The position numbers and the translations under genes are program-made. This document shows, in pieces, positions 1 to 64,000 of a stretch of DNA of 64,000 nt. The stretch covers positions 1,736,001-1,800,000 of the forward strand of contig CP126207.1 of assembly GCA_030272155.1 (NCBI GenBank), in the 5' to 3' direction. How positions within the stretch are numbered: the stretch's first letter is position 1; each line of letters starts with the position of its first letter. A model generated the notes under the pieces. That model did not search any database, was not told the origin of the DNA, and saw only the letters and a list, made by a program, of their open reading frames with translations. The DNA comes from Tetradesmus obliquus (lineage: Eukaryota; Chlorophyta; Chlorophyceae; Sphaeropleales; Scenedesmaceae).

Positions 1-3000
1 AGCATGTCAGGGACATACACACGCACGAGCCCACTCCCGCGCACACACAAACTCACCTGACTGCTGATGCAAGTGCCGTTGCCACCACCAGCAACAGGGC
101 ATGCGCGCTTGTCGTTATGTGAGTATGGGATGCAGTTGCCTGTTGCAGAGTCACAGAGAGATCCGTTGCATGGCAGGGCCTGCAGAGTCACAGAGAGATC
201 CGTTGCATGGCAGGGCCTGCCACACAAGCACAGCAGCAGCAGCAGCAGCAGCAGCGGCAGCAGCAGCACCATGCATTGTCAATGATGATTCAGTATCACT
301 ATCGACTGGCATCCTTGGATTCAGGCATAAGGCCTGGCTTGCCTTTACAACATGCTGTTGATTTCAACTTCCTGCAACCTGAACCTCTGTAGCAGTGCAC
401 CAGCACAAGCACCATTGGCGTGCAAAGAGTTTGCATCATGTTGTTGGCGCTCACTCTGTTAATTTCTCATCTCAGACGATGTGTTCCCCCTGCTGTGGCT
501 CATACCAACTAAGGCGGTGCCAGCACCCACATGTAACTCAACCCTCTCAAGTCATTGTGACAGGTGGCAGCAGCAGTACCCCAAGGGTGCAGGCAACTCA
601 CCGGTCCGCACTTGTTGTTTGGGCATGTGGGTGGTGGGCTTGTTGCATTCACGCATACGCCATTGGAGCATACTCCATCAACACCTGCTGATCCACCAAG
701 ACTGCAGGCAGAAAAAATGCGCGAGTGCAGGTCAGACACATACACACGGAAAGAAAGTCCAGAGCTGCTCGCTCATTATTGCGTTCGCACTAGTCAAGGG
801 CGAACCATACGGGTAGGTGCATGCGCTGCGTCGACAGTACTTGTCAGTGCAATTTACGTCACTTAGCCATCAAATTAGACACAAACAGCTGCTGAGTTTG
901 CAGGCAATGTGCAGTTTCCTGCAAACACGGATAGTCTGGGCTGTATCTTACAAGCGGCTCAGTCGTGTGATGCGGTCGACCGGTTGACGTTGGATCCTCT
1001 TGGAGGGTGCGGGGTGCGCATGTGATCACCATGCAACATGGGAATGCTCTGCTGCAAATGCGCTATGTCACGCATCACCCTTATGTCACACATCACCTGA
1101 CACCGCTGGAATGTTTCCTACACAGACATACGATGCAGCAATGTTTGTCTTGATCTGTTCCTTAGCAAGGACCAGGTGTGCAGTTCCTGCATGCTGCTTT
1201 TGCCCACCGCTGGCCATGCTCACCTGCATGCGCCCTGGTTGAACGTCACAGAACACTGGGAAGACGTAGTGTTACACTGATACGTAGTGCAGTCAGAAAA
1301 CTTCAGCAGGCACTCCTCAAGGCATGGCTCCTTCACCACACTGATGGATGTGTCAACTGTAACGTTGGGTCCTGTCACTGTGGAAACGGTGATACTGGCA
1401 ACGGCCGGGGCCAGGGGCACGCAGATGTAGCACATGGTGCCAAAGGCGTCCGTTACATTGTCACCGACCAACGTGGCCTGAACGATGCCCGGGGGGTTGA
1501 AGGAGGGAAATGTCAGTTGGATGTTGCTGACAACCTGGCCAGGGTCAGTGTACACCACATACAGCAAAAAGGGCTGGAGGGCAGCAAATGAGGAAGGACT
1601 GCCACCATTGGCGGCCGCTGACAGCCCAAATGTCTGCAGCAGCAGGCGAAGCCGCTGTTGAGTTGGCTGCGGCGGCGGCGCGCTTCCTTGACGCTGTTGG
1701 GGTGGGCAGGCTGAGCACAGCGCAAGGTACGGTCGACAACGTGAGGGCGCCGTTGGAAGCGTTCACGGCAGCAGACACCATCTTGTTCAGGGAGTCTGCA
1801 TTTGTGACTTGCAGCAGGGTGTCCCTAAGTGCAGCTGTGCCATTGAATGTGGCCAGCAGCAGCAGCGTGAGCGGCTGGGCAGCCGGTGTGGTGCTGTTGG
1901 TGCTGGCATTGCCAGGCAGGCCGCGGCTGACACACTGGGGCACCACAGATACATCTTGTGCGCCAGAGGTAGTCAGGTACTGCTGCAGGGCTTGGCCAGC
2001 TGCCTGGGGGGCATTGGCAGAGCAGTTGCGGGTGCCAGAAAGCGCGATCGCAACCCTGTAGACCGCGGTGGGGATGGCAACTGGGAGGCAGGTGCCGTTG
2101 ATCTGCCAGCGGTGCCACCTTGGGTGATGCAGCGGGCAGTGATACTGCCTTGGAAGCCTGTGCTGCATCCAGTGGTGCAGTTGCCGCCAAACGTGACGTT
2201 CTGCGCGGGCAGCAGGGAAGTGCAGGCGGGGTGTTTGGTTAGACAGAGGCAGTGCAGTTATGATGTGCTATGCAGCTGGCCATGTGATTGACCCCTGACC
2301 TTGCCGTCATGCGCAGACAGCAGTGACCTCAAAGCGGGTTGTCTGGTCAGGCAGATGCAGCACAGTAATGGCTGTGCAATTGTCAACAACTGTGATGTTC
2401 TGCGCAAGAAGCAGCATGTGAAGGAGGATTCAGGTTGTTGATTGGTATTGTTTGATGCCGTTGTGGCTTGATTGATTGGCAATGCGAGTATGCATTTGGA
2501 GGAAATGACTAAGGGGCGCAACACAGGTTGTCGAATGCTCAGTGCAACTGTCAGCGTGTGCAGCAGTGCTGTCCTCATGCCATGCATGTGCAGCAGAGTT
2601 CAGCAGCAGCATTCACCAGCAGCATCAGCAGCGCCCAGCAGCAGCGCGCATGCCATGCGTGTGCAGCAGTGTTCAGCAGCGACATCAGAGCTCAATGGCT
2701 GTGCTCAAACCCTCAGCAGCATCTCATGCCCTGCATGAGCAGCAGTGCAGCAATGCGCAGCAGCAGCGGCTGTGCCATGCATCTGCAACAGTGCTCTTCT
2801 CAGATGAGATGGGTGAGGCTTTGCCCAGCACCACCGGCGCCTAGTCCTGCTGTTGCCGCAACTGCAAGCTTGGGTTTTGATACACCCCGTGCGGCAAAGG
2901 CTGACCTCCTCACCAACAATGCATCATCATCATGTTACCCATCAAGCCAGAGCATCAACACCATCAACAATGCATTGCACATGCTGCAAGGCAGCAATGG

Positions 3001-3877
3001 GCCACCCATCAGTGCCGGCTGCAGCTAGCTTGTGATGCAATGCCACGCGGCATAGGCCACCCGTCTGCCTGTGACGGCAGTTGGTGCAGCATGTACTGCC
3101 CAAGCAAAGCAGAGGGGTGGACACATGCTTGCAGCCAACCTTGCATAACTTAGTCCATAGACCAAGGCCCGGCAGGAACGCGCAAAAAGCAGCAGGATGG
3201 AAACTATGCTTGCATAACACCCACCTTGCAGGAATCACCCCATGGGCTTTGGCTCTTCAAAACAGCACGAGGAGCAGTAGGGCAGGAAGTCCTCTTGCAC
3301 GTGTTGCGATGCTGCCACCTGCCGCTCTGGCTGCAGGCCGCCGCGGTTTCGCCTGAAAACCCAGCCTTGCAGGGTGCCTTGCAGGACTGAAGGTACTTCA
3401 TGTTGTCACAGCTGGAGGCTGGGTAGGGTTCAGCGTTGTTGGCTTTCGGGAGCTTGGCAGCCTTGCAGTACGGCCAGCACTTGCCTTGGTAGGTCCACCT
3501 GGGGGTTGAATTCAACAATAGATCAAAGCAAAACGGAGACAGCACATAGAAGTAAGTCTGCAGAACTCCTTGTGATGCCACGGCCCAGCAGATTGCATTG
3601 CATTGCAGGTAGCGCGTGCTGTGCTCTATCTGCAGGTAACATGGGTATTCTGTAATGCCTGTCTTAGAGCATTTGGTGGTGCAACTTCTCCCATCATAAC
3701 TGCCTGCCTCTGCATTGCCAAAGCCAAGGCTGCTATTCACGCGGCTATGCACAGTGATCTGCATGGCTTAGCGTCAACTTGTGCTGCCCCTCCCGCAGGG
3801 ACAAAGCAGCCGCACACACTCTCTCTATGCATTCCAAGCTGATGAAGCAGATGCAACACATACACTGTCTTGCAGGC

Positions 3878-3910
<33 letters not shown>

Positions 3911-4384
3911 GCAGCAACAATCATGTACATGCTTGCTGTGGGTGTTAACCAATACCTTTGCAACTCACGTGCCGTTGGCCAAGCAGCCTGCTTGTGGCTC
4001 TGGCCATACAGCAGCAGGTGCGTAGTCATCCACGCATTTGCCGGTGCACTTGCCGCCTGCAGCGATGTTCTTGCAGGTTGCTTCAAACACTGTGTTGGGC
4101 ATGGAGGGGTTGGAGCAGGGCTTGTTGGCGGAGGGGTCGGCTGCTTGCAGCCGAGCTGCTGATGGCACGGCTGCAATGCCAAGGCCCAGCAGGAGCAGCC
4201 CAAGGAGCACAGGGGTCTGCAGTGTGCTTCCTGTTCGCTGAGTCAGCGCAAACGTGTTGTTGCGTGTTGCTGGTTGTGGCTCAAGGGCAGCTGCACACAG
4301 GCAGGCTTTGTGTGCTGCAAGAAGAAATGGCCGGTACCGGCCATCAAGCTTGAAGGCTGTCTTCGATTGAGGCTCTGTTGACAT
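1..4384 (-). CDS. Secreted Cys-rich sushi/CCP-like protein, 3' end beyond the window
   Basis: The first ATG of the frame is at 4384. Exon 1 (4384-3969) encodes a hydrophobic stretch at about residues 57-78 (VLLGLLLLGLGIAAVPSA), read as a signal peptide or anchor, followed by Cys-rich sequence. Its donor is GTGAGT. Further supported exons are one starting near 3699 (downstream end not resolved), 3498-3225, about 2200-1224, 701-602 and 139-57. Exon 3498-3225 and the start of 2200-1224 carry sushi-like blocks (CKAGFSGETAAACSQSGRW; GNCTTGCSTGFQGSITARC). N-glycosylation sequons are frequent. The 2200-1224 exon needs three reading frames: shifts occur near 2112 (before WQINGTC) and near 1690. These may be assembly indels or decay. 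A minus-strand TATA-like AATATTAAATAG lies at about 4438-4449. The role is inferred as extracellular matrix or adhesion. The exact exon chain is uncertain. Confidence 0.6.
2225..2415 (-). repeat. Degenerate tandem copies of a sushi-gene exon start
   Basis: The segment at about 2285-2412 starts after the same acceptor context (TTGCGCAG) as the exon at 2200 and reads NITVVDNCTAIT against NVTFGGNCTT. A shorter diverged copy of its middle lies at 2225-2275. This is the same kind of partial exon duplication seen in the other genes of the window. Confidence 0.4.
2420..3224. other. Intronic DNA of the sushi gene with CAG-rich stretch
   Basis: This is probably intron. It is rich in CAGCAG and GCATGCA motifs at 2590-2800. 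A segment at 2925-2966 recurs at 53428-53468, so it is dispersed in the genome. Minus-strand Cys codons at 3060-3170 could be a further small exon, but no clean junction pair was found. Confidence 0.4.
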
Positions 4385-4666
4385 TCTTATTTTCCTGGGC
4401 AATTGCCCTCAGATGAGGCAATCTTTGGATTTATTTCTATTTAATATTCATATCTAGGGGCGAATTCACAACCAACGCATTAAATTAATGATGATTTTTG
4501 GCAGTTTTGACTCCTTGATTTTTGTTTCGTCAGTTGTTTGTTATGTTCACAACCACTACCATGACCCTGGCAGAGTCTGGGCAAGAGAATCCTGGTCGAA
4601 TCCCGTTTCTGACCAGAATCCTCTTGGCCGCCAAGACCACTGCGGCAGTGCGCTAGTGGTGGTGAA

Positions 4667-4692
4667 CATACATTACATTACATTACATTACA
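4667..4692. repeat. ATTAC pentamer microsatellite
   Basis: About five copies of the pentamer ACATT/ATTAC in a row. Confidence 0.85.
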
Positions 4693-5126
4693 TGCTCCAC
4701 TCAACGAGGAGTGGGAACCCCAGTCAGGAGCCAACGAGAGGCTCATAGGGGGAGGAAACATCGAAGAACAACTCATCATCGTCCAAACCGTCAGACGACA
4801 ACGCAGAAAAAAACTCATCAGCATCATCAATAGCTTGAGCAATAGCCTGAGAGGACAGAAGGATCTCAGGATCAGTGTCCGGGTGACACCGCATCAGATA
4901 GCAGCAGTGCACAAAAGCGGCCACCAAAGCAGGTGCCTGCTTCATAAAAGTGATCATAAAAGTGAACAAAAAACACGGGCCGCTGTGTGTAGGTGCAAGC
5001 AGAGAACAATAGCACGATTGAGCGCACTGATTCGCAGTGCATGCTTTTTAGGCAAGTTGCACACCGCGCCGGGGGATAGGAGCCACTGCATCACCCGAAA
5101 GACTCTTTCTTTGCGACACATTCAGC

Positions 5127-5201
5127 ACCCCATCACAGGGGTGGCCAGCACCCCATCACAGGGGTGGCCAGCACCCCATCACAGGGGTGGCCAGCACCCG
5201 G
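5127..5201. repeat. 23-bp minisatellite, just over three copies
   Basis: Three consecutive identical 23-bp units with the core CCCATCACAGGGGTGGCC, followed by a short partial fourth unit. Confidence 0.9.
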
Positions 5202-6021
5202 ACCGGAACAGCACTGCTCTCCTCCTCTGTGCAGCGGGTGACATCCGAATCATTACACTCTGAGAGGAGATTCACCCCCACACCCTTCCGGAAGGGTCCG
5301 TGTGCTACAGCTGAAAAAAGCACACCAGAGCCAGTAGGATTGTGGGGAATGAAGATGAATTACAGCACCAGTTACCCATCGTGCCAGTCATGACGCATAT
5401 AACACACGTGTGCAACTTGCCTACTAAGAAGGCATGCACTGCCGCAGCCTGCAGCATGGTGCTGCACTGCACTGCACTGATCCTTTGAAAGCATTTGCAT
5501 TGATCACCGCATAAAGACGCCGTGGATCGTGCAGAACCTGCACTTTCAGCTAAAACATTTTGTTGTCGGCAGCCAAAGGCTTGAAGCTGAAGCGTGTTGC
5601 TACTAGACAGTCTAGTACCTACATGTCACAAAGCAGGACGACCGTCTTTCTAACTTCCGAGAAACGAGCCATATGTCAGACTCTCAGACAGTTCGCTGCC
5701 GGCCTGCTGTGTTCAAAACGTTGTTTAATTCGTCGCGCAATGCAGTTGACCGTTGACCAATTGTCGATCCTGCTGCACGCTTCACCCTGAGCTCTGGTCG
5801 CTCTGCAGCAAACAGTACAGGACTCCGTTTTGGGAGTCTCTTTTCTCGCCCTTGCTGCCTCAAAACAGGATGTTAAGCACGCACTGCAAGTGAATCGCAG
5901 CGACGTGCCGGAGCAGAAGAGCAGTGACAACAGCACCAGCAGCAGCTGCAGGCAGAGCTATCCCGGCAGTGACCTCTCCCCGTGCCTAGTTCCTGCAAGA
6001 GCACTCGCAGCAGCACTCGTT

Positions 6022-6525
6022 ATGGAATCCATGAACATAGATCACGAGACAGACGATGATGTCGAAGCAGCCGAGGCAGCAGCTACACTGGGAGCCCTGG
6101 CTTCAGGTGCACAAGGCAGCAGCAGCAGCAGCAGCAGCAGCAGCTAGGGCAGCAGCAGCAGCTAGGGCAGCAGCAGCAGCAGCAGCAGCAATGCAGCAGC
6201 AGCGCTAGGGCTGCAGCAGCTGCAGTGCCGTAGCAGCAGCAAGGGCAGCAGCAGCAGCAGGTGTCACACAGCATGGAGGGTGTTGTACAACTTTGCTGTC
6301 CTCTCCTAACAGTACGGCAGCTGCACCGGATCAGCTTGCGGCACCCAAATGCTTGCAATTAAAGCATCAGCAGTCTTCTGAAACACAGCTATGCTGAGCG
6401 TCCTGCATCACCATCATTCTATCATTCCATCATTCTATCAATCTTCCATCTATCATTCTATACATTGCTACAGTGCTTGAAGGAGAGGCCGCTGCGATCT
6501 TACTGCTGCTTTTTGTGGACTGGTT

Positions 6526-6587
<62 letters not shown>

Positions 6588-8192
6588 CTGCTGCAGGCAC
6601 AGCAGCTGAGGAGGCAGCAGCTGCTGATGACGACCCGCTGCAAGGCCATGAGCGCTACAGCAAGGTGTGCAGCAGGTTTTAGGGACTGGATGTGTGCAGC
6701 AGGTTTTAGTGACTGGATGTTGCTGCTGCCAATGCTGCTGCTGCTGCCACCCTCTTTTCAAAGGGTTGCCAGGTACTGTTCTGCAGCTTTTGTACAGGGT
6801 AATGGATGCTTGCAGGGGCTGCATTTCCAACCAGATGGAACTCCACAGAAGCAGCAGCAGCAGCAGCACTGACGGGCGAGGGGCAAGTCTAAATGCTTCG
6901 TTTCTCAGGGATATGTAACTCATATTCACCCTACCACTACCAGCATCTCCAGGAGAAAGTGATGTTACAATCCTTCTGTGGCTGTCACTTTTGTTATAAC
7001 GCCGCAGGTTGAGGAGCTGGGGCGGGGCAAGTTTGGCGTCGTGCTGCTGGCACATGACAATCAGGGCCAGCAGCAGGTGGCCATAAAGTGCCTCAAGCCC
7101 AATACTGTGACGCTCCGGTGAGATGCTTTTGTGGTCTCTGTGTGTTTTAATTTGATAATGGAATGGCGGCGACTTAGATCTGCCCAGCTTCAATGCAGCC
7201 ATAGCACAGCAACGGCAGCAGCGGCTGCTGTAGTAGTTTCCTTGGGAAAACGGCAGTCAGTGCGTGCAGCAACTGCCAAGTGACGGCAGGGCCAGCAGCA
7301 GGTGGCCATAAAGTGCCTCAAGCCCAACACCGTGACTTTCCGGTGAGATGCTTTTGTGGTCTCTCTGTGTTCCGACTTGGATGATGGAATTGCGGCGACT
7401 TGAATCTGCCAAGCTGTAATGCAGCCATAGCACAGCAACGGCAGCAGCGGCTGCTGTAGTAGTTTTCTTGGAAAAACAGCAGTCAGTGCGGGCAGCAACT
7501 GCCAAGCAATGGCAGAGCCAGCAGCAGGTGGCCATAAAGTGCCTCAAGCCCAACACGGTGACGTTCGGTAAGTATTCTGCGGTCTGCATGTGTCATGATT
7601 GAATTATTGGGTGTATGTTTGATTGTCCAGGATCAAGTAATCCATGGAGCCGCAGCACAGCAACAGCGGCAGGGGCGATGGTATCTTATTCTTCTGAAAA
7701 GTAAATCAGTGCGGGCAGCAAGTGGCAGGCAGTGGCAGGCCCAGCAGCAGGTGGCCATACAGTGCCTCAAGCCCAACACCGTGACGTTCCGGTGAGCTGA
7801 ATAGATTTGCAGCATGTGTGTGTGTCATGATTTGTTTGTTGGGGTGTGTATAAATTGTCCAGGATAAGTGTTCCATGCAGCCGCAACACAGCAGCAGCGG
7901 CAGGGGCGATGGTAGTTTCTTCTTCTGAAAAGTCAGTCAGTGCCGGCAGCAAGTGGCAGGCAGCGGCAGGGCCAGCAGCAGGTGGCCATACAGTGCCTCA
8001 AGCCCAACGCCTTGTCTTGAAGTTCTGAAATGAGTCGGTATTCTGATCTGTGTGTGCCGCAATTTGAGAGTGCTGCTGCTGCTGCTGCTGCTGCTGCCGC
8101 TCTCTTCAACGCAGATACATCTCTGCAGAGGTGCTGAACCACCGCAAGCTGCAGCACCCCTTTGTCATCGGCTTCAAGAAGGTGTTCACAAC

Positions 8193-8228
<36 letters not shown>

Positions 8229-8229
8229 A

Positions 8230-8274
<45 letters not shown>

Positions 8275-8394
8275 CTTTAACGCAGCTACCTCTCTGCAGA
8301 GGTGCTCAACCACCGCAAGCTACAGCACCCCTTTGTCATTGGCTTCAAGGAGGTGTTCACATCACTGCTGCTGCTGCTGCTGCTGCTGCTGCTA

Positions 8395-8439
<45 letters not shown>

Positions 8440-8528
8440 CTTTAACGCAGCTACCTCTCTGCAGAGGTGCTCAACCACCGCAAGCTACAGCACCCCTTTG
8501 TCATTGGCTTCAAGGAGGTGTTCACATC

Positions 8529-8560
<32 letters not shown>

Positions 8561-9465
8561 GCTGCTGCTGCTTCTTCTGCTGCTGCTGTCTTCAACGCAG
8601 CTACATATCTGCAGAGGTGTTGAACCACCGCAAGCTGCAGCACCCCTTTGTCATTGGCTTCAAAGAGGTATTCACAACGCCGCACTACATCTGCATTGTG
8701 ATGGAGTACGCATCGGGACGCAGCCTGTACGAGTGAGTGAAATGCATTGCAAAACATGTGTAGAATGGTTGCTTTCTGTATTAAAAATGCATTTGCATCT
8801 TGACGGAGGGCAGATCTTGTGGGTTACATTTGTGAAACATATGTAACACCAGCAATTTTTAGTTACAGGAGAGCATTTGCATTGTGATGGAGTACGCATC
8901 GGGGCGCAGTCTGTACGAGTGAGTCGGTTGCATTGCAGACAACATTTGTGGGAAATGGTTGATTTCTGTTTTGTAATGTGCATTTGCATCGTGATGGAGG
9001 GCAATCCTTGTGGGTTCCATGTGTTGAACGAGCAACTTTTTGACTGAAGGAGAGCATTGGCATTGTGATGGAGTACGGGGTTCGGGGCGCAGCCTGAACG
9101 AGTAAGTTGCGGTCAAGTTGGTTGCGACTTAGATGCGCGCCCAGTTAAAGTTTTGCTGTCACACGAGCTACACTGCAATAGCTACACTGCGATATGTTTG
9201 CTGTCACACGAGCTACACTGAGATACCCTGTTGCTTCAAGGTTTTGGCCGTAGCTGGCCCTGGCTTATGGGTTTGCCCTCACTGGTTTAGAATCACCCAA
9301 GGTGGTTTGGGAGTGGCTCCCTCCTCTGGGTTCACCTCTTGCTGAAAAAAGTGTTTAATTTGCAATTGACTGTCACACGAGCTACACTGTGATACCCTTT
9401 TGGCGATAGCTGCCGTTCATCTCTTTGCCGGATACTGACACTGTCCCTGGCGCTGTCCCTGCGGC

Positions 9466-9510
<45 letters not shown>

Positions 9511-10833
9511 AGGCACCTGTGCCAGAGCGGCCACTTCAGCGAGACTGCTGCCCGCTGGTTTTTCCAGCAGCTAATCATCGGCCTGGATTACTGCCACCAG
9601 AAAGGTGTTGTCAACAGGGACGTGAAGCTGAACAACATGCTGGTGCAGGTGAGGGTTTGAAATAACAGTTGACAGTTCATGTTTCTAGTTGGTTAGTTCA
9701 TTGTTGATCTGTTTCAGGTTATGATCTCCTGCCACCAGAAAGGTGTTGTCAACAGGGACGTGAAGCTGAACAACATGCTGGTGCAGGTGAGGGTTTGAAA
9801 TAACAGTTGACAGTTCATGTTTTAGTTGGTTATTTCACTGTTGATCTGTTTCAGGGTATGATCTCCTGCCACCAGAAAGGCGTTGTCAACAGGGACGTGA
9901 AGCTGAACAACATGCTGGTGCAGGTGAGGGTTTAGGCATGCTTGGGTTCAGGGTTAAAGGGAAGGCCTGGTTTTGTTTTGTGGTTTAAGGTTCAGGCTGT
10001 GCTAGTGCCATTGAACGTGTGCAGTCAACCCAGGTGCCCAGCTGCATAACACTCCTGTGCATGTAGTGGTTAGCAAGGCTGAGGCTCTGCCAGCAGCTAA
10101 TCATCGGGCTGATAATCATTGCGCTGAATTACTGCCACCAGACAGGCGTTGTCAACAGGGACGTGAAGCTGAACAACGTGCTGGTGCAGGTGAGGATCTG
10201 GTGCTGGTGCAGGTGAGGATCTGGTGCTGGTGCAGGTGAGGATCTGGTGCTGGTGCAGGTGAGGATCTGGTGCTGGTGCAGGTTAGGATCTGGTGCTGGT
10301 GCAGGTTAGGATCTGGTGCTGGTGCAGGTTAGGATCTGGTGCTGGTGCAGGTTAGGATCTGGTGCTGGTGCAGGTTAGGATCTGGTGCTGGTGCAGGTTA
10401 GGATCTGGTGCTGGTGCAGGTTAGGATCTGGTGCTGGTGCAGGTTAGGATCTGGTGCTGGTGCAGGTTAGGATCTGGTGCTGGTGCAGGTTAGGATCTGG
10501 TGCTGGTGCAGGTTAGGATCTGAGACATCAGTCCAAAGTTCATGGTTTCAGATAATAAGTGCGCTGTATCTTTGTTTACAACGGCGATTTACTCGAATTC
10601 GATAGGCGTGGTCAACAGGGACACAAAGCTCAGCAACATGGTGGTGCAGGTGAGGCTACAGGAGGGATGAGGTTCAGCTGTTCAAAGCGAACAGCCAGGT
10701 TCTACCTGCTGAAAACGGGTTGCTGCCGCCACAGCAGCCAGGAGTTTCAGATGAGCAGTTGTGAGGTGGGCCAATATTGCCTGGCAGGAGCAACTCAACC
10801 TGCATGCAGTGTCTTACGCTGCTGTTGCCGATT

Positions 10834-10898
<65 letters not shown>

Positions 10899-12303
10899 TG
10901 TTCCCCAACGAGCCGCGGCCGCCGGTGCTGAAGATTGCCGACTTCGGCTACTGCAAGGCCTACCAGACCAGCGACCCAAAGACCAAGGTGATGGTTGCTG
11001 ATAACATAGATCTTCCGCAACTGATTCGGTAAAATGCATTGATTAGAATCAGGAATTTCGTTATTTGAAAACGTTGCTTACAAAACAAACCTGGTCCAAG
11101 CCATGATTTTTGCTACTTCAAGGCATACCAGACCAGCGACCCCAAGACAAAGGTGATGCATCATAAAACATTAATTGATTATAGCGTATCATGGCGTATT
11201 GCAAGACTTTCCTGATACCAAGCACTATCGCCATGTCCAGGGCTTCTGTCGCCAAGAAGCCGCATTACATTTGACGGCGTCAAATGTGACATCTGGACCT
11301 GCAGATGCCATAACAGCTTGAACCAACCTAACTAACGCCTGCAGGCCAAACAGCCCATTTGCTTACACCACTTATAACTGCATCAAGTGTGACATCTGGA
11401 GCTGCGGCATGCAAAGTTGCCACAACAGACCTAATGCTCCCAAGCAGCTTGCGTACAACGCCAGAGCCGTCTCTCCTTCCACACATGCCTAACCAAACCA
11501 AAAAAATGTTTTGTTTCACCCACTCAACCTGATTCTGCAGGTGGGCACGCTGGTGTGCATGGCGCCGGAAGTGATCAGCTCAAGAACCGGCACAGCATAC
11601 GACGGCGTAAAGTGTGACATCTGGAGCTGCCTCATGCATGGTTGACACAGCAGACCTGATGCTCCCAGGCCAAACACACCTTGCGTACAACGCCAGAGCC
11701 GTCTCTCCTTCCACAAAGTGCTTAACCAAACCATATAACTGATTTGATTCACCCACTCAACCTAATTCCGCCGGTGGGCACGCTGTTGTGCATGGCGCTG
11801 GAAGTGATCAGCTCAAGAAGCGGCACAGCATACGTCGTCGTAAAGTGTGACATCTGGAGCTGCCTCATGCAAAGTTGACACAGCAGACCTAATGCTCCCA
11901 GGCCAAACACGCCTTGCGTACAACGCCAGAGCCGTCTCTCCTTCCACAAAGTGCTTAACCAAACCATATAACTGGTTTAATTCACCCACTCAACCTAATT
12001 CTGCAGGTGGGCACGCTGGTGTGCATGGCGCCGGAAGTGATCAGCTCAAGAAGCGGCACAGCATACGACGGCGTAAAATGTGACATCTGGAGCTGCGGTG
12101 TGATGCTGTTCTGGATGCTGTTTGGCGCCACACCCTTCCCGCCAGACCCGGCAGCGAAATCGCTTGAGGAGCGAAACAAGTTGCTGCTGCTGCGCATCAT
12201 GGAGGGACAGGTGAGGTTATGTTGTTTATGTGTTGTTTATATGCTGTTATTAGTATTATTGGTATTATTGTTGTTATTAAAATTATTATTGGTAATATTG
12301 TTG

Positions 12304-12358
<55 letters not shown>

Positions 12359-13521
12359 ATTATCTTCATTGTTTATATTAGTATCATCTTTACTTTGTTG
12401 TAGTGACAGCTGCAGCTCATCCTCGTGCCCGACCCAGCAGCCACACCTTTTTGCAATGTTGAGTCTATGTTTCACCCTGCTGTCAACTTTGCGGCTAGTA
12501 TCCAAGCCTCACCTGCCTTCAATATATCACTCTCTGTGGCTTTTCCTCACTTTCTCTTCATTCTGAACACAGTGGCAGGCCCCAAGCAGCATCCCAGTCA
12601 GCGAGCCCTGCCTGCACCTGCTGAGACACATCCTGGTGCCAGACCCGGCACAGCGCTACAGCATCGCAGACATCTACGCGCACCAGTGGTTCAAGGAAAA
12701 CCTGCCGGCAGAGGTGAGGGTTCAAGGGTTTGTGTTTTGGTGTTTGTAGTTCTAGGGGCAGCAGCCAAGGCCCATGCAGCGCTGCAAAATTGCAGATGTC
12801 TGAGCACAGCCCTGGTTCAAATGTACGTGGGCAGATGTGAAAATGAGTGTTTACGGTTTGCCTGTTGATGTCTTTGGCACATCCTGGTGCCCGACCCAGC
12901 AAAGCGCTACAGCATTGCAGACATCTACGCACATCAACGGTTCAAGGAAAACCTGCCGGCAGAGGTGAGGGTTCAAGGTTTTCAAGTTTTGATGTTTGTA
13001 GTCTAGGCGCAGCAGCCAAGGCCAATGCACCGCTGCAAAATCGCAGACATTCCAGCACAACACTGGTTCAATTGTATGTGGGCACATGTGGAAACGAGTG
13101 CTTGGCATTTGCCTGTTGATGTCTTGGGCACATCCTGGTGGCAGACCCAGCAAACCGCTACAGCACTGCAGACACATGAACTGCTGCTGCTGCTGCTGCT
13201 GCTGCGCCTTGCAGGCTGAGGCATTGAAGAGGGAGTACTTGGGCAAAGAGGACTACAGCAAGCTGCAGGTGCGCAGGGTGCTTCATGTCTCAATATGATG
13301 TTGCACAGTCGTTTGAAGTCGGGTGTAGCAGATCAGCATGCATGCAGCTGGAGGGTGTTGGTGCTGATAGGCCAAGGCTGAGCAAATAAGACTGCAGTAT
13401 ACTGGACGTGCACTAGTTTTTTGGCTGAAAGAGCTGGCACGGATGTGGTTGCAGCATCTATTTTGGCTTGGTGGTTGCGCCGTGTTCATGCATGGTCTGC
13501 AGTTCCTAATGACATATCATA

Positions 13522-13555
<34 letters not shown>

Positions 13556-13745
13556 AGAGTGAGGAGACAATCAAGCAGGAGCTTGAGAAGGCCATGTTGT
13601 CTCACAGAATGATCCGGCCACTTACATGCTGCTGCTGCTGCTTCTGCTGCTGCTGCTGCTGCTGCTGCAGAGTGAGGAGACAATCAAGCAGGAGCTTGAG
13701 AAGGCCATGCAGCAGTGGGCCATGAACGCGTACAGCTATCAGTGA
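6022..13745 (+). CDS. SnRK2-like Ser/Thr protein kinase (362 aa model)
   Basis: Eleven exons join in frame: 6022-6106, 6597-6664, 7008-7117, 8601-8732, 9513-9648, 10898-10987, 12007-12210, 12579-12713, 13215-13268, 13671-13745; one more may be hidden, but these ten already give ATG to TGA. The protein shows the glycine loop [12 protein letters not shown] lysine, an alpha-C Glu ([15 protein letters not shown]), catalytic loop with NRD in place of HRD, DFGYCK, MAPEV, and [10 protein letters not shown]. The C-lobe end ([18 protein letters not shown]) and a short tail ([12 protein letters not shown]) resemble the SnRK2 family layout, including its SnRK2 box. In plants this family acts in osmotic, ABA and sulfur-stress signalling; the target here is unknown. 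The acidic N-terminal part ([13 protein letters not shown]) is unusual. Nearly every exon is flanked by partial copies of itself, so alternative splicing is possible. It is convergent with the kinase at 17774-25829. Confidence 0.85.
6531..6596 (+). repeat. (CTG)n tract forming the 3' splice site of kinase exon 2
   Basis: About twenty CTG units, interrupted once by CTT, run directly into CTGCAG and the exon at 6597. The repeat occupies the place of a polypyrimidine tract. Confidence 0.85.
7065..8035 (+). repeat. Five ~225-bp tandem copies of the VAIK exon-intron junction
   Basis: The real exon end is at 7065-7117. Copies of the same coding core (CAGCAGGTGGCCATAAAG) start at about 7289, 7514, 7738 and 7969, spaced 224-231 bp. 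Most keep a GT donor after the CCNAANACNGTGAC block. Each copy includes the following intron sequence, so the unit is an exon tail plus intron. Confidence 0.9.
8094..8600 (+). repeat. Three upstream copies of the alpha-C helix exon with CTG tracts
   Basis: Copies start after AACGCAG at about 8117, 8286 and 8456; the full exon starts at 8601. Each copy reads [21 protein letters not shown] protein in frame and is followed by a (CTG)n tract. All keep a 3' splice site in the same phase, so each could serve as an alternative acceptor. Only the last copy continues to the [11 protein letters not shown] end and a GTGAGT donor. Confidence 0.9.
8870..9110 (+). repeat. Copies of the [11 protein letters not shown] exon end in the following intron
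   Basis: Segments at about 8876-8921 and 9053-9103 repeat the exon tail that ends at 8732, including GAGTGAGT or GAGTAAGT donor contexts. A shorter relic lies near 8980-9000. Confidence 0.85.
9133..9512 (+). repeat. ACGAGCTACACTG repeats and (CTG)n acceptor tract
   Basis: The intron holds several copies of TGTCACACGAGCTACACTG between 9160 and 9390. It ends in a (CTG)n run at about 9469-9510 that forms the acceptor of the exon at 9513. Confidence 0.75.
9720..10195 (+). repeat. Partial copies of the catalytic-loop exon
   Basis: Copies of the coding segment for [19 protein letters not shown] start at about 9730 and 9868, 138-139 bp apart. A more diverged one lies at 10083-10190. The first two have their own acceptor (CTGTTTCAG) and donor (CAGGTGAGG), so they form complete mini-exons in frame. 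Confidence 0.9.
10167..10521 (+). repeat. 23-bp array repeating a 5' splice site 15 times
   Basis: Fifteen tandem units contain GGTGCAGGTGAGGATCTG or the variant with GTTAGG. The unit is the junction of the catalytic-loop exon with its intron. The first four units have GTGAGG donors and the next eleven have GTTAGG. Confidence 0.95.
10838..10897 (+). repeat. (CTG)n tract forming the acceptor of the DFG exon
   Basis: A run of about eighteen CTG units ends in CTGCCAG directly before the DFG exon at 10898. Confidence 0.9.
11096..12006 (+). repeat. Tandem copies of DFG-exon end and activation-segment exon (233-bp period)
   Basis: A copy of the DFG exon tail (ACCAGACCAGCGACCCCAAG) lies at about 11125-11150. 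The start of the APE exon is then repeated at 11541, 11774 and 12007, exactly 233 bp apart. A worn copy lies 233 bp upstream near 11308. The 11541 copy keeps CTGCAG before the exon, while the 11774 copy has CCGCCG and has lost its acceptor. Confidence 0.92.
12308..12356. repeat. (ATT)n microsatellite
   Basis: About sixteen TTA/ATT units lie in an A+T-rich intron (12220-12400) that contrasts with the G+C-rich surroundings. Confidence 0.95.
12720..13200 (+). repeat. Copies of the C-lobe end exon
   Basis: The exon 12579-12713 is partly repeated at about 12889-12966 (with GCAGAGGTGAGGG donor), at 13020-13080 and at 13125-13175. The 12.9 kb copy keeps the frame for the [14 protein letters not shown] segment but has a CAACGG instead of CAGTGG codon pair. 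Confidence 0.85.
13530..13600 (+). repeat. Copy of the last kinase exon start with (CTG)n acceptor
   Basis: A (CTG)n tract and the exon start [13 protein letters not shown] at 13558-13598 precede an almost identical arrangement ending at the real exon 13671. Confidence 0.9.
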
Positions 13746-13985
13746 GGGCAGCAGCAGCAGCTGCTGCAGCCGCAGCAACAGCAACAGCAGCATTGTGAAC
13801 ACTCTGAAAGCAATGGGCAAGGCTGCTGCAGCTGCAGCGGCTGGCACAGCTGGGAGTGTCAGTGGCATCAAGCAGTGGGCCATGAACACGTACAGCTACC
13901 AGTGAGGGCAGCAGCAGCAGCAGCAGCAGCAGCACGAGCAGCAGCAGCAGTGGCAACCGTGCATAAGCTTGGAAGCATCAAGCAG
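13746..13985 (+). repeat. Post-stop copy of the kinase C-terminus
   Basis: The last 30 or so coding bases (CAGTGGGCCATGAAC through the TGA and GGGCAGCAGCAG) recur at about 13873-13920, in a CAG-rich 3' flank. Confidence 0.85.
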
Positions 13986-16553
13986 CAATGATCAGCAGTG
14001 GTGGCAATGCCGGCGGCTGCAGCCAAACAGTGCTGCACCGCAGTAGGCGATCATCGCTGTAGTACAGCAGTCATTAGTCATGACATTTATCAAATGTTCA
14101 TGTGAGTGTGCCGCTTATGTGAAGGCAAAGCAGCGGCAGCGGCAGCAACGCTGACAGCAGCACAGGGGTGCCGATCCCGGCCGCAGCAGGATTTGGCAGC
14201 TGCGCAGCGGCAGTTTGTGCAGACATGTGTACAGCACTGGCTTATGCGCGTGAGCTGCTTATCTCCAGGCAGCAGCAGCAGCAACAGTGACTGTGTCACA
14301 CAGAATGTCACACTGCTGCATAGTCCACCTCACTCTTTTTGTGTTCAGCCACCTCACTCTTTCACAATGTAGTTTTAGCATGCGCCTGAGGTCAGCAGCT
14401 ACAGCCCATTAACTTGACAAGCAGTAGGGAATGCGTCACCACCAGTCGCCTGGATCAAAAAGCAGTATTAGTGCAGTTCCCGGTTGAATCTGCTGATGTG
14501 TATGACCGACAGGATGAGCCTTGATCAAGGCTCACGAGCTAGTGTGTGTGCTCGACAGAATGCGTTTTGAGTTGGTGTATACTGCGATGAAGCTTCCAAG
14601 ATCGAGCTAGGTGCATGCTGGGTTGGACCTTGCGTTGGTGTATGTTCGGGTGAAACATGAGCTGGCATGGGACGGGATAGAACATTCGCACAGATAGACG
14701 GTTTGGCCCGGGGTAGACGGTTTAGACGGCACTGATCAGGGGCGGCTCTGTATATTTATATCTGCATTTGCATCTGCACGTACATCTGCTTTCGCACCAT
14801 AATGACATGCTTCAAGGCATGGCAGCAGCTGCACTTGTTAGGTCACCGAGGTTTCCCGAGATAACAGCTGGCGTCCTGGGCTTGTGCCTTTGTGCACGTG
14901 CATTGCATGCTCAGGAAGGCTGCACACCATGCTGGATGGCTCCAGTGGGGCGTGGGCCGATGGCGATGCTGCTATGGCTTCAGGTGATTGGTGACATGAC
15001 TGCGCTAGAGTCACTGGCCCAATCCAGTTGATGGTTTACTTAGTGGATGCCCAATGAGCCTGGCATTGGCTCGAGCGCGGGCTGTACAACGTCGTGTAAC
15101 ACACAAATAGTGACTATTGTTATTCCAGAGTCACTCGTCGGAATCCTGTTTTGAAATCACTGGCAGGGCAATCTGCTTGGTTGGTGCGGCTGCTAGCATG
15201 ACACTAGTACAAGAACAATGTTGTGTTATGGCGCAGCAGCAGCAGCAGCAGCAGCAGCAGCCACAGCATACCCTACTAACAACTACCTCGTAGCCTGTCG
15301 GCTACATTCCTATAACTTACCTGAGGTGCAATGGTAGTTACAGGTTGCAGCCTGCATACAGAAAGAGCACCGTATGGCACAGCAGGAGGCTGCTGCTGCT
15401 GTCCTTCATGCCCGAGCTGATCTGGCCGAACGTGGCTCCATATGGCCGTCAGGACGATGCTTCCGTACTGTTGTCTGTTGAAGCTGCCTGGGCACGCAAC
15501 AGCGTGCAATGCCTGCGGGATGCACGATGAAGGGTGCCTCCTGCTGCAGAGATTCTTGCTGCTCGTGTAGCTCTCTTCCGTAGCGATCTGTGCAGGGTGA
15601 CTTTCAATCTTTCAAGGACAGATAACTGGCGCATATAAATAGCGAGCGCCGCGTGGACGCTCGCTCGCAGTCTGTTTGTTGCAGCATGAAGCACCGGTAG
15701 TGTGCAACTCGAGCTTGATCCTGCTTTCTTTCATCGTTAACTGGACGTGCTTTCTTATTGATGATCAGCTTTAAGCGGTGTGCTTTGCAGGTAGTACCCT
15801 TCTAGTTTGTATTGTAACACATGACAGAGCCTTCAACACGGCATCCGTTGACTGCCTTTGTCGCAGAATATGTATTATATACCTATGTTCAACTTCTTGA
15901 AGGGGTCGCGGCGAACAGATCATCGGTCAAGCTACCTGGGCTTGAGCGCAATGCTGTCCATACAGTCAGCCGTACAGCAGCACCCTTGCAGGCTTTGCGC
16001 TGCAGCTGTGCTGTGCAAGACTGCATAAATCAACATCATGGTGTCGGATCGAGTAAAATATCTTGCTTTTCTATGCTGAAACGTATGCATCACCATAGCC
16101 TGACTGATAGCAGCTGCAGCATGAGAAAGCCAGCTGAGTGCTGTTCAGGAGTGGTGCCAGGAGTTGAAACCTGTCCCTGGCTGTGTGCTAGGCTGCACAG
16201 GAAACGCTTGCCAAGCAGTGAACACAGGTTCTCATCCTGCCAGTGCACTGTCTGTTATCCAGGAGAACTCCACTGGATGTCCGCCGCAGTTGCTGGATAA
16301 AGTCATAATAGGGGATATCCGGCAGTCTGTCAGGGATATTGCCGTTATTCACTGGGATTTCATGGGATAAGTAGAATGTCCGGGGGGTAAAAAAACCCCT
16401 GGCGTTTGTAGGGAGGGGTCCTTCTGGACCAGCATTCAATGTAAGTTGCTTGCAGGTGAACGGTTGTGCTTCACAATGCCTGAAACTGTCATCTTACTTC
16501 AGCCGCACACAAGGTTGCACGTGCACACTTCCGTCCAACAGTCACGTTTTTTC

Positions 16554-16597
16554 TTGTTACCAGGGGGGACGGAATCCTACTGGCTCGCTACCACAGC
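16554..16597. repeat. 44-bp dispersed repeat, copy 1
   Basis: It is identical over 44 bases to 53054-53097, with core CAGGGGGGACGGAATCCTAC. Flanks are T-rich on the 5' side in both places. Confidence 0.9.
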
Positions 16598-16675
16598 GTT
16601 TACCGTTCTTCCAACAGTCACGTTTACCGTTCTTCTTGCCACTATCCAAAGCCTATGACGGTCATATGTTAGAAG

Positions 16676-16940
16676 CAGTGCCGTCGCAACAGCCAAAACT
16701 ACTCTCAACATGCTGTGCAAACATATGCACGCAGTGCCACTGCAACAGCCAAAACTACTCTCAACATGTTGTGCAAACATGCGCACAGTGCCACTGCAAC
16801 CGCCAAACTACTTTCAACATGCTATGCAAAACATGCAGCAGTGCCGCTGCAACAGCCAAAATTACTCTACACATGCTGTGCACGCATGCACGCAGTGCCA
16901 CTGCAACAGCCAAACTACTTTGAACATGCGATGCAAACCT
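16676..16940. repeat. ~55-bp minisatellite
   Basis: About four and a half diverged units share CAGTGCCACTGCAACAGCCA followed by AACTACT and CAACATGC segments. Confidence 0.85.
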
Positions 16941-17619
16941 GCGGCACGGAGGCAGCAGGGCAGCTACATCGTGACTTTGTATGGACAAAATGCACAGCTC
17001 AACACATCTCAATCAGTCCGAGCCCAAGCAGTGTGAAGTGACATAGCCATGTGCATATCAAACAGTCTCACACTACTAGGTTGCTATGTGTTGTGTTGCT
17101 GACTCAAAGGATCACACGCAAGCGCGCTGCACCGTAACAGACGTTCCAGTACCATCTTAAATGAAAGTAACAACCCCGCGCACGGCTGCAGGAAGCAAAT
17201 GCGACTTCAAATCTTCAGAATGGCAAAGCAAACATGGCAAAAGCTCCTCATGCCAGACCATGCGACATGCATTATCAGGTGAATCTTCAGCTACTCAATG
17301 TCCATACAGATGGACAGTGTTATATATAGATAATATATATAGATGGATCTCTCAGTGCATGCCGCAGTTCAGGACACACTAACATGGAATCACAGTCAGG
17401 ACACCAGACCCAGCGCATACATCCCTCGAGCATATGTGCGTTGTCAAGATTGATCACAAGCACTAGCAGAGTGGTGTTGGTATGTCGCTGCAGCTGTGTG
17501 ATGCTCCACACGGCCCACCGCGGCCACATGCAGTGCAAACACACGCCGCCACACACAAAGCAGCAAATGCCAGCAATCAGGTACAATTGTAATGTTGCTG
17601 CTGTTGTCTCCAATTCACA

Positions 17620-17690
17620 CCTGATGCATCACGTCTGCTGCTGCCACGATCTGCTCACTCATGTATGCCTCGCTCTGCGTGCAGGTGCTG
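17620..17690 (-). repeat. Post-stop copy of the second kinase's last exon
   Basis: Bases 17637-17684 repeat 17802-17853 of the terminal exon (TGCCACGATCTGCTCA core and TGCGTGCAG), beyond the stop codon at 17774-17776. Confidence 0.75.
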
Positions 17691-17773
17691 CTGCAGAGCT
17701 CAAGCCGCCTGCTCAACATCCGCTGCTGATGCTGCAGCCCATGCTGCTGCTGTTGCTGCTGCTTTGTGCAGGC

Positions 17774-20700
17774 TCACACCTCCTGCATCACATCACCTGC
17801 TGCTGCTGCTGCCACGATCTGCTCAATGTCTGCCTCCCTTTGCGTGCAGCTGCTGGGCCGGCTAAGAAACTTGTCCACCATGTCCAGCGCCCCTGGAGGC
17901 AGGCCTGCACCAATGGCAGCAAAAGGAGCAACATCAACAGCAGCATTTGCTGGCATTGCCAACATGTGAATGGTGTACTGCATACACGCGCCACCGCCTT
18001 GTCGCCCCTCAGAAAAAATAAACCATGCCAGGCTACGACACATGCAGCCCCCCAGTGTCATCTGCGTGATACATCTAAACATTTCAAATGCAACAAGATT
18101 TGCTAATATGATACACACACTAAACCACAGACCCTCTACCCCAAGACACTCGACGAGTACGACGTACATGTGAGGAACCATGGGTCCCGCAGCACGCCTT
18201 CCATCTTGGTGCGGCAGTGGGCCGATCAACATCTGGTGCCGGACATAAAACCCCAACCCCGCAAGATTACCAAGCGCCACCTTGAGCTTTGAGACACTCG
18301 TACCTGTGAGGAACCAAGGGTCCCGCAACACGCCTTCCATCTTGATGCGCTGCAGTGGGTCTGGGTGCAGCAGACGGCGCAGCAGCGCCTGGCAGCAGCT
18401 TGACAAGCTGTCAGGCATTTCATACACCTGCACCAGCGGCAGCAACAGCAGCAGTGGCAAATACATCGATTTACATTGCTTGCAAGACAGCAGTCTGCGT
18501 AGCAGCGCCCGACAGCAGCTTGACAACCTGTGGAGACAACGGCAGCAACAACGGCAGCAGAAGAATCATCATTGGATCACATGCGTGCGCATGTGCTTGC
18601 AAACGTGCATGCGCGCATGCGTATGCAAACGCGCCCCGCGCCATGCGTTTGCCAATTTACACGCGCACCCAATCGTCTGCAAACGTGCACGCGTGCATGC
18701 GCTTGCAAAGATGCATGCGCACGTGACCTTCTGCAAGTGTGCAAACGCATGCCTGTCTGCAAACATGCACGCGCGCACATGCGCTTGCAAATGTGCACAC
18801 GTGCGCACGCTTCTACCAACACGCAAATGTGCACACGTGCGCTTGCGCTTGCAAACGTGCACGCGCACACATACTTCTGCAAACATGCTTGTGCGTGCAC
18901 TGGTTTGCAAACGTGCACGCACACACATGTGCTTGATAGCAGTCAAGCCCCCACATGCGAATACGAACGTGCAGGCGTGCCCATGCGCCTGCAACCATCA
19001 ACCGCGCATGCGTCTCATGACATGTACGCGTGCACATGTGCCTGCAACTGTGCATTCACGCACAACCATGTGCAAACACGCACGCGCGGGCATGCGTCTA
19101 CAAAAGTGCACGTGCATGCATGAGTTTGCAAATGCGCTGGTGCGCGCGCTTATGATTGCAAGCACATGAACAAGCATGTATGTTTGCAGATGCATGCGCA
19201 CACATTCACTGTTTGGGTTGCAACAGGGCACGATTGCACATGAACATGCATGTACGATGGCAGATCCATGCATCTACAACTTTGCACACACGCGCATGCG
19301 TCTGCAAGCGTGAACACATGGGTTCCAAAAGTGCACATTCTTGTGAATAGGCATGTGAACGCGCGTGCATGGGCGAGCGACACACGCGCATGACAGCATG
19401 CGCGCGCACGTGTCTGACGAACCGCACATGCACCCGCATGTCAACATCACATGCACGCGCATGTCAACATCACATGCACGCGCATGTCAACATCACATGC
19501 ACGCGCATGTCAACATCACATGCACGCGCATGTCAACATCACATGCACGCGCATGTCAACATCACATGCACGCGCATGTCAACATCACAACTAGCGTACT
19601 TGTGTGATAAATTCCATGTGCGCGCGCCTGGACCCAAACACGGGTGCATAAACGGCCAACACACGCGCGCAAGTATGTGTGCATGCCAAACACGCGTGAG
19701 CGCTTGGACACGATACATGCGCGCGCACGCGCTCGGGCGAGCGATACAGGCACTTGTGTGTATGACAAAACACAGGCGTGAGCGCAAGAACAATACATGC
19801 ATGGGCGTGCACAGATGCAACACACGCGTGCCCGCATGGACGACACGCATGCGCGTGCGTGTGACTTATGAATTGTGTGAAGGCATGGATAACACAGCAT
19901 TGCACCACATGGACGCACTAATATACACTCGTAAACATGCACGAACGCAGACGCGCTCGCAAATGTGCGTGTTGCATGTCCGCGCAAATGTGAAAACATG
20001 CACATCCGGTTGCACATTGGATGTGCCGCGCGCGCATGTGCCTGCACACCCGCATTCAATGCATGCGTCGAAAAACTCGCACGCATGCATGCGCTATCGC
20101 GAACCTACACGTGTCGAACGCGAGCAAATATGTGTGCTCGCTTGAGCGCACAAACATGACCACGCGCGAAGACACAAATGGCGCGCAAGTGGTCACAACC
20201 TGCACGCGTCGCATGGGCTCGCGATAGTGCATTCGCGCGAAAACATGGAATGACACGCAAACAAACACATGCGCAAACCAACGCACGCACATGCGTTTAC
20301 AAGCGTGCTGGTGCGCGCATGCAACCGCACAAGTGCATGTGTTGCGCACAAGAACAGAACAAATGAGCATATGGTTTGATATCTAGACTCGCATACTCAA
20401 GCCGAACAATACCAAATAATCCACATGCCTGTACAACAACAATTCATATACCTACATGCCTAAATACATCACCCCACCTGGTTGGCCATCTGTTGCAGCA
20501 GCTTCTTGTTTGCGCCTCCTTCATCAGCAAAGGGCCGCCGCCCCAACAACATCGTGTACAGCACCACACCGCAACTTCACATGTCCACCAACGCGCATGC
20601 ACACAACAAACAAAACAAAATGCAAGCATGCTGACAGAGTGCGCAGCATACCAGAGCACATACACACGCAACAACATGCACACGTGTGCACGCACAACCA

Positions 20701-22114
20701 CATTATGCACTGCACGCGCAGCACACGCGTTAGTCCAACCGCAACACGAGCTTGCAAGCATGCACGCATACAAACGTGGAAAGACATGCAACAAAAGCTC
20801 GCAACCAAGCACAAACTAACAAGCAGCAACCATACGGCAACACAGATGCACAAACTTCTTGCACGCACCACACAAGCTTGATCTGCGTGCACGCGCGCAC
20901 CTGACTGACGTGCAAAAAAAAATCCAGGCAGCACAAACGCTCGCGCACCAGCACACTTTCCCATTCGGTACCCACACCCTACACCCAGTTGCACACAAGC
21001 ATAAGCACAAGCTGGTCTCAGACACGACACCCAGCCCCAGAAAAACCCTCACCTGGTTGGCCATTTGCTGCAGCAGCTTCTTGTTTGCGCCCCCTTCATC
21101 TGCAAAGGGCCGCCGCCCCAGCAGCATCGTGTACAACACCACGCCACAGCTCCAGAGGTCTGCTGCAAAGCCGTCATACAGCTGCTGCTCCGACTGCAGG
21201 CAGTTCTGCAGCACTTCTGGCGCCATGTATGCCACGGTGCCCTGCAGCACCAGGCATGCAACAGAAGCAGCAACAATAGCAGCATCAACAGACATGTGGA
21301 AGCAACCACAGAGGCAGCTGCAGCCACCAGGTCACATCAAGAGCCCATGTGTAACACAGCTGCTGATGCAACATTCCGCAGATGCGTGATTCAAGAGGTG
21401 ACTTCTGCAATGTGAACGATGAGTGGATCCAATAAGTAAAGTGGACACTGCTTTGCACCCACCACTGCTGTGCGCGGCCCTGCTTCAGCCAGCTTGCTGT
21501 AGCCCCAGTCACACAGCTTCACAATCGGCAGCGCCCTGCCTTGTATGTGCTGCAGGCAGCAGACAAAGACAACAGTGGCAGGCCATCAAATACTTGCTGG
21601 GTTGAGTAGGTGATTGAAGCATCCACTATTACAATCGACAGCGCCTTGCCTTGCATGTGCTGCAGGCAGGAAAATAAACAGCAGCAATGGCATGTCTCAA
21701 TGACTGGTGCTGAGCCAAGCGCACATATTGGCGGTGCACAGTTGGCCCCCATCACACAGCTTCACAATCGGCAGCGTCTTGCCCTACATGTGCTGCAAGC
21801 AGCGGAAGATGGCACGCCACAGCAGATAGTACTGGCAGCTCCAAAGGCATCAGCAGGCAAGGGGACATTTTTTACAGTGCACGCACCTGCAGCAGGATGT
21901 TTTCCAGCTTGATGTCCCTGTTGGTGACGCCCTTCTTGTGGCAGTAGTCCACTGCGATCATGATCTGCTGGAAGAACCACCTAGCAGCAGCAGCAGCGGC
22001 AGCAGCAGCAGCAGCGGCAGCAGCAATGTTCGTGACGCCCTTCCTGTGGCAGTGCTCCACTGCGATCATGATCTGCTGGAAGAACCACCTGGCAGCAGCA
22101 GCAATGGCGGCGGC

Positions 22115-22152
<38 letters not shown>

Positions 22153-25100
22153 TGTTGGTGATACCCTTCCCTGTGGCAGTAGTCCACTGCGATCATGATC
22201 TGCTGGAAGAAACACCTGGCAGCAACAGCAACGGCGGCAGGAGCGAGTCTCGGACACCGGTTTTACATGTCTGTGCTGCTTGCTCGCACTCAAAGAGCAT
22301 CTCTGCTGCTTCAAGCAAGTCAGCGGCTGACTAGCGCACTGCCAGATAGGTGCCGCCACATGCACCTCGGTAAGATGGTGTGCTCCTCAGCAATGTTGCG
22401 CTGCAACGGGTTTGACTGCACTCCAGACATCGGCAAAATACACAAGCTGTGTACTGACGGCGCACCTCGCGTCCTTTTCTGACAGCCGCCGGTGCCTCTT
22501 GACGTGATCAAAGAGGCTGCCACCGTTGGCGTACTCCATCACAATATTCAGGTGGTTGTTGGTCAAGAACACCTGCGGTGTCAAAAACGTGCATGAATGG
22601 CGTTGCAGCACAAGCTGATCTGCACTCTGTGTTGTGCAGCAGCGTGGGTGATGTCCATCACTGGGTTGAGGTGAATATCCATCAATGAAAGGCAAAACCT
22701 CAACAAATCAAACAGACCTCATCCAAAAGAGTGCGCACGTCATGGAAGTTTGACCACATCGGGGTGGCACAGCTGCCTGTGGTTGAGAAAGCTTGACAGG
22801 AAGCAGGTGCCCCAGGCAGTCACCCGAGCCCCTAAACCGCCAAACATCCAAACCCTAAACTGAAACAAAAACCATGCCGCACCTCATGGAACTTGACCAC
22901 ATGTGGGTGGCACAGCTGCCTGTGGTTGAGGATCTCCGACCGGACGTAGATGGACGAACCCTGGCCATACAACCTGAGCCAAAAGCAACGCAACCCTAAG
23001 AGGCTTATTACACTGGGGCTTATCATGGCCATGAACAGTTTGGACCCCCCCTGAGTGTATTACACTAGGGAAATGTCACAGCTCGTTTATTCTTCGCCAT
23101 CTGCGCTACATTTAAAGTTTTAAAGAGATTAGTAATGACAATACATCATTGAACCATGGTGCGGTAGCCTGTGCCGTGCACTGCCACCCCTGTCTCTCTT
23201 GCCAGTGTCTCTGGGGCCCAACTGAGTGCATCGCTCAGCATCGCGAAATCAACGCGGAAGCCAGAATTAAACAAGCAAATGTATTAATAGATGTATAAAA
23301 ACATAATTAAGCACGAACATGCGCGGCATAATCGTTTTTGATGCACCTGGTTTTTGAACCCCCCCCCCCCCCCCCCTCCCCTTGGGGGGGGGGGTACAAG
23401 GCCCCAACTGCTCGGTGCTACTGTAGCTCCTGTGAGGCTTCGCTTTCGCTTTTTTCGACAGATATTACATTGTTATGCTATATTTAATCTTTTATGAGCA
23501 AAAATGTAGCCAAGTTCACCGCGTTTAAAAAAAAGTCCATAATAAAGTGGGTTTATGGGCGCGCCAGTGTAGTAAGCCTGTCAACCCTCCGACCGCACCT
23601 CATGGAACTTGACCACATGTGGGTGGCACAGCTGCCTGCGGTTGAGGATCTCCAACAGAAGTAGGGCTAACACCACCAGACCATTTACACCAAAACCTCA
23701 AAACACTAACAGTCATCAAACCCTGACTATCCTAAAACCCAAGGAAACACGATGTGTTGCCGCACCTCATGGAACTTGACCACATGTGGGTGGCACAGCT
23801 GCCTGTGGTTGAGGATCTCTGACAGGAAGTAGGGGCTGTAGTGGCAGCGCTGCAGCTTCTTGACAGCAACCACCTCATGAGTTGTCACATCCTCCGCCTG
23901 ATTTGCAGAGAAAAGGAGATGAAGCAAGCAAGGAGTCGGTGTCAGTAAGGCAGTGAGGTGAGAACACTGAATAATAAGCTTCATGGGCTGTTGAAGTACC
24001 TATCGGCATGCACAGCGGCAGGAAGTAGGGGCTGTAGTGGCAGCGCTGCAGCTTCTGTACGGCAACCACCTCATGAGTTGTCACATCCTCCGCCTGTTTT
24101 GGGAATCGGGAGGTGAAGCAAGCAAGGTGTGTTTGTCAGTGAGGCAGTCAGGCAAGCAAGGGGTGTAAGGCAGTGAGGCAAGCGCGGCACTGAACGTTTT
24201 CTTGGCTGGGTGGAGTGCCTCTACTGACAGGAAGTAGGAGCTGTAGTGGCAGCGCTGCAGCTTCTTGACAGCAACCACCTCGTGGGTGGTCACATCCTCC
24301 GCCTGATTTGCAGAGAAAAGGAGATGAAGCAAGCAAGGTGTGGATGTCAGTAAGGCAGTCAGGCAAGCAAGGGGTGTAGGGTAGTGAGGCAAGCGCGGCA
24401 CTGAAAGTTTCCTTGGCTGGGTGGAGTGCCTATACTGACAGGAAGTAGGGGCTGTAGTGGCAGCGCTGCAGCTTCTTTACGGCAACCACGTGCTGGGTGG
24501 TCACATCCTCCGCCTGTTTTGGAATCGGGAGGTGACGCAAGCAAGGTGTGGGTGTCAGTAACGCAGCCAGTTACGCAGTGTTTGCTGCAATGAAGCAAGT
24601 ACACTCAGGTTGGGTGGAGTGCTTATCGGCAGGAATAGCGACAGGAACTAGGCGGTCTGGAAGCAGCGCTGCTACAGCCCCAACTTCAATGTCAGGCTGA
24701 AGTTGTCACAACTCATGAGGTGCTTGATGTGGAGCAGCTGCTACTAGACCGCCTACCTCCTGTCACTATTCCTGCCGTTTTTGGAGGCGCAGGGCGGTGC
24801 ATATACCTGGTCAGCATAACACAATCCAAGAGAAACCCCACCAGTTGCCTGCACCACAGCCCCAAACGCGCCGCCCCCCAGGTGCTTGATGAACCTGTAC
24901 TTCTGCTGCAGCATGCATGACGACACACACCTGATCAGACACGCATGGTCAAACGCACCTGGTCAACATCAACTATAACAGCATAAAACAACAAAAAAGA
25001 GGTTGAGTCGGCCACTTGCCTGCACCACAGCCCCCAAATTACCGCCCTCCAGGTGCTGGATGCACCTGTACTTCTGCTGCAGCATGCATGACGACACACA

Positions 25101-25829
25101 CCTGGTCAACATGACAAGTAACAACACAAAATAACACAACTTGCCTGCACCACAGCCCCAAACGCGCCGCCCCCCAGGTGCTTGATGAACCTGTACTTCT
25201 GCTGCAGCATGCACGACGACACACACCTGGTCACGGATACCTGGCGCATCACAAGTGGTCAACATAACATATCACAACATAAAAGAAACATCAGCCACTT
25301 GCCTGCACCACAGCCCCAAACGCGCCGCCCCCCAGGTGCTTGATGAACCTGTACTTCTGCTGCAACATGCACGACGACACACACCTGGTCAACACGACAA
25401 GTAACAACACAAAATAACACAACTTGCCTGCACCACAGCCCCAAACGCGCCGCCCCCCAGGTGCTTGATGAACCTGTACTTCTGCTGCAGCATGGGGCCG
25501 CCGGGGTGAAAGTATCTGTTGTGCCTCCTGTGCTCCTCCTCCTCTTGCTGCTGCTGCTGCTGCTGCTGCTGGGCTTTGAGGCTTGCGTTGACCTGGTGCT
25601 GGTGCTGCGCTTGCTGCTGCTGCTGCTGCTGCTGCTGCGGTAGCGGCAGGGAGGCACTGCAGCGGCAGGAGCACATCAACGGGTGTGTCACTTTGCTGGT
25701 GTGGAGGTGGCGCTGCATGCAAGAGGCTGAAGCACAAGGCTGGTGCTTGTTTTCATGCCAAATGCAAAGTGCAGTGTGTGGAGGATGTGTGTTGAAACTA
25801 AGAGCGCTGTGCACGGGTAGATTTTGCAT
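17774..25829 (-). CDS. SnRK2-like Ser/Thr kinase with DWG motif
   Basis: Eight exons join in frame: from an ATG at 25829, 25718 or 25676 to 25428, then 23897-23766, 22572-22466, 21980-21887, 21549-21463, 21241-21053, 18427-18304 and 17949-17774. The product is 385-436 aa depending on the start. A Gln/Glu-rich N-terminus precedes the kinase: glycine loop [15 protein letters not shown], alpha-[17 protein letters not shown] instead of HRD, DWGYSK instead of [18 protein letters not shown]. The tail [15 protein letters not shown] fits a SnRK2 box. Asp of DWG and the VAVK Lys are present, so it may be active. Intron 1 appears to use a GC donor (CAG|GCAAGT). Several intron positions match those of the plus-strand kinase at 6022, which supports paralogy. 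Introns contain many partial exon copies and a 1.8-kb Pu/Py-alternating tract. Confidence 0.85.
18167..18240 (-). repeat. Copy of the VLRDPWF segment of exon 7
   Basis: The GAGGAACCATGGGTCCCGCA segment and following bases repeat 18307-18360 of exon 7, in the intron before the last exon. Confidence 0.8.
18482..18526 (-). repeat. Copy of the [10 protein letters not shown] segment of exon 7
   Basis: This repeats the part of exon 7 encoding [11 protein letters not shown], upstream of the real acceptor at 18428. Confidence 0.8.
18560..20350. repeat. 1.8-kb alternating purine-pyrimidine tract in kinase intron
   Basis: The tract is dominated by CA, TG, CG and GC steps with recurrent motifs such as TGCAAACGTGCACGCG and GCGCATGC. 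It lies in the intron between exons 21241-21053 and 18427-18304. Such sequence is known to favour Z-DNA; whether it does so here is inference. Confidence 0.85.
19436..19592. repeat. 23-bp minisatellite inside the Pu/Py tract
   Basis: Nearly seven perfect units contain ATGCACGCGCATGTCAACAT. Confidence 0.95.
20471..20578 (-). repeat. Copy of the 3' half of kinase exon 6
   Basis: This repeats the part of exon 21053-21241 encoding [20 protein letters not shown], including the CAGGTGGGG donor context. Confidence 0.9.
21630..21805 (-). repeat. Two copies of the start of the DWG exon
   Basis: Segments at about 21636-21670 and 21765-21800 repeat the acceptor CTGCAG/CTGCAAGCAG and [14 protein letters not shown] coding start of exon 21549-21463. 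Confidence 0.8.
21981..22230 (-). repeat. CTG-tract acceptors and two copies of the catalytic-loop exon
   Basis: On the plus strand CAG tracts at 21983-22024 and 22089-22150 are (CTG)n in the sense of the gene and precede [17 protein letters not shown] coding copies at about 22032-22085 and 22164-22215. The real exon starts at 21980. Confidence 0.9.
22735..23660 (-). repeat. Three copies of the 3' half of kinase exon 2
   Basis: The [17 protein letters not shown] segment is repeated at about 22738-22795, 22881-22940 and 23597-23655, each followed by a CATGAGGTGCGG-like or shortened donor. The functional-looking exon is 23897-23766. Confidence 0.9.
23359..23394. repeat. Poly-C / poly-G inverted homopolymer
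   Basis: Eighteen C, one T, four C, TT and eleven G follow one another, which would form a strong hairpin. It is also a place where assembly errors are likely. Confidence 0.9.
23995..24520 (-). repeat. Three copies of the 5' half of kinase exon 2
   Basis: The [20 protein letters not shown] segment recurs at about 24020-24093, 24232-24304 and 24445-24515, about 212 bp apart, each with a CAGGCGGAGGATGTGAC acceptor side or close variant. Confidence 0.9.
24840..25395 (-). repeat. Four copies of the glycine-loop exon end with GC donor
   Basis: Copies of the coding end for [13 protein letters not shown] lie at about 24843-24912, 25018-25085, 25145-25212 and 25300-25370, besides the real one ending at 25428. 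Four of the five ends keep GCAGGCAAGT and one has GCAACT. Confidence 0.9.
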
Positions 25830-27608
25830 TGCGCTACTTGTTGCTTGGAATCACAAGAATGTTTGCAAGCACAGTGGAGCAGTGCTGCATCCTCCGTCCG
25901 CCCCAGTGTGGTGCAATCACAAAGTTATCATCATTCAATTCGATGTGAAAATCATGACAATGCTGATGATGCTGATGATGATGCTGACAGGGCTGCAGCG
26001 TCCAGGGACTGGCGTTGTGTTCTGTCAACAGGCAGCATGTGTGCCAGAAGTCGCAATATTGCTGGCGTGGTGCTGCTGCAGTGCGTCAAATTGCAGGCAA
26101 TTCCTGATGTGTTATTTTTCCAAAGCGTCTTTGTTGGGTGCAGGCACCAAGCAGAGGGGACCCTGCTGCACTGCTTGCTGCATTGCTGCTGGCAGTGCTG
26201 GTCCTAGAGACAGGAGGCCTTGGAGCACTGTGACGGGCAAGCAGTACCGTATAGCGCCCAAGAATGAAGCTGCCAGCCGTGGTTTTGATTATGGTGTTGT
26301 GTGTGTTTTTCAACGGTGCACACGGTGATGCAGGACAGGGACACTGCTGCTGCTCACCTGACGCTCGACACCAACCAGCGCAACTGCCCAAGAACCAGTT
26401 CAATCAGCGAAGCCACACACATACACCAATGAACAGCCCGTTCAACACGAGAAGTCAGATCGCGTTGTTGGGTGTCGTCACTGCCGCAACGAAATACCGT
26501 TCCAAGTTACATCAAACATGTATTTTAAACAAAAAAGCTCAGGATTCACCTGTGTGGTGCACACAGGATACTACAGTAGAACCCGGGGTGCTCAAAGAGG
26601 GGTGGCCTTCCGTCTGACCTGCTCAGGGCACCTGCGACCGCCGCACACTTCGAACTTCTCGTTCTGACTCCTGTGCCTCCGTTTTCGGTTCTGCTTTGCC
26701 CTGGAAGTTTCGCGACAGCTAAGCTTGCGTGCTGGAAGCGCTGAACGGGCTGCCTGTGACCTGCTGAGCAGCCACGATGGCACGTAAATTAGCAGAAACG
26801 CTGTACTAGCCTGATCAAAAGAGCTTGCACCCCTCAGTGCTCTGGACGTAGCTGAGGCGAGGACCTGACGAGTGCAGCTGACGGATACTGGATTTTCAGC
26901 CGGCTTTAACAGCTCTGATGTTCTATGATCCAGCTAAAACAGTAACACGAGGGTGAGCAGGCGCAGCGTGGCGGCAGGCACCATGTTGAAGGTTGTGCTT
27001 GGTATGAGGAAGGCCGTGTGAAGCTTATCGCGTGAGCTTTTGCTTACCCTTTCAGCCCAGCAGGGATGCAATCCGGCGCAGCAATGACTGCTCATGATCC
27101 CACACAGCCAGTCCATGCGTGTGCTGCAGCGGGCTGAGGCACAGCAGCACAAGTTGTGCTGCTGTCTGCAGGAGCTGCTCTGCAGCAGAAACCTTGCAGC
27201 TGTCGTGGCAGGGTGTTGTCCGAGCAGCACCAATGGTAGTGATCTCTGCTGATAGCATATATGATCCTTGCAGTTCATGCATATGCACATGGGCGCCTGT
27301 GTGATGTCGTGCTGCAATTCTGCTGCCCGCTTGCAGGACCAGCCAGCAGCAGATTCGTGCAACCTGCATCACAAGCAGCAGCGCCTTGAATACTGCAGGA
27401 GAGTAAAGCGCTCTCTATTCAAGCAGCGGAGCCGGCCTCAGCAGTACACAGCCACACCAGACATATCTCCAGCTCAACAGTTTGGCATGAATCTGCAACC
27501 TGGAACTTGCGCACTGCAGGAGACTGCTTGCTTTTGAGGTGGCATAGCGGTGGCATAGCTAAATAGAGGACACAGGCCAACAGCACAACAATCAGCACAA
27601 CAATCAGC
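25830..27608. other. Divergent intergenic region upstream of kinase 2 and Cys-motif gene
   Basis: This is the upstream region of two divergent genes. A plus ORF at 26264-26617 (117 codons) begins with a signal-peptide-like start (KLPAVVLIMVLCVFF), but lacks any other support. The duplicated CACAACAATCAG motif at 27585-27608 lies just before the next start codon. Confidence 0.45.
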
Positions 27609-27839
27609 ATGAATCTGCCACCAGAAACTTCCCGGGAGTTCCTTTTGAATTTTGCCCGGATGCTTAACCCTAATGCCACACCAGAGCAAGTGGAGGCACT
27701 TGCAGCACAGACTGCAGCAAACATGCAGCAGGACAGCGCTGCAGCACCAGCAGCAGCAGCAGCACAGCCGGCTGCAGAAGGTGCAGCAGGTGATGCGGCA
27801 GAGCCAGCCGCTGCAGCAGCAGCGGGGGGGCCCGCCAAT

Positions 27840-27875
<36 letters not shown>

Positions 27876-28069
27876 CAGCCAGCACCTCGATCAACTGCTG
27901 CATCCGCAGCACCTGATGCAGCTGCAGTGGCAGCAGCAACAACACTGGCAGCAGCAGCAGCAGCAATGATGGATGCTCAGCAGCCGCAGCAGGGCGGCAG
28001 CAGTGCGCGGCCGCAGCTGCAGCAGCCGGCTGCACTGAAGCTGCCCACTGCACTGCCGGCGTCTGAGAT

Positions 28070-28105
<36 letters not shown>

Positions 28106-28862
28106 GCTGCCGTTGAGGGGTCCTCACTGGTCCCTCCAGGTTGGACACCAATGCCTGTGAGTGACACTTGCAGCAGTGCTGTGGTGGCTGTGCGGTGTGT
28201 GCTGCTGCCCTGTGTGTCATGTGAAAACACATGCTTTGCGCTGGGTTGGTCTTGGCAGATGCTGCTCCTGTGTTGTCAACGGCTCAACCCTGGCGGCTGC
28301 TGCTGCTGCTGCTGTCACACGCAGGAGCTCCGGGTGTGCTGACCTGTCATGCGGCCTGTGCAAGCGCAACGAGAGCCGCCGCTGCAAGACAGACTTGAAG
28401 GCCAAATATGTCGCTAACCTGCTGCTCCTGCTGCTGCTCCTGCTGCTGCTGCTGCTGCTGCTGACTGCAGGAGCTCCGGGTGTGCTGACCTGTCCTGCTG
28501 CCTGTGCAAGCACAACGAGAGCCGCCGCTGCAAGACAGACTTGAGGGCGAAGTATGTAACAAGGGACTACCTGCGGTCAAACTGCGGGGCAGGGCTGCTG
28601 CTGGCTCTGGTGGATGAGTCGGGGCAGCGCTGCAGCCAGCAGCTGCCAGGCTGGAAGCTGCAGGTGAGGAGGTGACTAATTACTAGCAGAGCTGTTGACC
28701 AGCTTCTTTACATGTGTTTTGGCCCTGCTGCTGCCATCATGTGTCGAGCATTATATCCCAACAAATGCGACATCTTCATCTTTTGACTGCTGCTGCCAGG
28801 TGTGTATGCTGGATGCGAAGCGCTACAAGCAGCTCAACCCTTGCAATGACCATCGCTGCTGC

Positions 28863-28896
<34 letters not shown>

Positions 28897-29614
28897 GCTG
28901 CCAGGTGTGTGTGCTGGACGCGAAGCGCAACAAGGAGCTCAACCGCCCCTTAAGTAATGCTGCTGCTGCTGCTGCCAGGTGTGTGTGCTGGACGCGAAGC
29001 GCTACAAGGAGCTCAACCCCGGCAACGCACCGCTGGGCTTTGACGCGCTGTCGCCCTGCATCCTGGACAAGGCGCTGCTGCGCTGGGAGGCTGGGAGTGA
29101 GACAGCAGTGGTCAGCCTGCCGCTGGAGTATGGCCAGGTGTGCCTGAACGAGCTGCAGTGCTTTTCCATCAGTGGCGAGCACCGCCCCGGCAAGGCCTGC
29201 GACTACAGGTGCGCCGGATTATAGGGGTGTTTTGCAAACAAATATGTGTTATACAAACAGGTATCGCGTTTGAATGATGGGCTATGGCCAGGTGCATCCT
29301 GGACAAGGCCTTGCTGAGAAGGGAGGCGGGCAGTGAGACAGCGGTGGTCAGCCTGCCGCTGGAGTATGGGCAGGTGTGCCTGAACGAGCTGCAGTGCTTT
29401 TCCATCAGCGGGGAGCACCGACCGGGCAAGGCCTGCGACTACAGGTGAGCCAGATTATTGATCTTTCTCGCAGAAAATACATTTTAAAATCAACTATCGC
29501 ATCTGAATATGCTGGGCTATGGCAGGTGTGCCTGAATGAGCTGCAGTGCTTTTCCAACAGTGGTGAGCACCGCCCCGGCAAGGCCTGCGACTACAGGTGA
29601 GCTTGGATGATGAC

Positions 29615-29663
<49 letters not shown>

Positions 29664-30823
29664 ATATTAATAATAATAATAATAATAATAGTAATAATAT
29701 CAATAACAATATCAATATCAATATCAATATCAATATCAATATCAATAAAAATAAGGAGAGGCCTGTTACATGGGTGATAATAATAATATATTATTATTTT
29801 AATATAACTTTTACTGTTTATATAAATGCATCAGCTCAGCAAGCCCCATCCATGAGCGACATTGTGATGAACAGCCAGTGGGCATGGGGTTGTACCGTGC
29901 GTAACATGACAACATGACAAGCTGTGTTGCCTCTCTGTGCTGCAGGCTGGCATTCTGGATTGAGAACCAGCTGGGCATTGCTCCGCAAGTCAGCGAGCCC
30001 TTCACTGTGGTGTGCCTCAGGTGCGTGATGCGTTACTTTTGTGTTACATTGTCATCCTCTGTATGTTATTCATGCATATCTTGCCGGCTGTGCAGGAGCA
30101 CTGTGTGCAATCTTATAGCAGCCATAATCAACTGCACTGCGTCCTCTTGCTAGCCTTTGCTCGCTGCCAGCCGTTGGCACCTTTTGATCCTGCTGTGCCC
30201 TGCTGCTGCTGCTGATGATGATGATGCTGCTGATGCTGCTGATGCTGATGCTGCAGGTCCCGCGCAGCCGTAAAAAGCGAAGTGCCACTGGCCGATGAGC
30301 CTGTGGGCAGGCTGGAGGGCATTGGCGAGCAGGCAGTGGCAACACTCAAGGCACTGGGGCAGCAGCTGAGCCATGGCAGCGGCCTGCCGCTGCACCTGGC
30401 ATCCATAGAGAAGGTGGGGCATGCGGTTGTTTGGTTGGGGGTTTGAACATGTTTAGGGTTTTGCGACTGGGGCAGCAACCGCGCCACAGCAGCGGCCTGC
30501 CACTGCACTGGCGTCAATTGCAAAGGTAGGGCTTAGGGTTGTTGGATCAGGGTTCAAGTGTTCAAGGTATTGCCACTCAAGCAGCAGCTGAGCCACGGCA
30601 GCGGCCTGCCGCTGCACCTGGCATCCATAGATAAGGCGAGCCTCCTGTCACTGCAGGTTTCAAAATTTGATTTTGTTTGAAACGACTTTTTCAGGCTTCA
30701 GTTCTCCGATGAGCCTGTGGGCAGGCTGGAGGGCATTGGGGAGCAGGCAGTGGCAACACTCAAGGCACTGGGGCAGCAGCTGAGCCACGGCAGCGGCCTA
30801 CCGCTGCACCTGCCACCGCCAAA

Positions 30824-30856
<33 letters not shown>

Positions 30857-33800
30857 TGATGGTTACAGGTGGGCCAGTTCTGTGAGCTGATCGAGCTCGC
30901 AAAGCAGAACTCACACCTGGAGAAGCAGCTGCTGCCGCTGTTGACAACAAAACATTGCAACAGAACCACGCAGCGGGCAGCAGCTCTGCAAATTGCAGGA
31001 TGGGAAACACGCCAAGCACCATCTGGCTGTCGCCAACCGCAGCCACACTGACTAACATCCGCTGCTGCTGCTGCTTGCTGTCCAAACTGCTCAATGTCTG
31101 CAGGTGGGCCAGTTATGTGAGCTGATTGAGCTTGCAAAGCAAAACTCACCCTTGGAGAAGCAGCTGCTGCCGCTCTTCAAAAAGGCCGACTGGAAAAAGG
31201 CCACGCAGCATGCGGCCATGCAGCAGTTGCACTAAGAACCATCTGCTGCTGCTGCCACCACTGCTGCTTCTGCCCTTCACATTGATTTGCAGGTGGGCCA
31301 GTTCTGTGAGCTGATCGAGCTTGCAAAGCAGAACTCTCACTTGGAGAAGCAGCTGCTGCCGCTCTTCAAGAAGGCCGATTGGAAAAAGGCCACGCAGCAC
31401 GCAGCCATTGCTGTGTCGCCAGACTTCCGGCCGCGCGTGTGGTGGTGCCCCAACAGCAACAGCAGCAGCAGCAGCGGCAGCAGTGGCAGGCTGGGGCTGC
31501 TGTTCAGATGCGAGAACGCTGTGGTGCAGGTGCGCTGGCTGGCTATGCTGTTGTGGTTCTCTTTGTCATGTGTGTCATTTGTGTGAGGCTGGCCGCGCTG
31601 GGCTGTGTGGTTCTTGGAAATCTGGCACGTGCAGCCATGCTGTGCCCCCGGACTTGCAGCCGCGCGTGTGGTGGTGCCCTGACAGCAGCAGCAGCAGCAG
31701 CAGCAGCAGCTGCAGCAGCAGCGATAGTAGCAGTGGCAGGCTGGGGCTGCTGTTCAGATGCGAGAGCGCAGTGGTGCAGGTGCGCGTCATAGGTGCTGCA
31801 CGGCTTCTTTATCATCATGTAACTATCAGGTATACTGTAAACCTCCTGGTGTGTTGCCTGATACAGCAGCATGACATGCAAAACAGCATAAAGGAACCAA
31901 CAAGCAGCCGTGGTGGTGGCAGGAACATTGCATAGCGTACTATTGCAAACAGGTGTACAACAACCGCTGTGGGGTTGGTCCGCAGTTGCATTTGATGCAG
32001 CGTTGGCGCCTGCAGCAGCAGCTGGCAGCAGGCCTACATTCTCAGTCAACCTTGCTATTGACGGTCAAAACCCAGGCTAGAGCTGCATTACTGCTGCAAG
32101 GGACCTGCTGCTGATGACGTACCTGCTGTTGCTGTTGCTGCTGCTGCTGCTGCTGCAGATCCAGCGTCCTTTTGCGTGGGTGCACAGGCCGCCGTCAGTG
32201 GGCCTGGGGCCATCAGGGCCAGATGAACTCAGGTGTGTGTGTTATAACAGTGTTACTTAACCATTTTCTGTTACCTTCCCTGAACCTCGTGTTGACTGTC
32301 TGTGCCTTTTCTGTTGTGGGGTCTGTGCTGCTGTGTTGCGGCATTTAGGCAGGAGATGACCTGTCTGGAACAGCCGTCATATTTTGCACGTCACCCGCTC
32401 GGAACAAACATCTTGCACGCACTATCTCCCATGGAAAAACCTGTATGCCCTGATCTTGATGTTCATGATTTTGCCACCAGCGTGCCTTTTATGCAGGCCG
32501 TTTATTCACCCCAGGGCAGAAGGAGCAGCAGGCATTGGCCCTTCTGCTGTCAAACGTGCTGCTGCCGCTGCTGCCACATGCAGGCCCTCCGTCCACCCAG
32601 CAGCAAGGATAGTCAGTCAGCTCTCTCAAATCACAAACATATCTATATCTGCGTCTGACAAAGCGTCTGCACTGCAACTCCTGTGATATGCAGGCCTTTC
32701 ATACACCCGGGGCAGCAACAGCAGCAGGCAATGGCCCTAACAGCGCAAGACTGGGACACTCCTGGCCACGGCAGCTGCTGCGGCTGTCACTGCTTCCTGC
32801 TGCAACTGTGTGCTGCTGCCACTGCTGCCGCTGCCGCTGCCACTGCTTTCACTGCCACTGCTGCTGCATCCACCCAGCAGCAAGGATAGACAGTCAGCTC
32901 ACTCAAATCACAAACATATCTATATCTGCGTCTGACGAAGCTTCTGCACTGCAACTCCCTTTATATGCAGGCCCTTCATACACCCAGGGCAGCAGGAGCA
33001 GCAGGCAATGGCTCTAGCAGCGCAAGACTGGGACACTCCAGGCCATGGCAGCTGGGGGGTCTACTGGAATGACACCACAGACCCATTAGCACAGGTGTCA
33101 CTAGGGCCCAGTCACCCCCAAGCCCTAGTTACACTGCACCCTGAGACACTGCCATACGGTATTCTGGCAGCAGCAGGAATGGGCACAGCAGCAGCAGCAG
33201 CAGCAGCAGCGGCCGCGGCGGCGCCGGGTGGAGGGCTGGGTGGGAGCGGCAGCATTGGCCATGCAATGCTAGCAGCAGCACTGGCAGCAGCAGCAGCGTC
33301 TGCTGCTGCTGCCGGCGGGTCTGCTGCTGCAGGAAGTGGGGGCGGGGCTGGTGCAGCAGCGTTCCCTAGTGGAGGGTTGCAGCAGCTGCTGGCAAGTGTT
33401 AGCCTGCCGGCAGCAGCAGCACAGCAGCAGCAGCAGCAGGGCAGCGGTCTGAGTCAGCTGCTGCCGCAGCTGTCACAGGAGCAGCAGCAGCAACAGCAGC
33501 AGCAGGTGCAGCAGGACTTATCCCAACTGCAGCTGGCACAGCATCTGGCAAACCTGCAGCAGCAGCAGCAGCAGCAGCAGCAGAGGGTCTACACAAACCC
33601 TAGCATCACTACTGGAGCGACAGACCCTTCCACAGCACCGCTGCTGCAGCAGCAGACAAATTTTGCGGCTCTGTGGGCCACTGCAGGGCAGCAGCAGCAG
33701 GGCTGGCTGAATGCACCTGCGGCTGCTGGCAGCGGCACTGCAGCAGCAGCAACAGATCAGCTGGCAGCAGTACTGGTTGCAGCACTGGCAGCAGGTGCTG

Positions 33801-33897
33801 CTGGCGCGGCAGGTGCAGCCGCACCTGGCAGCAGCACTGCACTAGACGCAGCAGTGGAAGCAGCAGGGGCGACACGCGCAGTCACAACAGGCCTGCC

Positions 33898-33949
<52 letters not shown>

Positions 33950-34660
33950 GAGAGCGGCAAGCGCCCGAACGCATTCAGCGCTCCGGCCAACCTCAACGAG
34001 TTTTGGGGTGCGCTGCCGGCCAGCATGCTGCAGGGTTTTGGCAGCTCGGGGGCTGCTAAACCCAAGCAGCAGCAGCAGCAGCAGCAGCAGCAAAAGAAAG
34101 CCGATCTGAATGCTGCTGATAACGTCAGTATGTCTTGGATACCAGATGAGTTGCCGTGCACTGATGAGCTGCTGCATAGCTTCCCGGCTTCTCTTGCCCC
34201 TTTTGCGAAGCGCCACAAAACGCAACACACCAGCTCGGATGAGCAGCAGCAGCAGCAGCCGCGATCCGGCAGCTCTGGAGGGACATCAGCAGCAGGGTCT
34301 GCCCGCACATCTGCGGCCGGAGCAGCAGCAGCTGATGCACCACCTGCAGCAGCGGGCGGGATCAAAGTGGATGCTGCTGCTGTTGCTGCTGCTGCTGCTG
34401 GCAGCAGTGGAGGATCTGGGGAGGTGCAGCTCAGCAGCAAAAGCAGCGCAGGATCAGCAGATGCAACAGCAGCAGGCTCTGCTCCTCAGCAGCAGCAGCA
34501 GCAGCAGTCTGTGGCGGCAGCTAGTTTGCAGCCGGCTAACAGCTGGAGCCTATTGAATAGCTTAGGAGCTTTTGGTGATTCACTGCTACACTCCTCGCTG
34601 CTGAACCCTGCTGCATCAGCAGCACTGCATGAGTATGTGGCAGCAGCAGCGGACAAGCTG

Positions 34661-34698
<38 letters not shown>

Positions 34699-35242
34699 GC
34701 GGGACACTGACGGGGATGTTGATATGACGTCACTCGGGGACCTGCATTCAATCGGGAACCTGAGCTGGCTGCTCAGTCAGCCTTCGGCAGCAGGACTCAC
34801 TGCAGCACTGGCAGCAGCAGCTGGTGCAGGCGATGCCACAGGCACTAAAACAGTGTCAGGCAGCACATTGGGTGACTTTGTGTTTGGTGGTGCTGCTGCT
34901 CCTGCTGACGCTGCAGCAGGGGCCCTTGCTGGCGGCACCAGCATTGCTGCAGCAGTAGCTGCAGCAGCTGCAGCAGCAGCGAAGTCGGCCGGCGGCTTGC
35001 AGCGCCCGGCAGCAGCAGCAGCAGCAGGCGGGTCTGGTGGCAGCAGCAATGATGGTCCGGGCGATGGCCCCTCTCGGTCTGCTGCTGCTGCTGCTGCTGC
35101 TGTCAAGGCAGATGCAGCTGCTGATGCGCTGCTGCTGCAGTCTGATGCACTGATTGGCCTTGAGGATGAGCAGATGCTGCAGGAGTGCAACAAGATCGTG
35201 CAGCAGCGGCAGCAGCGCGGCAACAACATGGGCGGGTTCTGA
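27609..35242 (+). CDS. Large Cys-motif protein with Gln/Ala-rich C-terminal half (1261 aa model); family not recognised
   Basis: Eight exons join in frame: 27609-28156, 28471-28663, 28979-29208, 29946-30020, 30257-30413, 31293-31529, 32159-32232, 32971-35242. Residues 1-183 are Ala/Gln-rich. Residues 184-480 form a conserved-looking part: a possible zinc site C-x4-C-x2-C-x7-C (GCADLSC..C.......C), then LALVDESGQ, YRLAFWIENQLG, SEPFTVVCLR, and a helical stretch (VGQFCELIELAKQN...KQLLPLFKKADW) ending PRVWWCP. The last 780 residues are dominated by polyGln, polyAla and polySer. I do not recognise the family. The composition suggests a nuclear regulator, which is inference. Exon 1's donor GTGAGT and exon 2 agree in phase. 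Every internal exon has partial tandem copies nearby. Confidence 0.75.
28300..28440 (+). repeat. Upstream copy of the zinc-motif exon
   Basis: 28325-28412 repeats the start of the exon at 28471, with acceptor CACGCAG, reading GCADLSCGLCKRNESRRC in frame. It diverges after AAATATGTC and is followed by a (CTG)n tract that is the acceptor of the full exon. Confidence 0.9.
28795..28978 (+). repeat. Two upstream copies of the VCVLDAKR exon start
   Basis: Copies at about 28799-28848 and 28905-28955 precede the full exon at 28979. Each has a CTGCCAG acceptor, and the middle one has a (CTG)n tract before it. Confidence 0.9.
29285..29600 (+). repeat. Two downstream copies of the exon ending ACDYR
   Basis: 29292-29443 repeats the last about 150 bp of exon 28979-29208 with a CTACAGGTGAGC donor. 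29525-29597 repeats the last about 75 bp with the same donor. Confidence 0.9.
29608..29749. repeat. (AAT)n and (ATCAAT)n microsatellites
   Basis: About 28 AAT-type triplets are followed by about eight hexamers of ATCAAT. The A+T-rich block is inside an intron. Confidence 0.9.
30455..30830 (+). repeat. Three copies of the GQQLSHGSGLPLHL exon end
   Basis: Copies lie at about 30462-30525, 30573-30640 and 30703-30812 after the real exon 30257-30413. The third repeats about 110 bp from DEPVGRLEGIG onward. Confidence 0.9.
30860..31292 (+). repeat. Two upstream copies of the VGQFCELIELAKQN exon start
   Basis: Copies at about 30869-30940 and 31104-31225 precede the full exon at 31293. Both have an intact AG acceptor and open frame. 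The second extends to KKADWKKATQHA. Confidence 0.9.
31635..31790 (+). repeat. Downstream copy of the PRVWWCP exon end
   Basis: Bases 31640-31778 repeat the last about 115 bp of exon 31293-31529 with an enlarged Ser/CAG run and the same CAGGTGCGC donor. Confidence 0.9.
32490..32970 (+). repeat. Copies of the last exon start and a ~105-bp intron duplication
   Basis: The start of exon 32971 (GCAGGCCCTTCATACACCC context) is repeated at about 32494-32560, 32581-32600 and 32691-32790. Intron sequence 32602-32710 is repeated almost unchanged at 32877-32985. Confidence 0.9.
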
Positions 35243-36290
35243 TGCGCTGTTGAGACCTGGGGTTGGATGGTTGCCGCAGGAATGGGTTGCAGCAGCAGCA
35301 GCAGCTGAAATGACGTCAATCTGGATCTGCATTCCATTGGAACCTGAGCGGGTTGCTGAGTCAACCGTCAGCAGCAGGACTCACTGCAGCATTGGCAGCA
35401 GCAGCAGCACAGCTGCAGGGGACGGTACAGGCACTAAACCGCTGTCAGGCAGCTCACTGGGTGACTTTGTGTTTGGTGGTGCTGCTGCTGCTCCTGCTGA
35501 GGCTGCAGCAGGGGCCCTTGCTGGCGGCACCAGCATTGCTGCAGCAGTAGCTGCAGCAGCTGCAGCAGCAGCAGCAGCAGCGAAGTCGGTCGGCGGCTTG
35601 CAGCGCCCGGCAGCAGCAGCAGCAGCAGGCAGATCTGGCGGCAGCAGCAATGATGGTCCGGGCGATGGCCGCTCTCGGTCTGCTGCTGCTGTCAAGGCAG
35701 ATGCAGCTGCTGATGCGCTGCTGCTGCAGTCTGATGCACTGATTGGCCTGGAGGATGAGCAGATGCTGCAGGAATGCAACAAGATCGTGCAGCAGCGGCA
35801 GCAGCGCGGCAACAACATGGGCGGGTTCTGATGTGCTGTTTCGTTATGCATTGTTTGGACTTGAGGATGAGCAGATGCTGCACGATTGCTACAGGGCAGT
35901 GCAGCAGCGGCAGCAACGCGGCAACAACATGGGCGGGTTCTTATGTGTTGTTTTCTGACGGGCTTTGGTTTCAGCAGAGGCACAGATGCTGCGGGAATGC
36001 AACAAGATTGTGCAGCAGTGGCAGCAGCGCGGCAACAACATGGGCGGGTTCTGATGCGCTGTTGAGACCTGAGGTGGTTGCCGCAGGACCCCAACAAGAC
36101 TGTGCAACAGCAGCAGCCGCAGCAGCGGCGGCGTCGACAGGAGCTTGGCGAGAACCTGGGCGGTTATTTTGTGGGCTGGTTGGCCTTGAGGACGAGCAGA
36201 TGCTGCAGGAATGCAACAAAAAAGTGCAGCAGCGTCTGCAGTGCCAGCAGCAGCAGCTGCACCGTGGTGCCAGCATGGGCGGGTTCTGCT
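35243..36290 (+). repeat. Four post-stop copies of the gene's C-terminal coding end
   Basis: 35310-35831 repeats 34735-35242 (about 500 bp) up to and including the stop codon. Shorter copies of the terminal block (DEQMLQECNKIVQQ, GNNMGGF) follow at about 35848-35943, 35975-36052 and 36182-36283. Three of the four end in TGA after GGGTTC; one has TTATG instead. Confidence 0.95.
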
Positions 36291-39200
36291 GCAAGACTCT
36301 TGTCATCAACCTTTGTCATTTTGAGTCTCTTGCCATGTCGGGATCTGGAGGGGTGGGTTTTGCTATTTGATGCTGTTGCCTTGTGTGTCTATGGTATCAA
36401 TGCCGCCATCGTCCATGAATGATGCCACCATCGTCCATTGGAGTTGTGCACTGCTTTGCCGGTATCAATGCCGCCATCGTCTATTGGAATTGTGCACTGC
36501 TGCATTCACCGGCCTTGACCCAGCTCATTAGCGGCTCACTCGAAGCTCACAGGATCTGTTGAGTTGAGCAGCACCGTGCTGCTGTCACAGCAGTCAGTGA
36601 CTGTCTGTTGCTGAATGTTGGGAACTGTACCTTTGCAGCATTGTCGGTTGAATTGGCACCACACTGCTGGTTGGTTGTCAGCGCTGCTCGGCATGTGTTG
36701 TGGTTTGGTGCTGCTGCATGTTCAAGCTGGTAATATCTACCAGGGGTTCATGACGAGTTTGATCATGTAACAGACTTGCTGTTCCTTCCGTGGTGGGGGA
36801 AGGAGTTGGACTTGAAACCCTACCTGGAAGGTATGATACGCCAGTTCAATAGGGCTGGAATTGCCTGAAGCCTGCCGCCATGTGAAACAGAACACAAACA
36901 ACCACAAACAAACCGAACTGATCAGCAACATCATGATGTTGGCATCTGGTGTGGTGCTGCGTCCAGTGTTGGCTCACCAGCAGCACCGTTGCCGTGTGCG
37001 TAATTGTTTCTGCTTCAATCAGGGCAGGATCCCTTCTGCTTCAAAGTGTTCAGCTCTGTTCAAAGCACCACGCAGGACTTGACTAATTTTGACAGCGCAG
37101 AGGATCAAACAGCCTGAATTGCAGTGCAATGCGCTGCTGCAGTATTGCCCAGGCAGGGCAGCATCAGCCACACACGAGCATGCATACCAGCTGTGCAAAA
37201 AAACTTTGAACACTTTTAAGCCAGATCATGCTGCCAGCCGATGTGAATGAGACGAACTAAGCGAAGCAGACGGAGCCGTTTGGCTTAGGGCTTTGACACG
37301 CTGAACGCGAGCTTCTTTGGGTCAAAAACAAATAACTGTAACATTTCAAATGCAATGAGGTGTATTTCAGGTCTCGCAGACCAAGAAAGCCGCAAGTGCC
37401 GTTCGTATTGAGCCTGCCACGATCGTGGTCGTCGACGAACTTGTTGCGCGACCTCGCGGCACCTGGTGCCGTCAAGCGCTCGTAGATCTCTCCATATACC
37501 ATACAATATTGTTTTTGATGCATTTCTGGGCCAGGAAAAGGAAAGCCTGTGCTGTCACTCGCGCATCTCTGGCACTAGCACTGACTGAGCTCAGCTATAG
37601 CACAACACAATGGTGTGAATTGACAGTTTTAGGCGTGAATTTAGGTGTATGGGAGTGCTCAAAGTGAGCAGTTGAAATCAGAGAGTGCGTGCCACGTTGC
37701 AGCGCAACAGCAAGCCAGAGTGCGCTTACGATAGCTGGCTGACTCCCAGTGTGGTTGGGTTTGGTGGCTGCCTTATATGTGACTGGGCTGCTGCACCAGT
37801 CACTGGTGGGGCCACCAGATACCAAGGTAGCGGCCTCGAATATAGTGTTAGGAGTTGCCTGGGTTGCTGGCAACAACACGCTTGTTTACACTGCTAGGAA
37901 TGTGCCACAGCAGGCTATGCCATGTGAAGTTTTGGCAGTTGAACAATTGGCAGTTCAACAATTGCATCCCGGATCCCAGTTGGCAACTGACGTTGCTGTT
38001 GCTTGATGATTTTATGGTGATGATCAGGCACAGACGCACAGTACCCGAGGCAGGGGATGCACACTTTGTTGTTACATGTGTACATCTTCACGTCATTGCT
38101 GCATGAACCATGCCTAGTCAAACACCCATGATGCGATGAATTGCAGAATCATATACATGCAGCGGCACTGGCGGCACGCCTGCTGACACAGCAGCCTTGC
38201 AGGAAACCCCGCAGCCTTGCAGGAAACCCCACAGCTGCGGCACAGATCTTGCCGGAAAGGTTACGATGAGCCTCACAGTTGTGCCTGATTTGCCAAACAA
38301 CACACTTCTGGGATACATACAAGACGACCAGATATGCAAATAATCAAAGCTGTCGAGCATTGTGACCTGAGCTTCAAGCTGTGCACATGGATGCTTACAG
38401 CAGACAATTCCGTCGTTTTGTATGTTTTTTTGTAACACGTACCCAACGGACGCGCAGACTGTGTAATGATCTCAACCGCCGCAGCAGCAGCAACAGCAGC
38501 AGCAGCAGCAGTGCCAGGCTTCAACCATCTACTGCTGCCGGCAAGGCTGCATCACAGAGCAAAAAGAGTTCATGTGTGCATGTGTGCACTGCACGTGACC
38601 TTCACAGCGCCAGGACAAGCAGAAGAAAGAGGAAGCAGCCCAGTGTTGCTGCAGATGTGGATGGAAAATGAGATGTGAAAGGCCTTCGCATGATACACGA
38701 AAGCTTTGGGACACAGACACACAGCACGCAGCTGTGCAAATGGCATGCGTAGTCGCTGCTAACAGCAAGCAGCTGTCAGAGAGTCTGTAACACACAATGT
38801 AACACAATATATACCAGTCAGCCGGGCAACCGCTGAATGCACATTAAGTAGCTGTTTAGCACAAAGGCACACGGGTAGATCAGCAAAGCTGTGCACCAGG
38901 ATGAGGCACGCAAACAGGCAGGCTAGCACGCAGCCATCATCACACCTGCTGCTGAGCAGAGCAGCAAGTAGCTGCTGCAGCTGCTGATGGTGCGCAGAGT
39001 GGTAGCAACACAGCGCAGTACCGCGCACGGCATACCCAGCACGGGTAGCACACGATCTTCACTGCAAACTCAACATGCGGAAGTTTGTAACATGGCAACA
39101 GCATCAGCCTTGTTGTTTCCTGGCATGTGCAGACACCAGCAGTGCTGACTGCTGAAGCCTGTTGCATGCACGCAGCACATGGCTCAAGCACAACTTTTGC

Positions 39201-39639
39201 CTGTAGCGAATGTGTACGCCCGTTGCTACCAGCTGCAATGCACCGCCTGTGTTTTTCCTTTCCCCACTGCCTTCGTTTTGAGGGTGCCGCTGCTGACACC
39301 GACCGCACATTGCACAGCAATTCTGTCTCCCAAGGGCCGCCAGCAACGGCGCCAGCAACGCCGCAACAAAGCCAGCAATTCTGCCCAAAGCCAGTAACGC
39401 CGCAACAAACACTGCACACATATACGGACTCACCCACACAGAAGGCCCACACCCACACGCATTCCAAATGTCTGAGTCAGACACACCCACACCCACCCAC
39501 ACCCACCCAGAGGCATACAAATACACCCACACCAACGCAGAAGCCCCGGGCACTCAGTAGTACTCCACCATCAGCTAGCATTCAGTAGTACTGTACCATC
39601 AGATAGAAAATAGTAGCCATACCCAGACAGGGATCCCTG

Positions 39640-40480
39640 TATATAAGGCCCACCCACACAGAAGGCCCACCCACACAGAAGGCTCAAGCACTCAGTACAG
39701 GCAGTACAATCAGCACGTCCCAGATTTCACAAGAACCCACCAGGCAGTACAGTGGAGCATCTCAGGCAGTACAGACCACACACAAGGCACTACAGAGGGG
39801 TTATCACAGGCAGTACAATCACACACCACGCACTACGATGGGCAAGCCCAGGCACTACAAAGAGCGCGTCCCAAGTATCACAAGCACCCACCAGGCAGTA
39901 CAGTGGGGGCATCTCAGGTAGTACAGACCACACTCCAGGCACTACGATTGGCAAGCCCAGGCAGTTCAAAAAGCACGTCCCAAGTATCGCAAGCAGCCTC
40001 ACATGCAGTACAGTCCAGGCATCCCAGGCACTAAGATGTCACAGGCAGTACAGTCGAGGCATCCCAGGCACTAGGGATGTCACAGGCAGTACAAACAGCG
40101 CATCCCAGGCAGTACAGTAGGGATATCACAGGCAGTACAGTGCCCACAGTAGGCACTACGACAAGGATGTCACAGGCGGTACAGTGCCCACACCAGGCAC
40201 TACAACTGGGACATCACAGGCAGTACAATCAGCACGTCCCAGGCACTAGGAATGTCACAGGCAGTACAGTCAAGGCATCCGAGGCACTAGGGATGTCACA
40301 GGCAGTACAAACAGTGCATCCCAGGCAGTACAGTAGGGAAATGACATGCAGTACAAACAGCGCATCCCAGGCAGTACAGTAGGGATAACATAGGCAGTAC
40401 AGTGCCCACACCAGCCACTACAACTGGGATATCACAGGCAGTACAGTAGTAATCATACAGGATGACACTGACGACATCCC
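39640..40480. repeat. GGCAGTACAG minisatellite region
   Basis: About 30 occurrences of CAGGCAGTACA or CAGGCACTA(C/G) occur with higher-order units containing CATCCCAGG, GATATCACAGG and CCCACACCAGG. Confidence 0.9.
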
Positions 40481-40632
40481 AGGCAGTACATATTACGATG
40501 CAGTGCAGGGTCCTGCAGGCACCCTGCATCAGTGGCGGACTTTGCTGCATTATCACAACAGCACTGCAATACAAGCACCGCTGCGTGATTGTTGCCAGGA
40601 CCCACATGTAGTAGGTACCAGGACCCTCATGT

Positions 40633-40662
40633 AGATGGTGCCAGGACCCACATGTAACTATC
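40633..40662. repeat. 30-bp dispersed repeat, copy 1
   Basis: It matches 62663-62692 exactly (core GATGGTGCCAGGACCCACAT). In this place a partial second copy lies just upstream (40607-40632). Confidence 0.85.
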
Positions 40663-40984
40663 CTCTCAATACAAGAGCAGCTGCGTGATTGTTGAGTTGC
40701 CCTGATAAAAATATGGGCGGGGGCCTGGCATGTCGCTGTTGTATGAATGCAGCTCTGTGTCTTACATATGAAATGCAGGTATATGTATACATATGAAATG
40801 CAGCCAAAACACGCTGCGGCGTCCACGGTGCTTTGAGCATCCGCGGAGGTGATCTGGCACCAAAGGTAGGCCGGTAAACACACTCGACTCCAAGTCCTGA
40901 GCACAGCCTGACTGCAACAGCCGATGCCTGGCTGCTGCATGTGGCAGCAACCGATGCCAGGCTGTTGCATGTTGCACAAACGTG

Positions 40985-41505
40985 AGCAGTGATAGCTGCA
41001 CAAACGTAATGTCAGCAGTATTATTGTCACAAAAGTCAGCAGTAGCATCTGCACACATGTCAGCAGTAATATATGCTCACACGTCAGCAGTAGCAGCTGC
41101 ACACACGTCAGCAGTGTTATTGTCACGAACGTCAGCAGTAGCATCTGCACACACGTCAGCAGTAGTATATGCTCACACGCCAGCAGTAGTATATGCTCAC
41201 ATGTCAGCAGTAGCAGCTGCACAAACGTCAGCAGTAGCATCTGCACACACGTCAGCAGTAGTATTGTCACAAACGTCAGCAGTAGCAGCTGCACAAACGT
41301 CAGCAGTAGCATCTGCACACACGTCAGCAGTATTATTGTCACAAACGTCAGCAGTAGCATCTGCACACACGTCAGCAGTAGCATCTGCGCCCACGTCAGC
41401 AGTATTATTGTCACAAACGTCAGCAGTAGCATCTGCACACACGTCAGCAGTAGCATCTGCGCCCACGTCAGCAGTAGTATCTGCACACATGTCAACAGTG
41501 TAATT
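40985..41505. repeat. 24-bp minisatellite, open in several frames
   Basis: About 21 units share ACGTCAGCAGTAG plus one of CATCTGCACAC, TATTGTCACAA or CAGCTGCACAA. The unit length is a multiple of three, so long ORFs exist on both strands. Confidence 0.93.
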
Positions 41506-41534
41506 CGCACAGCAGTAGTACCTCCTCACATGTC

Positions 41535-41820
41535 ATTCCAGCTGCCTCCATCACAATCCTTGCATGGACCAGCTGCATGGACCAGCCGCATGGACCAGCT
41601 GCCTCCATCACAATTCCAGCTGCCTCCATCACAATCCCAGCTGCCTCCATCACAACCGTTGCATGGACCAGCTGCCTGAACCAGCTGCCTCCATCACAAT
41701 TCCAGCTGCCTCCATCACAATCCCAGCTGCCTCCGTCACAATCATTGCAGCTGCATGGACCAGCTGCATGGACCAGCCGCATGGACCAGCTGCATGGAGC
41801 AGCTGCCTCCATCATGCAAC
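41535..41820. repeat. CAGCTGCCTCCATCACAAT / CATGGACCAGCTG repeats
   Basis: Two short units of about 18 and 15 bp alternate in blocks, and the whole block is duplicated once. Confidence 0.9.
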
Positions 41821-42009
41821 TTCCAGCTGGTATAACATGCATGCAAAGTAAGCAATCCTGAAAGAAGAGCCTGTCTTTATCCTTCAATTATCTGTCGGTA
41901 TGCACTGTATTCGCTGATCACAAGATGACGTGCTCGCAGATAGGCCTGACATGCTCCAAAAACGCACACTCATGTAGCCAGCTCCTGCGATGGTAATAAC
42001 AGTTTCTCT

Positions 42010-42560
42010 GTAAGATGCTGCTCAACATACCAGCAAGGCAGATGTATGCTGCTGGATGTCGAAGATTTGGCAGTGTTTGGATCATGCCCTTTTCCCTAGC
42101 CACCATATGTACATACACAACTCAGCCCACACAGCCCACCTCTCAGCCTACAGGCCGAGCCCACAGCCCCGCCCACTCATGCAGCAGTGGTATTTGTTGT
42201 CATGCCCGCTTACCCAGCCATTACGCAGGGACCACACCCGTGCCACTCTGTAAGATGCTCCTCAACATGCCAGCAAGGCAGATGTATGCTGCTGGGATGT
42301 CGAAGATTTGGTGGTGTTTGGATCATGCCCATTTCCTTAGCCACCACACATACATCCACAACTCAGCCCACATAGCCCACACAGCCCACATCACAGCCCA
42401 CAGGCCAAGCCCGAAGTGGTATTTGTTTTCGTGCCCACCTACCCAGCCATTACGCCAGGGCGGCAAACAGTGCTGCCCTGCCCGGCCCTGCCACCTACAC
42501 ATACATACAGCCTTCAGATCACACATAGCCCACATCCCAGCCCACATCCCAGCCACGGCC
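42010..42560. repeat. ~235-bp tandem duplication with CAGCCCACA repeats
   Basis: 42012-42245 and 42250-42475 repeat each other, including ACCAGCAAGGCAGATGTATG and the run of CAGCCCAC units. Confidence 0.85.
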
Positions 42561-42969
42561 CACACATGCATGGTGCTGAAAGGCTGATGCAGCAGTGATG
42601 TTTGTGAGATTATGCCCCCTTCCTTTAACAGCCAAACCAGGGCAGCAAACAGTGCTCTCCGGCCCTGCCACAAACGCATGGTATGTAGCATGTTATGTAA
42701 CATCTTGAGAAACAGCGTCCCCTGCAGTCCGCGCATTCAACCACGCTACCGATGTGGCCTTTAGTTCAACCTGGCAACAAGATAGTATCAACACCTTGCA
42801 TCAACACCTGGCCTGTACCGCACATTAAAAACTGTGCACAACAGCAACCTAACGCTACACGCCTCAAGTGGAGCACACAACAAAAGCCCGAACCCCAAAA
42901 GCCCAAACTCACAAGTCAATGGGCCGTCGCACTAGTCAAGTGGGGGGAGCTTATTGTCTACACCCGGTG

Positions 42970-43260
42970 CAGCCGCCTCCACGTTGCCAATTTGATCAGG
43001 CCAGGTCAACACTAAAGGTCAAACCATCATATCAAAGTGCATAACACCTTTTGTGTAGCGCAGCCAGCCTCCACGCCCCCAAGCTGATCAAGCCAGAATC
43101 AAACCTATATCGCTGTGCATATCATCTTTTGTGCAACGCAGCCAGCCTCCAGCACGTTGACCTGGCCAAGCCAGACCAGCACTACAGTGTAGTGCATGCC
43201 ATATTTCGTGTAACACGGCTGGCTGCTGTGACCAAAACATACCTAAGGCACAACAAACAC
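42970..43260. repeat. Three ~70-bp units around CGCAGCCAGCCTCCA
   Basis: Units near 42970, 43055 and 43136 share GCAGCCAGCCTCCA, GATCAGGCCA-type segments and TGTGCATAnCA. Confidence 0.75.
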
Positions 43261-43683
43261 ACGCCACAAACATAGGCTACAAACCTAGCCCACAACAAAC
43301 CCAGGCCAGCATGCAATGCTGGCGCTTCCAGGCGTACGCATTGTCTGGATAGAGGTGATGCATTAGCTATTGCTGCAGCCAGTGACTGTCACACAAAACC
43401 CCATCAACACCGCCCTTCAAAGCACTCAACCCTTAAACCTGGCAGTCTGATCACTATGACAGGGTTCCCCCGTATGACATTGTATTCTAGGCATGCCTGG
43501 AGACTCATTGTCCACGGGTGAAGCCTCAACTGTACATTGTGTGGCGCCTGCCTCCCACACAAGATGATACGATACACATTAACGACATTTTCCCCTTTAA
43601 CCCCTTCAGTAACATGCTGCTGGCATGGCCTGATAGCTAGAGGGTTTGGGACACGCCTGGAGGCGTTGTCCAAAACCCCAGGC

Positions 43684-43950
43684 TCAGCGACAACCCTAAA
43701 CCCTAGAGGGCTGATGCCTCTCTGGAGCCGGACATAGAGAGTTGAGAAACCGCAGCAAGCACGAGAGGGCTCCGCTGTGCCACCATCAGGCCTAGGGTTT
43801 AGGGTTTAGGGTTTGACCCTAAACCATAAACCCTGATAGCTAAAGGGCTGATGCCACTCTGGAGCCGGGCAAAGAGAGTTGAGGATCCACAGCAAGCAGT
43901 AGAGGGCTGTGCATACCGCCAGACACAAAACAGCTGCTGTGCCACCATGC
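43684..43950. repeat. Interstitial TTTAGGG motifs in head-to-head arrangement, flanked by a duplication
   Basis: 43794-43812 carries AGGGTTTAGGGTTTAGGGT and 43816-43834 its reverse complement with one mismatch, separated by TTG. The flanks 43706-43790 and 43845-43905 are copies of each other (GAGGGCTGATGCC, CTGGAGCCGG, AGAGAGTTGAG). Confidence 0.9.
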
Positions 43951-44404
43951 ACTAGTAATCTTGCCTGACGCGCACCGCCACATTCCTTAGCACATTCAAC
44001 AGCAACTCGAAAGATGTGCTGCTGCTGCTGCTGCAGCAGCAGCTGCAGCAGCAGGGTCATCCCAAGTCACCGCCTGTCAGCAAGTTCAGAGTGTCCAACA
44101 AAGCCCATTGCCGATGCCTAAACCCTCCCCAAGCAGCCGATGCATCCATCCACAATGCCCTAATACCTCAGCCAAGCAGCCAATGCATCCACATTGCCCT
44201 AATACCTTGCATGGCGCATGCTTTCCACACAGGATGAAACGAGAAATGTGGCGAAAGATGACCAACCCAAGTGTGTGATAAGACGGTGCCAGCAAACTGG
44301 CTTTCCCAGGACCTCTATATGCTCTTTAGAAACGCAAAACGCTAAGTTTTGTCGTAACCGCAGTCGTGCAGGACACGCAGTGACAGACGTCTGCTGTCAC
44401 CACA

Positions 44405-44610
44405 ACCTATTGATAGCACTGCTGTGCAGTTTGCATTGATAACACTGCAGTGCACTGCTGTGCAGTTTGCATTGATAACACTGCAGTGCACTGCTGTGCA
44501 GTGTGCATTGATAGCATTGCTGTGCACTGCTGTGCAGTGTGCATTGAGTGCACTGCTGTGCACTGCTGGCAGTGTGCAGTGTGCATTGAGTGCACTGCTG
44601 TGCCTCCTGT
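44405..44610. repeat. ~35-bp minisatellite (CACTGCTGTGCAGT)
   Basis: Five to six units share CACTGCTGTGCAGTNTGCATTGA. Confidence 0.9.
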
Positions 44611-45189
44611 GTGCCGAGAAGCACACTTCCGAAACAGTACCTGCCATCACACACACATGGACGGCCATAACACGCACACACATGCATGTTGTGCTGTAGT
44701 CATCAAACAGAACAGCATGCTGACAGCAGGCCAGCAAAGCACTAAATGGCAAAACACACACAGCTGCAGTGTGCGCAGCACTGTGTCCCAAGCTAGTCTG
44801 TCCACAAATGCTCGCATCCGTCTGACAAGAACCAAGGAAAAAGATCCGTCATGCACTACCCCCTGCTTATCAGACAGTGGGGATGGGTGGTCGGTTTGAG
44901 TTGACACGTTCCCACCCTCTCCATCTGAACGCTACCCATCCAAAGGCGCATAGCACTTCCCAATCTGGCAGCGTGTACAGGCGCAGGCATGATGCACAGG
45001 CGCAAGCATGCAGGAGGCAAAGTGCTTACATATCAGCGCCATGCACGGGCGCAGGCATGCACAGGCTCAAGCATGCAGGATAGCAAGCATGCAGTAGACA
45101 TAGTGCCTCTAAATCAGCACCATGCAAGGTGCATGCATGCAGGATCAGCGGCAGCAATCTGGCGCCGCGGACCTCTGCTCAGGCCCTGC

Positions 45190-45480
45190 TGCCAACGCAG
45201 CTGCAGCATGTGGCTGCTGAGACGTCTGAAACAGCTGCAGCACATAGCTGCTGAGGCAGCTGCAGTACATAGCTGCTGAAACAGCTGCAGCACATAGCTG
45301 CTGAGACAGCTGCTGCACGTAGCTGCTGAGACAGCTGCAGCACATAGCTGCTGAGACAGCTGCAGCACGTAGCTGCTGAGACAGCTGCAGCACACAGCTG
45401 CAGCATATAGCTGCACATGCCCGGCTGCCAACACAGCTGCAGCATACAGCTGCCGAGACACAGCGCTAATGCAAGTGTGT
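45190..45480. repeat. 24-bp minisatellite (AGCTGCTGAGACAGCTGCAG)
   Basis: About eight units with small variations are followed by related CAGCTGCAGC sequence. 45500-45930 holds two copies of a longer CAGCAAGCTGCACCAACAGC segment. Confidence 0.9.
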
Positions 45481-46599
45481 TTCCCAGCAGCTGTGCATGA
45501 GCTGGCACCTGTGTGCCTGCAGCAAGCTGCACCAACAGCTGTGGTGCAGCGAAGCCGGACCTGCACAGGCGCTGCTGCTGTGACATCCCACCGGATGTGC
45601 CGTGCAGCGCAGCTGCAGCAGCTTTGCATGAGCTGACACGTGTCAGCCTGCAGCAAGCTGCACCAACAGCTGTGGTGCAGTGGTGCATTGAAGCCAGACC
45701 TGCACAGCCGCCGCTGCTGGCACAGGCGCCGCTGCAGGCACAGCTGCACATGCACAACCAGACCTGCACAGGCACAGCTGCTGCTGGCACAGCTACAGCA
45801 CATCACACCAGAGGTGCCGCGCAGCAAAGCTGCAACAGCTGTGCATCATGCAGCTTTGCATAATGCCAAGCTGCCAGCTCAGTGAGCTGACACGTGAACG
45901 CTTGCAGCACGTTGCACCAACAGCTGCGGTGCACTGAAGCCAGAGCATGTCTGAAAATTCGAACAGTCAACACCAGGGACCCATTCTCTTTGTCGGCAGA
46001 GGCATGAAGAGGCAGGCCTCAAGAAGAGGGTGCCTAGGGTTTAGGGTTGTTGCTTGGAACCCTGAACCCCTTGCTGAGTGTCGCATGTGCATGCTGGCAG
46101 CATACGCTACAGGTACACACCACAGCAGAGCCCAACACAGCATTGCAACGTACAGCATAGCATAGCATAGCACATCACGCATCGTGCAGCATCACTGTAT
46201 CGCGCAGCAGAACTCAAACCGTATGAAATGACACAGCACAGCCTAGCGTAGCCATGCGGGAAATATATGATCAGGCGTAGCACATGTTAGCACAGCACGT
46301 CGCATTGTACAGCATCCCCTGAGAGTGCAGCACAACGTACTGCATACCATAGCGTAGCATTTCCCAGAACGCGTGTGAGTGCCTTGGAGGCACTGCTCAA
46401 GACCTGCCTCGTATCAACCCATCACCACAGCACCACCCACGGCCAAAAAAAGCAAGGGGTTTTTACTCCTGCCCCTAGCTACAGCACTGCGTCCGACAGA
46501 CACATGGAGCACCTTGAGGGCACAGAACACACACCTTGCAGGCACACATAACTCGATGTTCCACACCCCAGGCACACAGAAACCCCAGAAAAGCCAAGA

Positions 46600-47215
46600 C
46601 CCCTGGTGAGCAGCCCTTAGCACCCCTCATAGCCACATAGCGCTGCATCCTCCAGACACATCATCCCATACACCTTGCGCCTTGCTGGCACACATAACAG
46701 GATGGTCCAAGCCGCATACACCTAGGGTTTAGACGCAGACGCCTAAACCCAAAACCTCAAATAGCCAAGACCAGCGCATAGCCACACAGCCCTCTGCCCG
46801 CCCCAGACACATCCCACACACCTTGCGCCTTGCTGGCACAGACATAACAGGATGGCCCAGACCGCAGACACCCCACAACCTCAACTAGCCAAGACCAACC
46901 CGCATAGCCACCGCATTCTGTCTGCCAGACACATCATCCCACACACCTTGCGCCTTGCTGGCACAGATTGGATGCTCCATATTGCTGACACCCGAAACTC
47001 CAAACAGCCAAGACCAACCCGCATAGCCACCACATTCTGTCAGCCCCGGACACAACCCACACACCTTGCGCCTTGCTGGCACAGACATAACAGGATGGCC
47101 CAGACCGCAGACGCCCCAAGACCTCAAACCTCAGACACATCATCCCACACACCTTGCGCCTTGCTGGCGCAGATTGGAATGCTGGATCCGCCACATCTGA
47201 AACACTGTAAAACCC
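46600..47215. repeat. ~130-bp tandem units (CACACACCTTGCGCCTTGCT)
   Basis: Five units between 46660 and 47170 share ACACCTTGCGCCTTGCTGGC, then ATAACAGGATGG in most and CCAAGACC segments. Confidence 0.88.
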
Positions 47216-47816
47216 AAGACCCATCGCACATGACCAATGGATCAGACTCTGCATACAGCTGCCGTATGCATAACATCGGCACATTTACATGAATGCACAA
47301 GACCCAAGGACCGGCTAGCCAGTGATACAAAAGCCGGCTCTAGACGTTTGTTTGTAGTGTACCTTTCACACTTGCGGCTCTTACGTAAGATCCACCCAGA
47401 ATCCAGCTGAATCTGCTGAAAATCAGCTGAAATGCAACTGAATCCAGCTGCGCCCAACGCCCAGGCGGGATGACAAATGGCATACTGCCATGGACATACA
47501 CACACTCTTCGCAAACTTCAGCACTTGCACACACACTTTCCTTCGCCAGGCAGCAGACATGTATCCACAAGTGTGCTGCAACAGAGCACATGTCCATCAT
47601 CAGCACTAGCACACACACCAGCTTGAGCAAACAGCTTGCACCAATGCTTCAAAAGACCCTGAAACCTCAACTTGAAATCAACCACCACACCACACACACT
47701 CAACATGTGTGCAGCTGCCTTGCACTTCTGAACTCGCAGCTGTACCAGCACACATTTAATGCTGCACAGAATAGAACTGTGCTGTGTGACGCCCAATCAG
47801 ATTGCTGCATTCGCAT

Positions 47817-48311
47817 TCACATCTGCATGTGCTGTATCAGCATCGCCTGCATTCCTGCAAGCTGGCCCGCCATTTCCTGCAGCCGCTCCGGCAGGCTCTG
47901 AACCCCATCAAACCCCGCAAAACCCTGCACTGCGGCACCGCCCCCGGCCGCACAACCCTGCTGCTGCGCTGGCGCAGCAAACCCTGCAAAGCCCTGAACA
48001 CCGCCTGCAGCAAACCCCGGGCCAAAGCCCTGCACACCCAGCCCTGCAGCTGCCGCACCAAAACCCTGAGCACCAGCATTGCTAAACCCCCTCGGCGAGC
48101 CCCAGGCATCAGCTCCTGCATTCTGCTGTGCCGCATGCTGCTGCAGCACTGCGCTCTTCTGCTGCTGCACGCGCTGCTGCAGCCAGTGGTGGCGCAGCAG
48201 CAGCTGCTGCAGCGCCTGCTGCTGGTCTTGCAGCCGCCGCTGCTGATCTGCCAGCAGGGCAGGCATAGCAAGCTCTTCTTCGAGCATCTGCTGCAGCTGC
48301 ATCTCGGTGAG

Positions 48312-48342
<31 letters not shown>

Positions 48343-48367
48343 TCAAGGCTCGGGTACGGCTGCAAGA

Positions 48368-48402
<35 letters not shown>

Positions 48403-48470
48403 CCGAGCATTGCAGGCGCCATTGGCTCAGGGATGATAAGCCCTGGCAGCAATGCAGGGTTGAACCCTGG

Positions 48471-48504
<34 letters not shown>

Positions 48505-48945
48505 CCTGGTGGTGGCATGAGGCCCCTGTTAGGCTCAGGGTTCAGTGCAGGGTCTTTGGCGCCTGTCAAGATGTTGGCAACTGCTGCTGCTCCGAAGCTC
48601 TGTGTACCATGGTCCCCTCCAGAGGCATGATCAATGAGGATCAGCTCGTCTGTCAAGCTGCTGATAGCAACATCCACGCACTTGCTGCACATGCCGCACG
48701 TGCCGTTGCCGCAGCGCGCGATGGCAGCAGCGGCCGGCGCCTGCAGCTGCAGCAGCTGCTGCTGCTGCTGCAGCTGCTGCACGTGTGTGGCCTGCAGCTG
48801 CTGCTGCCGCTCAAGCTGCTGCAGTTGCCACAGGTCAGCAAGGCGCTGCTCCTCCAGGAGCTGCTGCTGCAGGCGCTGCTGCTGCAGCACATGCTGCTGC
48901 TGCTGCTGCTGCTGCTGGATGCTGGCACCAGCACATGGTGAAGCA

Positions 48946-48995
<50 letters not shown>

Positions 48996-49637
48996 GCCTT
49001 GCTGGCCAACGCAGGAGAAACAGACGGAGGCCTGTGGTGAGAGCTGCAGCACGTTTGGGGTGGCTGCTGCTGCTGCTGCTGCTGCCGGTGCTGCTGCCGC
49101 TGCTGTGGCTGCTGCTGCTGCTGCTGAGGAAGCAGCGTCAGAGTGCAGACGCACCAGCATGTCAGCCGCCGGTGCTGCCGGTGTTGCTGCTGCTGCTGCT
49201 GCTGGTGGTGGTGGAGTTGCAGCATCTGAATCCTGGCGCATCAGCACGGCAGGTGCAGCTGCTGCCGGTGCTGCTGCTGCTGCTGCTGGTCCTGCTGCCT
49301 CTTCTCCTTCTGCTGCTGCTGATGCTGCTGCTAGCTCAGATGAGGAGTCCAGGCTATCTTGCGAGCCCTGTGGTGCCAGTCCAAGGTAAGCATCCACACC
49401 CCCTGCCTCCTCTTCTTCGAGCATTGCTGCCAGCCAGCCATCCAACTCATCCAGTTGCTGCTGCTGCTGCTGCATGCCCAGCCATGCATTCGGCACCCCT
49501 GCTGCTGCCTCTGCTACTGCTCCATCTGGCAGCGCCAGCAGCAGGGCTCCCCAGGCTGGCTGCATGTCAGCGTCTGCTGCTGGGGGGGCAGCAGCAGCAC
49601 CACCGGCACCAGCGTCTGACATGTCAGCATCTGCTGC

Positions 49638-49668
<31 letters not shown>

Positions 49669-50673
49669 CCAGCACCAGCGGCTGGCATGTCAGCATCTGC
49701 TGCTGACATGTCAGCGTCTGCTGCTGCGGCAGCAGCATCAAGCGCATTCTCAGCAGCAGAGGACACTGCCGGCGACTGCGCTGCTGCTGCTGCTGGATCA
49801 CTGTCCTGCTGCTGCTGCTGCTGCTGCTGGCTTGGTGGTGCCTCAGGAGCTGCCAAGGCACCTCCTGCTGCTGCAGGAGCGGCAGCCGCCGCCGCCGCAG
49901 CAGCAGCAGCAGCAGCAGGGGCTGCAGCCTTCTTGGCTGCGCGTGCTGCGCGGCTGCTGGTGCGGCTGCTGGTGCGGCTGGCTGTGTGCTGCACTGTGAA
50001 GAGGGAGTCAGCCAGGCCCTGGCGCTTCAGCAGGCTGTGCATGCAGCTCCTGCAGAAATAACATGGTTTGTAACAATGTTAGTAACATGCTGGCCACCAG
50101 GGTGGTTGCAGCCAGGCCCTGGCGCTTCAGCAGGCTGTGCATGCAGCTCCTGCAGAAAAAACATGGTTTTGTAACAATGTTAGTGACATATCATGTATGG
50201 CAGGCCCTGGCGCTTCTACAGGCTGTGCATGCAGTTCCTGCAGAACTAGCATGTTGTGTAACAGTGTCATTGACATGCTTCACACCAGCGTGCCGACTTA
50301 TCGTAGATTATAGAACTACTGAAGTCATGTTCACATGGCACCATTGTAGCGGTTGGCTCTCAGCAGCAGTGGCTGCAGGGCTTCCACCGACATACCTGCT
50401 GCTGCTGCTGCTGCTGCTGCTGCCAAGGCCTCTTACCTCTTGTTGCCATCAAAGGCGCTCAGTGGCTCCAGCTTGCCCAATCACTGCTGCTGGCACAACC
50501 ACTGCTGCTGCTGCCTGCTGCTGCAGCTGCTGTTGAACCTTGTAAACAAGCCTCACCTCTTGTTGCCATCAAAGGCGCTCAGTGGCTCCAGCTTGGCGCA
50601 CTGGAAGCAGTAGCGCAGCGGATCCCGGCTCCTGCCCTCCACATACACTGCAGGCGACTGCAGCAGAGAAGAT

Positions 50674-50730
<57 letters not shown>

Positions 50731-51591
50731 CAGACAAGCATAGCATGCTGTCATGTGCCTTACTTGGACGGCAAATTGCAAGCAGCAGGGCTGTGGGCTC
50801 CTGCCCTCCACTGACACTGCAGCGGCGACTGCAGCATGAGGCACATGCCAGCAGCACCAGAGCAAGCGCAGCATGCAGTGTGGGGTTTGTTTTGACAGAG
50901 CCGCTGCTTTGGGCAAGCTTTGTTCGGCAGCAGGAAACAGCGGCTGCACAGTGTTTCTACGTGCAGTGTGTGGTGACTTGATGATGCACTTGCGATTGTG
51001 TCAGTGCTCCCATGACCAGGCGGCAGGTGTGACAGAATGCATTTGAGGTGTGCTGCACTGCGGGTATTCCTTATAAAGGGCCAGCTGCGTACGTGAAAGC
51101 GACACGTGACGGAATTGCCGGCTCCTCACGTGTTCTGCAATGCTGCTGCTGCTAAAACAAAAGGCCACTGGCTCACCACTACCAACTAGGGCTTCTTTCC
51201 CTGCTGCTGTTCCTGCAGCTGCTCACGCACCTTCATGCATGACGGGCAGATGCCTTTGCGTAAGCAGTAAGGCTTGTTAAGCTGCGAGAGCTCGAGGCCG
51301 CAGCCGATAACCTGCGAACACGCACAACAGGCAAGTATCTCAGAGATACAGTCAGCGGTAAATCCCACGACAGCACCGACACCAGCCACTGCGACAGGCG
51401 TGTAGGCGAAACATGTCTTTAACAGCGTCTTGATGTAAAGTTTGCAGCAGAAAGCTGGCACGAAAGCGCACCATGCACCGGTTGCTTTTGGCCCTTCGCC
51501 TGCGGTTCCTCTTGCGTTTGGGGGCTGGCTTGGCCGGTGCCGCCTCGCATTGTGCCTTTGGGGCAGCTGCAATTTCATCGGAAGCGTCCAT
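47817..51591 (-). CDS. SBP-box transcription factor (844 aa model) with unusual zinc ligands
   Basis: Four exons join in frame: 51591-51472, 51311-51231, 50657-50557, 50049-47817. The first ATG (51591) starts a Lys/Arg-rich N-terminus (PKRKRNRRRRAK, a likely nuclear signal). The SBP domain follows at about residues 39-110: CMVIGCGLELSQL, then YCLRKGICPSC, then YVEGRSRD, RYCFQCAKLEPLSAFDGNKR and SC. SBP proteins bind GTAC-core DNA; algal examples include copper-response regulators. The usual His of each zinc site is replaced, by Cys in the first (C-PS-C) and Glu in the second (CAKLEPL). The long last exon is polyAla, polyGln and acidic, with a second Cys cluster (CGNGTCGMCSKC). Two exon starts and one exon end have tandem copies. 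Confidence 0.88.
50100..50250 (-). repeat. Two copies of the last SBP exon start
   Basis: CTGCAGGAGCTGCATGCACA and following bases recur at about 50105-50152 and 50202-50242, 95-100 bp apart, each with an intact acceptor. Confidence 0.92.
50430..50490 (-). repeat. Copy of the SBP exon 3 end
   Basis: This repeats the sequence for LEPLSAFDGNKR with its GTAAGA/GTGAGG-type donor, in the intron. Confidence 0.9.
50673..50731 (-). repeat. (CTG)n tract (sense) upstream of SBP exon 3
   Basis: Nineteen CAG units on the plus strand read as CTG in the gene and end about 15 bases before the acceptor at 50658. A copy of the 5' exon part lies upstream at 50790-50835. Confidence 0.85.
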
Positions 51592-53053
51592 GGCCTCTGC
51601 GAGATGCGTTCGAAGGCAGGGCGAAAAGATCACAGTGTGCCGTGAGTTACACCTGCATAGAATACCTCTATACAGGGCGTATTAAGGCGTTTCGAGGCAT
51701 TCTATATATGTTGCAGCACTCGACGCAGGCTATGGAGTGCTGGTAGCGGCCTTCTGCTGCTGAGCAGGCATGCGACATCATGCGCCATCAACCATCATAT
51801 CACGCGCTTTTTGGCGTGCGATACGAATAACCGTACGTTACCTTTTGATTTCAACGGGTCGATGTCTTCGGCAAGCTTGAACTCAGCGACTGTCGCCCAT
51901 CGCAGATGTATTTTTCAGATTTATCTGGGTCCGCTAGTTGAAAAACATCATTTAGGGTTGTTTTATAGTTTATTCAAGGCCTCGAACGGGCTTGTTGGGC
52001 CAAGATGACTATAGAGTTGTTCGCAAATGACTCGGCAGTTCCGTGTGTTTGGACTACGCAGACAGACACCTATTATGTACAGCTTGACATTTGACCTTCC
52101 AACGGCACCGAACTGTATGCGGCCGGACATGAGCGCAGTGCTCGTTGGCCAATGACCTGATGCAAGGGTTTTTTATATACTGCGTCAGCTATACGGACAC
52201 CCCGTTATCCAATCTGCACCTCAAATAATGTGATTTGCGTTTTCCTATAGCTTGCGTAACTGCTTGCACCACCTGGGAAGGCATCGGGAAAAGTGACACA
52301 CTTGGGGCAAGCGCAGCGGTTTACATTGCGGGGCAAGCGCCCGCAAGGAGCAGAAACTTCAGAAAGCTTTTGATTTAGCCAACATTTACTTTATTTGCAG
52401 CCTTGTTCCCTGTATGCCGTTGCATACACTGCGGGTCATCTACTGTACTGGTGGCGCAGGCTGACGCAAGCCATGTGCACACCACGTGGTGGCCACACGT
52501 GATCAGGCCACCCAAACCATTATTTAAAAAGAATAATAACAACCGACGATTGACCTACACCTTTGCTGCGGCACAACAGCCATTTGTCACACAGCTGCTA
52601 TGCGGCAGGGTCTCCCTGAGCAGCAGACAAATCATTTGTATGTTTGAGTCAAACATCGTGAGATTCTTGTGTGAACCGTGCTGTCAGCAGCCACCTATGG
52701 CTGTGGTATTACTCTCGGGTGTCACACCCTGCTGAGTCAGCGCACACATTCGAAACAAATTTTCAGCCACACCTCGATCCAAATTACACTTGGTGAAGGC
52801 GTCAGCCTGTCACAGCATGGTGCTTAGTGACTGTGCACCTCAAGAATCCATGGACTGTGCAGATCAAGAATCCATGGACAACTGTGTTAATGATGCACTG
52901 ACTCAACCCTGTAAACTTGAGAGAAACTTCTGCATGTTGAGTCATCATCAGCAGCGATGCACGTGTGCTAGCAAGAGGCAGCTTGAGAATGTTGCTGCAC
53001 GTCAAAATGCAGGCTTCAGACAAGTTGTCACAAGCACCATGGGTGTTTTTATT

Positions 53054-53097
53054 TTGTTACCAGGGGGGACGGAATCCTACTGGCTCGCTACCACAGC
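53054..53097. repeat. 44-bp dispersed repeat, copy 2
   Basis: Identical to 16554-16597. Confidence 0.9.
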
Positions 53098-54429
53098 ACA
53101 ACCATGGCTGTTACGGCCCAGGTTCCCAGTGCTAGGTTTACAGCTCTCCACCAGGACAAACCCGCAAACCTACATCAAACCTGCATCAAGCCGTGCAACA
53201 CCAGGAGAGCTGCCCTGTAGCAGGGTTGGTGGTTTGGGGGTTCAGGGTTTTAGGTGTTGGGCACCCTAAACCCTAAAAATCAAGCCGTGCAGCACCAGGG
53301 GAGCCGCCCTGCAGCACAGCACAGACTCTGCGAGCGCCGGACGCTCGTGCCTGCAGACGCAGTGCTAAAAACCAGCACTACAGGCCACACTCGCACAGAC
53401 ACAGCATTGATACTATAATTGCCTCATAATCATCATGTTACCCATCAAGCCATAGCATCAACGCCATCGGCCCCGCGCCCCAATGGAGCGGCAACACAAA
53501 ATAGATACTATAGTTGGCTAACTTGAACCGAGCTCGTAACAATCAAGAGCGTCAAAACCAGGGGAGCCACCCTGCGGCATAGCCGCCCTGCAGCACAGCA
53601 CAGACGCTCGCGCCTGCAGGCGCAGCGGCTAAAGGCCAACACTAAAGGCCACACTCGCGCAGACACAGCATTGATACTGATCAATTTTGTAACAATCAAG
53701 AGCGTCCGAATCAGAGCAGCCTGTGCATGCATGATTGGTTGAGCGGCAGAATCGCCATGCTGTTGTGTCATTGTGACACGTTGTGCATTCATGGAGAGCC
53801 ACCAGGCAGCGCTGCACCATTTTAGATAGATAGGGTATAGGTCACCTGAGTGTTGAGTCATCAATCCAAAATCCTAACCCCTGAGGCAAAGGCAAACTCT
53901 CTGGCAACGCCACCAGGCAGCGCTACACCAGTTGTGGATTGGGTGCAGATGAAAACTCAAACCCCAACCCCTGGAGTAGCGGCACTCCATAGCAATGTAC
54001 CCAAAGCACAAAAGCAGACGCCGCCGCTGGTGCTGCTGCTGAACGCCAGCAGGCAGCGCTGCGCTAGTTGCGGATAGGGTGTAGGTGAAAACTTAGAACC
54101 CGAACCCCAGAACCAAAGGCACTCCATGGCAACGTGGCCAAAGCACCAAAGCAGACGCCGCCGCCGGTGCTGCTTCATTTCATCCCGCATGAGATGCCGC
54201 TGTAGGATCTCAGCCCAGACGCTAGCACAAATAATGATAACAGTATGACAACATGTGTTGGAACGATTGTGTGTCATTGTGCTGCGCAGCAAACCCTCCT
54301 GCACAGCAGCATGCATTTTCAAAGCTCCTCAAATGTGCCAGCCCCCAGACATGTCAAGTACCGGGAGTGCACGTGCAGGGCCAGTGCTTCAGCAACCCAC
54401 CAAGTCATGCTGTTTTGCGGCATGATTGA

Positions 54430-55960
54430 ACGATCTAGGCCGACAAACTGCCTGCTGCGTTGTCAGCCCCCCAACGTCCCAAAAGTACCCGCAGTGCTAC
54501 TCCCAGTGGCGCTGCAGTCACAGTGCAACTGCAATGTCAACATGCTGCAACAACCCATCAAGCCTTCCCCTGGCAGATAGTAAGTATATTGCCCTGCAAT
54601 GGCTTCCCCCGGCTGCGCAAGCCCTAACAACAGCCCCTGCTTAACAAACCACCAAGCCATGCACCTTGCAGACGGCACTGCTCTGCAGCAGACTAGCACT
54701 GGCTGCGTCAGCAAACGCACTGCGCGCCGTGTCCTCAGCCCTCAGAAATGCCGATACTTTGACATGACCAGCGGCACTGCAGTCACAGTGCAACTGCGAT
54801 GCCAACATGCTTCAACAAACCACCGAGCCATGCATCCTGCAGACAGCTCTGCTCTGCAGCAGACTGGCAGTGGCTGCGCCAGCAAACAAACTGTCCGCTG
54901 CATTTTCAGCCCTCAAACATCCCAAAAGTACCCGCAGTGCCATTCCCAGCGGCACTGCAGTTACAGTGCAACTGCAATGCCAACATTCTTCAACAAACCA
55001 CCAAGCCGGCACTGCTGTGCAGCAGACTGGCAGTGGCTGCGCCAGCAAGCAAACTGCCTGCCAAACCCGTCAAAGGTACCTGCAGTGTCATCCCCAGTGG
55101 CACTGCAGTCACAGTGCAACAGCAATGACAACATGCTTCGACAGACCACCGATCCCTCCCCTGGCAGATAGTATATCCTTCCCCTGGCAGATAGGAAGTA
55201 TACTGTCCTGCGGGCTCTAAGTGGCTGCCGAAGCCTGAACAAAAGCCGCTGCTTTTCCATCCCAGTGGCACTGCAATCACAGTGCACATGCGATGCCAGT
55301 GCTGCAACAACACATCAAGCCTTCCCCTGGCAGATAGTAAGTATACTGTCCTGCAATACCTTCAATCGGCTGCACAAGCCTTAACAGCCCCTGCTTAGCA
55401 GACCACCAAGCCGTGCACCTTGCAGCTGGTATGCTGCTCTGCAGCAGACTAGCACCGGCTGCGCCAGCAAGCGCACTGCGCGCCGTGTCCTCAGCCCTCA
55501 GAAATGCTGATACTTTGGTATGACCAGCGGCACTGCAGTCGCAGTGCAACTGCAGTGCTACTGCTTCAGCAAACCACCGAGCCGTCCCCTGGCAGATAGC
55601 ACAGCCTTCTTCTGGCAGATAGTAAGTATACTGCCCTGCAATGGCTTCAACAAACTGCCCAAGCTTCAACAAAAGCCCCTGCTCCACAAACCACCAAGCC
55701 ATGCACCTTGCAAACGGCACTGCTCTGCAGCAAAGAATGGCACTTGCTGCGCCAGCAGACAAACTGCCCGCTGCGTTGCCAGCATTCAAACATCCCAAAC
55801 GTACCCGCAGTGTCATTCCCAGCAGCGCTGCAGTCACAGTGCAACTGCAATGCCAACATGCTTCAACAACCCATCAAGCCTTGCCCTGGCAGATAGTAAA
55901 TATACTGCCGTGGGCTTTAACCAGCTTCACAAGCCTAACCAAAAGCCCCTGCTTTTCCAT
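54430..55960. repeat. Satellite-like array of ~150-300-bp units
   Basis: Recurring blocks are CCCCTGGCAGATAGTAAGTA, AACAAACCACCAAGCCATGC, CTCTGCAGCAGACTGGCAG and GGCACTGCAGTCACAGTGCA. About six diverged units occur, with order conserved in part. Confidence 0.9.
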
Positions 55961-56355
55961 GGTCCGTTTGGCTACATAATAGCTCAGGATCCAACCCGCT
56001 GGAGGCAACCTTTTGAAAGAGTGCGCCCAAGCACAGCACAAACAGTTGAGGCGGTTCAAGCATTGCAAAACCGCTGGATAGGTAAAGTTGATATGTAACT
56101 GACTGAAAAAACGGCGCCTCAGGCTCTGCAGACAAGCCTGTATACATCACGAGCCTTAGTCTGAGCTTGTCTAGCCTCGTGCATAACAGACCCGCAGAAT
56201 GGCTGTACAAGCATGAACATAGGCAACGCAAGCAGTAATACCCTCCAGCCCTAGGAATGTGCACATTGTATTGATTGACGCTGCACCAAGCAGTGCAGCC
56301 GCATTCAGCATGTGCAAGGCCCAGGCCTGCTGCTGCTGCGGCAGCGGCGGCGTTC

Positions 56356-56432
<77 letters not shown>
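56356..56432. repeat. (CTG)n tract downstream of the subtilase
   Basis: About 25 uninterrupted CTG units, with related CTG/CCG tracts at 56470-56575. On the plus strand it reads as polyCys or polyAla ORFs without other protein features. Confidence 0.9.
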
Positions 56433-56434
<2 letters not shown>

Positions 56435-56534
56435 CGAAACGCCTTGTAACACAACAGCTGCAACACTTTGCTGCTGCTGCTGCTGCTGCTGCCGCCGCCG
56501 CTGCTGCTGCTGCTGCTGCTGCTGCCGCCGCCGC

Positions 56535-56568
<34 letters not shown>

Positions 56569-56760
56569 GCTGCTGCTTCAAGGCACCAACCACACTGATG
56601 GAACGCTTGGCAGTGACCACCCGATCCCCCAAAAAACGTTTTGATTGTCCAACAGAAAACGCTGCATCGCCGCAGGTATAAAAGGTTTGCTGCATCACGG
56701 TGCAGCGTTGGTCATGGTACAACGTTGATCACTCCCCTGATGAGGACCTGCAAAGAAAAC

Positions 56761-56806
<46 letters not shown>

Positions 56807-56959
56807 GTGGCTTAGCCGCTGCCACATGGCCAAAGCACACACGTGCACAGCACACAAACACATGCTTGCCTGCTTGCATGCAACTCTCTGCAGTCACTCT
56901 GTTACCACATGCCCATGCACCACAATGCAGCCCATCCATAGCAGATTCTTTGTCTCAGC

Positions 56960-58524
56960 CTATTTGTTTCTCACCCGCTCCCTCCGCGGCGGAATCTTGT
57001 TCGCAGCATCTCTCGCCGCCGACGGCCCCACTGCAATGACAGCGATGCGGTACTTAAACCCTACTGTCAGTGTGGCTGAACCGCCGCCGACCGGGGTATA
57101 GGTTCCGTTGAACCCTAGGCACCAGCTCCAAACCTCGTGGGTTGAAACCAGGGGGCCGTTTGCGCTTGTGTCGAGGGGCTGGAGGGATCCGATCTTTGTG
57201 CCATTCCGCGCATGCAGCAGGTCAACGTACAGCCTGCAAAGAGGCACAAAACAGTTGCACATTGGATTGTTAGCAGCAGGGTTTAGCCATGTGTGTGCAG
57301 AGCAGACGGCACCAGCTCCAAACCTCCTAAAATTGAAACCAGGGGGCCGTTTGCGCTGGTGTCTGGGGGCTGAAGAGATCCGATCTTTGTGCCGTTCCGC
57401 GCATGCAGCAGGTCAACATACAGCCTGCAAAAGGTTACAAACAGTTATGCATTGTCTTGTTAGCAACGGGGCCAAATGGTGCAGGTGGATGGGTGGACAC
57501 AAGGCAGCCGTTTGCACTTGTATCAAGCGGCTGGAGGGATCCTATCTTTGTGCCATTCCGCGCATGCAGCAGGTCAACGTACAGCCTGCAAAGCATACAT
57601 AGCAATTGGCATGAGCAGCGAGTGACACTTGCGCTTCAGGGTGGGAGAAAGCCAAGCAATGCTGTTTGACACCTCACATCGGACAGCAAGGTTTGCAGAT
57701 GTATATGCCTCTAGGTTTCTGGTCAAAACATTTAGAGATGTCAAAAACCATAATTTTATGTCGAGGCAGCCAGCTCATCGCTGCATGGGGGTCTGCGGCG
57801 CGAGCGTCACCCATTGCACTTGTTTATTGCATGAGCATCCGCACAGACGCGCAGGCTGTGTCACCACCTGCTTGCCTACCTACCACACTTTCTAGCACAC
57901 ACGGTCGCAGACATATGAAAGCATCCAGGTGCCCACCAAAACGCAATCAACTACAGCTCACCACTGCATGGGGGTCTGCGGCGCGAGTGTCACCCGCAGC
58001 GAGCATTCGGGGCTGTCCTGCAGGACCCCGAGTGACACATCGATCCACATGGCCATTGTTTCCGCAAAACCTCCATCACAGACATACGGCACATCAGCTT
58101 GATAATCCATAAGATTGCCTGCTGCTGACGGCGCAGATCTGGGCGCATAACACAGCGCCTTGGCGTGCTCTGCCAGCTGGTTGGCGTAGTAATCGTAGTA
58201 ATCGTTGGCGTCATCGCTGCTGTTGATTACGCGCGCCATGATCGGCAGCTGGCGGTAATCCTGGGAGTAACCCTGGTAGGGGATTACTAGGGGCACAAAG
58301 ATGACGGACGGGTTTGGGGTCGGAGCCGGCGGGTCTGTTGAGGTGCCAGTGCTGTTGCTGGTGGTGTTGCTGTTGCTGGTCATATTGCTGCTGCCGCTGC
58401 TGCTGTTGCTGCTGCTGCTGCTGCTTCTGGTGGTGATTGGCAGTAACCGAATGATGCCAGAGTACAGCAGAGGCCGCCAAGTCAACTCTGCAGGCAGAGT
58501 GAAGTTCAACTGCGTGGGGGGCAG

Positions 58525-58561
<37 letters not shown>

Positions 58562-58654
58562 CACTGCGGTACAGTACGGTGCAAGCTGAGTCAGCTCTGC
58601 CGGCAGAGTGAAATTCAACTACACGGGGACACAGCAGCAGCAGCACCAGCAGCA

Positions 58655-58692
<38 letters not shown>

Positions 58693-59003
58693 GTACTTTC
58701 AGTCAATGCAGTGCAAATTACTGCAAGGTCGGTAGGGCACACTGAGCAGCCCAGTGTCCCTGTAAGCCATGCATGTCAATGGAGGACTGCCCGCGCTTTT
58801 GTCTTTGACAATCTAGTGTTGTCCTGCGCCCCTGACGGTTGCCATGGGAGAAAAGTAGTCAAGTCCATGCCGCAGCAACTCACCCTGACAATAGCTGTGG
58901 GTTTAGGGCCTGCCCGCAGCGTCACCCTGGGTGTCAGCGCTGTGACAATTGCGGTTGCGGTGTTGCTGTTGCTCTCAAGATCTGTGCCGTACCAGTTGTT
59001 CCT

Positions 59004-59059
<56 letters not shown>

Positions 59060-62000
59060 GTCACCCTCGGCGTCAGTGCTGTGACAGTGGCAGTCGCGTT
59101 TTTTTTCTGTTGCTCTCAAGGTCTGTGCCGTAGCAGTTGTTCCTGCAGCAGCAGCAGCAGCAGCAGCAGATGTGACGTCATTTGCCGTGACGCAGCGCCA
59201 GCCCATGTCAGGCACATTCTGTTGCAGTAGACCCAGCCAAACCCTAAAACAATACAACACACGGCAACTCACGTGATGTCCAGCGAGAAGGCGGGTACGT
59301 GCTTGACTTCAAACGTGACGTCATTTGCCAGCGGCGCCGCGCTGGCGCATTGGAATCTAACAAATCCCTAGAGCACTAAATGCCACATCAAACTCACGTG
59401 ATGTCAAGGGAGTAGGCGGGCACATGCTTCACTTCAAATGTGACGTCATTTGCCAGCGGCGCCGCGCCGGTCCATGTCAGCCGTACGGCTGTGACCCACG
59501 GCCTTCGCAGGTTGCTGGACAGCTGGATCATCATTGGGTCAACGTTGATCTGGTTGTCTAACAATGCATCGGCTTGGATCACACCTGATTATGACAAAGT
59601 ACAGAGCAATGCAGCAGCAGGGCAGCAAAGTGGGAGATAGAATCTGGTTGTTCAGCGGCTGAGCATCATGGGGTCAATGTTGATCTTATTCCCTAATAAT
59701 GCATCGGCTTGGATGACACCTGATCATGCAATGAAAAGAGACAGTGCCGCAGCAGGGCAGCAGGCAGGGTGTGCGGGCTGGGTTGATGGTCAGCTGAATC
59801 ATCATTGGATCGAGACTGATCTGGTTGTCCATCAATGCATCGGCTTGGATCACACCTGGAATGACACAGTTTGCAGAGATGACGCGGCGGCAGGACAGCC
59901 TCAGCAATGCTTGCAGGTGCGCAGTTGTGCATTTACCATGCCAAAACAGTCATTTTACAGCACATTGGGTGTTTGGTGTCACGACTGCAGCATCATTGGA
60001 TCAATGCGTATTTCATTATCTGTATGGTTTTATGAGCTGAGCGACAACTGGAATCAAAATGATGCACATGCCCACCTATTAGGTCAACAATGGTGGCAGA
60101 TAGCTCACCCCCCTTTGACGCATGCTGATACGTCCAATTGCAAAAATAAAGTATCAGACAAAAGTATCAGACGGCTCACCTCCGCCGCAGCGCGCGATTG
60201 GCTCTACCAGACCCAATGTCATGCTGCGCACCATGTCCGCGGTGCAGACAATCGTCCTCAACACTACTCGCAATACACCATGTTGTTCCAACTAACTCCC
60301 ACCTGTCACCATTCTTACTGTTGTTATAACAACCGCATAACAACTCACCTCCGCCGCAGCGCGCGATTGGCTCCACCAGTCCTGGTGTCTGGCTGCGCAC
60401 CATGTCCGCGGTGCTGACAATCGCCCTCAGTGCCGACGCCTGGCTCAGCTCGGCGGGGCGCAGCGCACGCCGGCTGCAGGATTGTTACAGTTGCAACACA
60501 CAACGAGGCAGCAAGGCAGACAGAAAGTGTGTGTCAGGTTGATGCATTCCACGAAGAAGATGAATTTTGTTGTTCTGCCCCACATGCGGCTCTGGAAGCC
60601 GCCACCTGCATGCATGCTCAAAGAGAAGTCCAGCGCCGGCAGTGTATGCCGGCTGCCACGTGACTTTTGCCTGCAAAACCAACTGCTTAGGCAGGTGACA
60701 ATCGCCCTCAGTGCTGCCGCCTGGCTCAACTCTGCCGGGCGCAGCGCACGCCGCCTACAAACATCAAGGAGACTGATATTGAAAGAATTCATTTAATTAT
60801 CATTATGATGAAAGCATTTATTAAAATTTTATTTGAGATTTTTTATTTTCTTTTTTTAATTAATATCTTTGTTTTTTTATTACTTTATTTAAATCAGGCA
60901 GGCTGGCAGAGGGTGCAAGTCTGCTTGGTGCCTCGGCTGCCTGCATAATGCGCGGCATCAGTTATGTTATGTTCCAACTAACAGCACCTGTGTTATGGCC
61001 AAACGTGCAGGAATAACTAGCAACTCCTGGAAACATGCATCACTCACGCTGCTCTGGCTTCCTGCTGCTTCCCCTGCCTCCACAATGCCAGGACCCCTGC
61101 ATGGTGAGAAGCAGCAACAAAACAAAAGATTTTTGATTGTTGTAACTCTGTTGAATTTTGAAAAAAGTAAAGCGCACTACACGTATGAGTCAGGCACCAC
61201 AGGTGGACAGGCAGTAGCGGTCAGCAACAGCAGCACGACAGCAACTGCTGCCGCAGGTGCCGCGACAGCTGTTAGTGGCCTGACAACCACTTCAAAAACT
61301 GTTCCAGATGTGTTATAACAGCAATGCCTCAGGTTCCGGCTCGTCTGCCATGGAGGGGCAGAATGGTGTGCCCGCTGCAGATGCTGATAGGCTGACAGCT
61401 GTCAATAGCTGCCAAGCCAACATCACATGTCACAATGATGTTATAACAGACGAATGACAGTGTTGACTCGCCTGCCATGAAGAGACATGAGAATGATGTG
61501 CCGCTCACTGGCGCTACTAGGCCGACAGCTGTCTATTGCTGCCAAGCCAACATAACATGTCACAATGGTGTTATAACAAGTAAATGACAGCGTCCGCTCA
61601 CCTGCCATGTAGGGACACGAGAAGGATGTTCCGCTCACTGACGTGATGGAGCCAGACCTGCGGGCAAAAAAGAGAAGGAAGGCAGTACAAGGCAGTACAA
61701 GAAAGCAGTGGGCAGACAATCAGGCAGTGCACCAGGCGGATGCAGTGGGGTTCGTGCTGCACAAGTGCACCTGCCGATAGCGCTGCGCATATGCAGGATA
61801 ACCGTGTGCTGCGCTCAGCAACTTGCAGTGATATAATTCAGCCTGCTGATGCTAGCATGGTGTGCTGGCTGCAGCAGGATGGGTGGTCCAGCTACTGTGC
61901 TGTGGCATAAGTATTCTGTCTGCTACTGGATGTTTGAATCACGTGGCTACCACCCGCTTTATTCTTGTGATTGGTTTTCAAAGGTATCACATTCTGCTGA

Positions 62001-63066
62001 TAACAGTTGATTGATTCATCAAATGACAACAAGAAGGACTCACTTTGAGTAGGTGTTGATGTAAGAGCCAGGGGCACAGATGTACTACATATCTTGATGA
62101 TGGTATTGCCATTTTAACAGATATCACCAGCAAATTTTCAACCAAAGACTTCATTGTTCGACTCACTTTGAGTAGGCATTGATGTAAGAGCCAGGGGCAC
62201 AGATGTGTGGCGACAGCTGCAGAGCTGGGTGCTGCGGTGCAACAGAAGCATACGGAACACGCAGAACGTGAGCGGATCGAGCTCGCTTCAGGTGCGTTTC
62301 CTGCAGTGCTGCAGCTGTTTTGCTGTTGCCTGGCTGGTCACACTGGCGCCAGCAAAGTATATGCAAATGAAGTGGAGTTTACAAGCACTGCTTGCTTTGA
62401 ACAAGTGCCTGGAGCAGGCTCTAAGGCGAACATTCCCAGCTCCTGCTGGGTTCTGGATATGCGGAGTCTACGCTCTCTTTGCAGGGAACTGAGCTGAGGG
62501 CAAAGGACAGGGCCGTTATCACCGTGTAACACCCAGGCCTTATAACACCCTTCTTGTAGGTGACATATAAAGCGCTGATGAACTCACAGGCCCAAAGGAC
62601 GAGAAGTCGCTGATCGCCATGATGTCGTCGATTGTTCAACCTGTTGAAGCTCATACCGTCTAAGATGGTGCCAGGACCCACATGTAACTATCGTCTCTAA
62701 CACAAATTTGTGTTAAACACTGTGGCAGTGGTGTTTGGCTGCATTGCTTGCTTTGAGCAAGCACCTAGAGCAGGCTGATAAGTGGCCACCTCCAGTTCTT
62801 GCATGTTTCTGGTCTGCTCAGCGGAACTTCGAAAACGACCTATCAAACCTGACAGCTCACCGGCCCAAAGGAGGAGAAGTCGCTGATCGCCATGATGTCG
62901 TCGACGTCGATGCTTCCCGCGCCGATCGAGCCAACCGTGATCGAGCCGACGGCGAGCGCGACGTCCGACTCGAAGAACACCCCCGACGTTCCACTGTTCC
63001 CGGCAGACTTGACGGCCAGCACGCCTTTCTCCCACGCTGCTTCCATCACGTCCGCGTACGGGCTCT

Positions 63067-63119
<53 letters not shown>

Positions 63120-64000
63120 CCAGCAAAACATGTCAAGCAATGTTGCCAGGCCATACATCAAGGCAGCAGGAGCAGCAGCAGCATATACTACACCATCTCA
63201 CTCTGAGTGCGCTGTACGGCGAGAACCCAGCGACGCACATATATAAGGACTCACCCGCTCCTCAAAAAACCCTGAACCAGAGGCAGCTGACAGGTTGATG
63301 ACGTGACAGCCGTGTCTCACGGCCCCGTCAATAGCAGGGCTAGACATCATGATGACAGCCGTCACAGCCATGGCCCCCCTAAACCCTTGCGGCCATACCA
63401 AACATCCAGTTTTTGTACTTATCTTTGTAACATTCATCCCATTGTTCACTCACCCGCTCCTCAAACCCTGAGCCTGAGGCAGCCGACAGGTTGATGATGT
63501 GGCAGCCGTCCTTCACTGCCCTGAGCAGGGATGATCACAGCATCCGCAGCCACTCCTCTGCAGCCAAATATTCTGTGGATGCCCAGCTTGGCGCCCGAAG
63601 CGCTGCTGATGCTGCTGCTAAACCCTATGCACACACATACCAAAACCCTGCAACAACACAAACAAAAGAGGACTCACCCGCTCCTTCAACCCTGAGCCAG
63701 AGGCAGCTGACAGGTTGATGATGTGGCAGCCATCCTTCACTGCTCGGTCCAGAGCAGGGATGATCACAGCATCCGTGGCCACTCCCCTGCAACCAAATAT
63801 CCTGTAGATGCCCAGCTTGGTGCCTGGCGTGATGCTGCTGCTCAACCCCATGCACACACATACCAAAACCCTGCAACAACACAAACAAAAGAGGACTCAC
63901 CCGCTCCTCAAACCCTGAGCCAGAGGCAGCTGACAGGTTGATGATGTGGCAGCCATCCTTCACTGCTCGGTCCAGAGCAGGGATGATCACATCATCCGTG
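56960..64000 (-). CDS. Subtilisin-like serine protease (S8), N-terminal part beyond the window
   Basis: Exons join in frame from 63823-63678 through 63064-62861, 62216-62167, 61657-61602, 61096-61048, 60473-60349, 59584-59398, 59001-58884, 58509-57962 and 57233-56960 (stop). Visible subtilase motifs are HIINLSAASGSG, the oxyanion Asn (KSAGNSG), DFSSFGP, PHICAPGSYI, catalytic Ser in GTSFSCPYMAG, and CGGGVIQADALLDNQI after the catalytic domain. The Asp and His of the triad must lie beyond 64000. The C-terminal part has Ser/Asn-rich linker sequence with many sequons (NMTSNSNTTSNST) and an Arg/Lys-rich end. Secretion is inferred from sequons and family. Secreted algal subtilases act in mother-wall release, which is one possible role. 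Most exons have partial tandem copies. Which of three or four copies of the HIINLSAASGSG exon is used cannot be told. Confidence 0.85.
57330..57595 (-). repeat. Two copies of the last subtilase exon start
   Basis: The LYVDLLHARNGTKIGSLQP segment with its TTTGCAG-type acceptor recurs at about 57330-57426 and 57505-57592 upstream of the real exon at 57233. Confidence 0.92.
57762..57812 (-). repeat. Copy of the end of exon 58509-57962
   Basis: The CTGCATGGGGGTCTGCGGCG block and the GTGACGCT segment repeat 57960-57995, including the TGAGCTG donor side. Confidence 0.85.
58525..58700 (-). repeat. CTG tracts (sense) and copy of the LNFTLPAEL exon start
   Basis: 58577-58625 repeats the exon start at 58509 with a GTGTAG acceptor. 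CAG runs on the plus strand at 58529-58560 and 58634-58691 read as CTG in the gene. Confidence 0.88.
59002..59175 (-). repeat. (CTG)n acceptor (sense) and broken copy of the NNWYGTD exon
   Basis: CAG run 59005-59056 is (CTG)n in the gene and ends at the acceptor of exon 59001. A frame-broken copy of that exon's start lies at about 59060-59145, followed by another CAG run. Confidence 0.9.
59275..59355 (-). repeat. Copy of the exon end at 59398
   Basis: The AANDVTFEVKHVPA-like end with CATCACGTGAGTTG donor recurs about 125 bp downstream of the real one. Confidence 0.92.
59650..59865 (-). repeat. Two upstream copies of the VIQADALLDNQI exon start
   Basis: Copies at about 59665-59722 and 59795-59860 have their own AG acceptors. 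The real full-length exon starts at 59584. Confidence 0.9.
60170..60770 (-). repeat. Copies on both sides of exon 60473-60349
   Basis: 60675-60755 repeats the exon start (RRALRPAELSQAAALRAIV). 60176-60250 repeats the exon end with the GGCGGAGGTGAG donor. Confidence 0.9.
60775..60900. other. A+T-rich patch in subtilase intron
   Basis: A strongly A+T-rich stretch of about 110 bp contrasts with its surroundings. No function is apparent. Confidence 0.7.
61320..61630 (-). repeat. ~120-bp tandem copies of the catalytic-Ser exon end
   Basis: The end of exon 61657-61602 plus intron recurs at about 61441-61540 (GTSFSC-type, with GGCAGGCGAG in place of the GT donor) and 61325-61420 (more worn). The linker GCTGCCAAGCCAACATNACA is shared. 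Confidence 0.9.
62040..62095 (-). repeat. Copy of the ICAPGSYINAYSK exon
   Basis: This repeats exon 62216-62167 with the same TCAAAGTGAGT donor. The 5' part is lost. Confidence 0.9.
62580..62635 (-). repeat. Copy of the end of exon 63064-62861
   Basis: The segment for DIMAISDFSSFGP with a GTGAGTTC donor recurs about 280 bp downstream. Confidence 0.92.
62663..62692. repeat. 30-bp dispersed repeat, copy 2
   Basis: Identical to 40633-40662. Confidence 0.85.
63068..63118 (-). repeat. (CTG)n acceptor tract (sense)
   Basis: Sixteen CAG units on the plus strand read as CTG in the gene and run into the acceptor of exon 63064. Confidence 0.93.
63255..63620 (-). repeat. Two further copies of the HIINLSAASGSG exon
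   Basis: A copy at about 63450-63600 is frame-broken (bases lost after ATCCCTGCTC). A diverged but open copy lies at about 63262-63400 (HVINLSAASGSGFFEER). Another intact one reaches 64000 from 63901. All end in GCGGGTGAGT. Confidence 0.92.

Follow-up and report, generated by a model that had tools for sequence, protein, structure and literature searches.

Mutually exclusive exons and tandem exon duplications comprise whole exons with both splice sites and are under coding selection. Copying of exon edges was described in 2026 on chicken dot chromosomes as exon stuttering, or sequence stuttering, and the accessible part of that report records extensive variation in intron length between individuals (Hron et al. 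2026, PMC12954441). In the AGGT model, as given in the available part of a review, introns are gained by tandem genomic duplication (PMC3443670, citing Gao & Lynch 2009 and Hellsten 2011), while the partly accessible account of the Tetrahymena LRR genes describes 90-bp exon/intron repeats, for which unequal crossing-over is proposed (PMC6564038). In a search that most subscription papers lay outside, the sole matching description concerned birds, together with an unpublished remark on gerbils. Thus, the statement of the initial annotation that no named system fits the locus studied here has been overtaken, since the same anatomy, as far as the accessible text of PMC12954441 describes it, carries the name exon stuttering.

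The window, i.e., the whole 64,000-bp stretch analysed here, belongs to chromosome C17 of Tetradesmus obliquus. The tandem, diverged copies of exon and intron first noticed in it are real: self-BLASTN after microsatellite masking recovered 167 direct pairs lying no more than 1.5 kb apart (taken as local), against seven inverted and four distant direct pairs, and local direct duplications cover 22,298 of 64,000 bp. A first run under different settings gave 158 pairs, and second-order Markov shuffles of 26 stretches (20 loci and six window pieces) contained 0 bp of duplication. One of the inverted matches, outside the modelled introns, copies part of the exon B2 edge (23852-23901 vs 24692-24741). 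The unit offset has a median of 171 bp in the window (5-95% range 76-582, 89 units) and of 139 bp outside it (92 units), with offsets of 100-175 bp in 37 of 89 and 55 of 92 units, respectively; the satellite-like loci L020 and L021 were left out of the offset, donor-pair intron-homology and chromosome statistics. A unit length set by Okazaki fragments or nucleosomes was rejected, as the offset distribution shows broad modes only.

The features are collected in Table 1. Exon-edge copies occur in most introns of gene A, and one copy of the A5 array is spliced in frame into the annotated protein P0001 as an extra catalytic-loop copy. The proteins of four relatives (P0002, P0003, P0004 and P0121) are single-copy over the parts that they cover; P0121, from Scenedesmus sp. 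NREL 46B-D3, is the orthologue of gene B (88% identical). Among the best 120 of 261 matches, gene B had no near-identical counterpart of normal length from T. obliquus, and ORF 8034-8843, for which an independent copy of an array was sought, matched no public protein. The gene C protein had no Pfam match above the cut-off, nor had 20 further ORFs/exons or 10 large ORFs; Rfam gave zero matches at the gathering score, and no tRNA was found. The duplications had been attributed to all six genes, which goes further than the modelled exons, as these belong to genes A, B and C and, with two exons, to a subtilase-like gene at the right end. At ~36-57 kb, several arrays (39.7-41.8, 44.4-47.2 and 54.4-56.0 kb) resemble ordinary minisatellites.

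Table 1. Genes and exon-edge arrays in the window
Feature	Position	Strand	Basis
Gene A, SnRK2-like protein kinase, 10 exons	6022..13745	+	tblastn of P0001 (OEZ86_007234) and relatives
Exon A3 donor-type array: A3 end plus four copies, with or without 5' splice site, unit ~226 bp	7036..8066	+	
Exon A4 acceptor-type array: three A4-start copies ahead of real exon, including CTG tracts and acceptor, unit 150-171 bp	8102..8678	+	
Exon A4 end, two donor-type copies, unit ~186 bp	8688..9107	+	
Catalytic-loop exon A5 donor-type array: unit 137 bp, then 23-bp minisatellite grown from splice junction	9567..10701	+	
Exon A6 end, donor-type copy	10940..11158	+	
Exon A7 start, acceptor-type array, unit 233 bp, 3.1 copies	11253..12096	+	TRF
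Exon A8 end, donor-type array, unit 251 bp, final copy partial	12627..13174	+	
Last exon A10 start, acceptor-type copy, 100% identity over 39 nt	13556..13709	+	
Gene B, another SnRK2-like kinase; six modelled exons, up to 23.9 kb, and one more exon at ~24.8-25.5 kb inside array	18304..25494	-	tblastn
Gene B purely intronic array	18.58-20.32 kb	-	
Exon B7 end, donor-type copy, 108 bp, 88%, one in-frame stop	20472..21160	-	
Exon B5 acceptor-type copies, offsets 108 and 126 bp	21919..22238	-	
Exon B2, both edges copied	22734..24672	-	
Exon B2, three donor-type copies	22.73-23.67 kb	-	
Exon B2, three acceptor-side copies, unit ~200 bp	23.82-24.67 kb	-	
Gene C, CAG-rich protein, seven exons from 28.47 kb	27611..35240	+	exons read by hand
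Exon C3, acceptor-type copies upstream, donor-type copies downstream	28787..29602	+	
Exons C5 and C6, edge copies	30292..31785	+	
Last large exon of gene C, acceptor-type array ahead of exon, offset ~275 bp	32487..33054	+	
Subtilase-like exon, donor-type copy, 95.7% over 47 bp, no homology detected for spacer	62037..62206	-	
Subtilase-like exon, donor-type array, unit ~223 bp, reaching window end	63228..64000	-	

The published exon-stuttering screen (blastn-short, length at least 20, bit score at least 42.1) was repeated on the modelled spans of genes A (6.0-13.7 kb, + strand), B (18.3-23.9 kb, - strand) and C (28.5-35.2 kb, + strand). It yielded 36 exon-edge matches in 14 of 20 introns, so that the count of well over thirty copies is reached in these three genes alone. 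Every one of the 36 is direct; non-adjacent introns of the same genes gave no exon-edge match, and shuffled introns gave no match of length 20 or more. All copies are donor-side (21) or acceptor-side (15) exon parts, 30-152 bp long (median 57), and the source is at most 10 nt away from the exon border in 30 of 36 cases and at most 1 nt away in 21 of 36, figures blurred by BLAST trimming, masking and the setting of borders at the nearest canonical dinucleotide. Identity to the exon ranges from 82 to 100%, which bears out the view that the copies differ in age. Among the 20 arrays of genes A, B and C, 18 contact an exon edge and the other two are intronic, while none has both members in exons (for the last exon of gene C, the first 200 nt were examined). 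The centring on splice junctions thus stands in part; however, random placement of arrays of equal span would already bring 12.1 of 20 into contact with an exon, and part of the effect is therefore geometric. The donor mostly lies 5-8 bp inside the edge of the copied block in spaced pairs, with an edge donor in 25 of 69 pairs, and of the 26 rows of spaced donor-type pairs, 20 retain a strong donor in the copy, in agreement with the decoy splice sites proposed earlier.

The reading that we favour, at a probability of roughly 0.6, is that the introns grew by exon stuttering, i.e., by recurrent local duplication across exon borders that was amplified by recombination and followed by decay of the copies. 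A short local duplication, nearly always direct and mostly offset by ~75-300 bp, would span the exon-intron border and place a partial exon with its splice site in the adjoining intron, and later rounds would add copies through unequal recombination or slippage between the existing ones. Splicing would use the outer splice site, attached to the full exon, and the extra copy would become intron and subsequently decay. A border duplication would be tolerated because the splice site of the full exon stays usable and the copy remains intronic; a duplication within an exon would be removed because the protein would change. The amplification was probably unequal recombination, partly between diverged alleles, and some of the initial copies may have joined alleles that had already diverged.

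The strongest competitor, which we nevertheless consider unlikely, is tandem duplication on a single chromatid, by plain replication slippage or through microhomology, followed by neutral change, with no inter-allelic step and no special mechanism. It fits arrays that are contiguous including the intron, such as 9591-9933 (97.6%) and, in the HSP70 array L029, copies 2 and 3, and it fits the homologous introns that gapped alignment detects in 65 of 112 donor-type pairs, with an identity of 94.4% in the exon and 82.5% in the intron; 36 of the 112 pairs have z<=2 for intron homology. The high exon identity is due in part to constraint on nonsynonymous sites, as known-frame counts indicate. Ungapped identity past the donor is 0.84 at +3 to +6 and 0.67 at +7 to +10, compared with 0.85 and 0.81 for random anchors, a measure that includes the satellite locus L020 and overstates the discontinuity. 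The idea of a junction-anchored insertion of exon edges without the intron, which came from spaced pairs sharply edged at donor +6 to +8, is weakened by the homologous introns and by the known-frame counts. Among spaced pairs with at least 90% identity, however, 23 of 32 have a spacer without detectable similarity to either flank (p>0.05), which is poorly explained by slippage or by moderate allelic divergence. A one-allele neutral tandem-duplication simulation, run under three indel/age settings with an aligned/offset ratio of at least 0.8 taken as contiguous, gave contiguous pairs in 25 of 27 or 17 of 22 cases at 90% identity or above under two indel settings and just two detectable pairs under the third, old-only setting. 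The 21 observed young pairs of that identity comprise one at a ratio of 0.8-1.15, five above 1.15 and 15 below 0.75, microsatellite-flanked pairs being left out of the comparison; the simulated process thus fails to reproduce them. Breakpoint microhomology was dropped, as simple young pairs were too few.

Decay is evident in the copies: 17 indels shift the frame in 15 of 62 copy-exon pairs, while the other 47 are free of frameshifts. Stop codons are fewer than expected (1 observed vs 6.8), and synonymous changes are in excess, at 163 of 296, a share of 0.55 where a constrained exon with a neutral copy would give 0.43; exon F0 was counted in the frameshift and stop table and left out of the synonymous test. 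An earlier test of discontinuous pairs, with frames from the longest ORF and without L020, gave 113 synonymous and 170 nonsynonymous changes (synonymous share 0.40 vs 0.28 under the null) and 3 stops vs 12.3; it is superseded by the known frames. Pairs of one array were counted singly though they are not independent, and the p-values are therefore optimistic. The few stops and the frameshift-free pairs are poorly predicted by plain neutral decay and tell against the favoured reading; the synonymous excess speaks against slippage with neutral change. Gene conversion alone was rejected by reasoning, as the synonymous share would not rise.

The same counts lend some appeal to the improbable view that selection maintains the copies as functional exons, either alternative or mutually exclusive, for which the in-frame catalytic-loop copy in P0001 may also be cited. 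However, the screened copies are one-sided exon parts, a quarter of the pairs are frameshifted (15/62), the four relatives' proteins are single-copy in the parts covered, and an extra catalytic loop would probably be harmful to kinase function. A general role as candidate alternative exons, as first suggested, is thus not upheld, even though most pairs are free of frameshifts and stops are fewer than expected.

The recurring process that copies splice-junction segments is also seen beyond the window. Local direct duplications are present in 17 of 23 other 10-kb stretches, and genes for HSP70, kinesin and SNF2 carry partial exon copies on C17, C13, C2, C8 and C7. The term genome-wide nevertheless needs qualification, since duplication is widespread yet uneven: C1-C3, the three largest chromosomes, are nearly free in the samples, with a mean of 35 duplicated bp per 10 kb against 1,616 on other chromosomes (n=23 sampled stretches), although a kinesin gene on C2 carries an array. 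Coverage rises as chromosome size falls (rho -0.50, p 0.015, n 23) and correlates with microsatellite content (rho 0.49, p 0.019). In 14 pieces of conserved genes, 128 of 17,708 bp (0.7%) are duplicated on C1-C3 vs 2,185 of 15,706 bp (13.9%) on C10-C15, a contrast that at the gene level is 1/8 vs 4/6 (Fisher p 0.09). An overlap in a C5 kinesin (L033) turned out not to be a duplication, and a kinase family scan (115 of 744 candidates scored) was left out of all counts.

Smaller chromosomes as a rule recombine more per base. The greater abundance of copies on them, together with the synonymous excess and the young pairs without matching introns, would fit a joining of already diverged alleles in some of the initial copies. 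In a broader version, which we regard as doubtful, exon stuttering would be a general mode of eukaryotic intron growth through meiotic unequal exchange between diverged homologues and would therefore scale inversely with chromosome size; here, it would have reached most chromosomes, brought introns to nearly twice the length of those of relatives and left old exon-edge alleles as intronic fossils. Mean intron length, which also speaks for the favoured reading of intron growth, is 462 bp in T. obliquus, against 230 bp in R. subcapitata, 302 bp in M. neglectum, 284 bp in C. zofingiensis and 270 bp in C. reinhardtii (Table 1 of PMC5966456, available in part).

An assembly artefact, in which two diverged haplotypes or noisy reads were wrongly joined in tandem, would fit the allele-like differences, which often lie mainly at synonymous sites and in introns. 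It is less probable still than selected exons, since random joining would hardly yield up to five extra copies of unequal divergence (L030, gene A), decayed and frameshifted copies or the difference between chromosomes, and the independent UTEX 393 assembly is also long-introned, a comparison of intron length and not of the arrays themselves. A mobile introner-like element inserting at splice junctions and duplicating its target is highly improbable, for although many spacers lack homology to either flank, what is repeated is an exon edge of the gene itself, and the spacers form no family in the 314 kb compared, where 34 of 67 have any other match, mostly to the same array or low-complexity sequence and in few cases to dispersed repeats.

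Among known systems, no single element shared by the introns of many genes, as in introners, was seen in the 314 kb compared. Mutually exclusive exons likewise consist of exon copies that lie side by side and have splice sites; however, the copies in the alga are partial (21 donor-side, 15 acceptor-side), with 15 of 62 pairs frameshifted, and are not whole exons with both splice sites and an open frame. The Tetrahymena LRR genes resemble the alga in the unequal crossing-over proposed to multiply exon/intron units and differ in that their repeats, as far as the available text of PMC6564038 goes, belong to one gene family. The AGGT model, in the accessible part of PMC3443670, likewise has gene segments duplicated in tandem, with new splice sites as a result, but there the exonic duplicate turns into a new intron, whereas in the alga the copies bridge a border that is already present and lengthen its intron: they are located in the introns that separate modelled exons, and intron sequence forms part of the contiguous arrays.

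The T. obliquus copies match the anatomy of exon stuttering as set out in the available part of PMC12954441. In both chicken and alga, the adjacent intron holds imperfect direct copies, in tandem, of a lateral exon part together with the donor or acceptor; the coding exon is intact, the copies measure tens to hundreds of bases, smaller chromosomes are enriched, and identical BLAST criteria detect the copies. The source lies within one base of the border in more than 90% of chicken cases vs 21 of 36 in the alga, the latter figure being blurred by trimming, masking and border-setting. In the alga, most sampled chromosomes are affected and not only GC-rich microchromosomes, and duplication coverage shows no correlation with GC (rho 0.18, p 0.40, n 23), whereas the chicken authors suggest an association with high GC. 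Exon-edge copies may confuse gene annotation, as in the gene A kinase with its extra catalytic-loop copy. As an independent case, the alga indicates that GC-rich microchromosomes are not required for the instability. T. obliquus is also a simple microbe that can be cultured, which opens the way to experiments not possible in birds.

Self-BLASTN of the window, positions 1736001–1800000 of C17 in an assembly of 104.66 Mb and 17 contigs, was run after masking repeats of period ≤12 and revealed 167 direct pairs ≤1.5 kb apart, covering 22,298 bp with a maximum offset of 1,316 bp, along with 7 inverted and 4 distant pairs. No local duplications were detected in Markov versions of 26 stretches. Given these pair counts and empty controls, the local copies reported in the initial annotation are real, local, and nearly always direct.

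Three genes, designated A, B, and C, were modeled, each exon border being set to the closest canonical splice dinucleotide; the models of B and C start after the first exon. Between ~36 and 57 kb no genes could be established, and the exon-edge results below hold for these three genes rather than for all six of the initial annotation. Their introns were examined by repeating the screen published for chicken, in which partial copies of an exon edge with its splice site in the adjacent intron have been named exon stuttering (Hron et al. 2026, PMC12954441). The splice-junction copies proposed earlier are borne out, since copies of the adjacent exon edge are present in 14 of the 20 introns, amounting to 36 matches, every one in direct orientation (21 at the donor side, 15 at the acceptor side); no such matches were found in non-adjacent introns of genes A–C or in shuffled introns. 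The extra copies lie in the intron flanking the complete exon, the 3′ part being repeated downstream and the 5′ part upstream. Among the 20 arrays in these genes, 18 reach an exon edge, two are wholly intronic, and none has both members inside exons. Because exons and introns are short, part of this exon-edge involvement is expected, yet it exceeds the 12.1 of 20 expected to reach exons when equal spans are placed at random. One inverted partial copy, of the edge of exon B2, was found outside the modeled introns. Genes A and C also have their ends copied into the 3′ flanks, and copying is thus not confined to introns.

Modeled genes and copy-related features, in window coordinates
Feature	Position	Strand	Description and evidence
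Gene A		+	SnRK2-like kinase; tblastn with related proteins; close relatives P0001–P0004
Extra copy of exon A5	9846-9926		third copy of the exon, preceded by acceptor-like sequence
Minisatellite	10178-10522		23-bp unit, 15 copies, grown from the A5 exon–intron junction, hence a donor-like site in every unit
Copied ends of genes A and C	13706-13907, 34720-36254		includes the stop-codon region
Gene B	18304-25494	-	SnRK2-like kinase; tblastn; P0121 of Scenedesmus sp. NREL 46B-D3, 88% identical
Hairpin stretch	22950-23590		~650 bp with C-run/G-run hairpin, flanked on either side by a copy of the exon B2 edge; may have been inserted into the array
Palindrome	24627-24777		imperfect, 151 bp, adjoining the gene B array; in part the exon B2 edge in inverted orientation
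Gene C		+	exons read by hand
Subtilase-like gene	right end of window		tentative, from a Pfam match below threshold (E 0.025) and from inspection by eye

The annotated T. obliquus protein of gene A, OEZ86_007234 (P0001), has the third A5 copy spliced in as an additional 23-residue catalytic loop, a feature its relatives do not share. For gene B, none of the best 120 of 261 matches listed is a T. obliquus protein both near-identical and normal in length, and the gene may have been missed or mangled in annotation.

Repeat statistics were drawn from ~314 kb of sampled sequence and ~39 kb of gene pieces of this single assembly. Two satellite-like stretches (L020 and L021), with ~280- and ~345-bp units arrayed on C16 and 10 kb of C17 repetitive throughout, were left out, giving a sample of 23 other 10-kb stretches. 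Local direct duplications occur in 17 of these; the pairs in the whole sample number 196 direct, 7 inverted, and 6 distant. Coverage per 10 kb has a mean of 1,272 bp (median 1,114 bp) in this sample versus 3,350 bp in six window pieces; local duplication is thus comparatively dense in the window. Family scans of the T. obliquus genome showed partial exon matches that overlap one another in conserved genes, and five of six places inspected were confirmed: kinesin on C2, HSP70 on C13 and C17, and SNF2 on C7 and C8. The sixth, a kinesin overlap on C5, was a false lead on reading the sequence; further candidates are SNF2 on C12 and C10 and AAA on C7 and C12. By eye, HSP70 numbers ~9 gene clusters, kinesin ~35, and SNF2 ~30; most of these genes thus lack copies of the length these models need, although the method would miss shorter ones.

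The three largest chromosomes (C1–C3) are nearly free of local duplication, their five stretches containing 0, 0, 176, 0, and 0 bp, whereas the 18 others average 1,616 bp (Mann–Whitney p 0.004). Conserved-gene pieces were compared using the same families in both groups and C10–C15 pieces picked to exclude places already inspected; coverage is 128 of 17,708 bp on C1–C3 (8 pieces) versus 2,185 of 15,706 bp on C10–C15 (6 pieces), and local duplication affects 1 of 8 versus 4 of 6 genes (p 0.09). C2 is not free, as the kinesin array is present there. GC does not explain the chromosome difference, because it is not significantly correlated with duplication coverage across the 23 stretches (rho 0.18, p 0.40). 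Microsatellite content is correlated with coverage (rho 0.49, p 0.019), its correlation with chromosome size falling short of significance (rho 0.25, p 0.25). The process assumed to be genome-wide therefore does extend beyond the window, but it nearly spares C1–C3 in the sampled stretches.

In an ungapped comparison of 135 donor anchors whose exon tail is copied, identity is kept to +6 and then drops faster than at random anchors. Gapped alignment recovers recognizably homologous introns in 65 of 112 donor pairs (identity 94.4% in the exon and 82.5% in the intron), with 36 of the 112 at z ≤2. The 62 copy–exon pairs with known frames, which are not independent inside one array, differ by 235 synonymous and 151 nonsynonymous changes; 15 of the pairs carry frameshift indels, 17 in total, and there is one stop versus 6.8 expected. 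Collapsing leaves 296 changes, 163 of them synonymous (0.55), whereas random changes with this spectrum would give a share of 0.274, and a neutral copy beside an exon that changes only synonymously would give 0.43. Changes common to all copies of an exon (27 synonymous, 6 nonsynonymous) are as expected of a constrained exon branch; those in a subset of copies number 72 and 82, and those at single-copy loci 64 and 45, respectively. The copies are thus decaying, but some of their divergence arose under coding constraint: either already diverged alleles were joined, or a portion of the copies was temporarily in use. The observed young pairs were not reproduced when neutral duplication of a single allele was simulated. 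In an HSP70 gene on C13 (L029), two neighboring copies are nearly identical, intron included, and each is separated from the real exon by 9 synonymous changes and 1 nonsynonymous change, among them a serine AGC/TCT switch.

Most likely, with a probability of roughly 0.6, introns grow by local duplication across exon borders: a duplication spanning the border would enlarge the intron with an exon-edge copy, recombination between copies would amplify arrays, and purifying selection would keep exons intact. Exchange between homologues is a putative source of some copies, as suggested by the synonymous excess, by the chromosome gradient, and by how few young pairs are simple, contiguous, and two-copy. 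The mean intron length of 462 bp tabulated for T. obliquus versus 230–302 bp in four compared green algae (PMC5966456, Table 1) is what growth by stuttering would predict. A much less likely reading is that the copies serve as alternative exons, with which the 47 of 62 copy–exon pairs without a frameshift are consistent. Among spaced pairs of at least 90% identity, 23 of 32 are without spacer homology, which renders intron growth less firm and, together with the intact frames, makes alternative exons slightly more likely.

The initial annotation knew of no named system for these copies; their anatomy is that of exon stuttering as described by Hron et al. 2026 (PMC12954441). In chicken, lateral exon parts with the splice donor or acceptor are copied through the adjacent intron, and the set comprises 236 introns in 115 genes, 190 of the introns on dot chromosomes, with strong length polymorphism. 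The mechanism is unknown to those authors, who suggest replication stress or meiotic gene conversion and report none in other vertebrates except gerbil genes (data not shown). This was the sole paper found by a literature search with the term "exon stuttering", and duplicated exon edges are unmentioned in the available sections of the papers on phytochelatin synthase of Scenedesmus acutus (PMC12899622) and the Scenedesmus NREL 46B-D3 genome (PMC7955037). By the same screen, the source lies within 1 base of the border in 21 of 36 T. obliquus matches, nominally lower than the chicken statistic, and the chicken GC association is not seen in the 23 stretches. The anatomical features of the chicken case are found in T. 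obliquus (one assembly), and its copies are filed as exon stuttering, here in a lineage far from birds and with another GC background.
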